Below are positions 1 to 64,000 of a DNA stretch of 64,000 bases, piece by piece. The DNA lies in contig JAFREE010000067.1 in assembly GCA_019400425.1 (NCBI GenBank), positions 60,163 through 124,162 on the forward strand. Reading direction: 5' to 3'. Every line of letters starts with the position of its first letter. Positions within the stretch are counted from its first letter, which is position 1. The stretch comes from Hymenochaete sp. R1. Lineage: Eukaryota > Basidiomycota > Agaricomycetes > Hymenochaetales > Hymenochaetaceae. The notes beneath the pieces were generated by a model. It was not told the DNA's origin, made no database searches, and saw only the letters and a program-made list of their open reading frames with translations. Made by a program: the position numbers and the translations under genes.

Positions 1-168
1 GACGACGATTCATTGGAGCTTGTAGAGGTTTCAGACTCGGAAAGAGCCCCGTCTCAAAGCGCGGGCAGCAACATTGAGAACAACTGGTCCATTGTTGATA
101 TCGGTTCTGACGATTTCGAAAGCATACGTTTGACCGACCATCGAAGTCTATTAATCCGCGACTCGTAG
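1..168 (+). CDS. 3' end of an unrecognised protein gene (partial)
   Basis: An open frame enters the window at base 1 and stops at TAG 166-168. It encodes 55 residues rich in Ser and Asp (it starts DDDSLELVEVSDSE). The composition looks like a disordered C-terminus and no domain is visible. The stop may instead lie inside a short intron. If bases 128-168 (GTTTGA to CGTAG, 41 nt) were removed, the frame would continue as a charged Arg/Glu-rich tail to a stop near 380. That intron would be shorter than any other in this window, so I prefer the simple stop. The function cannot be told. Confidence 0.45.
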   Translation, partial: DDDSLELVEVSDSERAPSQSAGSNIENNWSIVDIGSDDFESIRLTDHRSLLIRDS

Positions 169-380
169 CCTCTTATCCGGACTTTCGTCCTCCGAGTCCG
201 CGGTCCCGGAGGAATGACGAGGGCCACTCCGAGCGGCCCATAAATGCGTCCATACCATCCAGACGAGAGTGCGGATTGGGGCCGGAGTTGGAGTCAGAGG
301 AAGGGAGATCGCAAGACGAAGGTGCGGGCGCTGAGAAAAAGGAGGCGCGCTCGAAAACTAATAAGGCTTGCGGCGAGTAG

Positions 381-979
381 GAGAAGTCGGTCGAACCTGG
401 GCAAATCGACCGCGCAACGCGAAGCGGAAGAAGCGAACGCACGAAGAAAAGTACTCGTATTATGAACGTACCGCGCGCGACGGGCTCCATGCAAAAGTAG
501 TAGTACAGCCTACCTACACATATTTATTCTTTGGTATTATTAAGTTCTGTTTCAGACTATCTCCGTCTTCACAGATTTCGATGGATGTGATCACGCTGCA
601 GAAGAAGGGCATATGCAAGTGACTTAAGCAAATTTTTGGAGGCGACCCGGGAGGACTGCATCGGTTGGGAGATACTTTATAATGCGGTGTGTAAAATCAA
701 TATCGTGGAAAAAGATAATTATTATTGTCTTGGGTCTCTGCTTTGTTTCTGCATACATTTTTATTCTTCGACCACTGGCATTACAATTCTATTCGATGTT
801 CCCATTTTTAATAGCTTTCGCCGACTCTTCCGAAGCGGCACAGGATGTGACTATCATACCACCCACCTACAGAGTACAACTGCAATAATAAACGCCAAGA
901 AACATACAACATACAACATGCAGCATACAAGCACCCCACTTCCACCCTCTAAAGTTTAACGTATGCACTGAAGTCGAAT
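381..979. other. intergenic region between two converging genes
   Basis: This stretch lies between the 3' end of the left-edge gene (+) and the 3' end of SQS1 (-). It holds only short overlapping frames without splice or domain support. It probably contains the two 3' untranslated regions; I see nothing else in it. Confidence 0.6.
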
Positions 980-3900
980 CTATTTCGTCGCCCCCAACCC
1001 AAGCTTCGTATTCTTAATAATCGCCGTCAAAGGCACGTCCAACCCACCCTTTGCAGCCCCAATCCTCTCCCCCTCGGCCCAGCCCATTCCCGCCAACATC
1101 CTAAAACCGACATTCGCTTCTCCAATCTTCGGTGCTGCCCTCCCTACCTCGTCGCCCTCCTTTTGTTTTAAACCCGGCCCACCTCCTCCACCAGCCTTTC
1201 CACCACCCCGTCCGCCTTTCTCCCGATTCCAAGGCCGCGTGAACCCCGTCTCACCCGCATCCCTCAAAATCCTTCCTAGCTTTCTCTCGTTGACGCCAAC
1301 CCCACTTCGACTCGTCTTGCTCAGCATCGTGAACCTTGACTCGCCCTTCCCATGACTCTTGCTTTTCAATTTGAAACAGTCCGCCACCTCGTGCACCCTC
1401 TTCCTCGACTCCCTGTCCATCGGCGGGAGCGTGAGCGGTCGCGTATTCGAAAGGTCGGCGAGGTACGTTCGGATTTGGGAGACGAGAGCTGGGATGGTGG
1501 GAGCTGGGTCGACGGGGCCGTCGCCGTCATCTGAGTTACGTCCCTTGCGGGTTTCCGCGTGCCGGAGGGCGGTGAGGACGTCTTTTCGGCCTTTTTTGCC
1601 GCTATTGTGCGGTGCAAAAGGATCGAGGGCTGCTTTTTGGCGGTCGAGGGCGCGTTTGCGTTTATTCTCGGCTTTCTTTGCGCGGTCGTTCTCCCACTGG
1701 GCACGTAGTTCAGGTGGAAGACCGGATCCAAAGTCTTTTCCTATTTTTTTTAGCATAAGGAGTATATTTGAATGTTCCGAACCTTGAATACGTACTGCGC
1801 TTCGCCGGTACGGAGTCAAAGTCACCATCACGAATAGATTTGAACAAAGCTTTCTTCGCTTTACGATCCCGGCCATGGAGAATATGAGAGTTATCATCCA
1901 ATAAAGACTGTTTCAATCATGAAGTTCAGGTCTTGGAAATCGATGGTCCATTTAATTACTCACCTGGATAGTAGCAAGGTAATCGTCGTCGTCTTCCTCC
2001 CAAGTGAAAAAATCGTCAAAGTCATCCCGGTCATCTTCATCTTCATCGTCGTCATCCTCCGACTCTGATACCTCTGCCCGTCCATTTCTGTATCCCAGTT
2101 TTGACATCCTAGCCTGAAATAGTCCGCCTGGAGAACCTTCCAATGTTGCGAAAGCGTTTTCTTTCATCTTTCCCTTGGCGTTCTGCCTGACTTTGTTCAA
2201 GCGGGCCTGGAAATTGCGCCGAGGGGTCTCTTCTTCATCCGACGAAATCTCGTCCTCTTCGTCCTCTTCCTCATCATCGATAACCCCATCTTCCATCGCC
2301 CCCAGTAGCGAATTCAACTCTGCCTGAAAAACTGCCTCAACTTCGCTATCCTGGCCTTCACTCTCATCCTCGCTCGTGCCTTCTTCGTCGCTTTCTTCAT
2401 CTTCCTTTCGAAGCCGCTCCTCATCCTCGATATCGTCCATCGTCTTATGTTCCAACCCAGCAACGCTCATACTTTTCACGAAGCTTTGCATACCTTTCAT
2501 GTCAACATCAGGGTCGAGGTCCATGCCACCCAAACTGCTCGACACTTTCTCAATATCCGATTCGATGCTATGCTGGTTGGCTACTTGCTCCACTTCAACA
2601 TCGTCTTCATCCGAATCATCACCCCAATCGATGTCCGAACCTTCGCGTCTGTTCTCGGGCTTCTCGCCCTCGTGTAAGTGTCTCTCCTCTAACATTGCGC
2701 CATATGACCCAAAGGAGCCTCCGCCCTTACCCCCCGCTTTCCTAAGTTGCTTCCGGTTCAGCTTCGTAAGTCGTTTCCCACGTGGCGTCGCGCGATGGAT
2801 CATCTCACGATTCGCCTGTGCCGCTTTCGAGATACGCGAGAATGAGAACTTCATGTCATCAAAGGTTTTGGATGTTGAAGGCTGTGGTGACTCGTCTCTG
2901 GCGGAACCAGTGGTTGATAATTTGGTAGGACCAGGCAAAATGGTGCTGGTGATGTTTGGTGTTGCTTCTCTTGAGCGAGGATATAGAACCACGTCATCTT
3001 CGGGAGGAGCTACGCCGAGAGGTTCTCCTGATACGGGAGTCGCGTTATAGATGATAGTGTGTGGCTCCGAAGATTGGGAAGGGCCGGGATCCAAAAAGAA
3101 GTCCAAGGCGTCAGTTTCCCCATCACCGTCGCCAGCAGGCAGAGACTGGACTGCTGACTCATACGCAGTCGTATCAGAAGATGCGGAAATCGTAGGTTCG
3201 ACAGCGATTGGTTGTCGCCCAGGTACAGTTAGGGACTCTATACGCTCGTTACTCACCGGTAACGCTACCGTAGTTTGAGACGTCTGCATATTCTCGACCG
3301 CAGTAAACGCCGCCTCCTTCCTGACGACGTGGTGTGACACTGCAGAGATCGATTGCACCGACGACTCTTCTTTCACAGTTCCACTGTGTGCCCCGGACAC
3401 ATTCTCAATGAATTGCCCGAGATTCCCGAAGTCTACACTTGTTATCGGAACAGAGTCGTCAACATCGAATAGCGAGTCATTCGGGTTGTGGAAAATGTTC
3501 TCTTGGGAACTTGACTCGGGCCTCTGGTGCGAAAAGATGCGCGTGATCTGGTCTGCTGTTGGAACATGATCTTCTGGTTCTGAGCAAAAAAAATAGGTAA
3601 GGAGGAGAAGTTGCGAGAACTTGAGGTAGCAAAGCGTACCTATGAAGGGTTCGACCTGTATTAGCTCCTCTCGTTCCTCGAAAAGTACAGGCGTAATTTG
3701 AGCCGGAACGAAGTTAATAGGTCGCAAAAAAGGCCTATCATTGGCTAGTAGGTCTGCAAGAGGGACATTCGGGTTGAACTTGGAGCCCAATCCAGCACCG
3801 CGCCTTCGACTGAACGAAACAGGCGTCTCTGATCTGGAGTCACCCTCAAGCCTCGGTGGCGGCGGTGGACGAGAGGCATTAACAAAGGTCTTGTAGTTGG

Positions 3901-4265
3901 GCGTAAAATTTCCTCGGTTTCCTCTTCCTCGCCCGCGATTAAAGTTGAAGTTGTTGCCTCTATATCCTCGCTGTGCAGGCACAGGCGAACCACGGACAGA
4001 CACTGAGTGAGTTCAATGATTCATTGCGCCAAAATTACGAAGTTCGTGAAACTTGTAAGCGGACACGATACACACCTTGCTGTTCTGAATAGATCTGTAT
4101 ATCGTTGTCAATCATATCAAGGTTGGTATATCTTGAGCGACCTGCGCCAGCTCCTCCACGAAAAGGGCCTTGGCCGCGCCCTCTGTCGTTGAATGCACCA
4201 CGGCCTCGAAAGTTCCCGCGTCCAAACGGTCGGCCACCTCTACCCCCATTGTTTCCTCGAGCCAT
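980..4265 (-). CDS. SQS1: SQS1-like G-patch and R3H protein, activator of the DEAH helicase Prp43
   Basis: Model: complement(join(980..1740,1796..1907,1964..3579,3640..4002,4076..4265)), 1,013 residues. The N-terminus is an RGG-type Gly/Arg repeat region, and the middle is long, acidic and probably disordered. The block LLDDNSHILHGRDRKAKK, typical of fungal Sqs1, is recovered only after splicing introns 1908-1963 and 1741-1795. An R3H domain lies near residues 870-907 (RKRVHEVADCFKLKSKS) and a C-terminal G-patch near 967-1011 (GFRMLAGMGWAEGERIG, then KLGLG). In yeast, Sqs1/Pfa1 uses its G-patch to stimulate Prp43 in ribosome maturation and spliceosome disassembly. The introns of 55-73 nt have clean GT/AG ends, and all five exons join in frame. 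The start is the ATG at 4265, just before the RGG region; an in-frame ATG at 4319 is also possible. The family is sure, the exact N-terminus less so. Confidence 0.9.
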
Positions 4266-5819
4266 ATGACTGTCCTTCCGAGCCTTTTGCGCAGGCTGTA
4301 GGGTGGTGTGTGGCGGCAAAAGGCAAAGGCAGGGTTGGATAACGAGTTGGGTGGGCCTTTGCAGGAGGCCTTACTTGAAACGACTGTCCATTTTAGGAAG
4401 GTGCTCACAGCCAGGTCCCGTTTCTTGAGTCTTTTCACCAAAACTGCCATGATCATGACGCAAGAACAGAACGTTGTGATATCCTATCCAACGATATAGA
4501 AATCTCTGGATTGGTTCAAGCTCTACTCGTTATGCTGAAGTGCGGTTGGCCGAAAGGGAAGAGACGACTCGAATCCTCTGCCTTCACTACTTCTTCCTTG
4601 CTTGTTCTCAGACTAACTGAAGACACTCAAGGCGACACTCGGCCACTCCCTTTTCCTCGTTCTTTGGCGCATTCCGCTCGCCAGCTGCATGGAGAAATCG
4701 GCCACACTGCGTGCTGATTGGTCCTCGGATTCCGACCCGTTTCATACTTAAATGGCGTGGGAACGGTAATTGGTGGGTGAAGCAGTGCGTCTCACTGGCA
4801 ATTGTGATCAACAAAGACCATTCCAGATCACGTTGACTTACTGAAAAGTTTGCTCTCAAGATACGCGAAAAAAATGACAGATCATTTTGGCAAGTGTATC
4901 CTTCTTCGATATTGTGTTGATTCTGCTAGTATGCTGTTTTCAGAGGTTTCCGGGGAATAGAAAGCGGCCTCGTTCATGCTTACTGTGAAACTCGACGAAC
5001 CTTCACTTTTTTTTCATTTTCATATTGGAATTTGTCGCTTAAATAACGGAATGTCGGGCGGGCGGGAGAGGCGGGGCAAACTCGCACGCTTCTCTCGCCT
5101 CCTCCCACTTATCACCGTGCTTCACCTCCATCATCACGAACGTTGAAGACTCGAGGCGCCCAAATGCGCTCAACGAGAAGCTGTCTTGAAGTGACTGTGT
5201 CCTAGGCAACCATATATTTGGCTCAGTGAAGCCTTGACGATTCTGCATCGGTGCACACTTCGACACTAGCAATTAAATAATCGACTACTGGCTTGGCTTC
5301 CTTTGTCCGAAAACTCCTTATAACGTGCTCCTAGTCGTCTTCTTTGCCCATATACTTCACCGACAAAGCTGTGCTTCTCCCGACTAATCATCTCTTACGA
5401 GTCGGGGCGCCCATTTATCCGCAGCCCAACGCTTGCACTAGTATGGGAACAATCAGCCCACGCCCTCCCACGAAAGTCATTCATCCTGCGCAGGGTGCGC
5501 CTCCCGACAACACATCAAAAGATGCATCGCAGCAAATGCACCCGCTTTATTGGCTCGTCGTGCGCACCAGGCGAGGCATTTTCTCACTACCTGATTCAGC
5601 ACCGTGTTTCATTTCCAAATGGCCGTTGTCGGCTCTACAGCCTTTTTACATTTCATACCCGATCTTGGAAATGAATAAATAGCATGCTGGAGCGGGCGTC
5701 TTGGTGTCAACAAGCCTTGCCTACTGCGCACCCCCCTTAACCTTACTTTACTTCCTTGCATACTTGCGCATTCAGAGTCACCTCCATCCTAACCAACCCA
5801 GACTCACCTCTCCAACAAA
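4266..5819. other. intergenic region, divergent promoters of SQS1 and the cupredoxin gene
   Basis: About 1.5 kb between divergently transcribed genes. The last 100 bases before the cupredoxin ATG are pyrimidine-rich on the plus strand and end CAACAAAATG, as is common in fungal leaders. Frames at 5039-5272 (-) and 5344-5682 (+) have no recognisable product and no splice context. I see no RNA gene or repeat. Confidence 0.6.
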
Positions 5820-6605
5820 ATGATCTCCACCGTTGTCTTCACTGGCCTCCTCGCTGCTAGCGCTGCCGTAGCCCAAAACGTCTTCACCGTTGACGTTGGA
5901 AACAGTGGCGTCAACTTCACCCCCAACCAACTCACCAGCGTAGCCCAAAACGACGTCATTCAATTCGTCTTCGGCGCCGCAGGACACTCTGTCACTCAGT
6001 CCACCGTAGATGACCCCTGTACGCCCGTCCAGGGCGGCTTCAACAGCGGCTTCTCGACCGGTAGCGGTGAGGTCTGGAACTTGACCGTCACCGACACCTC
6101 GAAGCGTAAGTATCATTCAGTCCTACTCGCGAGGAGGCCAAATGACTGATCTGCCTTTGTGCTTTTCGTGCTTAGCGATCTGGTTCTTCTGCGCTCAGAC
6201 CACCCCTGCTGTTCACTGTAACCATGGCATGGTGGGAGCCATCAACGCCAACTCTGACTCCTTTGGCTCTTTCTCCGCTGCCGCCGCATCAGGCACTCCT
6301 GTAAGCTCGGATTCTTCTCTTATCAGCCATCCCCTCAACAACGATGACTGACTCCAACGCTCTCTACTATCCAGCCTGCGTCCATCGCAGTCGCCCTCGC
6401 TGGTACCGGCGCCTCCGCCTCTGCCTCAATCACCTCCGCTACCGCCATCAGTGCTGCCTCTGCAAGCGGTTCTGGCTCTAGTTCGTCGGGTACGAGCACT
6501 GCGTCCGGCTCTGGCTCCTCAAGCTCCAGCGGTGCCATGCACTTTGCTGGCTTCGAGAGTCTCGGCGCTGGTGTCCTCGCTCTTGTTGGCGCCGCGCTTC
6601 TTTGA
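5820..6605 (+). CDS. secreted serine-rich cupredoxin, probably GPI-anchored
   Basis: Model: join(5820..6105,6176..6300,6375..6605), 213 residues. A signal peptide (about residues 1-19, cut near AVAQN) is followed by one plastocyanin-like domain. The likely type-1 copper ligands are His56 (AGHS), Cys101 (FFCAQ), His109 and Met114 (HCNHGM). This is the usual spacing in fungal extracellular serine-rich cupredoxins, and Cys67 and Cys110 may form a disulfide. After about residue 138 comes a Ser/Ala/Gly/Thr-rich stretch. The protein ends in a hydrophobic tail with no charged residues after it, which suggests a GPI anchor. The two introns (70 and 74 nt) have consensus ends. The likely role is as a copper-binding cell-wall or surface protein; in other fungi such proteins are linked to development and plant interaction. 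The substrate is unknown. Confidence 0.92.
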
Positions 6606-8295
6606 GGGTATTCAGACTTTATCGTTGTTTAGTGGTTTCTTAGAATCGGGTCACAGTTCAGGAGAACTCGTCAAGTTCTAGTTTTTTCCTGAGCTCTGAG
6701 CTCTAAACTTTGATTCTGTTTCCTCAGTGCCATCGCTTCGCCAATGAAACGAACTGTTGTAATGCCTTGCTACGTTTTTCCTTCTGTGGGACAATAGAGA
6801 TTGCTTTAGTAAATAGGGCTGCGTCGTAACCTCTATCTATGCGTGTAACTTATACAAAGCTACTCGAAAATCTGCAAGGTTGCTTTACTGTGTTACTTGT
6901 AGACTAAGAATGATATGAAGTATCAATCTCGCGCTCAACAAAAATACTACCAAACCAAGACAGATGTTCTAAAATTAGAACGCTTCCTTATTGAGCCAGT
7001 TGTGCTTGCTATAGCCGAATTGTCTCAATAACCGGTAGATGCTCATGTACCAGCACTATCTTAAACGATTTCCGACGCGGGGGCACGTTATATTTAATAT
7101 TAGTCATGTACCCTTCCGACCAAAAACTCTGTGATTCGATCTCAGCCAGGCAGATTCGAACATGAGTAGCCAATAGATCCAGCCCCAGCCCCAAATCATC
7201 ATTACGGCCATAAATAGATGGACGCACCAGCCCAAGCGACATCATGCCTGGCTGCGCTATCATGATCATGATCATGATTATATACTTATTTCCCAAAGCT
7301 ACGCTCGCAACTTGAAATCATGATGCATCGTGTAGGAACCAAAGGATCAAGTGTCTCCCGGATACGGTGATACAGACCACTGGCAGACCCTATCATATCA
7401 AGTGTTTATGCCCGTATTCAAGTTAGATCCTGCGGTAGGAGACAAGATGGCATCGATGCGAGATTGAACATACTCCTGGTATTGGTATCGCCTCAACTCG
7501 AAGAGCGATGGAAGCTACGCTTAACTTGAAAAAAAAAAACTGAACAAAGCGAGAGGAGAACCAAAGAAGGGGGGGTGGCTGATAAAAGATGAACACATTC
7601 AAACCTCAGACTGGGGCTTGTCAGTGAAGATGCTTCCGTGCTTCATAAGCAGAAAATGACAGAAGCTAAAAAATCAAGATAAGAAAAGACAGGGAAGCGT
7701 CCACTACCCACGACACAGAAATAACCCACGGCGACCGTAACGACGAGAGTCAAAACACGTTAAACTGTAAAAAAAGGCTAGCTGTGAGAACGACTTGAAC
7801 AAAGAAGACAGAAGGGATACGTAACTGTAACTAACGAAAAAAAAAAGAAGTCGATTGACACGATGATACCGGAACTGATTGGATGAGATGAGAGATGCTG
7901 AGTTGAGTTAAAATGGGCGCTCCGCAGTGTAAGGGGGAAAGGGTGAGAAGGACGAGCGAGCGAGTACAGGTACAGCGGTCGATAGTACGCGTCGCGTTGC
8001 AAATTACAATTGTCTGATAATACATTGTCATGGGAAAATGATTGGAGAGGAGGGGGGAGAACAGGAAAGATGGATAAGTGGTGGTTGATGATTGCAAGGC
8101 GGAAGACAAGGAAAGAAGGGGGAGGTTCAGGGACAGATACGATGCGGATGGGAATTGGGTATGTTAAGATATGAGTGAGGTTGGGTAGTAGTACAGTGTA
8201 CAACAGCCGGTGGACCCGGTCGGAAACAGAAAGGAACTGAGAGATCCAGAAACAAAAAAAGAAACCGAGTGCATCGAAAAAAAGAAAGGGTATAC
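6606..8295. other. intergenic region between converging cupredoxin and kinase genes
   Basis: About 1.7 kb lying 3' of both neighbours. It contains a short palindromic ATCATG repeat near 7258-7280 and an A-tract at 7530-7541. From about 7,680 to 8,290 the plus strand is strongly purine-rich. The frames on the minus strand across the purine-rich part are low-complexity Ser/Phe/Pro/Leu translations and are probably not genes. I see no RNA gene. Confidence 0.55.
7258..7280. repeat. short tandem ATCATG repeat
   Basis: About three and a half head-to-tail copies of the palindromic unit ATCATG/GATCAT. It is a simple repeat with no evident function. Confidence 0.8.
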
Positions 8296-9942
8296 TCAAT
8301 CCTCATCCCACCACCTCTTCACCGCAATGAAGTCCTCCCTCACTAAACGTCTCCTCCGATCAAACCTCTCCAAATACCCCTTCACCTTCCCCCGAAACGT
8401 CTCCCCACACCCGCCGACAAACCTCTCCGGAACCTCGTCCCGCATCTGCCACTGAGGTTCACAGTCCACCAACACACCTTGGTCAATACACACCAGCATC
8501 ACCCCAAAACTATACGCATCCGCCAGTCGAGCGTCGATGCACTCGCCGCGGAGCACCTCCGGCGCCGTGAACGGCCTCGTCCCCCGATGAATCTGCTCGA
8601 TCTTCCGGCGCTTCGCGTACCCTTGTCCTCCATCCCCATCCCCATCCCCGTCTCCGTCTCCGTCAAACTCATCACCATACGTATACGCCCCGCTCTTCGT
8701 CCGCGACAAGTGCGCGAACGGGTCGTCTGGCGCGTCGTGCGGAGGGAGAAGCTCCGAGTCTGCTGACACGGACCGCCCAAAGTCGAGGATCTTGAGCGTG
8801 TCGGAGTGCGTTACGTACACGTTCAGGAGCGAGAGGTCGCCGTGGCTGAGGCCAAAGCTGTGGAGGTGCGTCAGCCCGTCGAGGAGTTGGTTGTGGAAGT
8901 CGACCTTGCGTTCGGGTGTGAGGTTGTCTGAGGAGGAAGAGGCCGGGGGCGAGGACGAGGACGAGGAGGGGGAACGGATGACGTCGAGGAGGGTCCGGCC
9001 GTCGACGAATTCGAGGACCATACCAATACCTTCCAGGCAGCCCAGAAAGCCAACGATATTGCGATGCCGGCCGATAGTGGTATACACGCGCAGCTCAGCG
9101 AGGAACTGGGTCGTGACGTCCGACGCGTTCGTGCTAAGCTCCCCGTTCACCTCGAGCTGGACGACCTCGGGTTTCTTGACGATGCATTTGAACAGCTCGG
9201 ACGTGGACCCCGTCGCGAACGGGTTCAAGTGCGAAGTCGCGTTCGGAGGGGCGGAGTAGGCTGTTGGCGTCGGGAAGGAGAACAGTGCGGACGGGTGTCG
9301 GTCTGAGGGGTGAAAGACGTGTGGGGATGTCTGTGGTGACCTTCACGATTCATGCACGTTAGTATGAGTTATACGTATGGATGTATGCAGTAGAGAATTG
9401 TCAATGGGGACCACTCACGGTGTAGGCGACCGACTCCCTGGGTCAACGTCCGCATACGGTTGCGAAATCAGCTGGTGCGTCGTCTCATGGACATGATGCC
9501 CCACCACATTACCATTCACCGCCGTCTCCTCCCCCGACGAGAACGACTCCCTCCCTCTTTCCCTTTCCCCCGCACTTCCAATCGGCGTCGAGCTCCCCCC
9601 TACAGCCCCCATCCCCCCACCAGACGCCCTCTCCTCTTCTTCCTCGTCCATCTCTACCAGCCACCAATTCTTCTTACTCGTCAACGTCACCTTCTTCACA
9701 TTCAGCGCCGTGACCCCCTGTTGCTGCTGCTGTTGCTGCTGCTCTCTCCCGTATCCGTATCCAAAACTATGACTATGCCCGTGCCCGTGTCCGTGTCCGT
9801 GAACAGGAGACATATACCCCGGTACAGGCGTCCCGCTCCTCGGCGTCCTCGTCAAAGGCGTATTATAAGAAGTAGAAGCTACACTTGCGCTTGAAGCTGA
9901 TGAGCGCGATGTGCGCAGGGGCGGAAGTGAAGCACCATACAT
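8296..9942 (-). CDS. atypical protein-kinase-fold protein with disordered N-terminus
   Basis: Model: complement(join(8296..9340,9419..9942)), 522 residues, one 78-nt intron. The first 210 residues are Ser-, Gly- and Gln-rich, with a His-Gly repeat (HGHGHGHG) and a poly-Gln run. The kinase domain follows. The catalytic loop reads HGDLSLLN near residues 341-348 (canonical HRDLKxxN), DFG is intact near 361, and the activation segment ends RGTRPFTAPEVL. The glycine loop is poor (GSTSELFK), and where VAxK is expected the sequence reads VVQLEV, so the beta-3 lysine seems to be missing. HGDL-type kinases are common in Agaricomycetes, many of them divergent. The start was chosen at the ATG in CCACCATGT; a 107-codon frame beginning at 10186 overlaps it. 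The protein may be a pseudokinase or use another lysine. The target is unknown. Confidence 0.85.
8625..8665 (-). repeat. in-frame hexanucleotide repeat coding for Asp-Gly
   Basis: The repeat encodes about six Asp-Gly pairs inside the kinase domain, between the DFG motif and the APE motif. It is a likely site of length variation between strains. Confidence 0.75.
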
Positions 9943-11435
9943 GGTGGTCAGAAGCTGAAGGTCGAGAGAGGAGCTCCTTCTTCTTCGTTGTGCTCGGCGA
10001 CCTGGGCGGCGGATAGTGTGCGGGTGTGTGAATGGGGTTGGTGGTTGCTGCGGCGTTTGCGCACTTTGGCCCACAAAGTTCGAAGTTCAAGCTGCTCCTG
10101 TTGCTGTTGCTGTTCTTGGACGGACGGCTCCGGCTCCGGAACTCAGGGACGGAACGGACCACGTGCGTCGCCTGTTCCCGTGACATGATTGGAGGCGCAG
10201 ATCCGAGTCAGTGGATCCGCCACCTAACTTTGAACTCTTCCCTTAGAAAGAACTGACGACCAAGTTCCTCACTTTACGAGCAATACAATAGACGCCAACG
10301 CATTCAAAAATGTGATACAGACACAAACAAGAAGCACTGTATCACCAAGCCAGTACAAGTATACAGATCGACCCGCAAGTTCACAACAGCGATGTCATCC
10401 AAGCTCAAACCAATGCGCGGTGAAAAACAGAGAAAAATAGATAATAAACATTTCTTTCGTCTTCTTCCCGTCCTTGTTCACTCCATATCCATGATCATGA
10501 TAAAGTAAATCGAGGAAGAATATATATATAGAATATGTTCGGACGTGCGACGGGTAGGTTTGCTGACGTGTGAAGCGTGAAAAAGAAACTGAAAGTTGTG
10601 GAAGTGGAAGTAAACAGGAAATGGAGAGAAAAAAAAGTAAAGGTGAGGAAAGAAGATATTAGCTGTCTACGTCAGGGTCGGGAGTGTTATACGTATTCTT
10701 TGAAAGGAAAGGGAACAATGGAAACAAGGGGAAAAGAAATGAGCGGAGAGAAAGAAAGAAGAAAGAGAAAGGGAAGAAAAACGTTATGGAAATATACGGT
10801 AGATGACACAGAAGGAAGCCTGGTGGTAGTACAGATGTGGGACGTCGTAAGACTGTCGGACGGAGCGAACGTATCGGTGAATAAAAGAAAGGGGGAGTAG
10901 GAGGGGTGGAGGGAGGGGGATAACGATTCATGACGAATGAGATGAAAACGAATGGGAGGGAGGCAACGAAATCGAATGAATGTGAGGAAGTTAATTCGGG
11001 TTCGGGTTCGAGTAACTGCGCGGAAGAAAAAAGAAAAGCATGGGCATGAGACAAGTATTGAGTTTGTGAGTGAGATGTGTGTTAAGTGTCCGGAGGGTCG
11101 TGTAAAGGTCCGCAAGGGGGAGGTGACAAAAAAAAGTCAAGAAAAGCTGGCAGTACATCGAAATCGGAAATAAAAGTTTGGGTGATGGACAACGAAGGTA
11201 AGAGAAGGAAGTGTCCATGAAAGCTTATATTCCTTTTATTCTCACAATGGCATGGGTTTAGTTGGGATGGATTTTGAAGAATTGAGGAGAAAAGCGTTGA
11301 AGGAATTGATGCGGGAATCTCGAGGGGAAAAGATCGGAAGGTCTGCCAGCGTACTTAACTATCACCTGCGTACTAGTGCGGCCCCGAAGAACCATTCACT
11401 TAAAACCTATACGGCACCAACGCTCATCCTGATTT
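9943..11435. other. kinase leader and intergenic region, with a long purine-rich tract
   Basis: The kinase promoter lies here, downstream of the alpha-crystallin gene on the same strand. From about 10,570 to 10,920 the plus strand is unusually purine-rich. It is therefore CT-rich on the transcribed strand of the kinase, as in many fungal promoters and leaders. The translated frames in this tract are low-complexity and I reject them as genes. Confidence 0.6.
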
Positions 11436-13845
11436 TTAAGCTCCAATCCAGGTGATTGGTACTACTTTACGTGGCACCAGAACACGGAGATGTTCTCCGT
11501 CAAACTCTGCTCGGACACGAGCGAGGTCAGCGTCATATCCAAACGATATTCGACGTTCAAAGTGACCTAGACAAATTGAAGTCAATACTTGAGTCTATCT
11601 ATCTGGAACGACATCACTACTCACCTCCGCCGGCCTCCCACGAGTCAGCGGCAACGTGCAAAATGCGGCGGCGGCGTGTCGAAAGCATACTATAAATAGA
11701 AAATGAAACGAATTTAATAAAAGACTATCTTCAAAAACTCAATCGATCATTGCTCACATGGCGTCCCGCCTATATCCAGGCAACCTCACGATCAGCCGAT
11801 ATTCCGAATCACTCGTTTCCACCGTGATATAGCTATCTGCGGGCGGGGGTGCATGACTCAAGAAAGGTTCGTACGGTGCGCTCCTACGTTTTCCTTCTTT
11901 CTCGGCGAGCGTCTGTATGTCGCCTTCGTTCTCTGGTGGAGGTGGCGGAGAATGCACGGTAGGCGGTGTTGGAGGGGGAAGAGATGAGCTCGACGAGCTG
12001 ATTTGTGAGGATGAGGAAAGCATGGTGGAAACGGTGGAGGCCGAATCCGCGGCGGATACTCGGGGGTTGCGTCGGCCATGTCGGTCAGCTGACTCGAAAA
12101 GGGCGGCGAGGGACCCTGGGGAGGATAATGAGGATGACCTTTCCTGTAAGTTCGTCAGGCTAGACGGGTAACCAGGCTGAGAATCCCGCTGATAATTGGT
12201 TTCAGACCCGTCGTTATCCGGACCCATGTACTCCATTTCTTCCACTGCTGGCAAGCCCGTGCTCGCTCTGTTTTGGTTATTCGAGGAAGATGGTGGGAGA
12301 GCGTAAAAGGGCATTTGGGAAGGCAGGGGCAAGCTGGCAGCAGAAGACGGCCGCGTTGGCGTCGGAGAAATAATTTCACATCGATTCTGGTTTTCGAGGA
12401 AGAAGGACGAACACGGGCCCGGATAAGACGTGTGATGGTTTTCCTTCTCCTTCGACGGGGGCAAGTCGCGCGCTTTTGATTTGGACGTCGGAGACTGAAG
12501 AAGCTCCGGACGCAAATGTGAGCTGTCCCAAAAGCCTGCATTTCTGTGCTCGTTCCGGACGAAATCGGGCGACGTTCGACTGAAGAAGGGTCCGTCATGG
12601 CCCTCGCTAACACTTTTGTACGTCATCAAATCGCTGGACAGTGACGGGCTCATCGCCGCCGCCCCAGTCTCGTCTGTGTGCATCGGGGAGGAGGGCAGGC
12701 CGGAGGAGGCATAGTAAGGATCTTGAACCTGGCCCGAAGTGCCGGGCGATGGCACATAGTTCGCTGCTGTGGCGGAATGCACGACGTCGTGGGGAGCGAT
12801 TCCCGGGCTCCGTGGGCGGGAAGAGACGACGGTAGTTTCGGAATCAGTTCGGGCGACGGACGCTCGCTGGCTATCGCGACCGTCGGAGATCGTTGGGGAC
12901 AGAAGGTGGTAGGATAAAGGAGACGGAAAGGGCACTTCTCGAGGAGTGTCTGCAGACGAATGTCGTTTGTTGAAACTGGACTGTCTTTGCTGTAACGACG
13001 GACGACCTTGACGGTTAGGCGACTGTTGTTGCTGCTGTTTCGTTTCTTGAGCTGTCGGTTTGAAATCTAGAGGTAGAATGATAGAGGAAATTTTCGAAAA
13101 GTAAGCTTCAGATCGTACAGGATGGTGTTTTCAAGAAGACAAGATGGGATAAAAGATGAGTTGGAAGGAAGGAGAAGAGGATGAAGCGCGTAACGCATGT
13201 GCCCACGGCAAACTCGGAAACACGTCCCGAAAACAAATTGACCGCAGGGTCGAACGACGCGACTTTCCACCACTACCACACACAACTTGAACTGAGCAGC
13301 ACTTTGCTGCTCTCTGTGCGAAAACACAGAACGTGACCGTGAATGCAATGAATGAAGAAGATAAAAGAAGAATAAATAGACAAATAAAAATTGCGTTTGT
13401 GGAGATGCGACTCGAATGGGGAGAGCGTGAAAGAGGGAAGTGGAGTGGGATATTGAATGTGGCTGGGCCCACATACGCAAAGGTCGAGCCCCCAGATGTG
13501 GTGTCACCTCGTCGTCGCCGCTGCTGCCGTCGTTTGTTGAAGCTCGAAAGACGAAGAGGACCGGGAAAAAAGAAGGAAAGAAGTAACGGAAACGGGACGG
13601 ATGAACGGCCCCTCCCCCTCCTCGTGGATGAGCGTGCCTCATAGTGAGAGAGCGGGGTAAAAAGCAGGCAAGCAAGCCGAAGACTGACCGAAATAGGAGC
13701 TGCCGGAGGGAGTCCGGGCTGCTGTCGAGAGCAGCGAGGGCGAGATGAGCGAGCTCTGAGGCTGCTCCGGGCGATGTTGACGAGCTGCGCTGTCTATACC
13801 GTCGATGTCGTGGTTAGAGTCTGAGAAGACGTGGTGGAAAGGCAT
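11436..13845 (-). CDS. alpha-crystallin (Hsp20-like) domain protein with long disordered N-terminus
   Basis: Model: complement(join(11436..11566,11625..11689,11758..13066,13689..13845)), 553 residues. Residues 1 to about 450 are Ser/Pro/Gln-rich and without domains. The last 105 or so residues form an alpha-crystallin-like domain: SYITVETSDSEYRLIVRLPG, then a basic strand (STRRRRILHV), then HFERRISFGYDADL and RAEFDGEHLRVLVPRK. This resembles Hsp20 chaperones, with an unusual order of 80% linker and 20% chaperone domain. The frame joins exactly across all three introns (622, 68 and 58 nt). The 622-nt first intron is long for this window but has GTCAGT and CTAG ends and restores a split Asp codon. 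The role may be a chaperone or scaffold; classic small Hsps are about 150-200 residues, so a stress role is not assured. Confidence 0.82.
13067..13688 (-). other. long (622 nt) first intron of the alpha-crystallin gene
   Basis: This intron is CT-rich on the coding strand, with donor GTCAGT and acceptor CTCTAG. It is about ten times the usual intron length here. The open frames inside it (for example minus strand 13131-13675) are low-complexity Ser/Phe/Arg translations, and I see no convincing nested gene. Confidence 0.7.
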
Positions 13846-14103
13846 CTGGAGATGGACTACGACTAGCGACTACTACTAGCGTAGCGTAGTGGATGGCGTA
13901 CGCGGTAAGAGGACTCCCCTCTCAGCCGGACTCTCTCTTTCCAAATTGTACTCACGAGAGATTACATCATACCCACGTGATTATCACTCTCACACGACTC
14001 TCACGTGAGTGGCTTCTTCAAGTCTACTACTTTATTTTCTTAATTAATATTAATATTGGATTTATTGAAAACACAAGCTTAAGCTGGCATACTCTACTCT
14101 ACA

Positions 14104-15765
14104 CTACGCTACTGGTCGCTTCGGAATCACCTTCAGCTTCTCCTCCACAAGCTCCTTAAACTCCTCTCGCAAGATCGCCTCCCGCCGCTCTTTCTCCTCC
14201 TTCTGCAGCTTCAATATCCCCCGCTTCTCTTCCGCACTAATAACCTGGTTCTCCTTCCGCATCCGCACCGCGTTCATCCGTCGATGTCGGCTCCCGCTCA
14301 TAACATATCCAACAGCCTCATAGTTGGCAATCTCGTCCGACGTCAGCCCAATCTCTCCTCGCCGAGGGATACGCGAGTCCGTGTCGCCCTCCTGCAAGAA
14401 CGCAGCCATCGCACTGCCTTCTCCACGTAGCAACGCCCCACCGTACTCTCGCTCGTTCACCTTCTTTCCCGTCAACGTCACCGCAGGCTGTGGTCCCACC
14501 TCGTCCCCGTCAGAATCCTCCTCCATAGCATCCCGTTTCGCAAGGGCGCCTGCGCCTGACATTGCTGGGGGCGCTGGAGCCATACCGCCTGAAGCGGGTG
14601 CGAATGTCTCCTGTGGAGGCTTCTCGACCCAATCATCTTCCTCCTCCTCGTTCGACCTCGGAGGTGTGGGGCTCTGGCTGCTGTGTCGACTTTGGCGCTT
14701 GCTTTTCTCGTCATCCCTCTCCCGCCTCTCACGGCTTCTTCCATTTTCCTCCTCACTGCTTTCTACACTCCCCTGTTCGCGCCTATGTCGGGACCGATGA
14801 TCACGTTCGTCCTCAGAGTCTTCGTCATACGACTTTTCGCGCCTGTGCCTTCTGCGCTTCCGGTCATCCCTATCTCTGTCCTTCTCCTTCTCTCTTCTTT
14901 TCCGGTCTTTTCGACGCCGTCTTTCTCGTTCATCAGAGTCGTCTGAATCGGATGGTGAGAGAGTGCGTTTTCGGCGTTTGCTCGACCGCTTATCCTTCTT
15001 TTTCTTCTGTTCGTCACTATCATACCCCAAATTTCGTTAGGCGCAGTACATTTGACCAAGTAGACAATGTCACTCACTCATCGAGCGTCTCTTCCTTCGG
15101 TGAGGGTGGCCAAATATCCACATGCTTCCGTTCCCTCTCCATTCGTCGACTGAATCAAATGACAAGAAAATCATAATCATGAGCGCCTATCTCCATACCG
15201 GAAAAAGCCAATCGCAAACGTACCTCGCGAAGTAATCATCCCCACCAGACGCATCAAACCCACCCTTCTGGCCTCCCCCATTCCTCCGTGAACCGTACAT
15301 ATCATTAGATGGAACACGGAACCCATCCGCATCCACACCCCCATTTCCGTTCCCATTCGCGTTTTGATATTGAGATGAAGGGATATGAGGCGGTTCCTCG
15401 CGTCTGTAAGCCCCATACTCCGGACTCCGCCTGCGTGGGTACGGGTGCGAGTGCAAGTCTCGAGAAGGTGTCCGTTCGCGTTCGCGTTCCTGATCAGGCG
15501 TTGACCGTCGTCGAGGGTAACGAGAACGGGAGTCGCGTTCGTCGCTGCGACTTCGACTGCGACTACGACTAGATTCGATACTCCTCTCTCTTTCCCGTTC
15601 TCGTTCCCTCGCCCGGTCTTCTCGATGTCTGTCCTCGTCACCTTCCCTCATTCTATCCCGGTCCCTCCGACCCCGAGGCTCCGCGTCACGCTCACGGTAG
15701 CTTGGTCGGTCGTAGCCGTTTCCGTTTGGTATTTGTGCAAGTCTGCTAGGATGGATTGTCGCCAT
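14104..15765 (-). CDS. NKAP: NKAP-like spliceosomal protein
   Basis: Model: complement(join(14104..15016,15078..15149,15224..15765)), 508 residues. The N-terminal two thirds are Arg/Ser/Asp/Glu-rich (RS and RE repeats). A linker YFASRRMERERKHVDIWP matches the conserved central segment of NKAP. The last 100 residues form the conserved C-terminal domain (PF06047): YGGALLRGEGSAMAAFLQEG, IPRRGEIGLTSDEI, then YVMSGSRHRRMNAVRMRKEN. The animal protein is an RNA-binding factor of the spliceosomal C complex and of transcriptional repression; fungal copies are thought to act in splicing. The introns are 61 and 74 nt. The start is the ATG at 15765, with stop codons upstream in frame. It lies head-to-tail with the FKBP gene. 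Confidence 0.94.
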
Positions 15766-16148
15766 TTAGGAAAATGATAATGTCGTAGGATGGAATTGGA
15801 GGCCAGTAACCAACCGTAGGGGCGAGGAAGGATGGCGACTGAGTAGGCTTTGAAGTTGCGGGTGTTGAAGCTTGATCCTCTCGGAACGGCGTTCGTGACG
15901 TGACTATCGTGACGTTTGTGACAGAGACCGTCGATCAGACGCAAATGGAAACTCTGATTCAAGAAATCAGCAATCAGTTCTCGCGTGCTTCTTTTCTCGT
16001 TCTCAAAGCCAGAGTCGACTTGAACTTCGGGCCCTGGCTTGGACACAATATTGATGTTGAAACGTTGTCGCAAAAAACAGCAACGTATAGGACGAGAGTC
16101 AAGTAACCATTTCATTATAAATCCTTAATTTTACACGACAATGCACAT
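15766..16148. other. NKAP promoter and FKBP 3' region
   Basis: A 383-bp gap between two minus-strand genes. It must hold the FKBP terminator and the NKAP promoter. No other feature is visible. Confidence 0.6.
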
Positions 16149-16870
16149 CTACAGCTCATCCTTTACCTGCGCCTTATTGACATTCAGAAGTTCGACGTCG
16201 AAGACAAGCGTGGAGTGTGGAGGGATGACTTTACCAAACCCTCTGCTGCCTGAGAAAGCACCATGTCATCAGTTCGCTAGACAAGCACACGTTTTGACGA
16301 GTGCAGCAAAAAACTCACCGTAAGCCATCCCTGGCGGGATCGTGAGCGTGCGTTTCTCGTTCTGGCACATGCCTTTGAGACCCTTTTCCCAGCCCGAGAT
16401 GACCTGTTGGGCCCCAACTAGAGTTCATGGCAATAAATATATCATCGAAAAACAAGTTGAAAAGTAATAGTTTAAACACTCACGTCTGAGACTGAACGGC
16501 GTTCCTCGATTCAAGCTTTGAATTAAAGAGTGAGCATGAACCTATACTTCCTGTGCGAATTGCAGGTTTGCAGGTCCGCGATGGGCCTTTACCTTGAATC
16601 AAAGACACTCCCATCCGAGAACAGCTTCCCGGTCTGCCAAAAAGAAACCACGTGTCGTAAGTATACCACCCCTTTTGCGTAATAATCGCGGCAGTAGTAC
16701 GCCAAGTCGAAACGCACATAATGAACCTGAATGTCGTCCCCAGACTCCGCCTTGACCGTACAAACTTCCGGGGCAAATGTCGTCACGATCTGCAGGTCCG
16801 TGGGAGGCTCTTCCGCCAGTACGACAAGTGCAGGGAGTGCGAGAACAGAGAGCCAGGAAAAGAGCTTCAT
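16149..16870 (-). CDS. FPR2: ER-resident FKBP-type peptidyl-prolyl isomerase ending in KDEL
   Basis: Model: complement(join(16149..16249,16319..16417,16484..16515,16593..16633,16718..16870)), 141 residues. Signal peptide at residues 1-23 (hydrophobic core [17 protein letters not shown]). One FKBP domain follows: [50 protein letters not shown], then the C-terminal strand [10 protein letters not shown]. The active-site residues expected for FKBP12-type folds (Tyr, Phe-Asp, Val-Ile, Trp, Tyr) are all present. The protein ends in VKDEL, an ER-retrieval signal, so it should act on folding proteins in the ER lumen, as FKBP2/Fpr2 does. Four introns of 66-84 nt all join in frame, one flanking a 32-nt exon. 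An ATG at 16894 would add 8 residues before the signal peptide and is less likely. Confidence 0.95.
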
Positions 16871-17287
16871 TATGAGATAGAGGGATGAGGTCAAGTTTTA
16901 ACTTGACAATGAAACGCAGTGACACGTCTCACACGCGCGATCCAAATGCCAGCGCGTCTCGGGACAAATAAAGAACGCGCAAATAACTCAAAACTGATCG
17001 GCTGGTGCACCGCATTTCATCGAACGGAAGTAGCAGACTACCAGTAAGTCATTGACCGCGAGCATAAATAACATCGATGCTCTGCTAGTGTCGGTAACAT
17101 AAGCAAGTTTTGGTTATCAAAAGAAGTGCAATCTCTTGATGAGACACAAGTATTCACACGTCACTGGGAAAAATATATCAAAATTCATCTACTTCTACTT
17201 CTACTAAAGCTGGGCTACGAGCAATCTCCTTTACAGTACAAGAGAAGAGGATCGTTCATAGCAGGGCTACTTGATGTCTTCATAACC
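16871..17287. other. FKBP promoter and 3' region of the first family-P gene
   Basis: A 417-bp gap between same-strand genes. I see no additional gene or repeat in it. Confidence 0.6.
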
Positions 17288-18820
17288 TCACTTCTGAGAT
17301 TTTTCTTGACTTCCTTGGTGAATATCAGTATCCCGGCTCTTCCTCTTCTTCGGGTTCACAATCGTGTCCCATCCCAGCCGAGTTCTATCATAGTTAGCGG
17401 TAAGATGAGCGCCTTTCTCAAAGTCAACATCCGTGAATACACGCTCGAGTCTTAACTCGGACTCCTTTCGTTTCTCATCATAGTACTTGGCCAAGATCTG
17501 GTCTGAGATACTATCAGAGTGCTGCCTACAGTCTATCGCGTGGAATTCCATGGTAATCAGTCGCCTGCTCACGTCTTTTGACTGTAAATTGACTCCAGGG
17601 GGGTGGCAGACGGCAAGCTGGTTGATTATGAACAGCTTCGTTTCGCAAATGCAAGCAGCTTTAATGTCTTCAGCCCAGTTATCATCGATATGTGGGCCAA
17701 CATATGTCGAACTGGAAGCCGATGATGTTATAAGCTGCTTAAGATTGTCGGTGAACTTCTCAATGTTCTTATTTCGGGGATTGAAAGGCGAAATTGATAC
17801 GCCAGGATAAGACGGTTCCTCGATTTCTGCCAGTTCACGATACTTGTCGCGCAAGATGTTTCCAAAATCATTGATTGCCTGTATCAACTTCTCCGCGGCC
17901 TCTGCAGCACCAGTCGGTAGGCTTGTTGGGACGAGGCCGAGAATGTGGTCAAGCATCCCAGGAAGAGCGTCGCGCTTTCCTTTTCCTTTCAAGGAAGCCG
18001 ATGCTTGTTCAGAATCCGCATCAATCAGACCGAGTTTCACCTTCTGCGGCGTGTCTATTGAGGCGTGGCTGCAGTTCTCGAAGTCGAGATCGCTAATGTG
18101 CTTGCTACAAGCCCGTTCTAGATATGCCAGCCCATTTAAATAGTATCTTGCCACATGCGTGTCGCGAGCAAGCTCAAGCAGCATATGTTGCACAGGTCTG
18201 GGACGTTTCTCTAGTTCTTCCTGGTATACGCTCGATCCAGCAATCTGAATCTCTCGTTTAATCTTTTCTCGATTCGGAAGGCTTCCCTTTAGAATATCAG
18301 CATGCTTCATGCACCAAGAGTCGAATGCCTTTTCGAATAGTGCACTAGCTTCCTGCTTGCAGGTTCTAGCATGGATCTCCATAGCTCCCATTAGACTCTT
18401 CTTCTGTGCCGCATCAGAATGGCTGCTTGTAGAGACCAAGTGTAAGCGTATGTGCGTGAGGTAAAATAGCCTAGTCTCACAGATTGAAGCAGCTTTGATG
18501 ATTTCCCTTCGCCATGCTGACAAGCCATGATCATGACCGAACATACGAGTAACAATCGTTTCCACCGAACGCTGCCGACCATCAATCAACTTGCGGTATT
18601 CGTCAAATCGGTCGTTTGGGGTTTCTTGCAAGGCTTTCTTCTTTTCGTTTAGTTGAGTCTCCAATTCTTCAAGCGCGCGGCTCAACATATGAGCATCACT
18701 CTTCAGCTGCTGTTTCGAGTCACTGAATGTTGGAACAATCTTCATACGGATGTAATCAAGCATGTTTTCATGCGGAGCAGGTGGATGAGAGTGGGTGAGA
18801 AAGATCTTGAGGTCGTCCAT
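17288..18820 (-). CDS. family-P orphan protein, two-unit member (copy 1)
   Basis: A single uninterrupted frame of 510 residues, with no intron. I do not recognise the family. The protein is a tandem of two related units. Unit A has a helical segment (about residues 44-66), then AASICETRLF (Cys114-Glu115), MEIHARTC (Glu148, His150, Cys154), SDLDFENCSH (residues 243-252) and KLGLID. Unit B repeats the order: KAACICETKLF (Cys392-Glu393), MEFHAIDC (Glu425, His427, Cys431), DVDFEKGAH (464-472), RLGW. Unit A carries about 58 extra residues between the His/Cys and Asp-Phe motifs. Each unit is followed by a basic patch (KGKGKRD near 278; KKRKSRD near 491) that could be a nuclear signal. There is no signal peptide or membrane segment. 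The same gene type recurs at 48050 and 50408, with a shorter form at 42580. Function unknown. Confidence 0.87.
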   Translation of the reverse strand: MDDLKIFLTHSHPPAPHENMLDYIRMKIVPTFSDSKQQLKSDAHMLSRALEELETQLNEKKKALQETPNDRFDEYRKLIDGRQRSVETIVTRMFGHDHGLSAWRREIIKAASICETRLFYLTHIRLHLVSTSSHSDAAQKKSLMGAMEIHARTCKQEASALFEKAFDSWCMKHADILKGSLPNREKIKREIQIAGSSVYQEELEKRPRPVQHMLLELARDTHVARYYLNGLAYLERACSKHISDLDFENCSHASIDTPQKVKLGLIDADSEQASASLKGKGKRDALPGMLDHILGLVPTSLPTGAAEAAEKLIQAINDFGNILRDKYRELAEIEEPSYPGVSISPFNPRNKNIEKFTDNLKQLITSSASSSTYVGPHIDDNWAEDIKAACICETKLFIINQLAVCHPPGVNLQSKDVSRRLITMEFHAIDCRQHSDSISDQILAKYYDEKRKESELRLERVFTDVDFEKGAHLTANYDRTRLGWDTIVNPKKRKSRDTDIHQGSQEKSQK

Positions 18821-18876
18821 AGTTGATCGGGGGACGCAAAAGTACTAGTGTGCCGCTCAGACGCCATCCATCTTTT

Positions 18877-19233
18877 TTATGCTAGAATGAAATCGTGCAA
18901 AGGGACCATGGACCGATTCGAACCTGGAAATGCCTTTTCTTTATCTTGCTCCATCCATATGCGACGAATGCATTGTAGACTAGCGATAGTGCGTGAGCAA
19001 TCTAGCTTTATTTAAAGAGAGAAAGGCTCACATTTGCACATCATTTCTTGGTGAAGCCATGCGTAGGAGTCGCTGGATTGCGGAGCTATGTTGCAGGCGA
19101 GAGTCATCCTCGAAAAGTTGAGATAGGACTGTGGAGTCGGCGCAGAGAAAACATTATAACAGAGCGTACGATGAGCACGAGACTCACAAAACTCCATTAG
19201 CCGTGTTGCGTTTGTGCAAAGCACGACGTCCAT
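18877..19233 (-). CDS. possible small unknown protein (81 residues, three exons)
   Basis: Candidate model: complement(join(18877..18979,19032..19128,19188..19233)). Starting at the ATG at 19233, two introns of 59 and 52 nt with GTGAGT/CACAG and GTGAGC/GCTAG ends join three short frames into 81 residues. The result begins MDVVLCTNATRLMEFFLSQL and ends LHDFILA. No family is recognised. Its stop lies only 56 nt before the start of the family-P gene on the same strand, so it could also be a remnant of a larger gene or a transcribed leader. The evidence is frame continuity across two good introns and nothing more. Confidence 0.4.
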
Positions 19234-19642
19234 GTTTCAAGCGATATGAATTAGCAGTAGCAAAGTTAGTTTGCATCCATATCTTGGAACCTGTCGTTCG
19301 ATAAGTACGTTTTATCGGCTACTCTTGCTCTAGGAGCATTTTTCACCATGATTAGTGAACCAACGTAGTCAATTGCGTCTTAGGCATGTTCATGAAATTA
19401 GTGTAAAATGGAGTCTCTGCTGTTACGGTGGCCCTGGTCGGGTCGGGTGAGACGTTTGAATCGACGTGACACGCAGGATCATCGGCAGCAAAAACAAGAA
19501 GGTCTCAGCACGTGATAATTTGAACTAGAAGTACTATACAGTATTACATAAAAGCCTCTACTCCTCCTTCCTAATCCGTCACTGCAAGTTGAGTCCATTG
19601 ACGGCCATACGTTCACAGCGACCACGCACCAACGAGCACACA
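19234..19642. other. divergent promoter region upstream of eL39
   Basis: About 400 bp between the small candidate gene (-) and RPL39 (+). It contains an E-box-like CACGTG near 19510 and otherwise nothing I can name. Confidence 0.5.
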
Positions 19643-20000
19643 ATGGTGAGCAAAACTGCTGCTCGACTCAATGTTATCTGTGCCAACTAGCTACTGTGTC
19701 TAGCCATCCCAAAAGACTTTCCGCACGAAGCGCATCCTCGCGAAAGCAGGCCGCCAGAACAGGTTTGTCGACTTCTTTCTGACAATGCACCTGCATCGAT
19801 TTTCATTCTTTGTCTTCCGTTAGGCCTATTCCCCAATGGTTCCGTCTGAAGACGGGCAACAAGATCCAGGTGTGCACCAAATTTGACCAGCTTGTACTCT
19901 CGAGAGCAAAAGTTAACGCAGCGTATCCTCTATCTCTTGTTGCGTCAACCAGTACAATGCTAAGCGCCGACACTGGAGACGCACGAAACTCAACATCTAA
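19643..20000 (+). CDS. RPL39: 60S ribosomal protein eL39
   Basis: Model: join(19643..19645,19704..19762,19824..19869,19953..20000), 51 residues, exactly the family length. The first exon is only the ATG, followed at once by a 58-nt intron, a layout common for eL39 in fungi. The protein starts MPSQKTFRTKRILAKAGRQN, continues PIPQWFRLKTGNKIQ and ends YNAKRRHWRRTKLNI, covering the whole conserved sequence. It lines the peptide exit tunnel of the large ribosomal subunit. The introns are 58, 61 and 83 nt. There is no ambiguity about the identity. Confidence 0.98.
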
Positions 20001-20848
20001 ACCGTGGCTTCGCCATCCGTTTTTGTCTCTTATACTGTCGCATATGTGGCATGTACGTCTGGCCCCCTCGTTCATGGCTGGATCTTTCACAAGAGTTGTA
20101 CTTTGTTGATATTCGATACTGCATGCTCCATCGCAATCATTTCATTTTGCTTCCAATTTGATCCTGATTCAACAGCTGCTCTCGTGATTTCAATAAGCGC
20201 CCGCGATAACTGGTCCACATGCTCAACATCATCGCCTTGAGTAAATTCATTCTCACGTTAAATGCCACTGTCTCACAATCAGCTGCGGAATCATCCAGAA
20301 TCATTTACGTTAATCCTATTTGATAAACACAATCACCCTTGTTGATTAGCGACTCGATTCTCCCCTGTTTCTCTGCGCCTTAAGCCGGCTCAGCGCATCA
20401 TCCTACTCGTTCGACTGATCTATTTTGAGTCTGGGTCAAAGTGCTCCATGGCATTGCTTTCGGAATTCCGACCACGATCATCTAGGAACGCAATCAAGAC
20501 TCATCAGTGCACTTACAATAGGTACGGTCGCGTGGCAGTTTCTCTTGTATTCGTCATATTACCTTTTGTAGGCAATCGGTTGCTCGCATCAAAAGAAGGC
20601 GGTCCTTCGGCTAGAAATCTGGTTTTCAAAAAACAGATACCGAGTCATGTCAAAAATGCTCGATTATGAATCCTTGGGTGTTTCTCTGGGGCAGTGTTTC
20701 TTAGGTTCCGGGGGCGCAATCATACTCAATACAGCCACGGAAGTATAAATATCAATCCTTGTTTCGCCATCCACACCAGCTATTCATCGTTTCTCTACTT
20801 GGAACCACCAGCTTCGCACCTATTTCTCAGTGAATCTCAGCTCTCGAG
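20001..20848. other. intergenic region after eL39
   Basis: This region holds the eL39 3' region and the promoter of the DUF6699 gene. Fungal ribosomal protein genes sometimes carry snoRNAs in introns or flanks, but I could not identify C/D or H/ACA boxes here with confidence. Confidence 0.5.
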
Positions 20849-22108
20849 ATGTCTGAGCCCGTCAGGGAGCGACGAGTACGTTGGGCCGAGCGACTCGCTA
20901 CATCGTACGACGATGAAACTGGCACATTCATCCCCCCCACACCCCTGCATACGCCAATCCTTCTGCCTGCCGATGATGTATCGTCTGTGGCAGATTCAGC
21001 GTCCCCCGCCACACCTGCAACGAACATCTCCTCTCTCGTCAGTGAACCTCGGGTCAGAGCGTCTCCGATTCCATTTTCGCCGCCTCATCGTGGCCGAGGC
21101 GAACCGCCTATCCGGAGCCCAGATAGGCGATCATGGACCCACGAGCAATCGTCGACTCGTCCTAATGCCCTTGGTATGTCGGGACTGCCTCAGAGCCTCT
21201 CACCTTTGAGTCCTCGAGGCCAAGCTCAACGCAGGCTATCAAATGCTTCTCATACGCGGAATCGCTCCGACCAGAGTGTTCAAAGTGACGTTTCGACGCT
21301 ACACTTCTTCCTCGCCAATTCGCATTCAACAAGATTGATCTGGAATGCTATCGATACGCCTTCGGACGACAGTGTTCATTTGCGTAATCCTGACCGGACG
21401 TTCTCTGCAGTCCCTCCAGAACAATTGCACGAGGCAGCAACGTTTCCGCCCACGCGGGAGATGCGAATCCACTGCTCACTTCACTCTAATTGGGAGCCAT
21501 TATCTATCACAGTCAGAGACCGCGACGTGGGGCAAGGTTCTGGATCTGGGACTTCAAGGTCTGGCGACTCTCCCCGTAGTGCCTCCTCTCGGAGCTCCAT
21601 TGATGGCCCGGATTACATTACAGTCCAAGACGTCATTATCGAAGTTTACAGATACCTTCGCCGCCGCATGACTCACGCCGAATACGATGCCCTCGCGAAC
21701 TTGCCTGTTCCGGGTATGAAGGATTCGGTGGCGCGTGCTTTCTACGACCGTTGCGAAGTGGAAGATAGAAGAGCTGCTACCGCCGCTGCAGCTGCGCGGA
21801 ACTCATCTCAAGTTCCGAATCCAGCGCTTGAGGCACGAGACACTGCGCGCGCTCATCATGCTTCTAGTCGACATCAACGACCTCGAAGCTCGTCAAACGT
21901 TTTCCAATTACCGGGGAGTTCTTCTTCCGCACCCTCAACGTCCGGATCCCCAACATCGTCCAGCGCCAATCTGGGACCGGCGTCGGCGAGAGATGGGGGG
22001 CTGAGGCGAGTCGATTGCCTGCTCGGTCAGACACAATTCATGAGCCTCGAGCTACTTTCCGTCGCATCTGGCGACTGGATCGTGCGCTTCGGCCCTCGCG
22101 GATCGTGA
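20849..22108 (+). CDS. DUF6699-type fungal protein
   Basis: One exon, 419 residues. The first 150 residues are Ser/Pro-rich and disordered. The middle (about 150-300) looks like the fungal DUF6699 domain: a hydrophobic start (LHFFLANSHSTRLIWNAID), a short segment after PTREMRIHCSLHSNWEPLSITV, then TVQDVIIEVYRYLRRRMTHAEYD. A Ser-rich loop separates the strands. After another disordered stretch the domain closes near the end with RRVDCLLGQTQFMSLELL. The domain is widespread and expanded in Agaricomycetes, and its function is not known. There is no signal peptide. It stands alone, with long intergenic gaps on both sides. Confidence 0.78.
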   Translation: MSEPVRERRVRWAERLATSYDDETGTFIPPTPLHTPILLPADDVSSVADSASPATPATNISSLVSEPRVRASPIPFSPPHRGRGEPPIRSPDRRSWTHEQSSTRPNALGMSGLPQSLSPLSPRGQAQRRLSNASHTRNRSDQSVQSDVSTLHFFLANSHSTRLIWNAIDTPSDDSVHLRNPDRTFSAVPPEQLHEAATFPPTREMRIHCSLHSNWEPLSITVRDRDVGQGSGSGTSRSGDSPRSASSRSSIDGPDYITVQDVIIEVYRYLRRRMTHAEYDALANLPVPGMKDSVARAFYDRCEVEDRRAATAAAAARNSSQVPNPALEARDTARAHHASSRHQRPRSSSNVFQLPGSSSSAPSTSGSPTSSSANLGPASARDGGLRRVDCLLGQTQFMSLELLSVASGDWIVRFGPRGS

Positions 22109-23505
22109 CAAGTCTCCGTCTAATTGTGAATCACTTCTTCGGAAACCTTCTCCCATATTTGCTTTGATGTGTAATTCTGTGTGCTTCTCCCTTCTCTTGA
22201 TATTCACTTCGTACCGTTCAGTTCCTCATTGAAAATGTTTATTCTTAACTTTCCGTTGTCTGCATCTGGATAGCTTGCTATACTGCTTTGATTTTTTTTG
22301 CTGATTGAGATCTTGTTAACACCCACGGAAACGTACCGCGCATACATTACTTGTAAATAAATTTTCTCGACTTGTCCTCACCTCCTTTTACGGCTCTGTC
22401 AGATTGTACGTAGAACCCTCTCTTGTGCCAGTGAAGAAAATGAAGCAAATTCAGACTTTTTTTTGACTTTCCGAAGCTTTTCAGTAGATTCCTGTGTAAT
22501 GTCAAGAGGCGCTCAGGTACGCGAGTTTCCAAATTGGGATGTGGCGGGTCCACACTGAAATCCTGTGTCAGCCAACGAGAGCTCTCAGCTCCCTCCGCCC
22601 AACACCGTCTCGGAAACTTTCGCTGCACTGGCTTAGCTGAGAAACTCGTGCCTTGGCGTCTGGAAGTCTAGTGGCTGCCTTCGCCATGGAAGCAACATAC
22701 TCAAAGACGATCGATCTGAAGATGTGGATTTCGATCTCAGGCTCACCATACTTGTTCTTCGTCAAAGGGAACCGCCTCGGATAATGTCTGTTATGTGACG
22801 GACAATACCTTTTTTCTAAGCGGCTACAAACATGCCTTTTCGTTTCGACAATGCGATGCGAATACACGCTCTGTATACCTCGCCCACTGCGACTCCACGA
22901 GCCTCCCTTTGTCGCGCGCGGGATGCGCCTCGTGCGTACGAGAGCCTTCCTAAAGTCCTTTATTCTCCAACATGCACAATGCGATTATCTGAAAAGATTT
23001 CTTGTATGGACAGCACTTAACAATGGCAGCTACTCTGGAATCTATTATCGTGCAAAAGATACACGCGGTATGAGCTTTCTGTCCGAAAAGCAAGACATTA
23101 CCCTTTGGAACCTCTGGTATACTTTCGTTCTATTGAGCGGCTCGCCATAATGCATCTTCTCTTTGTAAACCATTGCCTTTAGCCTTTCAAGCATTCATGT
23201 AGCTTTGTCGAACGTCGTCTCATTGTAAGAGAATGCTCGAACCATTGCTGTAGCCACTTCAAAGTCGATACTTCGACATATAAAACTTGTTCTAGAATGG
23301 CTCTGGTTCAGCATCCTCTTAGATTTCCTCTTGTCTACCCCTGCAGTCGCTGTGCGACCCACTAAGTCTTCTACTCTATTATCCTTATTGCCCTCAACTT
23401 CTTCGAAAACTCTGCGAGTTCAACACTTCACGCTCCTTCAAGTTCCTATTATCTCTAAGTTCAAACGTTTTCCTATCTACTTTACAATCCACCTGCATAT
23501 ACGAC
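22109..23505. other. intergenic region, no supported gene
   Basis: 1.4 kb between two plus-strand genes. Frames at 22568-22867 (-) and 22851-23150 (+) lack splice or family support. The last 200 bases before 23506 are CT-rich, as expected of a leader. Confidence 0.5.
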
Positions 23506-24085
23506 ATGTCTGCCTTCGGTAACACTATGAAAGTCCCTCTCAAGGCCTACAAAGCTACTTCTCCCCCGACCTCCGGTCCAATCTGGTTTGCCTATTCTGG
23601 CAGTCAGCGCCCCGGTGTACGCTTCCGCGACCTCCTTAGTGCAGGAGGTTCGGGTATCGTATCTCATGGAAGCGAGATGGTGGTCCGAGGCGCCTCCACC
23701 ATCAAGCTCTACATCTCGGTAAGTGAATCGGAGTCGGATGGACACCTGGGGTTGACTCTTAATCCGTTCATTTAGTGGCCCGGATACTCAGCTGCTGCAA
23801 CACTCATCACTATTGACTTTGGACACAACTGCAGGGGAAACCTTGCCGTGAGCATCTCGCAGCATATAGCGGGATGGATCCATGTTCGTTTATTTGACAC
23901 TTATTCTGGTTTTGGTGTCATTTCTGATCCTCCCCCTCCAGAAATGCGGCGGACAGCCGATTTCCAGTGCGAATGCAGCTTGGCGCGTCGGTCCTGGAGG
24001 TATTGGTGTTAACCATATCATCCTCAATGCCATCCACAACGTTGGTGGCGATGTCTGGCAGGCAGAACTCGAGGTTGAGGCCTAG
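23506..24085 (+). CDS. small unknown protein (142 residues)
   Basis: Model: join(23506..23718,23776..23847,23942..24085). The introns of 57 and 94 nt have clean GT/AG ends and are in phase 0. The product starts MSAFGNTMKVPLKAYKATSP and is rich in Gly, Ser and alternating hydrophobic residues (for example ATLITIDF, GIGVNHIILNAI), which suggests a compact beta-sandwich. It has no signal peptide, transmembrane helix or known motif. The CT-rich leader and good splice sites support a real gene. I cannot name a family. A structural prediction would be the way to place it. Confidence 0.72.
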
Positions 24086-24368
24086 ATGGTCTTATACCTA
24101 CCGTCAGTTATTGCGAGATTATTTATAATTTACACTATTTTTTTTAGAAATACCGCAACGTTTTATTTATACTGCAATAGCCACTGTATCGCTTATCACA
24201 TTCTTTCCGTTTCCGTCTTCCCCCTTTACTTGGACTTGGTGTTTATAACGCATGTTTCGTTAGTAGTATAACTTTACAATTCACAATAATGCTATTTCGT
24301 TTGCTCGTGTCCGTAATCATGCTAAAGATCAACCAAGGAACTGTACAATCGTTGTGATACAACAAGCG

Positions 24369-25199
24369 CTAGGCTGCGTCTTTTTTCTTCTTGTCCTCCA
24401 CCAGTTCAACGTTATCCTCCGGAACTACATGTAGGAAGTCTACCTTATCACTGATGAGGTCCATGACATCTCCGGATACATCTCCCTGTATTACAATTTC
24501 ATCCTTTCCTTGAGGGTTTTTCGAAACAGATGAGCCTGTAGCAAATTTCTTGCCAAAGAACTTCGCCGCTTTCTTCAGATCAATGTCTAGTTCGTGGAAC
24601 AGTGAGTACATTGATTGAGACATAATTTACCAGGACAGACCAAAAGCTTCCAGGCCATATATTGAAGTGACGTGCTTCCTCTTGTTTCTCTCAATACGCT
24701 TGATAATCACCGGGGATTCCTAAGCGCGATCCATAAACGTTTAAAAAGCATATGGCTCAAATTGCTTACCCTTTGCTTCTTCAAAGCAGCATCTGCCTTC
24801 TTGTCTGCCTTTTTTTCGGCCTTCAGGACATCTTCTTCAAGCTTCTTTTGTGCATCTAGCGATAGGGTGCCGATCTTCGCTTGTAAAGCCGCTGACATGC
24901 CCTAGCATGTTAGCGACATGCACCCAGAATCTCAGGTTTTATTCTCAGCGCACCTTCGCTGTAGAGCTCCTCAAACATATCTGGGTTTGCTTTTTGTAGC
25001 CATTCTTTGCATTTCGTCAAATGTTCGCCGAATTCGCAGTACTCTACTGGGAATGTACAGACTGTCCTCGCGGATAAGATTAGCTTCATACATGTAGCAA
25101 TGGAGCTTGCAGCTTACCCCCACAGTACAGCACTTCAACCGGAATCAAAGCCTGCGCCACTCCTTCACTAGCTGGCGTAATTGGATCTTCAGCAGACAT
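24369..25199 (-). CDS. TMA22: translation factor DENR/TMA22
   Basis: Model: complement(join(24369..24586,24641..24719,24770..24891,24954..25061,25118..25199)), 202 residues. The N-terminal zinc-binding part has CGVCTFPVEYCEF followed by HLTKCKEWL. A Lys/Ala/Asp helix follows (residues about 75-105). The C-terminal SUI1/eIF1-like domain begins VIIKRIERNKRKHVTSIYGLEAF and continues KKAAKFFGKKFATGSSVSKN and DEIVIQGDVSGDV. DENR pairs with MCT-1/Tma20 to recycle 40S subunits and re-initiate translation. Four introns of 50-62 nt restore the family sequence. At the third exon only the acceptor at 24892-24893 keeps frame and consensus. It is divergent from MSM1, with 231 bp between the starts. Confidence 0.95.
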
Positions 25200-25430
25200 T
25201 GCCTACGTCGCGATCAGTTTGAGAAAGCTACATCAGTGCATGTGTGCTATCGGTTGAGACGATGGATTGGGAGCGTAATTTCGCGATCGACGTTTTTCCT
25301 GTCGGCGCGCCCTCCCCGGCTCCCGACGTGTCGTCTTGCTCTGGGGTCTTGAAGTTGTCCACCACCATCAGCCTGTTTGCTCTCCAAAATCTATTTCATT
25401 TGAAGCGCGCTCCTTAGCATCCTAAGCTGT

Positions 25431-27833
25431 ATGCTGATTGCGGTGACGCGCCGTCATTATGCGTCCCTTAGACTTAAAACGTCGAGGCTAGGTTTCTCAA
25501 GGTCTCAAAGTTGGAGGGGTCTTCAAACACCATCTAGTACTCAAGGCGTCAAACCTTATTATATTACAACTCCTATATTCTATCCTAATGCAGGTGAGTA
25601 CTGGATCTACTTATAGAGAGAGAGGGCAGATACCTGAAGCAGCTGTTTGCTTTCGCACAGTTCCTCATATCGGTCACCTCTATTCCCTCGTCATAGCGGA
25701 TATCTACGCTCGATATGCCCGCCTTGTTTCCCCCTCGCGGCCTGTAAAGTTTATCACCGGAACAGACGAACATGGAATGAAAATACAAAAGGCAGCACAA
25801 GATAAAGGCGTGCAACCGCAGGAGCTCTGTGACCTGCTAGGATATGCCTTCGATGTGAGAAAAATTGATCTTTTTGCGATTCACCCTCTTTAATATACCT
25901 TGATAGGACCTGACGAGAAGGGCAATGATAACACATACAAAATTTGTCAGGACAACAGCAGGCAATCATCATCATGGCGTGCAAACTTTATGGGTACGTT
26001 ACTACTCATCCGTAACACTGCCTTTGTGAAGCGTTGCGACGTTTATTAGAAAAAGCTGGAAGCCTCGGGCTTCGTCTACAAGGGAAGGCATTCCGGTTGG
26101 TACTCCATCTCAGACGAGGCTTTCTACACCGACAAACAAACGCGATTGCGAGTGGACTCGAGAACAGGAAAAGAAGAACGAGTGTCGATTGAGACTGGCA
26201 ATGTTGTCGAATGGTCAGAAGAAGAAAATTACAAGTTTCGGCTTTCGGCGTTCAAGGATCGTTTGAGGGTGCATTTTGAAGAAAATCCCGATGGTAGGTG
26301 GCTTTACTGTATCCTTGTAACCCTTTTTGACCTGTGAACTACCAGCAATCTATCCACCACATCAAAGGAAGGAAGTTATGGATATCCTTTCTTCCCCAGA
26401 CGAAGCAAGTTTGCCCGATTTGTCTGTCTCGAGGCCATCATCACGTCTATCGTGGGGAATTTCAGTCCCGGGTGACGAGAGTCAAACTATTTACGTTTGG
26501 CTGGACGCGTTGACTAGCTACCTGACGGGTGTAGGTTACCCGTGGGCCGACAGAAATACTGAAAAAAGCTCTGGTTGGCCCGCCGACCTTCAGGTCATCG
26601 GGAAGGATATCCTGCGGTACGTGCTATATTATCGATTTGGTGATGAACCTCAAGTTGTCTATTAGATTTCACGCTGTCTATTTCCCAGCATTCCTCATGG
26701 CCCTCGGGATCCCTCTGCCAAAGTCCTTACTGTCGCATGCACATTGGACTGTCAACAAAGCTAAAATGTCGAAGTCGGTAGGGAATGTCATTGACCCCAT
26801 AGCCATTCTCAAGGAACATGGTGTCGATAACGTTAGATGGTATCTTGCTCGTGCTGGGGGCAACTTCAAATCCGATGTTGGTCAGTATTTGCATTATCCC
26901 TCGATTTTGCTCTTGTGCTGGACTTGATGACGGACATGTTTGCCCTTGCTAGACTGGAATGTTGATCAGTTGCAAAAGTCTGAAGGAGAGCTACGTACAA
27001 CAATAGGAAACATATTCCTTCGCTTGCAGTCCCAAAAGATATTGGACAGGCTTCCATCCGTACTCAGTGAAGTGCCGCTGCATCGGAAAATCCTCATGAC
27101 GAAGGGAAATGCGAACATGGCCCTCCCAGAACCAGGTTCACAGGACTATGATGACGAACAAGAAGATTTCTGGTTCAGGACGGCTACACGCGGTTTAGAC
27201 GGAGAAACAGAGTACGCCAAAGACTATGTGGGCTACCTTGCCAGATTAGAGGGAAACACGGCTGTCCCAAGCCAACGCCCGTACTTATATTCAGACCTTC
27301 CCGAGCCTGAAACGTCGGATGGGAAGCCAATTGTCTCATCGGAACTCCGTGATATGTTGGACGTTCTACGAGGAAAAGTATGCTATCACATGCAGAGACG
27401 GGAAGTAGCAGAGGCTACGCAATCTATTGTGAACGTTCTTTCGCTGCTGAACAGGGAGATTACGCAAATCGAACCTTGGTCGCCGAAAACTCAGTCCAGA
27501 GATGTCCTCCATTTACTTGTCTGGGCTCGCGAGACGCTACGAATATGTGGGATCCTTCTGCAGCCTTTCTTGCCTATTGCCTCACAGTCACTACTCGACG
27601 GATTGCGATTGACGAGTACAGCACGAACATACGATGCAGCCCGTATAGGCGCGGGTCGTGTACGTGCCGGCCCTATGCAGCGGCGGGTACTCATCCCGAC
27701 AGCCGAGCAGAGGAAATGGGAGGAAGTTGAATCTGATCATCAGCATGAGATAAACATGAAAAAGAAAAAGGCGCTCAAAGAACGTCCGAAGGCGCAGTGC
27801 GTGAGTTCTCTCTTGATAGATCAGAGACCATGA
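25431..27833 (+). CDS. MSM1: mitochondrial methionyl-tRNA synthetase
   Basis: Model: join(25431..25593,25661..25854,25907..25993,26050..26293,26346..26616,26666..26880,26953..27833), 684 residues. The first 35 residues are Arg/Ser-rich without acids, as in a mitochondrial presequence. The class I catalytic motif appears as PHIGHLYS (residues 56-63) after splicing, then [14 protein letters not shown]. The KMSKS loop AKMSKSVGN is near residues 352-360. An anticodon-binding helical domain follows. It charges mitochondrial tRNA-Met. Six introns of 49-72 nt join perfectly. The C-terminus is uncertain. Reading on gives the stop at 27831-27833. Alternatively, donor GTGCGT at 27797 and acceptor at 27857 add a terminal exon 27858-28113, listed separately. 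Confidence 0.93.
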
Positions 27834-27857
27834 AGCTTATCTACTCTTCATAACCAG

Positions 27858-28113
27858 GTCTAGCGGGTCAATGAAGTCGACTCTGAATAACTTATACAAA
27901 CAGTACTATCAGCCTTACAATTATTCGCGTGCGGGATCTAGCGCAAATTTTGTGGACCTCATATCCGACGACGTCAATGCTTCGAAACGAAAGAGGCGTC
28001 ATCAGCGCGTCGAAATCTCCGCATCAAGATCCAGACAGGAAGTCCCAGCTTCGGGATCCTCGGAGTCTGAAGCGACTGTTCCGTCCGTGAATTTGACTAA
28101 ATCTCAACTTTGA
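27858..28113 (+). CDS. possible alternative last exon of MSM1
   Basis: If intron 27797-27857 (61 nt, GTGCGT to CCAG) is removed from the MSM1 transcript, a split Gln codon is restored. The frame then runs 84 more residues to the stop at 28113. The tail is basic and serine-rich, with an acidic patch (FVDLISDDVNASKRKR). Known mitochondrial MetRS proteins do not need such a tail, so it may be a fungal extension or a chance open frame. Confidence 0.35.
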
Positions 28114-28194
28114 CCTACTATCTAAATTTAGTTTTCATGTAAGTAATGATAATAGCACCATTTGCGGCTCATACAGTTGAAGGAAACAGAATCT

Positions 28195-28500
28195 TATCGT
28201 AGTTCGCTGGAATCATCGAAAAGAGAGCTTGGTAGACGAAGAAGTGGTCAAACTTGGTTCCGCTGACGCTTTCACGATCCTTCACGGGAGCGAGCAGCGG
28301 CTATTTCCAATACAGAACCATATACTGAATTGTGAGGATGCGTATGTTTCCCAAAAGGTCATGTTACGGACCAGAACCGATTCTGCATTTATCGTTATGG
28401 GGGAGGGAATCAAAAGACATTCAAAATGGCCAAAGTAAAGGATGGTTGTGGTGAGGTCGTTTTTGATGTGGACAAGGGTCGAGGGGGCGTTGATTCTTGA
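28195..28500 (+). pseudogene. decayed C-terminal fragment of a BTB gene
   Basis: The fragment aligns with the C-terminal third of the three intact BTB genes downstream. It reads EQRLFPIQNHILNCEDAY in one frame, then switches frame near 28355 and continues as DQNRFCIYRYG and KDGCGEVVFDVD. These match the intact EQRMIQLQNHILFCDEVY, SQNRFCGYCWVKD and DGCEKVAFDVD. The N-terminal BTB part and the introns are absent. At least one frameshift and the missing 5' two thirds make it a pseudogene. It marks the upstream edge of the tandem array. Confidence 0.8.
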
Positions 28501-28955
28501 AACGCAACTTCTGTCGTCACCAACTTGCAACGACAATCCAAATTAAGTAGACCACGATCAAGCGAAATACGATGTAAAAGCAGTTGTTCGACTTTTTGAG
28601 ACACATGTGGACGAGGCTGGGTCTTCCGGCGAGTGCAATACTGCGGAGAAAAGCTTCACAGAAAGTCAGGATGGAGTTCACAACCTGAATTAAGTTGTTG
28701 CAAAGTGAGGGGCATGCCAATACCTCCCTCTTCATTTGCAAGATACCTCCTATCTGAATTCTGATGAAGCTAGAATCCCATTCTAAGGATCTGATGACTC
28801 ATGAAAGTAGCTGCGGAAAACAATACTGGTAAGAGAATTTAGTACACATTCTCCGGGGTATAAGAAAGCTTGGCGAGGTGCGTGGCTACCCCCTTCCTCT
28901 GCTCTATCACTAGCATAGTCCCAGCGAGCGCAGTCCTTTAGCTTATCGAGCGCCA
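28501..28955. other. intergenic region inside the BTB array
   Basis: This stretch lies between the decayed copy and the first intact BTB gene. It is probably promoter plus degraded sequence. No frame in it is supported. Confidence 0.5.
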
Positions 28956-29797
28956 ATGGCCCCTCAACTTCAAGGTGAACTCCTTGTTACTGAAGATCAA
29001 GATCATTTTATATGCCCCATAGTCTTCCAGGTATGTTTATGCGCCGAGAATCATTTTCGTGATCGTATGGTCGCATTGACGCGTCAGTAGGTCGAAAATG
29101 TACTATTCAAAGTCGACCGCAAGCCATTTGAGACGGAATCGATCGTATTTCGGGATATGTTTTGTCTCCCTAACTCAAATGAGGGTTCCGACAAGACCAA
29201 TCCTTTGCTGCTCCAAGGCATTACAGCGAATGACTTCAGGGCGTTCCTTAAGGTATTGAGAACACCGTAAGTGATAAAAATTGATTTGAAACATATTTAT
29301 ACATGCTGAAAGCGATAGTCAGACTTTATGAAGACTTGACAATGTCGGACCAGGAGTTAGAGGCGGCGCTACATCTTGCTCATATGTGGGAGTTTGTCGA
29401 TGCTGGGCGATTGGCGGCAAAGAAACTGGACCAAATCGGAATAGACCCTGTGCGCAAAATCAGCCTGGCGCGAAAATACGGGATGGGGGACTGGCTGCGT
29501 CCATGTATTGACCAGTTAGTCTATCGAGAGGAAGTGTTGACAGGCGACGAGGCCAGGATCTTGGGCTTGGACGATGCTCTGATGGTTCTTCGTCTCCGCG
29601 AGCAGAGGATGATTCAACTCCAAAATCACATTCTATTTTGCGACGAAGTTTATGAGTGCCCGAATGGGAGGCATCTGACGAGCCAGAATCGATTCTGCGG
29701 TTACTGTTGGGTCAAGGACAGGGTTCGGCACGATGCGACGTTCCAGATGGCTGCTGTAGTTGATGGATGCGAGAGGTTAGAGTACGACCTTGATTAG
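28956..29797 (+). CDS. BTB/POZ-like protein, tandem copy 1
   Basis: Model: join(28956..29030,29091..29266,29323..29797), 241 residues. A BTB-type start follows the first intron (ENVLFKVDRKPFETESIVF, then FRDMFCLP), then a strand-turn (PLLLQGITANDFRAFLKVL) and the helical half (ALHLAHMWEFVDAGRLAAKKL). Next comes the signature of Agaricomycete BTB proteins, KISLARKYGMGDWLRPC. The last 60 residues hold CDEVYECPNG and QNRFCGYCW, a Cys-containing tail that could bind a metal. Intron phases (0, then 2) and sizes (60, 56 nt) match those of the next copy. The likely role is protein-protein interaction, perhaps as a cullin-3 adaptor; this is inferred from the fold only. Confidence 0.86.
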
Positions 29798-30441
29798 AGT
29801 CCTTTACATCTTTGCATGCTGCGTGAAATGCTTTTGACAGTTCGTTACCTTGTAACACTTAAGATTGCGAGAAACGATCGTAAAACACTTTAACAGAGCA
29901 GCACCCGCAGTGCAACATTAATGTCAAAGACAAAGACGGACGGAAGAGTTGATCGACTCGTTGAGCTTGCAAGTCATGTGAATCACTTGCTATTTTTGGT
30001 TGTTGCGCGAGACAGTATCGCCGCCGACGACGACGCAACGACCCAACTACTACTACTCACCGTCAACCTTGATGACCTCCTCGAATTCAAAATGAGCCAA
30101 ATATAACGAAAACTCTCTTCAAAAAGGAAAAAGGGAACAATTTACATCAGTGTTGTTTATCAGAGATCAGCTCTTCTACAAACCGGATCATTGATCAGTT
30201 TTCTCATAGCGCCCGCATCTCTCTGAAAAAAGCAACAGTTATGCTCTACCAGTACTCGTACAGATCATGACTCATGGCATGTTGAAACCGTGGAAAGTAA
30301 AGCCAATAAAAGGCAACAGTACCGGTTTTCCTTTTTCAGAGTATAAGAAGGGTTCGAAAGTGCGTTGAAACTTCCCCAACTCCATCACTACTAGTCGTAC
30401 AACATCGACAAGCGCACCCCCTTGCGCGCTCCTCGCTGTCT
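29798..30441. other. spacer between BTB copies 1 and 2, with duplicated 3' flank
   Basis: Bases about 29,945-30,015 resemble bases about 31,405-31,480 behind the second copy; both contain a stretch like AATNACTTGCTATNTTTGG. The duplication unit therefore extended past the stop codon. No gene is seen in the spacer itself. Confidence 0.6.
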
Positions 30442-31293
30442 ATGACCTCTCCGCTTCAAGGCCAACTCGATGTAGTGGAAGATGATATTCACTTCATACG
30501 GCCAATTATTTTTCAGGTACGTGTGCATCGGAAATCGTCTTTCACGTACTGATCCCGTCCTACGACTGGGATAATAGGTCGAAAACATTTTGTTTAAAGT
30601 CGACCGAAAACCATTTGAGACGGACTCAAAAATCTTCCGGGATATGTTCGATCTCCCTGTTTCGGCCGAAGGATCCGATGAGAGTGTCCCTCTCCTGCTG
30701 GAAGGCATTTCGGCAAAAGAGTTCAGAGCTTTTCTTACAGTACTGAGAGAGCCGTGAGTGATTTAAGAAGATTCATTGATTCACTTCGGTAGCTAATGGT
30801 ACGAGGCAGACTTTATAAAGGCATCCGAGTAGCGTTGTCGTTGCAAGAGTTCGAGGCGGCGTTGCATCTTGCCTGTATGTGGGAGTTCGAGGACGTGACG
30901 CAATTGGTGGTGGACGAGCTAGACAATAAAACCGAGTTGAGCTCTGCGCACAGAATCAGTCTGGCGCGCAAGTATGGCTTGACAGAGTGGCTCCGTCCGG
31001 GTATCGAAGATTTGGTTTATCGAGAGGAAACGTTGACAGATGACGAAGCCAGACTCTTGGGCCTGGACGATACTCTCAAGATCTTCCGGCTTCGCGAACA
31101 AAGGAGCACCCAGATTAAGGAACATATTTTAAATTGCGACCACGTCTACGAATGTTCGACTGGAGGCCATAACACGAGCCAGAATCGATTTTGCGGGTAT
31201 TGCTGGGTGAAAGACAAGGCTCGATACGAGTATACATTCAAAATGATTGCAGTGAGCGATGGTTGCGAGAAGGTTGCGTTTGATGTTGATTAA
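30442..31293 (+). CDS. BTB/POZ-like protein, tandem copy 2
   Basis: Model: join(30442..30516,30578..30753,30810..31293), 244 residues. It is the closest relative of copy 1. Exons 1 and 2 have the same lengths (75 and 176 nt), the introns have the same phases, and the motifs are shared: ENILFKVDRKPFETDS, FRDMFDLP, ALHLACMWEFEDVTQL, ISLARKYGLTEWLRPG, QNRFCGYCWVKDKARY. The Cys-containing tail is intact (CDHVYECSTG, FCGYC), as is the final block DGCEKVAFDVD. It has diverged enough from copy 1 at protein level to be an old duplicate rather than a recent one. Presumed role: BTB-mediated protein interaction. Partner unknown. Confidence 0.86.
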
Positions 31294-31660
31294 CTTCTTG
31301 TTTGTATCTGTATGATGTGCTTGTTTGATGGCCCAATCTCTTATTATACAGAAATTTGCGCAAGACAAAGATCGTAAAAGACTGAAAGAAATCGAAATCG
31401 AAAGGGCGGTTGATGCTTAGAGAGCCGAAAATGCTTGGGCCTGCGAATTACTTGCTATATTTGGCAGTGATGCGAGCCGACAGCTGCAACGACATCCCCG
31501 ATGTTCCCGTTCTTCAACTTCAAGCAGGCCGGAAGTCTCTCCCAAGTCCCACATTCACGTACACCACCTATCATTTTGAGGGTGTGAGTATGTCCTATTG
31601 ATACTTGTTGTATATTTCTAATTCTTTTGGTCCTTTTATTTCCTTGTTAAAGATTGAATT
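31294..31660. other. spacer between BTB copies 2 and 3
   Basis: It carries the homologous 3' flank described for the previous spacer and the promoter of copy 3. Nothing else is seen. Confidence 0.55.
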
Positions 31661-32473
31661 ATGGTGACCGCTGGCAAACGACCTAGGGAAGAATCGGTAA
31701 AGCTCGAAGAGCCCGTGAAGAGGGCCAAACTGTACAGAGATGATGAATTCTCTATCTCAATGCTGTTTGTGCAGGTATGCCTTCCATCATATCCTGATTT
31801 TGAGTATATGGGCGGGCAATGATGTGCAGAGTTTTTTTTAGGTCGCAGACACTCTGTTCGAAGTGGATCGCATGTTGTTCCAGAAAGAGTCCAAGTTTTT
31901 TGAAACGATACTCTCTCAGTCTTCACCCCCGCATACTTCATGCAATGGCTCGAAGGAGGAAAACCCCTTACTTCTTGAAGGCGTTACGGTTGATGAGTTT
32001 AGAACCTTCTTGAGGTTCTTACAAAAGCGGTAAATGGTATTCTCTTCTGAATAATGATCATGCTCTGACATCCAATTTAATTGTCTAAAAGGGCTTTCTC
32101 AACGGATCTCTCAATGGAGACCAAGGAACTTTTGACGCTATTGAGATTGTCATACATGTGGGAGTTTGAGGATGCGCGCCAGTTCGTCATTGGGAAATTA
32201 GACCAGATGACCCGTGGACCAGAACACGATGCCTGGAAAATTCAGATGTCACGAAAGTACGACATTCCAAACTGGTATCGGGTGTCCGCTCGGAGCTTGG
32301 TCGATCGAGCGGACTTCATAACAGACGAAGAACTACAATTACTTGGGAAGGATGCTCTCCCGATTCTGAAAGCGCGGGACAGAAAAGACCACAGGATTGA
32401 AAGAAGAATGCCATGGCGAGCAGCTAAGGCGCCAGCGCGACCACTAGATCTCTTCGACTTTTATTCCCCCTAA
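31661..32473 (+). CDS. BTB/POZ-like protein, tandem copy 3 (diverged, without the Cys tail)
   Basis: Model: join(31661..31774,31842..32029,32092..32473), 227 residues. Same exon layout and intron phases as copies 1 and 2, but more diverged. The N-terminus is longer and basic (KRPREESVKLEEPVKRAK). The BTB start is ADTLFEVDRMLFQKESKFF and the helical half is LLRLSYMWEFEDARQF. The repeat motif reads KIQMSRKYDIPNWYRV. The C-terminal Cys-containing segment (CDEVYEC and FCGYC in the others) is replaced by a short basic and Pro-rich end, RRMPWRAAKAPARPLD. It has thus lost the putative metal-binding tail, or the other copies gained it. Confidence 0.84.
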
Positions 32474-32819
32474 AATTCAATGATTGCGGAATGTCTTGTC
32501 GGATGAAAATAATTAATATTCGTTTATATTACAAATATTTATCTTCAATAATCGCACTTAGCAACAATCTGCACATATCACATTCGTCTTCTAGCAATCT
32601 CTTTTACCAAAAAAAACTTTTCACTTCTGCGTCCAAACCTAAGCGCGATATGATCTTGCCCGGCGTTCTGAGTCGATCGATCTGAAGCAGCGAAGTGCGC
32701 AGCTGGAGAACCGTGAGAAAAGCTGCCGCTCGACACCAAAGACAAACTTGAATCGCAACTCATCCTCCACTGCATTCCTTCTCACAACAGCCTTCGATAG
32801 ACTCGAGGACAACTAGTGC
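32474..32819. other. BTB copy 3 3' region and BZW promoter
   Basis: A 346-bp gap between same-strand genes. It is AT-rich near 32510-32560. No other feature is seen. Confidence 0.55.
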
Positions 32820-34561
32820 ATGTCTCAGCAATCAACCATATCCAAGCCGTCGCTCTCAGGCGTGAAGATTAAGACAAGAAAACGGACTGCACAAGCCCAA
32901 GCTAAACACGAACCTGCCGGTAAGTTGACGTTTTCCACAGACACAGCACCGACATTCATTGATGTACAATCTCTGATGATTTCGTTACAGTCTTCAGAGA
33001 CCAGCTCTATAAACATCTAGAGACCGTTCCAGAGGGAGACTTTGACGGATACTACAACAAACTTGTGCAAGCTGGATCCACACTCGAATTTCTCAAGTAT
33101 GCCGAAGCCTTCTACGAGATTTTCTTCGCTGGAGGTCTCCTCCAACCGGGAGGAAGCTACGTCCAGGATAACGCTCCTTCGTCTCCGTTCTCTGTACTTA
33201 AGGCCAAATCGCCGCCCGAGGTGGAGGACATGAAGAAATACGTGGACGTTCTTAACAAGCTTACTAGAAGGTATGTATTATTCAGACGTAGTTACGGTTG
33301 TTTGGTACACATATACTAATGAAGATGTCTGCGGCTGTAGGTACAAGTACCTCCAGAGACCGCTTGAGCAAACTTCTTTGCCTGGCTTGATCCAGTACAT
33401 GAACCGATGGCCGGCTGATCAGAGAGACAAGTTCTCTCTCGCATGCGGTTTGATCATGGCCCAACAGCTCTCCACAACCGCGCCGTTGCTTACCCTTACA
33501 AAGGATCACCTCGTCAAGGATAGTGAGTTATTCTTTCAAGATTCGTTAGTTGATTTTATGTAATGCCATCGCAGATCTTGCGTTGGAGCTCATCACGGTC
33601 ATTTTCCGCGCCTATTTGGCCGAACAGACGATGGACAACCTGAGCAGCAATCTGCGCAAACATGGCATCAAGGACCTTCTGCTTTTCCTTCCTGGAAACA
33701 GACGTGACCCAAAGATTTTGGAGGATCATTTCAAGAAAGCAGGATTGCCGCAGGTAGCGGACTGGTTCATGCGCAAGCAGAACGCTGCTGCAAAGGATAG
33801 TGTAGTGAAAACGATGAAAGAGCTCTTCGCAGACGAAGAGCGTACGACAGACGAGGTGTGTCTATATTGCTTATTGCGACGATATTAGCTTTTTAACGGT
33901 CGTGTTATCTTTCAGATGATCGAATCTCTTAAAACCACGATGGATGATATGCAGATGCCTCCAGCTGACTTCGTCGGCTGCATCTGGCAAGGCTGCATGG
34001 CCCAGGTCGACTGGAACTCCCGCGCCGATCAGCTCGAAGCCAACATTATCCGCGATGTCACTGTAAAAAAATTAATTCCATCGATAAGACCCGGTATCTC
34101 TGACCCATGTGTTCTTTGGCTACAAATAGAAATATGCGCCGGTTTTGGAGCCGTTCTGCGATAACGCGAAGACGCAAGTGGCGTTAATCAATGCCGTACA
34201 GGTGTATTGTTATGATGAAGCGCGAGTAATGAAGGCGTTCACTCAGCTTCTCAAGGTACGGTGATTTCCGGTGTTTTATCTTACGTTGTCGATTATCAAA
34301 AGAGTGGACTGACGTGGTATGTGGATTTGCAGGTGTTGTATAATAAAGATTGTATTTCTGCCCAGGCCATTATTTATTGGCATCAGAAGGGCGCGAAGCC
34401 GCAAGGGAAGAACAACTTCCTCAAGGCCACTGAACCGCTTGTCAAGGTTTGTAAAATCTCTACCTGCCCCCTTTTTATCGCCGATTGTCATATAATGGAA
34501 TTACTGACCTTAATTCCAGTTCCTCGAAGAGCAGGAAGACGAGAGCGACGATGAAGAGTAG
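32820..34561 (+). CDS. BZW1: eIF5-mimic protein (BZW family)
   Basis: Model: join(32820..32919,32991..33270,33341..33522,33575..33855,33916..34062,34130..34255,34333..34446,34520..34561), 423 residues, as usual for the family. It starts MSQQSTISKPSLSGVKIKTR. The helical middle has FRDQLYKHLETVPEGDFDGY, LDYAE-type helices (LEFLKYAEAFYEIFFAGGLL) and LACGLIMAQQL. The C-terminal W2 domain contains YDEARVMKAFTQLLKVLYN, AIIYWHQKGAKPQG and the acidic end FLEEQEDESDDEE that binds eIF2-beta in eIF5. BZW proteins compete with eIF5 and tighten start-codon choice. Seven introns of 52-77 nt all join in frame. Identity is firm. Confidence 0.97.
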
Positions 34562-36232
34562 ATTTTTTTTGAAAGTCTTCATTCGATGTGGTTTCGACCA
34601 CATCACACGAATGGTTTAGTTCTGATTGCCATTGTATTTGTTCTTATACATTGTATTCATTTCGTGTATTGACCGAGAAACGAGACGGTTCATTTTATCC
34701 CTTTTCTTTTCTTCGATTTTAGATTGAGGCGCGTGGTTTGATACGACCCCTGGGTCACACACATTTACCGGCAGAGACGAAACCAGCGATACTCTATTAC
34801 TAACCTAACAGTGCATTTTCAAGCAAGACTGACGACGGGCCTTCCTACTTGAGACTGTCGGCGGCTGCGCGTCCAGAATTGGCCGCCACACTCTCCTGTT
34901 TCTGAGCTTCCCTTCCTCTATTCCTTATCAACTCAAGGTTGATTGTTTGCCTACAACAACTCGGACACATTTTCTTCATTAGGTAAACTTAGCACCGATG
35001 CTGACTTCGTCCTCAAAAAGGGATCTGGTTTCATTGTTGCAGCCCCCGTATGGTAACGTACGATTCCACTCATTCTTGCTCAGCGTCTTCCAACCAGACA
35101 ATCTCTTGTGTTTCCTCTTTTTTGACTTTATCCAACGGACAAACACATGCATGCACTCGTCGGCAGGCGATCGTTTGGTGCCTAGCATGAAGTCAAGCAA
35201 TTGCAAGAGTATGTGCAAGTTTCATATGTCATTGCGCGTATTCATTGATTTCGAGTCCTTTAGGGGGAAACTTCGAAATTACGAGAAGTCGACGGATTAG
35301 GATCGGGTTGTTTTTTTATGAACGTATTCGGGCCTTCCCGTCAACGTGAGTGGACCAACACATGTTCAGCGGCGGTCCGGTGCTGACCTACGTTATTCAG
35401 GAAGACGCCAGCAATATACACAGAATCTGTCATGATCTAGTCTTTGATCGGACCGGCGAGGTAGTGTTAGGAAGCTTGAGGAACGAAAGTGCGAAGATGT
35501 CGCGAGCGTGGGTGGGAGGACTACGCATGTGGTAGAAATTGTGGAGAAGGAAGACATCTAGCTGCACTTGAGTCTGCTGCTCTGATCTCGTACGGAAAGG
35601 TGCTTTGGAGCGATGGAGTTTGGGCGGGAAAGAATGATGAAGAAGTCTATTTTCTCGAGATTAAGCTTTTGGGAAGCTTTGGGCTTAATGGGCGAGGTTT
35701 GTATCCGAAATCACAGGTAAGGGTAAGTGTGGGTGCCAGTGGGCGGACGCCAGCGAGACTGCTTCCGCAACGGCACATCAAACTCCGGCTACTAGCCCTC
35801 TTGTTTGGATTTCCGTCCCCATTCTTGTCAGAATGAAGTGCACTGAGACGGTGATTGGGATGGAGATCAGAAACGAATTGGATGGTATTGATCGTATCTG
35901 TGCGGGAAGTGACGCAATCCAGTCCAATCCAGTCCGAGACGAGCGGCGAAAATAACGAGCTTATAGTACTGTTTTTGAATACATTTTCGGGAGTTATGAT
36001 GAAGTTATTTGAGCGCAGGAAATACGATGAGCGAGAGTCGGAAGGGAGGGTGTAAATGGTCATGAGAGTAGGAGAGCATATGGCTAATGGTCAATGCGTT
36101 CCTGAGAAGAGCTAGTAGTAAGTAGTAATAGTAATAGTAAATACAATACACTCTTGACCGCCGCCGTCGTCGCCGTCTCTCCCCGGCTCTCTCCCTCCAC
36201 CATAACATAACACATCCATAACGCCCGCTGTG
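34562..36232. other. 1.7-kb intergenic region before the Zn2Cys6 gene
   Basis: The transcription-factor promoter lies here; such genes often have long upstream regions. Frames at 34979-35218 (-), 35489-35836 (+) and 35647-36063 (-) have no family or splice support. A run of TAGTAATAG-like repeats occurs at 36110-36140. Confidence 0.5.
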
Positions 36233-39200
36233 ATGTCCCTCTCTCCCGCTTCCATCGACGGCGCAGAGAACCTCAAGCCTCTTAAACGTCGCAGAACAAC
36301 AACAAGCTCGTCCTCAACAATGGACGTTCAATCCCCCACCACGCCAATCTCGCTTCACACAAGCAACAACTCACTCCATCTGCATCAGCAGCAGCAGCAA
36401 CAGGCACAACAGCAAAACATAGACGCCTCGGGCTCTGCGTCGTCGGCGAACATCCCCAAGCGGGGTGCACGAGCGTGTACGGCATGCAGGAAGGGGAAGA
36501 ACCGTTGTGAAGGAGAGGTCCGTCTGCCGTCTGCCTGCCCCCGTTCTTATATCATTTCTGCCACTGTGATTGTCTCTCTCGCTCTCTCGCTTTCGTCCGC
36601 CCCGGGCCTGAGTGGCCCACCCCTGCCCCGCTTTCCCCAGACCTAGACACCATTCTCCTCCGCTAGCTGTCCGGCGCACCCGCCCCGGCCCGGGGGAGGG
36701 ACACGTTCTGCTCATTGCCATTGCATTAACATCCTCATGGGCGGTCTGGCCTGCGTGCTCTGTTTCTAATGGACTACGATGACCCCATTCTCTTTTAAAG
36801 CATGTGTGCGCGTGTCTGTATCTGTTTTGACTGATACCACTCTTTCCCCCCATCCAGGCCCCGTGTAGACGGTGTCAACTATCGGGCTCGCAATGCGTTT
36901 TTGAGAAGCCAGAGAAAAAGAAAGATCAGGCGGCGCTGGTGAATGGGAGCGTAGAGTTCGTTTTTTTTCGCACCACGCTTTCGATATTGGCCTATTGGCC
37001 TATCTGACCTGTTTGTTTGTAATGCTCCTCACAGGAGGGTATCCCGGCTCGAGGGACAATATCTCGTACGTCCCTTTCGTCTTTCTCCCCACCCACTCTC
37101 TACCTTGTCCTTATCTTCCAATCCGATATGAAAACCTCAAATTTGACAACTGAATTCAACTCCTAATAGGTCATGCAAAGCCAAATGATCGGCCTCCAAT
37201 CTTCCCTCGACCGGATCCTCACCCACCTCCAATCCCAGGCCTCCGTAAGTCCCTCTCAACACCACCATTCAATCCCTCAGGTTCTACACTCGAACGTACG
37301 CAACGCGCCAAACGCCAACACTGGCGTGAATAATAACAATAATAACAATGGGGGATACATGCCGGCGAACGGACCTCCGCGCGGAACCGTGGACCTGTTC
37401 AATCCGTCAGATGCGGGGTCCGGGGGCGTGGGTAGTGCGGGGACGGGAGCGTCAGGAGGAGGGCCTGGGGACTCGCCGCATGTGCACGGGAGAGGCCCAC
37501 AGGGTCAGAGGGCCTTCCCGCCTTTGCCTGGCTTCGCGCCCCCGGTGAGCGTTTGGTTCATCTTATCCATTTCTGAGTTGCAGTTGCTTTAGATAAGTGT
37601 GATTTGGGGACTGACTGTCTTCTGTTCTTCTGTTCTTTTGTTCCTTGGTGCGTTAGCCTCATAAATATGCCACGTACGGGATCGTGCCGAGTACGGCGCC
37701 ATCGTCAGATGATGAATCGGAGGATACGCTGCCGAGGTCATCGATGAATGCACCTATTGAAGCTCTTCAAGGACTTGCGAATGCTGCTGCAGAGGCTGCT
37801 GCAGCTCCATCCACGTCCCCACCAAGGTATGCTGTGTCTTCGCCCTTGAATGTGAGATATAATACTAATAGGATGTTATTGTATAGGGTGCGGAAGCGGA
37901 AGAGAGCTGAACCTACGCCCAGGAATGCGTTTCCACATGTTGTTGAGAAGGTTAGTAACTGATTGGTCGTTCTTTGTGCTTAAGTCTTATTTCTGTATAG
38001 GGACTCGTGTCCGAAGCTGAAGCTCGCGAGCTCTACGGAATGCAAGTTCAGACATTAGCTCTATCCCATTCCTCCATCTAACCAAACTATAGCTTCTTCT
38101 CCGGCTGCCACCTCTTCATTCCCCTCTTCGACCCCTCCTACGACACTTACGAATCTCTCAAAGAACGTACCCCATGGACGTTCGATGCCATCCTCGCCAT
38201 CGCCTCCAAGATCCGCTCAGGAACGGGCCCGCTAACGCCGACATTCTACAAGTGCCTTGAAGAAGCGCAGGGGATTGCACGTTCGTCGCTGTTTGGACCC
38301 GTGGTGAGGAAGGAGGCGGTGCAGGGGATGTTGCTGCTGGCGGCGTGGAGTACGAATGGGTGGTTGCCGAGTGGGCATGCGATGCGGATGGCGTTGGATT
38401 TGGGGCTGCATCGGGCGGTGGAGAAGTTGGCGGATCCGGCAGGGGCGAAGAGGAGGTCAGAGGAGGAGGAGAGAGATTTGGGTGAGTTTCTCTATTCTTC
38501 TTTTTTGGGGAGGGGAGGTTATTTTGGATTGAATTGCGCCGTATCTCGACTTATAACTGGAGAACGGGTAAAGTCAACCAAATATGAAAAGCTTTCACAT
38601 TCCCTTCCTTCATTTTGGCGTTTCTGCCGGCATACCCCCCACATGGTTTACATGAACCAAATACTGCTCTGTTTAGACAATCGTTGCTGTCCCCAAATAC
38701 GGAGACGCTTTTCTTAGCAACATCGTTCCGAATCTCCCAACTATCGTCCCTCTTCTCGTCTCGCACCTTTCCCTGCATCTTACTAACGAGATTATTTAGT
38801 TGTTTCCGCTAGGATCTGGCTATGTCTGTATTGGTTCGACCATCAGTGAGCGTTCCGTTTCAGTTTTTTTTTTTCCTTTTTTCCTTCCTTCTTCTCCCAG
38901 TCTCCGAATGAAAGCTGCAATGGTCCGATGGGCTTGGTGTTTCGGCCGTCCAGAGTACCTGACGTCAGGACCGGCATTACCGAATGCCGATAGCATTTGA
39001 GATCTATTTTTATCCAGCGAAAGCCCCTAATAATAGATCGTATGACGGAAGCGAGCTCTTTTCGGAGTACCGGGCAACGAGCAACCCCGCTTACTTTTCT
39101 ATTCCCTCTTCCTCTTCATTTTAAACCCTTATCACTTCGTCTTTCCTTCCATTCTACCGCTGAGTAATGATGCTCAAGAATACTGACCCATTGATTTTTG

Positions 39201-40620
39201 AATGTATGATGTGATTTTGATTATAGAATGAGTCTCGGTACCGGTCGTCCGATTGTGCTGAGGGACGAGACGTCGATCCGGCATTGCCGTGTGTTGTTGA
39301 CACATTCAATGGCATCGCCAACGGATGTGAGATTGATATCAATGATTGAACTGATGGTGCAAAAAAGTGAGTTCTCGTGTGTTTCTTCGCTAGATTGCTT
39401 TCTCCTAATCACATGCGTTACAGCGCAAATATACGAGACGCTGTCATCATCGAATGGACAAGTGAACCATAATACTCTTGCCTTCATTCGGAGGGCAAAT
39501 GTTGCTCTCGACAAATGGTGGGCTGACAACGACGAATTACATGGTTCGTGCATCTTATATTATTGTACTGTCATTGTCCAATAATCTATAAATTATGCAC
39601 AGCGAGAACCCAGGACGAGGAATCCCTCCCTCGCAAAATCTTGGCTGGTGAATTACATTACGCCAAACTATGGCTCGTATGCGTTGCTCTCAGAGGCGCT
39701 TCCTGGGACAAAATGCCCTTTGAGCAGCGCGAGCTTGCATTTGACGCTAAAGACGCCGCATCGACGTGCCTTTCGATCTTCCTCAACTCAACCGCGTATC
39801 GTGCGGCGCTTCGGTATGCAGTGCATGATAGCCTCGTAACGGCGGCGTTTTCGGGATTATTCTTGTTAAAAATGGCGAATTTGTTCCCTGGTGATTTGGA
39901 CTTGTTGGGTATTATGGGGCAAGTGGACCAATTGGCGTCGTTACTTTCGGAGGTAGCTGCTGAAAGGTAATGTACCCTGATTACTATAAGATTGACGACT
40001 ACGGAAGCTCAACTTACATATTGTTTGGAACTTTTGTTGTACGTTTGTAGATACGCTTTAACACTGCGCATTATGCTGCATAACCTCCGCCGTAAGCTTA
40101 GCGCCAGCATGGGCGCGAACGGCTCTTCACACCACGCTCTCACAAACACCAACAATAACGTTCCTCTTCCTCTCGGCTCGAACGTAGACGCAGCCTCCGC
40201 CCCTAATATGATATATCCCCCCTCCTCTCCTTCTTTCGTCATTGACCCCGTCGCACTCTCTGTAGGGCTAGGGGCCATGCCTGGTTCAGCGCCGGTGACA
40301 ATAGAAGATCTGGGGCTTGCCTGGGGAGGTGCTGTGGCTGGTGCGACGAATGGCGGCGGTGGGAAGGGAGGCGGGAGTCCAAGTGGGTCTGCGGATGACG
40401 GTTTTTTCGGACCATCAGCGTTACCGTTGTGGCTGCAGGAAGGCGTACGTCTCCGTTTTTGTTCGCTGTATTTGAGCTTTTGTATAATTGCTGATATTGG
40501 ACTTTGCAGAGTCTGACGGACCTTGGCATACCGACGAATGGGTCAGACGATATCTTCCTCCGGTTCGCGGGACAGAACGGCTGGACAGGCGACTTTGCGC
40601 CTATGCCTGAAGCATGGTAG
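36233..40620 (+). CDS. Zn(II)2Cys6 transcription factor with fungal-specific TF domain
   Basis: Model: join(36233..36517,36858..36955,37035..37065,37170..37544,37657..37826,37887..37950,38001..38041,38093..38481,38800..38845,39227..39366,39424..39543,39603..39966,40051..40444,40510..40620), 875 residues. The binuclear zinc cluster, split by intron 1, reads CTACRKGKNRC then CRRCQLSGSQC (C-x2-C-x6-C-x5-C-x2-C-x6-C), near residues 83-109. A short coiled coil follows (RVSRLEGQYLVMQSQM). The middle homology region starts IFFSGCHLFIPLFD and includes AWSTNGWLPSGHAMRMALDL, ARIWLCLYWFDHQ and MSLGTGRP. It should bind CGG-type sites in the nucleus; the target genes are unknown. The general layout resembles fungal regulators of the PrtT kind. 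Intron 7 starts with GC instead of GT. Introns 1, 8 and 9 are 340, 318 and 381 nt, far longer than the rest. Confidence 0.93.
36380..36418 (+). repeat. CAG/CAA repeat coding for a Gln-rich stretch
   Basis: The repeat encodes HQQQQQQAQQQ in exon 1 of the Zn2Cys6 factor. It is a likely length-variable site. Confidence 0.8.
38042..38092 (+). other. GC-AG intron in the Zn2Cys6 gene
   Basis: The 51-nt intron starts GCAAGT and ends CTATAG. Removing it restores ELYGIFFSGCHLF, the expected start of the middle homology region. No GT donor nearby keeps the frame. Confidence 0.85.
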
Positions 40621-42579
40621 CGAACTTAAAATGCAAGACTGGTGCAAGAGCAAAAATTGTGACCAAAGTAAAACGTTTTTCCTTCTTCAATGAGCGTTTC
40701 TATTCTCAACTTCAGAGTAGGTTTATCCCGTGTCCCTTTCAATGGTTTCCCCTTTCAATATCATTACTATTGCGTACTTCTTTGTCTTAACTTCGATTCG
40801 CTTCCCTTCTCCTTCACAACATTTCTTCGAATTCGGATCTGTGTATCAGTAACTGTTGTCTTTCCTTCCTTCATTGCTCTGCGTCCTTTCGACCTCGATC
40901 TGTGGGTGCAGTCACTTCTCGCCCAATGTTCTGTATTGATATCCTTTTTTCAGGTTTCAAAGCTGTTGTTCCCTATGTTTTACACTTATATTCCTGTCCT
41001 TTCCATTTTTTTCTACCCCTTCTGTCCTCGTTGATGAGTGATTCAAAATTCATGCGTTTAGGCCTATGACATCATTTGTCTACTTTCAGGTAGCTCGTTT
41101 CCAAACTTTATGACAGGTTTGAAGCCGTCACCTTTACGTTTCAATACTCACTTTACGAACTCATGTTCGTAGCTCTGCTCAGACAACGAGTTGGACGATG
41201 AACTACGCAAGAAAAAATTCTGGATCTTGACGCCCAGGTTTCATTTTCGAGGACAGGTTTCAGTGATACTCTCTCCCCTTCAAGTTTTCGGAAAACGGTA
41301 TATGCACTACGAAGTGAGGGTGATTACGCATCGAGGGTTACGATGGTGCATGGCTGGATACGCACTTTACGGTGACGACCGACGACCTCATACTATTTTG
41401 GTCCAGCCTATCTGTCACATTCTACTACCCAGTCTCTTCTAACAGTGCTCAGTACGTCCTAGCACAACTGAAGCGACCCTGATTCCTTCTTGAAGATATC
41501 CGGGAGAAATATCACCGCTACTATTCTCCGCCTCGAACATATTTTTCTCCTGGGATTGCCTCTTTACCTATCATGCTCTCGATATGGCCCCGGCCTATTA
41601 CATGCCTTCTGGCTTACTTGCATACGATTCACCAGACCGTCAAGCTTCAGGCTAAGCAATGAGGTACTCGTTTCCGCGCGTTAGTTTCGATTAACGAAAC
41701 TATGATACCTCATGTTATTTGAAATTCATTGCACTTGATAAGGCATAACTAAAGTGGTAAGCACGTTTGAAGACACTTTTGTACGAAAAACTACTGACAT
41801 GCAACTTACTCTCAGGTTGTTTTTTCCAATCCATTTTCTCAAGATTTGCACTGCAGTCACTGAAAGCTGCAGTTTGTATTCGATGTCTAGGTATTTTCTT
41901 CCCTCCGTCTTTTCTTTTCGTTAGAAGATGACTTCGGAATCAGAGCTTTAGGCTTACCCATCGTCATTCATAGTTCTCTTCTGATTTAAGCGTTAAGTTT
42001 GGGATCACACATTGTACGTTTGCAATTTGAATGTTTTCTTTACGTTTGCTCACGTCACATAGGCAGAGTTTGCAACCTGCTAAAATTCTTCTTCCGGCCC
42101 GGTCTCTATGACTTCCATACTTTGTCCCGTATGATAACAGTTAACACACCGAACATTGAACTTTGTTGGACAACTCATTCGCACATCAGAGGTGAGCGCG
42201 TGTTTATTAGGTCTTGCGACTCTGGACAAGATCCACTATTCGTAGTTTCTGATATCTTATATAGGATAAAACTCAGTCCCTTTACCTTTACCAACTTGAA
42301 CTCGAACTCACGGACAGCCTCTGGTTTCCAGCTTTTCATGTTTGCGCCAACTTACTTCCGCTTCAAGTTTTTAAAAGTGGCCGGAGCAAAATGGGGTGAT
42401 GACTCGGACCAGTACACGTCATGAGTTCCGATAATGTTAGGCCGATAAATGCTTTGCATCGAGGGCAAAAGTCTATTTAATTCGCTGCCTAAAACTCGCC
42501 TTCTGCTCATCATAGCAATCTCCCTTCAACGTTTTCTGTGCTTGCCAGTTGCATCAGAAAGCCACCCTCACCAATCGAT
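40621..42579. other. 2-kb intergenic region, no supported gene
   Basis: The plus strand is T-rich from about 40,690 to 41,030; the frame there translates to Phe/Leu/Ser-rich low complexity. Short frames at 41191-41442 and 41999-42424 lack start context, splice sites or family resemblance. This is one of the emptiest stretches of the window. It could hold a non-coding transcript, but nothing shows it. Confidence 0.5.
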
Positions 42580-43422
42580 ATGGCCGATTACAATCGACGC
42601 AATCCCGACTTCCTCTCGAAGATCCTCAGTAACGACATCATACCCAACCCAGACAAGTTAACCGATGGCGATGCTCGTGACAAAGCTTCCAAGCTGAGGA
42701 ACGAGGTTACTGGACTCAAAGAGTCGCTCAATAAAACTGTTGAACGTCTGAATAGACATACTGACGACAACAACTTTTCGATTGCTCAAGCTCCACTTCA
42801 ACGCAGGCTACGCTCTATCGAAGACGCAATCAAGGACCTAAAAGGCGAATTGGAGTCATCAGACCAGACTCAAGGCATATCGAGCTGGGACTTCAGCGTC
42901 GTCGAGGCGGCAGCGACCTTCGAATACGAACTTTTCCGCTTCTTCCATGTAGCGCACTACTGTGCTCATCATCCCGAGGAGATCGAAGACCGGCAACAAG
43001 GTAGCCTGGAGTTTTACTCAAAGGTCTGCTCCAACCTAGAGTGCGCTCTTGCAGGGTCAGATGATTCTGGGTCCTTTGATTCTGGGACGAAAGGCTGGTC
43101 TGAATGGGAGGTGGTTCAGCATTATAAAAGCATACGCGAAAGGTTGGAGAACTGGATCAAAGATCAGCCAGGTATCGGACATAATATCGACTTTGAGAAT
43201 GGGACACATCTTAGTCGTACTCAAGTTGAGAACATCGAGCGGAAGAAGGGTGCAAAAAGTGCCGCCGAAGCTCTGCGCGAGGCCGGAGGCAGCCGCATGG
43301 CGACGCACGCCAGTGACCCGAAGGCTAAAGAAGATAAAACAAGCGGGACGGGGGCAAAGCGTAGTGATGGAAAGGACCACGGGCGAGCTGGCAAGAAGTC
43401 AGAATCTGTTCCCTTTTCGTGA
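42580..43422 (+). CDS. family-P orphan protein, single-unit diverged member (copy 2)
   Basis: One intronless frame, 280 residues from ATG 42580. It matches one unit of the larger family-P proteins. A helical region (LRNEVTGLKESLNKTVERLN) is followed by VEAAATFEYELF, where the others have Ala-Ala-Cys-x-Cys-Glu-x-x-Leu-Phe and the Cys is lost. Next come SLEFYSKVC (others MEFHAxxC; His replaced by Tyr, Cys kept), an HY-x-S-x-R-E-x-L-E-N block, and NIDFENGTH (others DFENCxH). A basic, disordered tail follows. The order of blocks is the same, so I place it in the family, although it is too diverged for certainty by eye. No signal peptide or membrane segment is present. Function unknown. Confidence 0.78.
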   Translation: MADYNRRNPDFLSKILSNDIIPNPDKLTDGDARDKASKLRNEVTGLKESLNKTVERLNRHTDDNNFSIAQAPLQRRLRSIEDAIKDLKGELESSDQTQGISSWDFSVVEAAATFEYELFRFFHVAHYCAHHPEEIEDRQQGSLEFYSKVCSNLECALAGSDDSGSFDSGTKGWSEWEVVQHYKSIRERLENWIKDQPGIGHNIDFENGTHLSRTQVENIERKKGAKSAAEALREAGGSRMATHASDPKAKEDKTSGTGAKRSDGKDHGRAGKKSESVPFS

Positions 43423-44945
43423 GTTGCTATAATCATGGAGTATGTTTCAATACTCATCTGTATTTTTTCCCTAACAATATTGCTGTGACGCTCCTACTTA
43501 TGGGACCTTCAGAAGCGGCATGCCAGGGTTTGAGGATTAGTTCCCTCTGGATTGGCTAACATATGTCTAGTCGGGAGCTGTAATACATTGAATATACTCA
43601 CCATAGTCTTACTTTTGATTTGATAGATACTGTACATTCTACAGGGCCGTTCTCAATATTGATGGAATGGAAATGCCAACAACAAAAAAAACCAAGGCCA
43701 GGGGGGCGTTACGTAATTTGTGTACTGCCTGAATAGGAGAAACGCTCGCACGCATTCAGAAGTCAGAGTCTCGACTTCTCGACGTACATGTACACACTAG
43801 CACTTCTCAGATAAGTTCCTATTCTGTCATGGCGGCCTATGTACTAATGCTAAGCTACGCCGGCGTACCCTTACTCTTATTCCGGTCTTGATTCTACTCC
43901 AAGTCTCCCTTTCTTTTTCCTTTTTGATTATCTGCTTAACAAACATCTGTCTTGCACAGCCGCTGGTATCGTACAGAACATCGTCTTCTTCTGTCAAAAC
44001 ATCAACTGCACGTACAATAATATGTACGTTTCTCCAGTCTACTGGACTGCCACACACCTATGCAAAGTGTACCCCATGCCGTAACGAGCATCGCATAGGG
44101 AGGAACTATTCAGATGCCGGAGAGTTTGGGACGGAATGCGAACTTGTTCAAGTCCTTCAAGTTGGGATTCTCCGACCCGTTAGTAACACATCAACACTTA
44201 TCTTGTAAATGGACTTGACTCTCCGTCGCACTTCGTTGACAGAAAGGTTACGGACGGGCTTAAAGTGGGAGTGTCTCTAATTCGGGGATGTGACGGAGAG
44301 AGAGAACATTATAGTTGTGATTATAATGAGAAGTCAGAGTACGAGTATATGCCAGTGGAGATTTGATTTCTGGCGCTGACTTGCGTTGACAATGTCACCT
44401 TTTCATGCTCGAAGATGCTTTCGATGTACAAATAATTATTGCTAAATGGGCGTAAATATATGTGTACAAGTAGAAAGATATCATTATATGCCAGTAAGAG
44501 CCGTGATCGAGTTCCTCTCCGAGCCTAAAGAACAAGTTTGGTGTGATTATGTAATTTATGGATTGCGCCATCGCCGGCAAGGATGAGTCGCTCGCTCTCA
44601 CGCACTACACTGGACACTGGACGAACACCGTGCAGTGCAACGTCAGGCGAATTCCATTACAATGGTTCCAATACACTTGAACTCTTGCTTCCTTCGGCCT
44701 TTGCTTTGCCCCCTTCATACCTGCGAAGCTCTCTCTGTGTGGTTTATAAGGTCATCGGCGACGGCTTACATGCAGGCCGACGTTAACCGCGGCACCTCCG
44801 GAAGACTCCGATCCCATTTCGGGGAGTGAAGAACGAGTCAGCGAGATCCGGACCACCGTCTACCATCTCTTGGATTGTGCATTAAAGCTTTCTCTCTTCA
44901 GCTTATCTACAAGACTTGAATATTCTCTGAGAATATATCATTAAG
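43423..44945. other. 1.5-kb intergenic region
   Basis: A frame from about 43,966 to 44,085 translates to 40 residues ending VYPMP but has no convincing start. A hydrophobic 20-codon frame at 43830-43892 could suggest a broken membrane protein, which I cannot prove. Otherwise nothing is seen. Confidence 0.45.
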
Positions 44946-46567
44946 ATGCTGCAGAGGCCTTACAAACCGCTCAGTGAACGAATAAGGTGCGTCGGCACCA
45001 AACATGTAAAATTTCACGCGAAACTTATACCCACTTTGTGTAGACATTTTGTTCCAGCATGGTATGCAGTTATCATGGGTGAGCTGTTCTCCTAGTCGTC
45101 TCGAAATGGCTGCACTAAGTTCTTGGCTTAAAAGGTACTGGCGCGATCTCGTCGCTCTTTCATGTCTTCCCGTATGGCAGCAAGAGCAGAGGGATGCAAA
45201 TTGCTGCATTCTTCTTCCTATGCCTCAACGTTCTGTTTTTCATCCTCCTAACCTTATGTTCCGTCGCTCGGTATACCATCTACCGCGGGATATGGTCGAG
45301 CATGATCCACCACCCCGTCCAGAGCCTGTACCTGGGATGCTACCCCATGGGATTCGCAACAATCATCATGGCTGCCACAGGTGTGGTCTACAACTACTTT
45401 GGCTATGGGGGCGAGGCATTTCTGTACGCGCTGTGGGGTTTCTGGTGGTTGGATGTGGCTCTTGCATTGGTCACTTGCTTCGGGCAACTTCATGTCATGT
45501 TTGTCCTCGATTCATTTGCTTCCCGGGTTTTAGCCTTCTGACCTCTCGTTTCTAATAGGTTTACGAGGCAGAATCATGAAACAGCAGGAATGACAATGGT
45601 TTGGCTCCTTCCCATCGTTACGCTCATTGTCGCGTCTTCGTGCGGAGCCCTTGTTGCTCAGGAGCTCGCGTCAATCGACGTTTCTCGTACCGTCCTCACT
45701 CTCGCCGTTTGTATGGCACTCGTCACTATCGGCATCACACTCGCAATTGCCGTTTTCTCGATCTATCTCCATCGACTTATCGTGCATGGTCTTCCGGAAG
45801 GTATCACTATTTTCTCCGCCTTTCTTCCCTTGGGTCCTCTCGGACAATCGGGGTATGCATTTTTATTACTAGGCGAAATTTCGAGGGATTTGTTCCCTCT
45901 GAAAGGAGGAGATGCTGTGACAAACGTGTTTACGAACGAACTTGCTCCTCAAATACTTTACACGCTGGCATGGGTGATGGCCTTTGCTCTATGGAGTTTT
46001 GCGACATGTTGGCTCGCGTTAGGTGTCCTTGCTTTGGGAGACGTTCTTTCAAAAAACAGGTTCCCATTCAAGGTTACCTTCTGGGGCATGATTTTCCCCA
46101 ACGTGAGTTATTCTATACTTTATCTTCTCAGTATACTAACATCATGTATTGTGCCCTAGGGTGTCTACGCAAATCTTACAATCAACTTGGGTACCACAGT
46201 CGACTCACATATATTGAAAGTCTGGGGTTCGATCTACGCCGTCTTCACATTTTCCTTATGGCTCTTTGCGATGTACAACACACTCCCGAGTGCCTGGGAT
46301 GGCTCTATATTCGAGGCGCCTTGCCTGCTGAAATACGAGCCACCAAAACGGAAGGTTGAGAAGATAGAGGCGTGTGGTGCGTCGGCTGCAGCATCGGCTG
46401 CTCAAGGCTCGGTCTCACCTACTACGGGACTAAGCCGTAGGACAACACAGGAGGATCTGATTTCAGGTGGTCGAGAACGAGCAAGCATTTCGTCGGCCTT
46501 GGATGGAGCACCAGATAGCTTGGGCCATGAATTGCACATGATGCGTGGTTTACACAATGTACCATGA
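44946..46567 (+). CDS. SSU1: SSU1/TDT-family membrane exporter (sulfite or dicarboxylate)
   Basis: Model: join(44946..44986,45044..45078,45135..45498,45559..46102,46160..46567), 463 residues. It begins MLQRPYKPLSERIRHFVPAW, followed by the family signature YAVIMGTGAISSLFH. About ten hydrophobic helices follow, with HETAGMTMVWLLPIV in the fifth helix region, and VFTNELAPQI and KVTFWGMIFPNGVYANLTIN further on. This is the voltage-dependent anion channel/TDT fold (Mae1, Ssu1, TehA, SLAC1). In yeast Ssu1 exports sulfite at the plasma membrane, and Mae1 moves malate. The substrate here is not decided by sequence; Ssu1 is the closer match by eye. The cytoplasmic tail is Ser-rich and may be phosphorylated. 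Four introns of 56-60 nt. One donor is GTTTGT. Confidence 0.92.
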
Positions 46568-46825
46568 TCTTGATCCCTTGCAGGATCCATCGTTCAACAC
46601 GGTGTCACTGGGTGGTACGACCATCTATTCAAGCACGTATCACTCTTCGCAAGTCTTATTTCCTTGGTTTGAAGTCGTTATCACGGTAATCAGGCAATAT
46701 CATTTACATCATAATTGTACAGCTCGTTAATGAAGAAAGCCTGCTAATTAAGGTAATCAATGTCTCCGATAATAGACCGGCGCATCCATTGTGCGATTAG
46801 CAAATGTGCGCCCAGCGTCTAAATA

Positions 46826-47285
46826 CTACTGTTGTTGGGTGATATGGACGGACTGATCCGGCTCTGAAGGAAGCCCAGTCAGCGAGATGTATTGCGCTGC
46901 AAAGTGAAACAAGGGTCGGGAACGGAACGTACCGATGTACTTGATGACATCTCCCTGAAGACTCTTGAATGATTCGAGTGTCTTATCGGGAATCGTAGCG
47001 GAGAAACCGTTCAGGACAGGGTTGAAGAGCTGGCCTATTTCGCCACCTGTAAAGCTTGTCAGGACACCAAACTTTATGAAAAGGAAGAGCGAGAATGAAC
47101 GCACCATCTGCTTTGACTTCCGCGACATACTTGTTAAGCTGTTCAGAAGTAACTTCGTCATTGAAGACGACGATGTAACCTGTTGGAAGATGTGCATACA
47201 GTCAGCTATGCATACATTGTCTCGAAGTCATGCGAAGTAATCGACAAAAGAAAACGCTGGACTTTTACGCACCGTTTCCAGACAT
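46826..47285 (-). CDS. peptidase inhibitor I9 family protein (Pleurotus proteinase A inhibitor type)
   Basis: Model: complement(join(46826..46863,46933..47046,47105..47179,47273..47285)), 79 residues, close to the 76-77 of Pleurotus POIA1 and yeast Pbi2. After a five-residue start, MSGNG, it reads YIVVFNDEVTSEQLNKYVAE, then FNPVLNGFSATIPDKTLESF, LQGDVIKYIEPD and the C-terminal SVHITQQQ. The fold is that of a subtilisin propeptide. The C-terminal tail is expected to occupy the protease active site, inhibiting vacuolar proteinase B-type enzymes. No signal peptide, so it is cytosolic or vacuolar. Three introns (58-93 nt) and a 13-nt first exon; the frame is kept throughout. It faces the SSU1-like gene tail to tail. 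Confidence 0.93.
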
Positions 47286-48049
47286 ACTGTTTCGAAGACT
47301 TGGGCAAGAATAAAGTCTACGTAGTCGATGTGACGGTCGAGATGGTGGTTTGAAAGCAAGAATGGAGTGACTGCGCCTGAGACCTGAGAGCGGGCAGCAT
47401 AAGCAGGGGCTCGGGCTGCGTCGCCGATGATGATGACGTTATTCTGATCGACATGATGTGAGATCTTATTATGGAAGGCTACTCTCGTTCGATGTTGGAA
47501 CTCAGCTGCTGCCTCGTTTTTAGATTTCACCTTCACCTTAAGCTTGGACGTCGCTCACTCGCAGGGACAAGTTGGTGACTTTTGCATAGGTTTCATCGGA
47601 TCGATTCTGAGAGCGAGGTTTCAACAACTGCCAAAAGTTCGTTTGCAAAGTGACGTGGTCTGGCATTCGGTGTACGAACGGGGTACAAAAAAAAGTTACG
47701 TTGCTCTCCTTTGCAGAGGTGGCTATCTCTGAGGTATGGACTGGTTCGCTGCTTATCAGGCTACCCGTGCACGGGCTAAAATGCCCGTGAAATAATCAGA
47801 CTCTTTCGATACATCCATTGATGCGAATTGGCTTAGGAGGATTTTATAGAAGTATCAAGAACAAGTAGACGTTAACGGCGAGCAAAATGGGACTTCCGTC
47901 CCTTTTGGAAATCCTCATGGGCAATAGAAAACATTTCAGATCCCAATCCAGCATTTTTGCACTTTGTACCTCGTAAGTCTGCTATAAGATAAGAAGATAT
48001 CATTTACTACGCTACGCTAATCGTCCCTGCCCCCTTCTTCTCGCCTGTC
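47286..48049. other. divergent promoters of the I9 inhibitor and family-P copy 3
   Basis: The minus-strand frame at 47286-47530 is open but has no ATG in a useful place and reads into the inhibitor start in another frame. I take it as leader sequence. Nothing else is seen. Confidence 0.5.
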
Positions 48050-49639
48050 ATGGACGGTCCTGCCCGATTCTTATCCGACTCTTGCCCTCCTCGACCATTC
48101 CAGCATATTCTTGAATATGTCGAAGGGGACTTAGCACAGGATCCACTCCACTCAAGCGACAGCAGGAGTAATGACGCAGTAAGGCTCAGATGGGCAATTT
48201 CGTCGTTGCGCTCTGAGATAGCCAAGAAGACGGAACTCTTGCAGCAGAGTCCAGTTTCCAATTTCAACAATATGCGTGGTACGATCATGGGTCAGGAACG
48301 ATCAATCCAACTCAGCGTAGACCGACTGCTCGAACGAGGCTTTCTCCTATCTACGGGCGCGGTCGTCAAGACTGCTGCCGCGTGCGAGGCTAGGCTTTTT
48401 TGTCTCCTGCATTTATACCTCTATTTCGACTCGGAAGTTGGTCGCTCCGAGATGGCGGAGAAGAAGGAAAAGGCCAATAAAGAATGGAAGAAACGTTTGG
48501 GAAGCATGGAGACCCATGCCATGCACTGTCGACTACAGACTGATAGACTACTTGAAGACGCGTTAAGCTCCTGGCGCTTGCAGTATGGCGCTAACGAAGG
48601 GTTGCCAATTGATGACAAGACGAAAGAAAGAATCCAGGAACAGGTCTGGACTGCTAATTCGGAAGACTTTCTGAAGAGCATGTCAAGCAGCTCCGAAACA
48701 GTACGCATCGCGATGCTTGAGCTCTCTCTCGATACGCAGGTGGCGAGGTACTATACAAGAGCCCGTCTTGATCTTGAACAACGTTGCCGTGATCTTATAA
48801 TCGAACTCGACTTCGAGAACTGTGGCCACGCGGCCCTTCAACAGAAGATAGAACTCGGTTTGATCGGCGTCGACTCTGAAGAAGCAAGGTCTCGCCGAAA
48901 GGGTAAAGGTAAACGCGATGACCAGGAAGGAGAGCCGTCTGATTCGTTTGAATTCCTGGAAACACCTTTGCTCAAGCACGTCTATGGCCTCGTTCCATCG
49001 GGATTGTCAGAAGAAGCTGAAATCGCTACCAGAGACTTGAAGAAAGCGATAGTCAATCTCGGAAAGGCTTTGGGCGACAAGAGGAAGGAATTGAACGATC
49101 GCAAGGACTCGCCTAACGATAACTTCAGTTTATTCAGTACTGCAATTGCGAATCGAAATAGAACTGTCAAACAGCGAGTTGAAGAGCTCCGAAACACTAT
49201 GCAGACTGACGACGCCTGGGCTAAAGATATCGAAGCCGCTTGTATGTGCGAATACAAGCTCTTCGTCCTCTCCTATTACGACACCTACTACAGTTCTAGT
49301 ATTGGGCAAGCATTCATCAAGGACGGGATGAAGTCAGAGGAGAAGAGAACACGGCTGGGTAGCATGGAGTTCCATGCGATGGTCTGCAGGCAGGCTTCTG
49401 AGCGTATACCCAGCAGTGCGCTGGCTGAGCACTACCGAACGGAACGAGAGAACTTACAACAGAATATACATAATGCTTTCCCGATGATTGATTTCAAAGA
49501 ATGTTGTCATATCGATAGGCAGCAAAGGATCGACTTGGGCTGGATCAAGCCTGATGCTGATTCTATCTCCGATAGCCGGAAAGTAAAGGGTAAGAGGAAG
49601 AGAGGTGATCTTGAAGGAGAGACTGCGCGTCGTACTTAA
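48050..49639 (+). CDS. family-P orphan protein, two-unit member (copy 3)
   Basis: One uninterrupted frame, 529 residues, no intron. Two units. Unit A: TAAACEARLF (Cys112-Glu113), GSMETHAMHC (Glu154, His156, Cys160), ELDFENCGH (252-260), ELGLIGVDSEEA, then the basic block RRKGKGKRD (282-290). Unit B repeats the same order: EAACMCEYKLF (Cys400-Glu401), GSMEFHAMVC (Glu440, His442, Cys446), MIDFKECCH (479-487), DLGWIKPDADS, and again a basic block KVKGKRKRGD (511-520). The duplication thus covers the whole unit including its basic tail. There is no signal peptide or membrane helix. The basic blocks may be nuclear signals (inference). It is 768 bp upstream of copy 4, same strand. Function unknown. 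Confidence 0.87.
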   Translation: MDGPARFLSDSCPPRPFQHILEYVEGDLAQDPLHSSDSRSNDAVRLRWAISSLRSEIAKKTELLQQSPVSNFNNMRGTIMGQERSIQLSVDRLLERGFLLSTGAVVKTAAACEARLFCLLHLYLYFDSEVGRSEMAEKKEKANKEWKKRLGSMETHAMHCRLQTDRLLEDALSSWRLQYGANEGLPIDDKTKERIQEQVWTANSEDFLKSMSSSSETVRIAMLELSLDTQVARYYTRARLDLEQRCRDLIIELDFENCGHAALQQKIELGLIGVDSEEARSRRKGKGKRDDQEGEPSDSFEFLETPLLKHVYGLVPSGLSEEAEIATRDLKKAIVNLGKALGDKRKELNDRKDSPNDNFSLFSTAIANRNRTVKQRVEELRNTMQTDDAWAKDIEAACMCEYKLFVLSYYDTYYSSSIGQAFIKDGMKSEEKRTRLGSMEFHAMVCRQASERIPSSALAEHYRTERENLQQNIHNAFPMIDFKECCHIDRQQRIDLGWIKPDADSISDSRKVKGKRKRGDLEGETARRT

Positions 49640-50407
49640 AGTAAGCCTCACGATATGAAAACAATCACGAACCGAAGCAAAATGCAGCGGAATGCCAGTG
49701 GAAGTACACGTCCGGACTATCTTATTCAGAATTTCAGATCTTTCCCCTTTTACATTCAACAATGGGATTTGATGTTATTATACAAGTTAAACATACTTAG
49801 CGTAATGGATTCATTAGAAAAAAACCATGCTGGGTAAAGACCAGTTCCGCGTGCGGCCTTTCCTTCGTGAAGTTTGTTGAATCAGTAAGTGCAGCGGCAA
49901 CTTTAACTTCGACCACGACCACACGCGCACTTCCCACTTGCATGATTCCGTGGTCCATACAGTTGCACGCCGTTCGGTCCTTCACGACTCTGCCTGACTG
50001 CTCTTGACATGGGTTGAGTTGTGATCATATGATATCGAAGGAGCACTTCCCTTGTGTTAGGCCAACTAGGACTTACTGCAGCGAAAGTATCCTTACTCGC
50101 GTTGGATAACTTGGATTGGGTTAGGCTCAGCAACTCAAAGTCACAAGTGTAATTTGACCAAGAGCTAGAATTGTAGTAAAATATTTAACAAATGTGATCC
50201 AATTCTTTTATTTGGATACTAAGTACGTGGATTGCTCATGCATGTGATCTAGTTTACTTTGCACCCGCCACATAACAATAGCGCGGGAACCAGAGTTCAG
50301 TATCCGCAATGCGGACTCTTTGCATTTCTCAGGTCACAGAAAAGAGACGGGTGTGTAGTTTTTGGCACTCTTTATAGTGTGACAATCTCTCACCCCATTG
50401 ATCGGTC
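49640..50407. other. spacer between family-P copies 3 and 4
   Basis: This spacer carries the 3' end of copy 3 and the promoter of copy 4. Short frames at 49797-49985 and 49903-50133 (-) are unsupported. The last bases before the start, GATCGGTCATGGA, resemble those before copy 1 (GATCAACTATGGA). Confidence 0.5.
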
Positions 50408-51940
50408 ATGGATGTCCCAAGTCCCAGCCTCCCTCCTATTCTTACCTTTCCTTCCGATAAGTATATGCTCGACTTCATCATTGAAAACATCATCTCAAAG
50501 AACAATAAATACGATCATCAGACGAGGGTGCCAGTGGATGTTACTCAGCTAAGTCATGCGGTCGAAGAACTGAAGTCTCAGCTAGTCGAGAAGAGGAAGA
50601 TCTTGGAGGAGGGACCGACATTTCCAATCGATGAGCACCGCAGTGTTATCGATGGCCGCCAAGTGACAGTGTCGAGAGTTATCAGTCGCATGCTCGATAA
50701 TAAATCCATCTTGACAGAGCTTGATGGCGAAGTCATTGAGGCTGCTTCAGCTTGCGAAGTTAGGCTCTTCTACCTCAAAAACCTGTTCCAGTACCTCAGC
50801 TCTACGAAAGGTCGCTCTGACGCAGTGAAGAGGGTCAGCTGCATGGGAGAAATGGAGATCCATGCCATGATCTGCAAACAAAAGTCCGATGGATTATTCG
50901 AACAAGCATACAGCTCCTGGTGTGAACACTACCGCGCAGAACTCGTGAAATCGTCCTGGAAGACAGAAATAAAGGCGCAGATCTGGTACGCGGAGTCCCA
51001 GGGCTTCCAGAAACGATTAGAGAAAGCCGAGCCAGGAGTTCATAAAGCGATCCTTGAGCTTGTTCATGACACGCATGTGGCACGATACTACACGAAGGCT
51101 CGCGAAGACCTCGAGCAACAATGCCGCAAACTCATTAGTGAGCTTGACTTTGACGCCTATGTCCACGCTACTATGGAAAAGAAGATAAAGCTCGGTATCA
51201 TCGATGTGGACTCTGAAGAAGCACGAGCTCACCGGAAGGAAAAGGCAAGAGAGCTCCCAGGCATGCTGGGATATATCTGCGGCCTCATTCCAAAAGGACT
51301 ACCGAAAAATGCGGATGAGGTCGCTGACCGATTGATCAAGGCGCTAGTCGACTTCGGGAAGTTCTTAGAAGACGCGAGGAGTGACATGAAGGACCCTAGA
51401 AGGCGATCGAATCGACATCTCGGCTCGTTGGCACCAAAGCAAAATCAAGACAACATCACTATGAAATGTATCGACGAGCTTCGACAAGTCTTGTCTACAT
51501 CAGGTTCCGAGTCTCCCAGCCAGCATAATGACGACAGCTGGGCTGAAGTCATGAAAGCGGCTGTAGCCTCCGAATCGAGACTCTCGCTTTTATCGTACAT
51601 ACACGCTTGCTACTCCCCTGACGCAGGTAAGGAACATTTGGAGATGACGATTGACAGATCCGATAGGAGGTCCAAGCTATCCACAATGGAATACCATGCA
51701 ATGCTCTGCAAGCAAGAGACGGAGGGCATGTCCGACCACGTTCTGGCTGAGCATTACAGGAAAGAACGAGAGAATCTGGAGCATCAGTTGGGCAATCTGT
51801 CAGTCTTCAAAGAAGTCGACTTCGAGAACTGCTCTCACGTTCGGAGAGACAACCAAAGGGATCATTTGGGCTTGGGTAAGCTAGAGAAGGGAGGAGGATC
51901 GTCTGGGAGAAAGAGGAAGATAGATAACATAGTTTCATAG
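50408..51940 (+). CDS. family-P orphan protein, two-unit member (copy 4)
   Basis: One intronless frame, 510 residues, the same length as copy 1. Unit A: EAASACEVRLF (Cys116-Glu117), EMEIHAMIC (Glu150, His152, Cys156), SELDFDAYVH, KLGIIDVDSEEA. Unit B: KAAVASESRLS (Cys replaced by Ser, Phe by Ser), TMEYHAMLC, EVDFENCSH, then HLGLGKLEKG and a basic end SGRKRKID. Each unit therefore departs at a different motif: unit A lacks Cys in the last block and unit B lacks Cys in the first. The shared block HDTHVARYYTKAREDLEQQC is close to the equivalent in copies 1 and 3. No targeting signal except the basic end. Function unknown. Confidence 0.87.
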   Translation: MDVPSPSLPPILTFPSDKYMLDFIIENIISKNNKYDHQTRVPVDVTQLSHAVEELKSQLVEKRKILEEGPTFPIDEHRSVIDGRQVTVSRVISRMLDNKSILTELDGEVIEAASACEVRLFYLKNLFQYLSSTKGRSDAVKRVSCMGEMEIHAMICKQKSDGLFEQAYSSWCEHYRAELVKSSWKTEIKAQIWYAESQGFQKRLEKAEPGVHKAILELVHDTHVARYYTKAREDLEQQCRKLISELDFDAYVHATMEKKIKLGIIDVDSEEARAHRKEKARELPGMLGYICGLIPKGLPKNADEVADRLIKALVDFGKFLEDARSDMKDPRRRSNRHLGSLAPKQNQDNITMKCIDELRQVLSTSGSESPSQHNDDSWAEVMKAAVASESRLSLLSYIHACYSPDAGKEHLEMTIDRSDRRSKLSTMEYHAMLCKQETEGMSDHVLAEHYRKERENLEHQLGNLSVFKEVDFENCSHVRRDNQRDHLGLGKLEKGGGSSGRKRKIDNIVS

Positions 51941-52616
51941 TGGAGGTGTAGTGATCCAAGCAAGGCGCGCAGAAAAAGTCGCTGGCAAGTTCAACTTTTT
52001 TTGAAGTCGCCGCTTCAAGTTGGTGCGTACGCCGCTAAGCGCATTGATCGAGACTTTTTTATTTGTAACTGTTCGATTGCCTCACCACTCTAACCGTAGC
52101 CTTCGTTACGTTCGTAGTAGCCCTGATTCACTTTTATCTCTCTAAATGAAGTTGAAGGATAAGAATTGATTTTAGTCGTTCGAATAGAATTTGTTACAGC
52201 CTTTTGATGACGTACTTTGCTCCCGAATATGGCAGGTATTTCTCATGCTTTCGTTAAAGCTCTTTCAAGCAGTTGGACCTTCCTCACCGTTGCGATCGTC
52301 TTCTTTGTCTACACTGTCTTCTACCATCATGGCGCGTGCAGGAAGCAACGATGTCAGCTATGAACTACTGGGATGTGAACCATTTAACTACCGAATCGAC
52401 CGGTTCAAAGTGGCGTTGTCTGTGACGAGGCAAGCGATTTGGCTTTCGACTGGACTTTACCCCGTTTGAGGAGTAACGCACTGGGTGGACACGCAACCTT
52501 CTTCAGCTCTTGCTCTTGCCTCCAACCCTCATCGTCACCGTCGGCTGTGGTCTCAACTTCTTCCTAAGGCCATCCACAAACCATTTGATGTTGGAAAGTG
52601 CTACACCGACTTCTCA
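51941..52616. other. promoter and leader of the second kinase gene
   Basis: This region contains a 46-codon frame, 52331-52471, that begins with ATG and stops before the chosen kinase start. It may be an upstream ORF. No splice path joins it in frame to the kinase. Otherwise nothing is seen. Confidence 0.5.
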
Positions 52617-54806
52617 ATGAGCTCCACCGTCATGGAAGACGTCAAGTCATCTGCGAACGGCTTTGGCGAGAGGAATGTGGGCGGTGGCACGGGTACAGAC
52701 CGTATCTACTCTTATGTGCAGCATAACATGCACTCGGATATCTGCGATACTTCATCAGACGAAGGAGAGCCTCTTCAGACACCTGTTTCGGACTCTGCGC
52801 TGCTTGTCGAAGTAGCTTTCAACGAAACTTCTCCGAAAATTAACGGTGATAACCACCACCATGCCACACCAGGTCAATTCTCTGAAGCCACACAATACCC
52901 TTCTTCCGCACGCGACTCTTTTTCTGGTTCTCTGTCAAGTCCTCCAAAATGCGACACTTCGTTCTCCGCCACTTCGTTTTCTGTTTCTCCACCTTTGTCC
53001 TTTTTCATTCCAAGTTTGCACTCTTCTCATCCCTCAGCTTCTCTCTCTTCGGCATCATCCGCCGGAAACTCATCCGGTTTGCTATTTGCTTCAGTGTCCT
53101 CGTCGCCCTCGTCGCCTTCTCACTTTGATTCTAGAGCCTTTTCTTGTTCGTCACCTTTGCTTGACTCTAATATCAGTTTTGAAGGAGGGTGCAACAGTCT
53201 GGACTTGTATCCTTCAAGTTTGGATGACAGCAGTCCCTCCTTGCCATCCCCTTCCAACCTCGTCCCATCCCAGCCTTCGTCTATGTATCCTCATCCACCT
53301 CGTCATGCGCCACCGCTTGTTTCTTCCAGTCCACTTGCTCAGTCAATCTCCGAGCTGCCTTCTCCACAGCAAGAGCACGAACGTCTTTCTTCCCAGCAGT
53401 CGCCGATTTCCCAACAAGGGCCTCCTTGCAAACGAGTTCCAATCACCGAGGCGCCCTCAGGCAGCACCCGCGTGGTACAAAAGCCGAAGCTTTTCCGTTC
53501 GTTTGCCTCGGAGTTTCTGCCTTCCACGTTGGGTCGCTCATACAGCTCCCGTTTTCCATTAAATCACCGCTTGCGCCCAGATTTCGTGAGGGAATATGCG
53601 TTGGATGGTGAACTTGGTAAGGGTGGTTATGGGTTTGTCATGGCTGCTAGGCATCGAAGAGAAGGACATGAAGTCGCGGTCAAGTTTATCATGAAGAATC
53701 GCATACCGCAGATTGGATGGTCGGTTGACGATTGCGGGCGCAACGTTCCCAAGGAAGCCAGGCTGTTGTCGCAGCTGTCTCATCCCGGAATTGTCAAGTT
53801 CTACGACCTTTTTGAAGACGATATCTTCTTCTATCTGGTTTGTGACTCCTCTCTGGCGTGACTCAAATACGTTAACAATGATACCTTTCCAGGTCCAAGA
53901 ATTACACGGTTCTCCCTGGCTTAAGAAGAAAAGCAAGCTCCTCAATGGTCCTCAGTCTTCCAGTGCAACGATGGCCTCTGGCGAGATCAAGTCACTTCGC
54001 ATAGGGAGCCCTCATATCAGTCAGTCGCCGAAGCTGATTGCCTCGGAGCGAGATGCTTCCAAAGCAGACAAACCGCCAAGGTTCGAGAAAGGTCCTCTGG
54101 CACGACCGATATTTAACCGGAGGGCTTCGCACGATTTATTTGAGTGTATCGAATCGACAAAACATAAGAGGTTCTCTGAAGACGATGCAAAGTATATCTT
54201 TGCTCAGGTAGTGGATGTTGTGATGCATCTTTACGAACGAGGCATCAGTCACTGCGATATAAAGGACGAAAACATAATAATTTCCAGCGACCTCAGGGTT
54301 AGTGTATACTATGATTTCTTACTTTCCCGGGGATTTTCTGACATTTTCGTTCTACTTTTCAGATCAAAGTGATTGACTTCGGCAGTGGTCTTGTCTGTGA
54401 ACCTACTGAACCTCGACCATACCACACCCGCTTTTATGGGACTGCAGCCTTCGCCTCCCCGGAAATCATATCAAACCAACCTTGGCAGGCAGCGCCTGCC
54501 GAAGTATGGGCGCTGGGCGTTCTGCTTTCATACCTCTTGCGCGGGGAATCACCCTTTAAAAATGAAGATGACAGGCGAGCAGGGAACGTCAAGTTAGACG
54601 AAGCGAGTCTGAAAAGAATGTCGGAAGGCGTGGTAATGTTGATGAAGAGGTGTTTGCATGCGGACCCTGTGCGGAGAGCTTCTGTCTTTGACGTTAGAGA
54701 TGATCCATGGCTGCAAGATGGATTTGAGAGACTGAAAAGAGTTAGGGAGGCAGATGCCTACCAGAGTAGATTTGATGGTGAGTGGGATAATGAATTCCAG
54801 GTCTAA
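52617..54806 (+). CDS. CAMK-group Ser/Thr kinase of PIM/PASK-like type with long N-terminus
   Basis: Model: join(52617..53837,53893..54297,54363..54806), 689 residues. Residues 1-320 are Ser/Pro-rich and disordered, and no PAS domain is visible. The kinase domain starts near 330: GKGGYG at about 334, AVK lysine at about 356, then VQELHGSPWL at the hinge. An insertion of about 60 residues rich in Ser and Lys follows before RASHDLFECIE. The catalytic loop is HCDIKDEN (Cys in place of Arg), near 529. Then VIDFGSGL and FYGTAAFASPEI. The DIKDEN and DFGSG pair is typical of PIM and PAS kinases, so I place it there. All catalytic residues are present, so it should be active. The introns are 55 and 65 nt. 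The substrate is unknown; PAS kinases act in nutrient control. Confidence 0.88.
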
Positions 54807-55618
54807 ACCATTATAGAGCGCAAAAACAACCCCGCCCTCTTGACATTGGTCAATGTACTACAACAAATTCAACGATCCTACTTTTTTCAACACTCCACAC
54901 GTTAATCTTCCTCTCGGATTTCATATAGCAATTCTCTTGTATCCAATTTCTCTTTTGCTTCCTTTATGTTCGATTCTTTACTCGTTTAATCTCGCTTTGC
55001 GCCACCTTCTTATCACACGGTAAATTTCTCCGAAGCGATTTGATGGTTCAACTCGCATTTATACAGGCATGAATAGAGTCTTTAATCCTCGACTGTTCTC
55101 TTTTCGTTTCTCAGCCTTTTGTGTTTTTCGAGTTCCCTTTCCCATCATTTACTTTTTTTCCCTTTTCTTTTGAGATACACAATTCTCCCAACCGGCGCCC
55201 AAAATTGCGCTGGTTCACGTTCCGCTGCGACGACTTGTCGACCGTACGCATTTTTTACATACATAGATTAAGACCTAGAGGAATAGTACATTCTGTCCGC
55301 CATGTCAGCCCGCCTCACAAATGCTGTAAATAAACATAATGTAGGGCAACGCATCTCCATCATTTCAAATTCCGCTCCTTATAATGATTTTTTTACTGAG
55401 TGTTTCAACTAGAGAATCGACAGTCGGAGGGCTTATAGTTGCTTCAATGTACATTATGGGGAAATCTTTCTATGTTTTTATGCATCCCATCCTAGTTTAC
55501 AGCATAGCAAAGTAACGTGCCTATACAGAAAGCGAGAGACTATGTTTGTATGGAATCCGAAATGCGTGTATATGTATGCATGCTTGCAGAATTATACGTA
55601 TCCGAAAAGTCCGTAGGT
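54807..55618. other. 3' regions of converging kinase and PI4K genes
   Basis: 812 bp, T-rich on the plus strand after 54,900. No gene or RNA is seen. Confidence 0.55.
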
Positions 55619-58600
55619 TCACCAGCAAGTACACAGAGCCTTTCCCTCGACAACTTCTAGGCGCTAGAAAAAGTAAGAAAATGTGAGTACTCCGTTCCGC
55701 TGGCGAAAGAGCGACACGAGAAAAGGAAAATGGCACAACCACATACCTCACTAATGACAACCTTTCTCACCACACACTCTTCTTGTATCCACTCAAGGTT
55801 CGTCCTCGTACCGGGCGTCTGCATCTCTCCCATACCCAACCCAACGCCTCTACCTGATCCCATACTCGCACCGAGACCTAAGCTGGAAAAGCGTTGATGA
55901 TGAGGTGCGCCGTCGAGGGCGGACATGGAATGCGATAATGCAGCGGCTGCAACATCGTCCTCGTCTTCGTAGTCTTCGTCGCCTTCCTCGATGTCGGTTT
56001 GAGAGGCGGATAGGGTGTCGTAGGCGGTTGAGGGGAGCAGAACGTGGTCGCTGACAGGAGAGATGAGAGGTGAGGATTGCGAGCGGAAGGTATGTGTGGG
56101 TTTGGGCCTTGACTTTGGGGGAGGCTGTGGGTTTGGGGTGGGATTGGCTCGCGTCGGTGTTGTCGAACTGTCGCGTTCATCCTCTTCTTTGTCGGGATTG
56201 GGGGAGTTGGAGGATCCGGGACCGAGCGAATCTTCGTCGTCTTCGTGGATCGTCGATGGACGCCTCGCATCCCCGCCTCCATTAGATGGAACAATACCAA
56301 TATCGACCTCAGCCTCGTCACCATCTGCATCCCCTCTCGCCCTTCTACGGTCCTCGCCCTCCCTACGTTCGCCACCCTCTTCATCGTCCTCGTCATCACC
56401 CACAGCTAGCTTCCTTAATCTCGCCTCAACAGCGTCTACCCTCTCCATATGTTCCAACACCGTCACCCCACTCGTCCCAGGATGCACCCTCTTCAGCTTA
56501 CTCGCGAACGGGACAGGCCTCGGCCGTCGTCTCTTCATCGGCCTCGGCGGAAACTTCCTATGTCCAAGCCCCAGTCCAAAGCCCGACGACCGTTTTCCGG
56601 TTCTTGTACCCAGGTCATCCTCGCTATCATCGTCAATAGCGTTATGGGATAGAGATCGGCGGTGCATTGCGGCCGGGGGTGCGAGGTGCGTAGGAAGCGT
56701 GACGACGGAAGACTTTGGCGAGGTGGGTGAGATGTTTGGTTCAGGGAAAGGTCCGTTTGCGGGTTCATAGGTCGATGAAGCGGAGAGTGGGCCTGTGAGG
56801 ATGTCGTCGAAGGGCGAGCCGGTGTTCGTGCGATCTTTGAGACGGACTTCGTCGTCCCAAACGAGGACATTTTGGCGGCGGGTTAGTTCGAGTGGACCTT
56901 CGTCATGATGCTTCAGGGATTGAACGACATTATATGCTTGACCTTTTATGACTGCGAGTTGCCTCTGAAAAATGAAAGAGGTACGACGTAGAGTTACGAA
57001 TGCTATATCAGTAAATTGCGTGCACCATCAAGGCTGCATTTGCATACCCGGAACATCTTACGATTGAAATCAGGATCAATCGCAAATAGTTTGCGAAGCT
57101 GGTACGTTGTCTCCTCCCACCAACTTTTCGATGTTAGGAGAGGCAAGAAATGATCGCGCGTTCTTTGACTAAAGGGCGTTCCAATGATGCTAACGGGCAG
57201 GTAGAGCCAACCGTAAGTGTACCTGTACTTACATGAAAAGTAGGCCCCAAGCGAAGAAAGAGTTACTCACGAGCGCCAGCCACGAGGATGCTCATGCGGA
57301 AAGGCCAACGAGTTGTCTATTGCGGCTATGTGGATATGAGGATAGCGCGTATAGGGTTGCTGTTGAGATGACCCCCTCTCTCCTACCCCAGTGAAACTGT
57401 CTGTCTTTGCTTGCCCCGAAATCGCCGACGGTGTTGAGGCTACGGTAGTATCTGAGGTCGCACGCCTGGTCGGCGAGTCTGTGGTAGTCATCGGAGGCGT
57501 GGCTGACATCTGCGGCGTCGCTACCATGCCCTCGCGTCTTAGCTCATTCATCAAAGGCATCTGCAACGTAGTCGAGCGCGAAGGTGCGACGTCCACGGGT
57601 GCCTTCTCGTGTGCGGCATCGCAGTATTTAATCATGTAGTTGTCTGCACCGCGGTCGGTGTTATGGATGATGTAATCGAGGATGACAAGCCTTTTGGTAG
57701 CGTCAGTAGATGTCTAGATAGGATGGAAATCGTATAAAATTGTTAAACGCACTTTTCGAGTTCCTCCCTGAAACTGTTCTGCAGTCTCTCACTCCAGTAG
57801 AAAGGCCTCTCACCACCCGCATCCTCGGTCGTTCCAAACCTGCTCTCCCTCTCAGCATCAAACAAAGCCCTTTCCTCGTCCTCATCCATGTCATCGTCCA
57901 TTCCCTCGTCCTCCGCTCCTGTCTTTCCACACACGATCTTGATTGCGCGGAGAAATTGTTTTCCGAGCTTGCCAGTACGGTGGGAGGAATCGTCGAAGGT
58001 GTCACGGAGGGAACGTCCTGGCCAGGGGTGTTTACGTAAGAAGTCGGAGGCGTCTGAATTTGAAGCGACAGTATAGTCAGTCAAAGTAAAGGGACAAATT
58101 TGGGAATGTAAAACTTGCCTGTGTACCCATGCATGAAGGATTGCATGCTTCCGATCTTGTCGGGCAGCGGTTTACCCTTCTTAGCAGAATTACGATCTAA
58201 CCAGTCATAAAAGAATGCCTAATACATAATTCATAAGATGCGTGAAACCGGGTAATGCTCGTAGTCCACGTACAGGACTTGAAAGCGAAACGAGTTGCGT
58301 TTTTGGTACGATGTTCAAGGAGAGTCTGTCGTCCATCAAGGATGCGGCCGCCTCTGATATATAACTGTGAAAAGCTACGGTTAGGAGGGACATTTTGGGA
58401 TAGCATGATTTTGATACCTTAAATTGGGTATAAGGCAAGCTCGTCCGAAGGGAATTAACCATCTAAATTGTCTATGCAACCATTTTGTAGTCTGTTGTAG
58501 TAGATTTATTATAGAGTTCTATGGAGATGACTTCATGCTCACTTTTGGATTTAAGCGCCCGTAAGGTTCTTCGTCTTTCGGTTTGAATACACTGTATAGG

Positions 58601-59312
58601 AGACATGGGCATATAGTAAAAACAGGTGTCATGTAGATTCCACGTACGCAACAGTTTGAACCTTCCCATCAATCTTTGCACGTGCGAAGTACGACCCCGA
58701 CGAGCCCTTGGAGATCATCTTGGGGTGTATGCCTTCTATAATGGCAGATTGGACGGATAGGGAGAGTCTGTGTTCAACGTAGAAGACATAAGAAATGATA
58801 CGATGCACGGAAGAGCATAGCGAAGAGGAAGCGGCACCTGTCAAAGTCTGTTTGGGACATGGGTGGGTTATGGTCCAGGGTTTTAATCTGCTCATGTCTG
58901 TAAGCTCGACAAGAAGTCATAAGTGTATTGTCAAACTCACAAATGTCTGAGGAGAAAACTGGGATTGGACCTGTGGGTCGAACACGCTGCGGAGGATTTC
59001 CTTGCGGGAACCATCCGACTCGACCTTCTTCTTCCCCTTGACTTTCTGAGCAATATTCTCCGTCCATCTGGTAGAAATGATGTAGATTGAGACACAGCAC
59101 TGGAGTTTACAGACTTGAACATACCGTTTGAATGCAACGTCGAGTTTCTTGAGATCTATATGACCAGGTGTCTTTGGGCGTCTGAGGCGCTTCGGCAGCC
59201 GGCTAGATGATGGACCTGCTGGGGGTCCAGCAACGCTCTGGGCTTCGTCAGCATATTCTTCTTCTTCATCCGTGGACTGCGAGATCGGCTGGTAGTCAGA
59301 GCGATTTGGCAT
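55619..59312 (-). CDS. LSB6: type II phosphatidylinositol 4-kinase
   Basis: Model: complement(join(55619..55663,55747..56964,57048..57222,57271..57690,57753..58053,58119..58218,58274..58364,58418..58491,58543..58591,58648..58767,58838..58890,58941..59067,59125..59312)), 986 residues, 13 exons. The catalytic domain begins GSSGSYFARAKIDGK (about 144-158) with lysine 166 in VAVFKPKDEEPYG. Then FGRACLIPNLSYISEAAA, the catalytic-loop motif HNTDRGADNYMIK (Asp380) and the metal-binding AIDNSLAFP (Asp493), followed by YGWLYLP. It makes PI4P on Golgi, endosome or vacuole membranes. A low-complexity insert of about 95 residues sits between the two catalytic motifs. The C-terminal 400 residues are acidic and disordered, unlike short yeast Lsb6. 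No CCPCC palmitoylation motif is seen. The intron at 58054-58118 begins with GC. Confidence 0.94.
58054..58118 (-). other. GC-AG intron in the PI4K gene
   Basis: 65 nt, GCAAGT to TTCAG. Its removal restores HGYTDASDFLRKHPWPGR, which continues the family alignment. It is the second GC-AG intron in this window. Confidence 0.85.
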
Positions 59313-59409
59313 GGCCAACCTGTATGTCGTCGTCGTCAAGACCCGAGGTCATTCAGCACACAATAAACGGCGCAGCGAGCTTTCGTGTCGAATGCCGGAA
59401 GTTGTAGAT

Positions 59410-59433
59410 TGGGGGTGTCCAACCCCCTATGAG
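59410..59433 (+). repeat. left terminal inverted repeat
   Basis: 24 bases, perfect inverse of 60447-60470. It contains its own short palindrome (GGGGG ... CCCCC). Confidence 0.9.
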
Positions 59434-60383
59434 TGCGTAGATGAACTTTACCCGAGACGCGCGGGAACTTTTATCCATTTTGGCCAAAATGTGGCTGAAA
59501 TCATGTCCGCAAGGTGTTCCGTTCACAAAGTGAGCCGTTTTTGTACTCCCTGTGCTACATATACTCAAACATACATCTGGCCTGCATAGAAGTATGTAAA
59601 TAAAAGAAAACTGACCAAAAAAAACACATGATTAGAGGGAAATAATGTGCAACAGAGGCATTTAGAATTGTCATAGTGAATGCATGCAATTTCACTCAGT
59701 ACTATATCATTATTTCTTCCTCTTCGAGGCTGAGACAGTGAGACAAATTGTGTGCCTCTTTCCCCTATGTCTCAAGCTCCTCTAATAGAAGTTTAAGGTT
59801 GATTTGCAAGACTTAAAGTCCTATGTAGCTCTAAGCTCACTGAGCACCTCAGGACCCATTTATGGTCAATTTCTCAATATCTTGGAGAGCAGAGGCAAGT
59901 ATTGACAGGCCTCATTTATCACTATCCATGAAATCTATATATAATGAGGTGTTTTGTGCCTTATCCTATGAGTTCAACGTATATAGATAAGTAGCCATTC
60001 CGTGTTTATGGCCTATATGCACGCGCCGCGCCGCTGTGCTGCGGCGTGGGAATTTTTTTTACTGCGCCTTCCAACCATCGTCGCAAACTTTCGTAATAAC
60101 TCGTTCAATTCTCGTTCCTTTGCTTTAAAATTTTGCATGAGCAAACTTAAGGGAATTATCTAAAAAACGTTAGGGAAAGAAAAAAAATCGCTTGCACAAC
60201 TTTTCAATATTACGGTTTCGGCCGTCTACATCCTCCTTATATCATTATTTTTAATCTAAACCCGCAAAGTTATCGCTAACGTTTTTTTCTATTGCTTCTT
60301 AAATACAAAACCGGCTATCTTTGAAGTCAAAATAGTGAGAATTGCGTGCTGAATTAATTTTGCAAGAAAGCGGACATCGAATT

Positions 60384-60414
60384 CGAGGTTTCAGACCTCG
60401 GTTACTCTTAACCG
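60384..60414. repeat. two adjacent subterminal hairpins in the transposon
   Basis: CGAGGT (60384-60389) pairs with ACCTCG (60395-60400), and CGGTTA (60399-60404) pairs with TAACCG (60409-60414). They overlap by two bases, so they would form alternative or stacked structures. Confidence 0.75.
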
Positions 60415-60446
60415 ACGCGTCTTCCCACGCAAAACTCTGCCATCGT

Positions 60447-60470
60447 CTCATAGGGGGTTGGACACCCCCA
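60447..60470 (-). repeat. right terminal inverted repeat
   Basis: 24 bases, perfect inverse of 59410-59433. It is followed directly by the GTAGAT duplication. Confidence 0.9.
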
Positions 60471-60476
60471 GTAGAT

Positions 60477-60797
60477 TGACGTAATCACTGATCGACGTTA
60501 CCTCAAACGGCCAACAAGTGTCGATCATCCAAATCGGATGAGATCTGCATCTGAGATTCCCAGCAAGGGTTTCTTCGATTCTTCCTCTGACGATGTCATT
60601 GGGATTCGGCTCAGCCTAAAGAGAGTCAGTCTCTGGCGATGCTGCCAGCCCAAACTTATACCACTACCACTACCTTCGCTGTCGACTCTGAGACCTGACG
60701 ACTACACTCAACTGCTGGCAGACGCTTTCTGTAATATCCTTACAAGGCTTTCTTGCTTCTCAAAGCATCCGCAAATCGCCATAAATACCCTTCATAC
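60477..60797 (+). other. promoter and leader of the conserved unknown gene
   Basis: This is the region between the transposon and the ATG at 60798. A frame starting with ATG at 60538 overlaps the start codon out of frame and ends at 60885. It could be an upstream ORF. CT-rich near 60,690-60,740. Confidence 0.5.
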
Positions 60798-62579
60798 ATG
60801 GTCGCTATGGCGCTCAGTGCACTCTCTGTCTGGACCCCTCGCTCAAACAAATCGTCGACTGCTCCACCGGATCCCAAGGAAATGACCATGACACCTAGTG
60901 AACTCTCAGATACCACACAAGCAGATGAAGGTGCAAAAGATAACGTCGATGCATTGGGTACGACTTCGCATATAGGCGCCGAAGAACCGGGTGAGAACGC
61001 CCCCACCACGGCCTCAGAGCTTCTCTTTCCTAAGGATGGCCCACAAGATGCCAAACCGACTGCAGAGGCCTTGCGACCTCCTTCAAATACCCCTCGCTTT
61101 TCATTCCGGTCTATAGGCTTCTTCCATGGTACGAAGAGTGCCATAACTCCCGAACAAGAAGTACTCGAGGAGCAGAAAGCGAGGGACGCTGCTAAGCGCC
61201 AGTCACTCTCTCCTTTTGCTCGTCGAGCGGACAAGCAAGCACAGAAGAATGCCATCGCGGTTCAGAGGCTTATCATAGGCTCGACGTCTATTGAGCCCGC
61301 TCGACCAAAGTCTTCCGCAGGTGTATCACGGGCGCAGCTCGCGAGGGTCAAGTCGGAGCTCATGCAGCCCAAGTCTGCTAATCGACTCATATCAAAACTG
61401 CGCGAGCTACCGACTGACTGTCCAGAGGAACCCGCTTTCAATCGTTCAGAAAAGACTGCGAGTGTTGCTGTAGCCGAGGTTCAAAGCAGACAAATAACCG
61501 CGTCTACTAATCTTCCCATCCACGCCGTTTGCCTCGATTCGACAGAATCCAACATTCACTCAAACCGTTTCTCCAAACTTGATGCCGCTTCCGTGGCCAA
61601 CGCATCCCTCGAAAGCCTCACTGCCCTCTTCTCTTCTCTGCACGTCGTCGATCTCTTCACCGCGTCCAACCTTGGGCTCGGCGCCACCCCTGATACAAGC
61701 CTCGGTATCCTCGCTGGTGCAGTCCCCACAGCAGAGACGATCATCGAAGGTGTCACCAAGATCACGCCGCAGCTCATGGACCTCGGATTTGCAACAGGGA
61801 AAGCTATTGTTGCTCCAGACCATACGCACATCTATCCACCCACAGACCGACTCTCAGTCCTCACCTACTGGTGGGGTCTTGAACTCTGCCTCCCACCTCC
61901 AACACTCGAGCATCTCGCCTCAGCACCGTCTATCTCACACCAGGTTATCAATTTCCTGTCGGCGCTTGCCTTGATGAATGGCGGTGTGAGGGAGGTGTTA
62001 CCGTTCGTGCGGTACATTGGCCAGTTCGTGGACTTTGAGTGGCAGAGTATTGGGAAAGCTGATCGTGGGAGAGGGGTAGTGTGTGCGGCTACGTGGATTA
62101 TGCCAGCAGCGATGGTGCCGAGAGCCTGGGACTTTCCGGTGAAGCCGAGAGCGGACTCCGCTATTGATGGAAAGGGAGAGATAGGAAATGAGGAGAAGAA
62201 AGGAGAGGTCAAGGCTTCAGACCCCGCTTCGAAGCCTGATACGAATGAACACGAATCGGATTCGAAGCCAAAGCCTGATGATAATAATGCACCGATGCAG
62301 CCTCATTCTGAACACTCCACCTCTCCCGATCCAAACCCACCTAAGGACAAAGACCCGAAGTCCGACTCTCAATCTGCGCTTGAACTCCTGCTTCCCGTTT
62401 CATCCACGCTCCCTTCTCTTCTCGTCACGCCTCCGTCAGAGATCACTGGGAACGGCACTGGGGCTGGCGTAGGTCAGAGTGCCGATAACGAGGAGGTTGT
62501 CGACGCGGTAGACAAGGATAAGGATCCTGAAGGAGAAACGAAGGAGAAGGCGGCAGGAACCGGTTCAACGAGCGCATGA
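60798..62579 (+). CDS. conserved-looking fungal protein of unknown function
   Basis: One exon, 593 residues from ATG 60798; a second in-frame ATG follows at 60807. The first 230 residues are charged and disordered. The core (about 240-430) has the look of a folded helical domain. It contains SLESLTALFSSLHVVDLFTA, TYWWGLELCLPPPTLEHL, then ALALMNGGVREVLPFVRYIG and FVDFEWQSIGKADRG, with a hydrophobic segment ATWIMPAAMVP. The last 150 residues are Pro/Asp/Lys/Glu-rich. There is no signal peptide and no clear membrane helix. I do not recognise the family. The tryptophan- and glycine-rich core suggests conservation among basidiomycetes. Its promoter is shared with the PI4K gene and interrupted by the transposon. 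Confidence 0.8.
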   Translation: MVAMALSALSVWTPRSNKSSTAPPDPKEMTMTPSELSDTTQADEGAKDNVDALGTTSHIGAEEPGENAPTTASELLFPKDGPQDAKPTAEALRPPSNTPRFSFRSIGFFHGTKSAITPEQEVLEEQKARDAAKRQSLSPFARRADKQAQKNAIAVQRLIIGSTSIEPARPKSSAGVSRAQLARVKSELMQPKSANRLISKLRELPTDCPEEPAFNRSEKTASVAVAEVQSRQITASTNLPIHAVCLDSTESNIHSNRFSKLDAASVANASLESLTALFSSLHVVDLFTASNLGLGATPDTSLGILAGAVPTAETIIEGVTKITPQLMDLGFATGKAIVAPDHTHIYPPTDRLSVLTYWWGLELCLPPPTLEHLASAPSISHQVINFLSALALMNGGVREVLPFVRYIGQFVDFEWQSIGKADRGRGVVCAATWIMPAAMVPRAWDFPVKPRADSAIDGKGEIGNEEKKGEVKASDPASKPDTNEHESDSKPKPDDNNAPMQPHSEHSTSPDPNPPKDKDPKSDSQSALELLLPVSSTLPSLLVTPPSEITGNGTGAGVGQSADNEEVVDAVDKDKDPEGETKEKAAGTGSTSA

Positions 62580-63271
62580 GCGCAGGGAAAGCCACGATGT
62601 CTTCCGTTCTTTTTGTGTTGGCGCCTAAAGATTTTCTGTGCTCCCCGTCTTTCAGATTCATCTACAGAACACGAAGTCCATATATTCACGATGCTGTCCC
62701 CGATTTACGACTCACGAGTTTTATCCCTCTCTTCATTCATTCAGTCTCGTTCCTTCCTTTCACATACGAATTTATCGATCCGTTAGTGCAACATGACATG
62801 ATGCTATCCCTTTGTTGTCTCTTCCTCCCTTCTGTTGTTGTGCGTTTAGTGTGCTTGAAAGGATTAATCACGTACATTTTTCGCAATTTACTCCCACTTT
62901 CCCCTCGATTCTGGGCGGAAGCAAATCCGAAAGGATCAATTGTGGATCTACATGAGCTCAGCAGATTTAGATGGTATCTTTGTCATGCTCGATTTGAATC
63001 TATACTTGCAGATTGAAAGAATTCTGCTTACTATACATTTATATATTTCAGCACTAGGCTATGCAAGCTATGCACGACGAAAACGCTCAATACCCCCTCT
63101 CAATTCATTTCTTTGTCGTTTTTTTCGCTTAGCACCGGCATGTCGGCCAAGGTCGGTAAGCACGGGGAACCGGTTTCCTGGTTCTCCAGAGAGCCTCGAG
63201 AATTGAGGCCTTCTTTTTTTCTTGTTTCTCCGGTTCTTATCAAGATCACTTACATAATGCAGAGAGTAGAG
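62580..63271. other. intergenic region
   Basis: 3' region of the preceding gene and promoter/leader of the last gene. It contains T-rich stretches and no supported frame. Confidence 0.5.
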
Positions 63272-64000
63272 ATGGGAGATGCCGTCGTAGCGACCAGCCC
63301 TTCCTCTCGCTCTCACTCTCTCATGTCGCCGCCGCCGCCATCACCTTCTCCTCTCCCTTCCCTCCTTTCCACATCTAGAGCAGGTGCGGAAACACCTGTT
63401 TTTCAGTCTCCGCACCCTGTGGCATCAACTGTAGGCCTCCCAGCGCACTCGGAGAAGCAGGGACACCAGCAGAACACTGACATCAGCACTAATGCTGGTG
63501 TCAGTGTCACATCTCTTCCACCTGCGCACTCACCTCTCTCGCCCGTTGCTTTGTCGCGCAGCCTCCCAGTTGCCCATGCTGGACCCATCTACGGTTTCGG
63601 TGCTTCCTTTCCTGCATCACAGCACAACAGTGTCCCATTTACTATGCCGCCGACTCCCTCTCCTCAAACATCCATGACCGCAATGCACGGCTTGCAAATA
63701 CATCGTGCCATCACACCTCCACCTTCCGCTGCAACTCCTGGCCCTCCCACTCCCTTTGCTTACCCCACCCACTCTTCTCTTCCATCAGTCTCTACTCCCG
63801 TCAAGCCTTACCATACTAATGAGGAAGGCCGTCGAATCTCACCACGGCTTAATAAAGGTGGGTCGCGCATTACACTTTGTCTTATCCTTATGGTCTGACC
63901 CATAGAGTTTAAGGGCGGACCTCTGTTACGGTTCAACACCGTTCATACGCTTAGTCAAGCTTACCCGCTTACTTCATTTCTTTCTTTGTCATCTTCTTCT
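63272..64000 (+). CDS. 5' part of an unknown Ser/Pro-rich protein gene (runs off the window)
   Basis: Exon 1 runs to 63857, where a GTGGGT donor follows. A 48-nt intron (63858-63905, ending CATAG) would join it to an open frame from 63906 to the window end that begins EFKGGPLLRFN. The start is uncertain: ATG at 63272, 63257 and 63140 are all in frame. The product so far is Ser/Pro/Thr-rich and disordered, with RRISPRLNK just before the intron. No domain is reached inside the window. Confidence 0.6.

What the first reader, a model, noticed from the sequence alone, without database searches (positions are those of the whole stretch)
17288..51940. An unrecognised, locally expanded protein family (family P): four paralogues in 35 kb
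Genes at 17288-18820 (-), 42580-43422 (+), 48050-49639 (+) and 50408-51940 (+) share ordered motifs: Ala-Ala-Cys-x-Cys-Glu-x-x-Leu-Phe, Met-Glu-x-His-Ala-x-x-Cys, Asp-Phe-Glu-Asn-Cys-x-His and Leu-Gly-Leu-Ile-Asp. I know of no named family with these. Local expansion with strong divergence suggests a lineage-specific family under changing selection, as for recognition, conflict or regulatory proteins. That last step is inference.
Basis: partly seen in the sequence, partly recalled or inferred. Interest (0 to 1): 0.85.

Follow-up and report, generated by a model that had tools for sequence, protein, structure and literature searches.

The report
Fifteen-gene fungal family, function unknown
Four related genes in this stretch of fungal DNA belong to a scattered family of about fifteen genes without introns whose proteins carry one helical module, usually twice, that matches no family we could search; what they do is not known, though they probably act inside the cell, perhaps in the nucleus.

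Summary
The four open frames are intact and homologous; the 280-aa one is a distant member. Searches of the same genome give 15 members on five contigs, each in one uninterrupted frame, although nearby genes are split by introns. So it is not one local burst: the three large window genes form one clade, and the other 11 large ones lie elsewhere, partly as adjacent sister pairs. In all 29 units two Glu and one His never vary, and Cys, Asp-Phe and a second His seldom do. Pfam gives no match above its cut-offs, and solved structures, by sequence or fold, none that is significant. The five closest pairs have dN/dS 0.27-0.37, so rapid or changing selection is not supported. Lineage restriction could not be tested, because the protein database holds almost nothing of this fungus. 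Best guess, low confidence: intracellular, probably nuclear, helical adaptor or ligand-binding proteins with a basic tail.

The parts
17288..18820 (-). family-P gene 1, one uninterrupted frame, 510 aa, two units
18020..18808 (-). N unit of gene 1 (long form, keeps the helix pair that ends in ARYY)
17354..18028 (-). C unit of gene 1 (short form)
42580..43422 (+). family-P gene 2, one uninterrupted frame, 280 aa, one divergent unit (42601-43254); no LGLID, Cys of the CE pair replaced by Phe, His of ExH by Tyr
48050..49639 (+). family-P gene 3, one uninterrupted frame, 529 aa, two units
48062..48874 (+). N unit of gene 3 (long form)
48866..49561 (+). C unit of gene 3 (short form)
50408..51940 (+). 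family-P gene 4, one uninterrupted frame, 510 aa, two units; a 331-aa database protein from another sequenced sample matches residues 180-510 at 327 of 331
50420..51211 (+). N unit of gene 4 (long form)
51203..51889 (+). C unit of gene 4 (short form; Cys of the CE pair replaced by Ser)

Best explanation
Shown: a multigene family of 15 open, uninterrupted genes in one (probably basidiomycete) genome; 14 of the 15 encode a tandem pair of one unit and one (the 280-aa window gene) a single unit; the unit is predicted with high confidence to be all-helical; the units share a polar signature (Cys-Glu on one helix, Glu-x-His on the next, Asp-Phe-x4-His in the closing loop); the C-terminal end is basic in most members. 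Inferred: these are intracellular, probably nuclear, two-domain helical adaptor or regulatory proteins. Each unit would hold a ligand or partner, with the invariant Glu/Glu/His and nearly invariant Asp either closing the fold (possibly around a metal ion) or forming the binding site, while the basic end gives nuclear import or contact with nucleic acid. Long and short unit forms stand in opposite order in the two clades (long-short in the window trio, short-long in the other 11), so duplication was probably followed by division of labour between the units.
For: Homology and census. Internal duplication: (prob 99.8, E 4.5e-29). Signature: Glu108, Glu141 and His247 in 29 of 29 units, Asp241 28, Phe242 28, Cys107 27, His143 26. 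Unit of one member predicted as one compact helical domain, pLDDT 93.8, pTM 0.90. Basic end: last 80 residues with pI 8.7 or more in 14 of 15 members, whole-protein pI 5.8-8.7; K[KR]x[KR] occurs in the last 80 residues of 9 of 15 members, shuffled mean 1.6, maximum 6 in 2000 rounds; 13 occurrences in these ends against 10 in all the rest of the 15 proteins. Constraint: dN/dS 0.27-0.37 in the five closest pairs.
Against: No localisation, expression or binding data. 6 of 15 members lack the simple import-type motif in the last 80 residues, and 8 of 15 have such a motif elsewhere; basic ends also occur in cytosolic proteins. No atomic coordinates were available to check whether the invariant residues cluster. 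No fold match supports any adaptor family.
Confidence: 0.3

Rival explanations
1. A metalloprotein or enzyme family: Cys107/Glu108, Glu141/His143 and Asp241/His247 of each unit form a metal or catalytic site, and tandem duplication gives two sites per chain.
For: Of the eight most conserved columns six are polar (H247, E141, E108, D241, C107, H143), in both units.
Against: No enzyme family matched above a cut-off or significantly. Cys107 is lost in 2 of 29 units and His143 in 3 of 29 while the others stay. Distances could not be measured. Such residues may be a structural hydrogen-bond network.
Confidence: 0.25
2. Recognition or conflict proteins (allorecognition, genome conflict) under diversifying selection.
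For: Tandem pairs, strong divergence (21-44% identity to the reference member among 14), no known family; one possible decayed copy at C301:25.6-26.0 kb, weak in two searches (E 0.045 and 0.054).
Against: dN/dS 0.27-0.37 in the five closest pairs; all 15 frames are open; a copy of gene 4 from another sequenced sample is 327/331 identical. No HET, NACHT or NB-ARC family was listed at E 0.1 for any of the 15 members.
Confidence: 0.15
3. A domesticated retrocopy or mobile-element protein: lack of introns reflects spread through RNA or an element.
For: 15 of 15 members are uninterrupted frames although neighbouring genes such as the kinase and the 5MP gene are split; clusters lie on five contigs.
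Against: Several members lie in tandem, as after unequal crossing-over. Pfam lists no transposase, integrase or reverse transcriptase family at E 0.1; two NCBIfam rows that name mobile-element proteins score 14.1 and 12.9 bits against cut-offs of 200 and 160. No relative was confirmed in prokaryote or viral contigs. An ancestral intronless gene explains the same.
Confidence: 0.1
4. A remote branch of the 14-3-3 / TPR-like helical superhelix, working as peptide-binding adaptors.
Confidence: 0.1

Closest known systems
14-3-3 proteins (PF00244)
   Different: no significant sequence or Foldseek match; P units end in a DFxxxxH loop and come mostly in tandem; the genome has ordinary 14-3-3 matches on two other contigs
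BTB-like gene group in the same window (29.0-32.5 kb)
   Same: also a locally duplicated group of genes in this window
   Different: its genes are split by introns and its sequence is unrelated by eye; the BTB name is weak (14.0-14.5 bits against a cut-off of 20.5)
Fungal families of unknown function such as DUF6699 (PF20415, at 20834-22108)
   Same: uncharacterised proteins in this fungus
   Different: DUF6699 has a Pfam model (E 1.7e-20); family P has none

Membership tests
14-3-3 (PF00244) | Pfam profile match above the curated cut-off | tested here: not met
   not listed for any of 15 members at E 0.1 or better
14-3-3 (PF00244) | nine-helix 14-3-3 fold | tested here: inconclusive
14-3-3 (PF00244) | basic phosphopeptide-binding residues (recalled) | tested here: inconclusive
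   no reliable residue alignment, probabilities 0.3-0.6%
Any Pfam-A family | match above the curated cut-off | tested here: not met
   15 of 15 members scanned; best is Mrr_N in one member, 18.1 bits against 29.5. Of 29 units, 40 families at E 10, 25 shown, each in one unit only, best E 0.00054
Any protein of solved structure | significant sequence match | tested here: not met
   profile of 14 members, best E 0.038, a designed helical peptide; profile of the four window proteins, one match, E 0.26
Fungal allorecognition / NLR-type conflict proteins | HET, NACHT or NB-ARC domain | tested here: not met
   none listed at E 0.1 for any of 15 members
Secreted effector proteins | N-terminal signal peptide | tested here: inconclusive
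   by eye only: the N-termini used lack a hydrophobic stretch, but two C54 members have an earlier Met with a partly hydrophobic extension; no signal-peptide program was run
Lineage-specific family | no homologue outside one order | not testable with these tools
   no fungal genome collection held; the protein database did not return even the query itself

The most novel reading that the evidence does not exclude
Family P is a previously undescribed protein domain: a helical unit with an invariant Glu/Glu/His and nearly invariant Asp core, used in tandem pairs by a lineage-restricted set of intronless fungal genes, with a new fold and a new ligand- or metal-binding site.
Probability: 0.3. Interest if true: 0.6.

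Novelty: new member of a known kind. Interest (0 to 1): 0.4.

Why it matters
Fungal genomes hold many expanded families without any annotation. Here a confident model of the unit, an internal duplication and a nearly invariant polar signature turn an unnamed family into something that can be tested: one structure and one localisation experiment would say what kind of protein it is. It also shows that a cluster seen in one window can be a fraction of a scattered family.

Tried and rejected

Homologue searches, three of three used. Gene 4: one protein, 7992 candidates scored after a cap. The 14-sequence alignment: nothing, not even that protein although gene 4 was in the alignment, so insensitive. 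A region of another member: 59 candidates, none, not even the query itself. Absence from this database is therefore weak evidence. Pattern scans: 5 pattern matches in prokaryote contigs, 19 and 92 in viral contigs, none confirmed.

Intron test by regular expression was crude: 3 intron-like matches in 25,071 nt of family coding sequence (antisense 2), against 12 in 23,972 nt of nine neighbouring gene regions (antisense 2), with none in three of the nine. dN/dS uses a simple counting method with dS above 1 throughout; 14 of 105 pairs are printed, and two of these had no computable dS.

Literature: five searches. Listed were 10 of 243 papers, 2 of 2, 10 of 32, 8 of 12 and 0 of 0 for five motif strings. 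None of the listed titles and abstract starts names this family. Of PMC8893723 I saw 12 of 17 passages; the other papers only as listings.

Full report
Setting. The window is contig C301, bases 60163-124162, of a 27.8 Mb, 336-contig assembly. Neighbouring genes include a DUF6699 protein, two protein kinases, an NKAP C-terminal domain, a SLAC1-type transporter and a 5MP-type HEAT protein; the kinase at 52.5-54.8 kb and the 5MP gene each match in two separate frames, that is, they are split. A methionyl-tRNA ligase at 25.5-27.8 kb is named mainly by eye (Pfam 20.8 bits, cut-off 23.5). That the organism is a basidiomycete is inference from gene content; no call names it.

Observation. The four open frames are present at the stated places. 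The three large proteins align with each other at 32-40% identity over nearly full length; the 280-aa protein is a distant relative, best E 3e-8 by blastp and 6e-9 by phmmer. The motifs are literal in only some of the four.

Census. Seven protein searches of the same genome together give 15 members: C54 four, C156 two, C267 three, C335 one, C301 five (one at 17 kb and the four of the window). Not every query finds every member; the small gene was met by three of the seven (E 0.024 and 0.012 in the last two). The tool says that counts of large families are lower bounds. The 11 members outside the window are open frames of 559-660 aa from the first Met, 559-628 aa after three starts were moved to a later Met. 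'Single exon' means an uninterrupted frame across the alignment; no transcript was seen. A sixteenth, decayed copy may lie at C301:25.6-26.0 kb: two queries point there, one over 147 residues with six in-frame stops, but only at E 0.045 and 0.054.

Tree of the 14 large proteins. The window trio is one clade (100/100) opposite the other 11; two adjacent pairs on C54 are sisters (100/98 and 96/94), the C156 pair weakly so (84/67); the three C267 genes do not group together, and the C301 gene at 17 kb lies apart from the trio. Contig labels are more clustered than in shuffles (6 changes, shuffled mean 8.5, as low in 2 of 200). So there was local duplication plus dispersal.

Architecture. Each of the 14 large proteins splits into two units, 225-289 aa as cut here; the small one holds one of 218 aa. 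Profiles of 11 C units and 11 N units match at probability 99.8, E 4.5e-29, over 243 columns. In the unit tree all 14 N units group together (support 1.000), while the trio's C units stand as a group of their own with no well-supported partner. By eye in the same alignment, the helix pair ending in ARHY/ARYY is kept in the N unit in the trio and in the C unit in the other 11; the small protein lacks it. Loss in opposite units is the simplest reading, but it is inference.

Signature. In 29 units with mean column identity 26%, Glu108, Glu141 and His247 are invariant (29 of 29); Asp241, Phe242 and Leu33 are kept in 28, Cys107 in 27, His143, Ala104 and Pro19 in 26, Trp96 and Tyr220 in 25. This conservation of acids and histidines in both units points to a functional or structural polar core. 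No coordinates were available, so clustering is not shown.

Selection. The five closest pairs have dN/dS 0.27-0.37 (for example 0.36/1.16 and 0.46/1.23); for the two trio pairs printed dS is 3.74 or not computable. The duplications are old and the proteins constrained on average; selection at single sites is not excluded. The only database relative is a 331-aa protein matching gene 4 at 327 of 331 residues, one of the four differences being its start residue; that it comes from another isolate or a near relative is inference.

C-terminal end. 14 of 15 last-80 stretches have pI 8.7 or more, and 9 of 15 hold K[KR]x[KR] against a shuffled mean of 1.6; 6 of 15 do not. This is the only pointer to the nucleus.

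Verdict. A real, unnamed family of about 15 genes, internally duplicated and constrained. Its function is open; the nuclear adaptor reading is inference at 0.3. Its confinement to one lineage could not be tested.

Noticed in passing
window 29031-32473 (+), possible partial copy at 28181-28500: Three adjacent split genes: a BTB-like exon followed by a helical exon. The three BTB-like exons match PF00651 at 14.0-14.5 bits, below its cut-off of 20.5, and a genome search with PF00651 lists none on this contig (8 matches); the three helical exons have no Pfam match at E 0.01. One helical exon has 26 matches on 11 contigs, itself included.
   Followed up: partly
G000 C301:25595-26044 (outside the window): Weak match (E 0.054; second query E 0.045) of the family's C unit with six in-frame stops, perhaps a decayed family member.
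   Followed up: partly
L060 (C54:26037-31000), about 3899-4330 (-): An open frame next to one family cluster that reads by eye like the end of a gamma-glutamyltransferase (recalled; not searched).
   Followed up: no
window 32963-33888 (+): Split gene for a 5MP1/2-type HEAT protein (Pfam E 5e-33 and 6e-20 in two frames).
   Followed up: no
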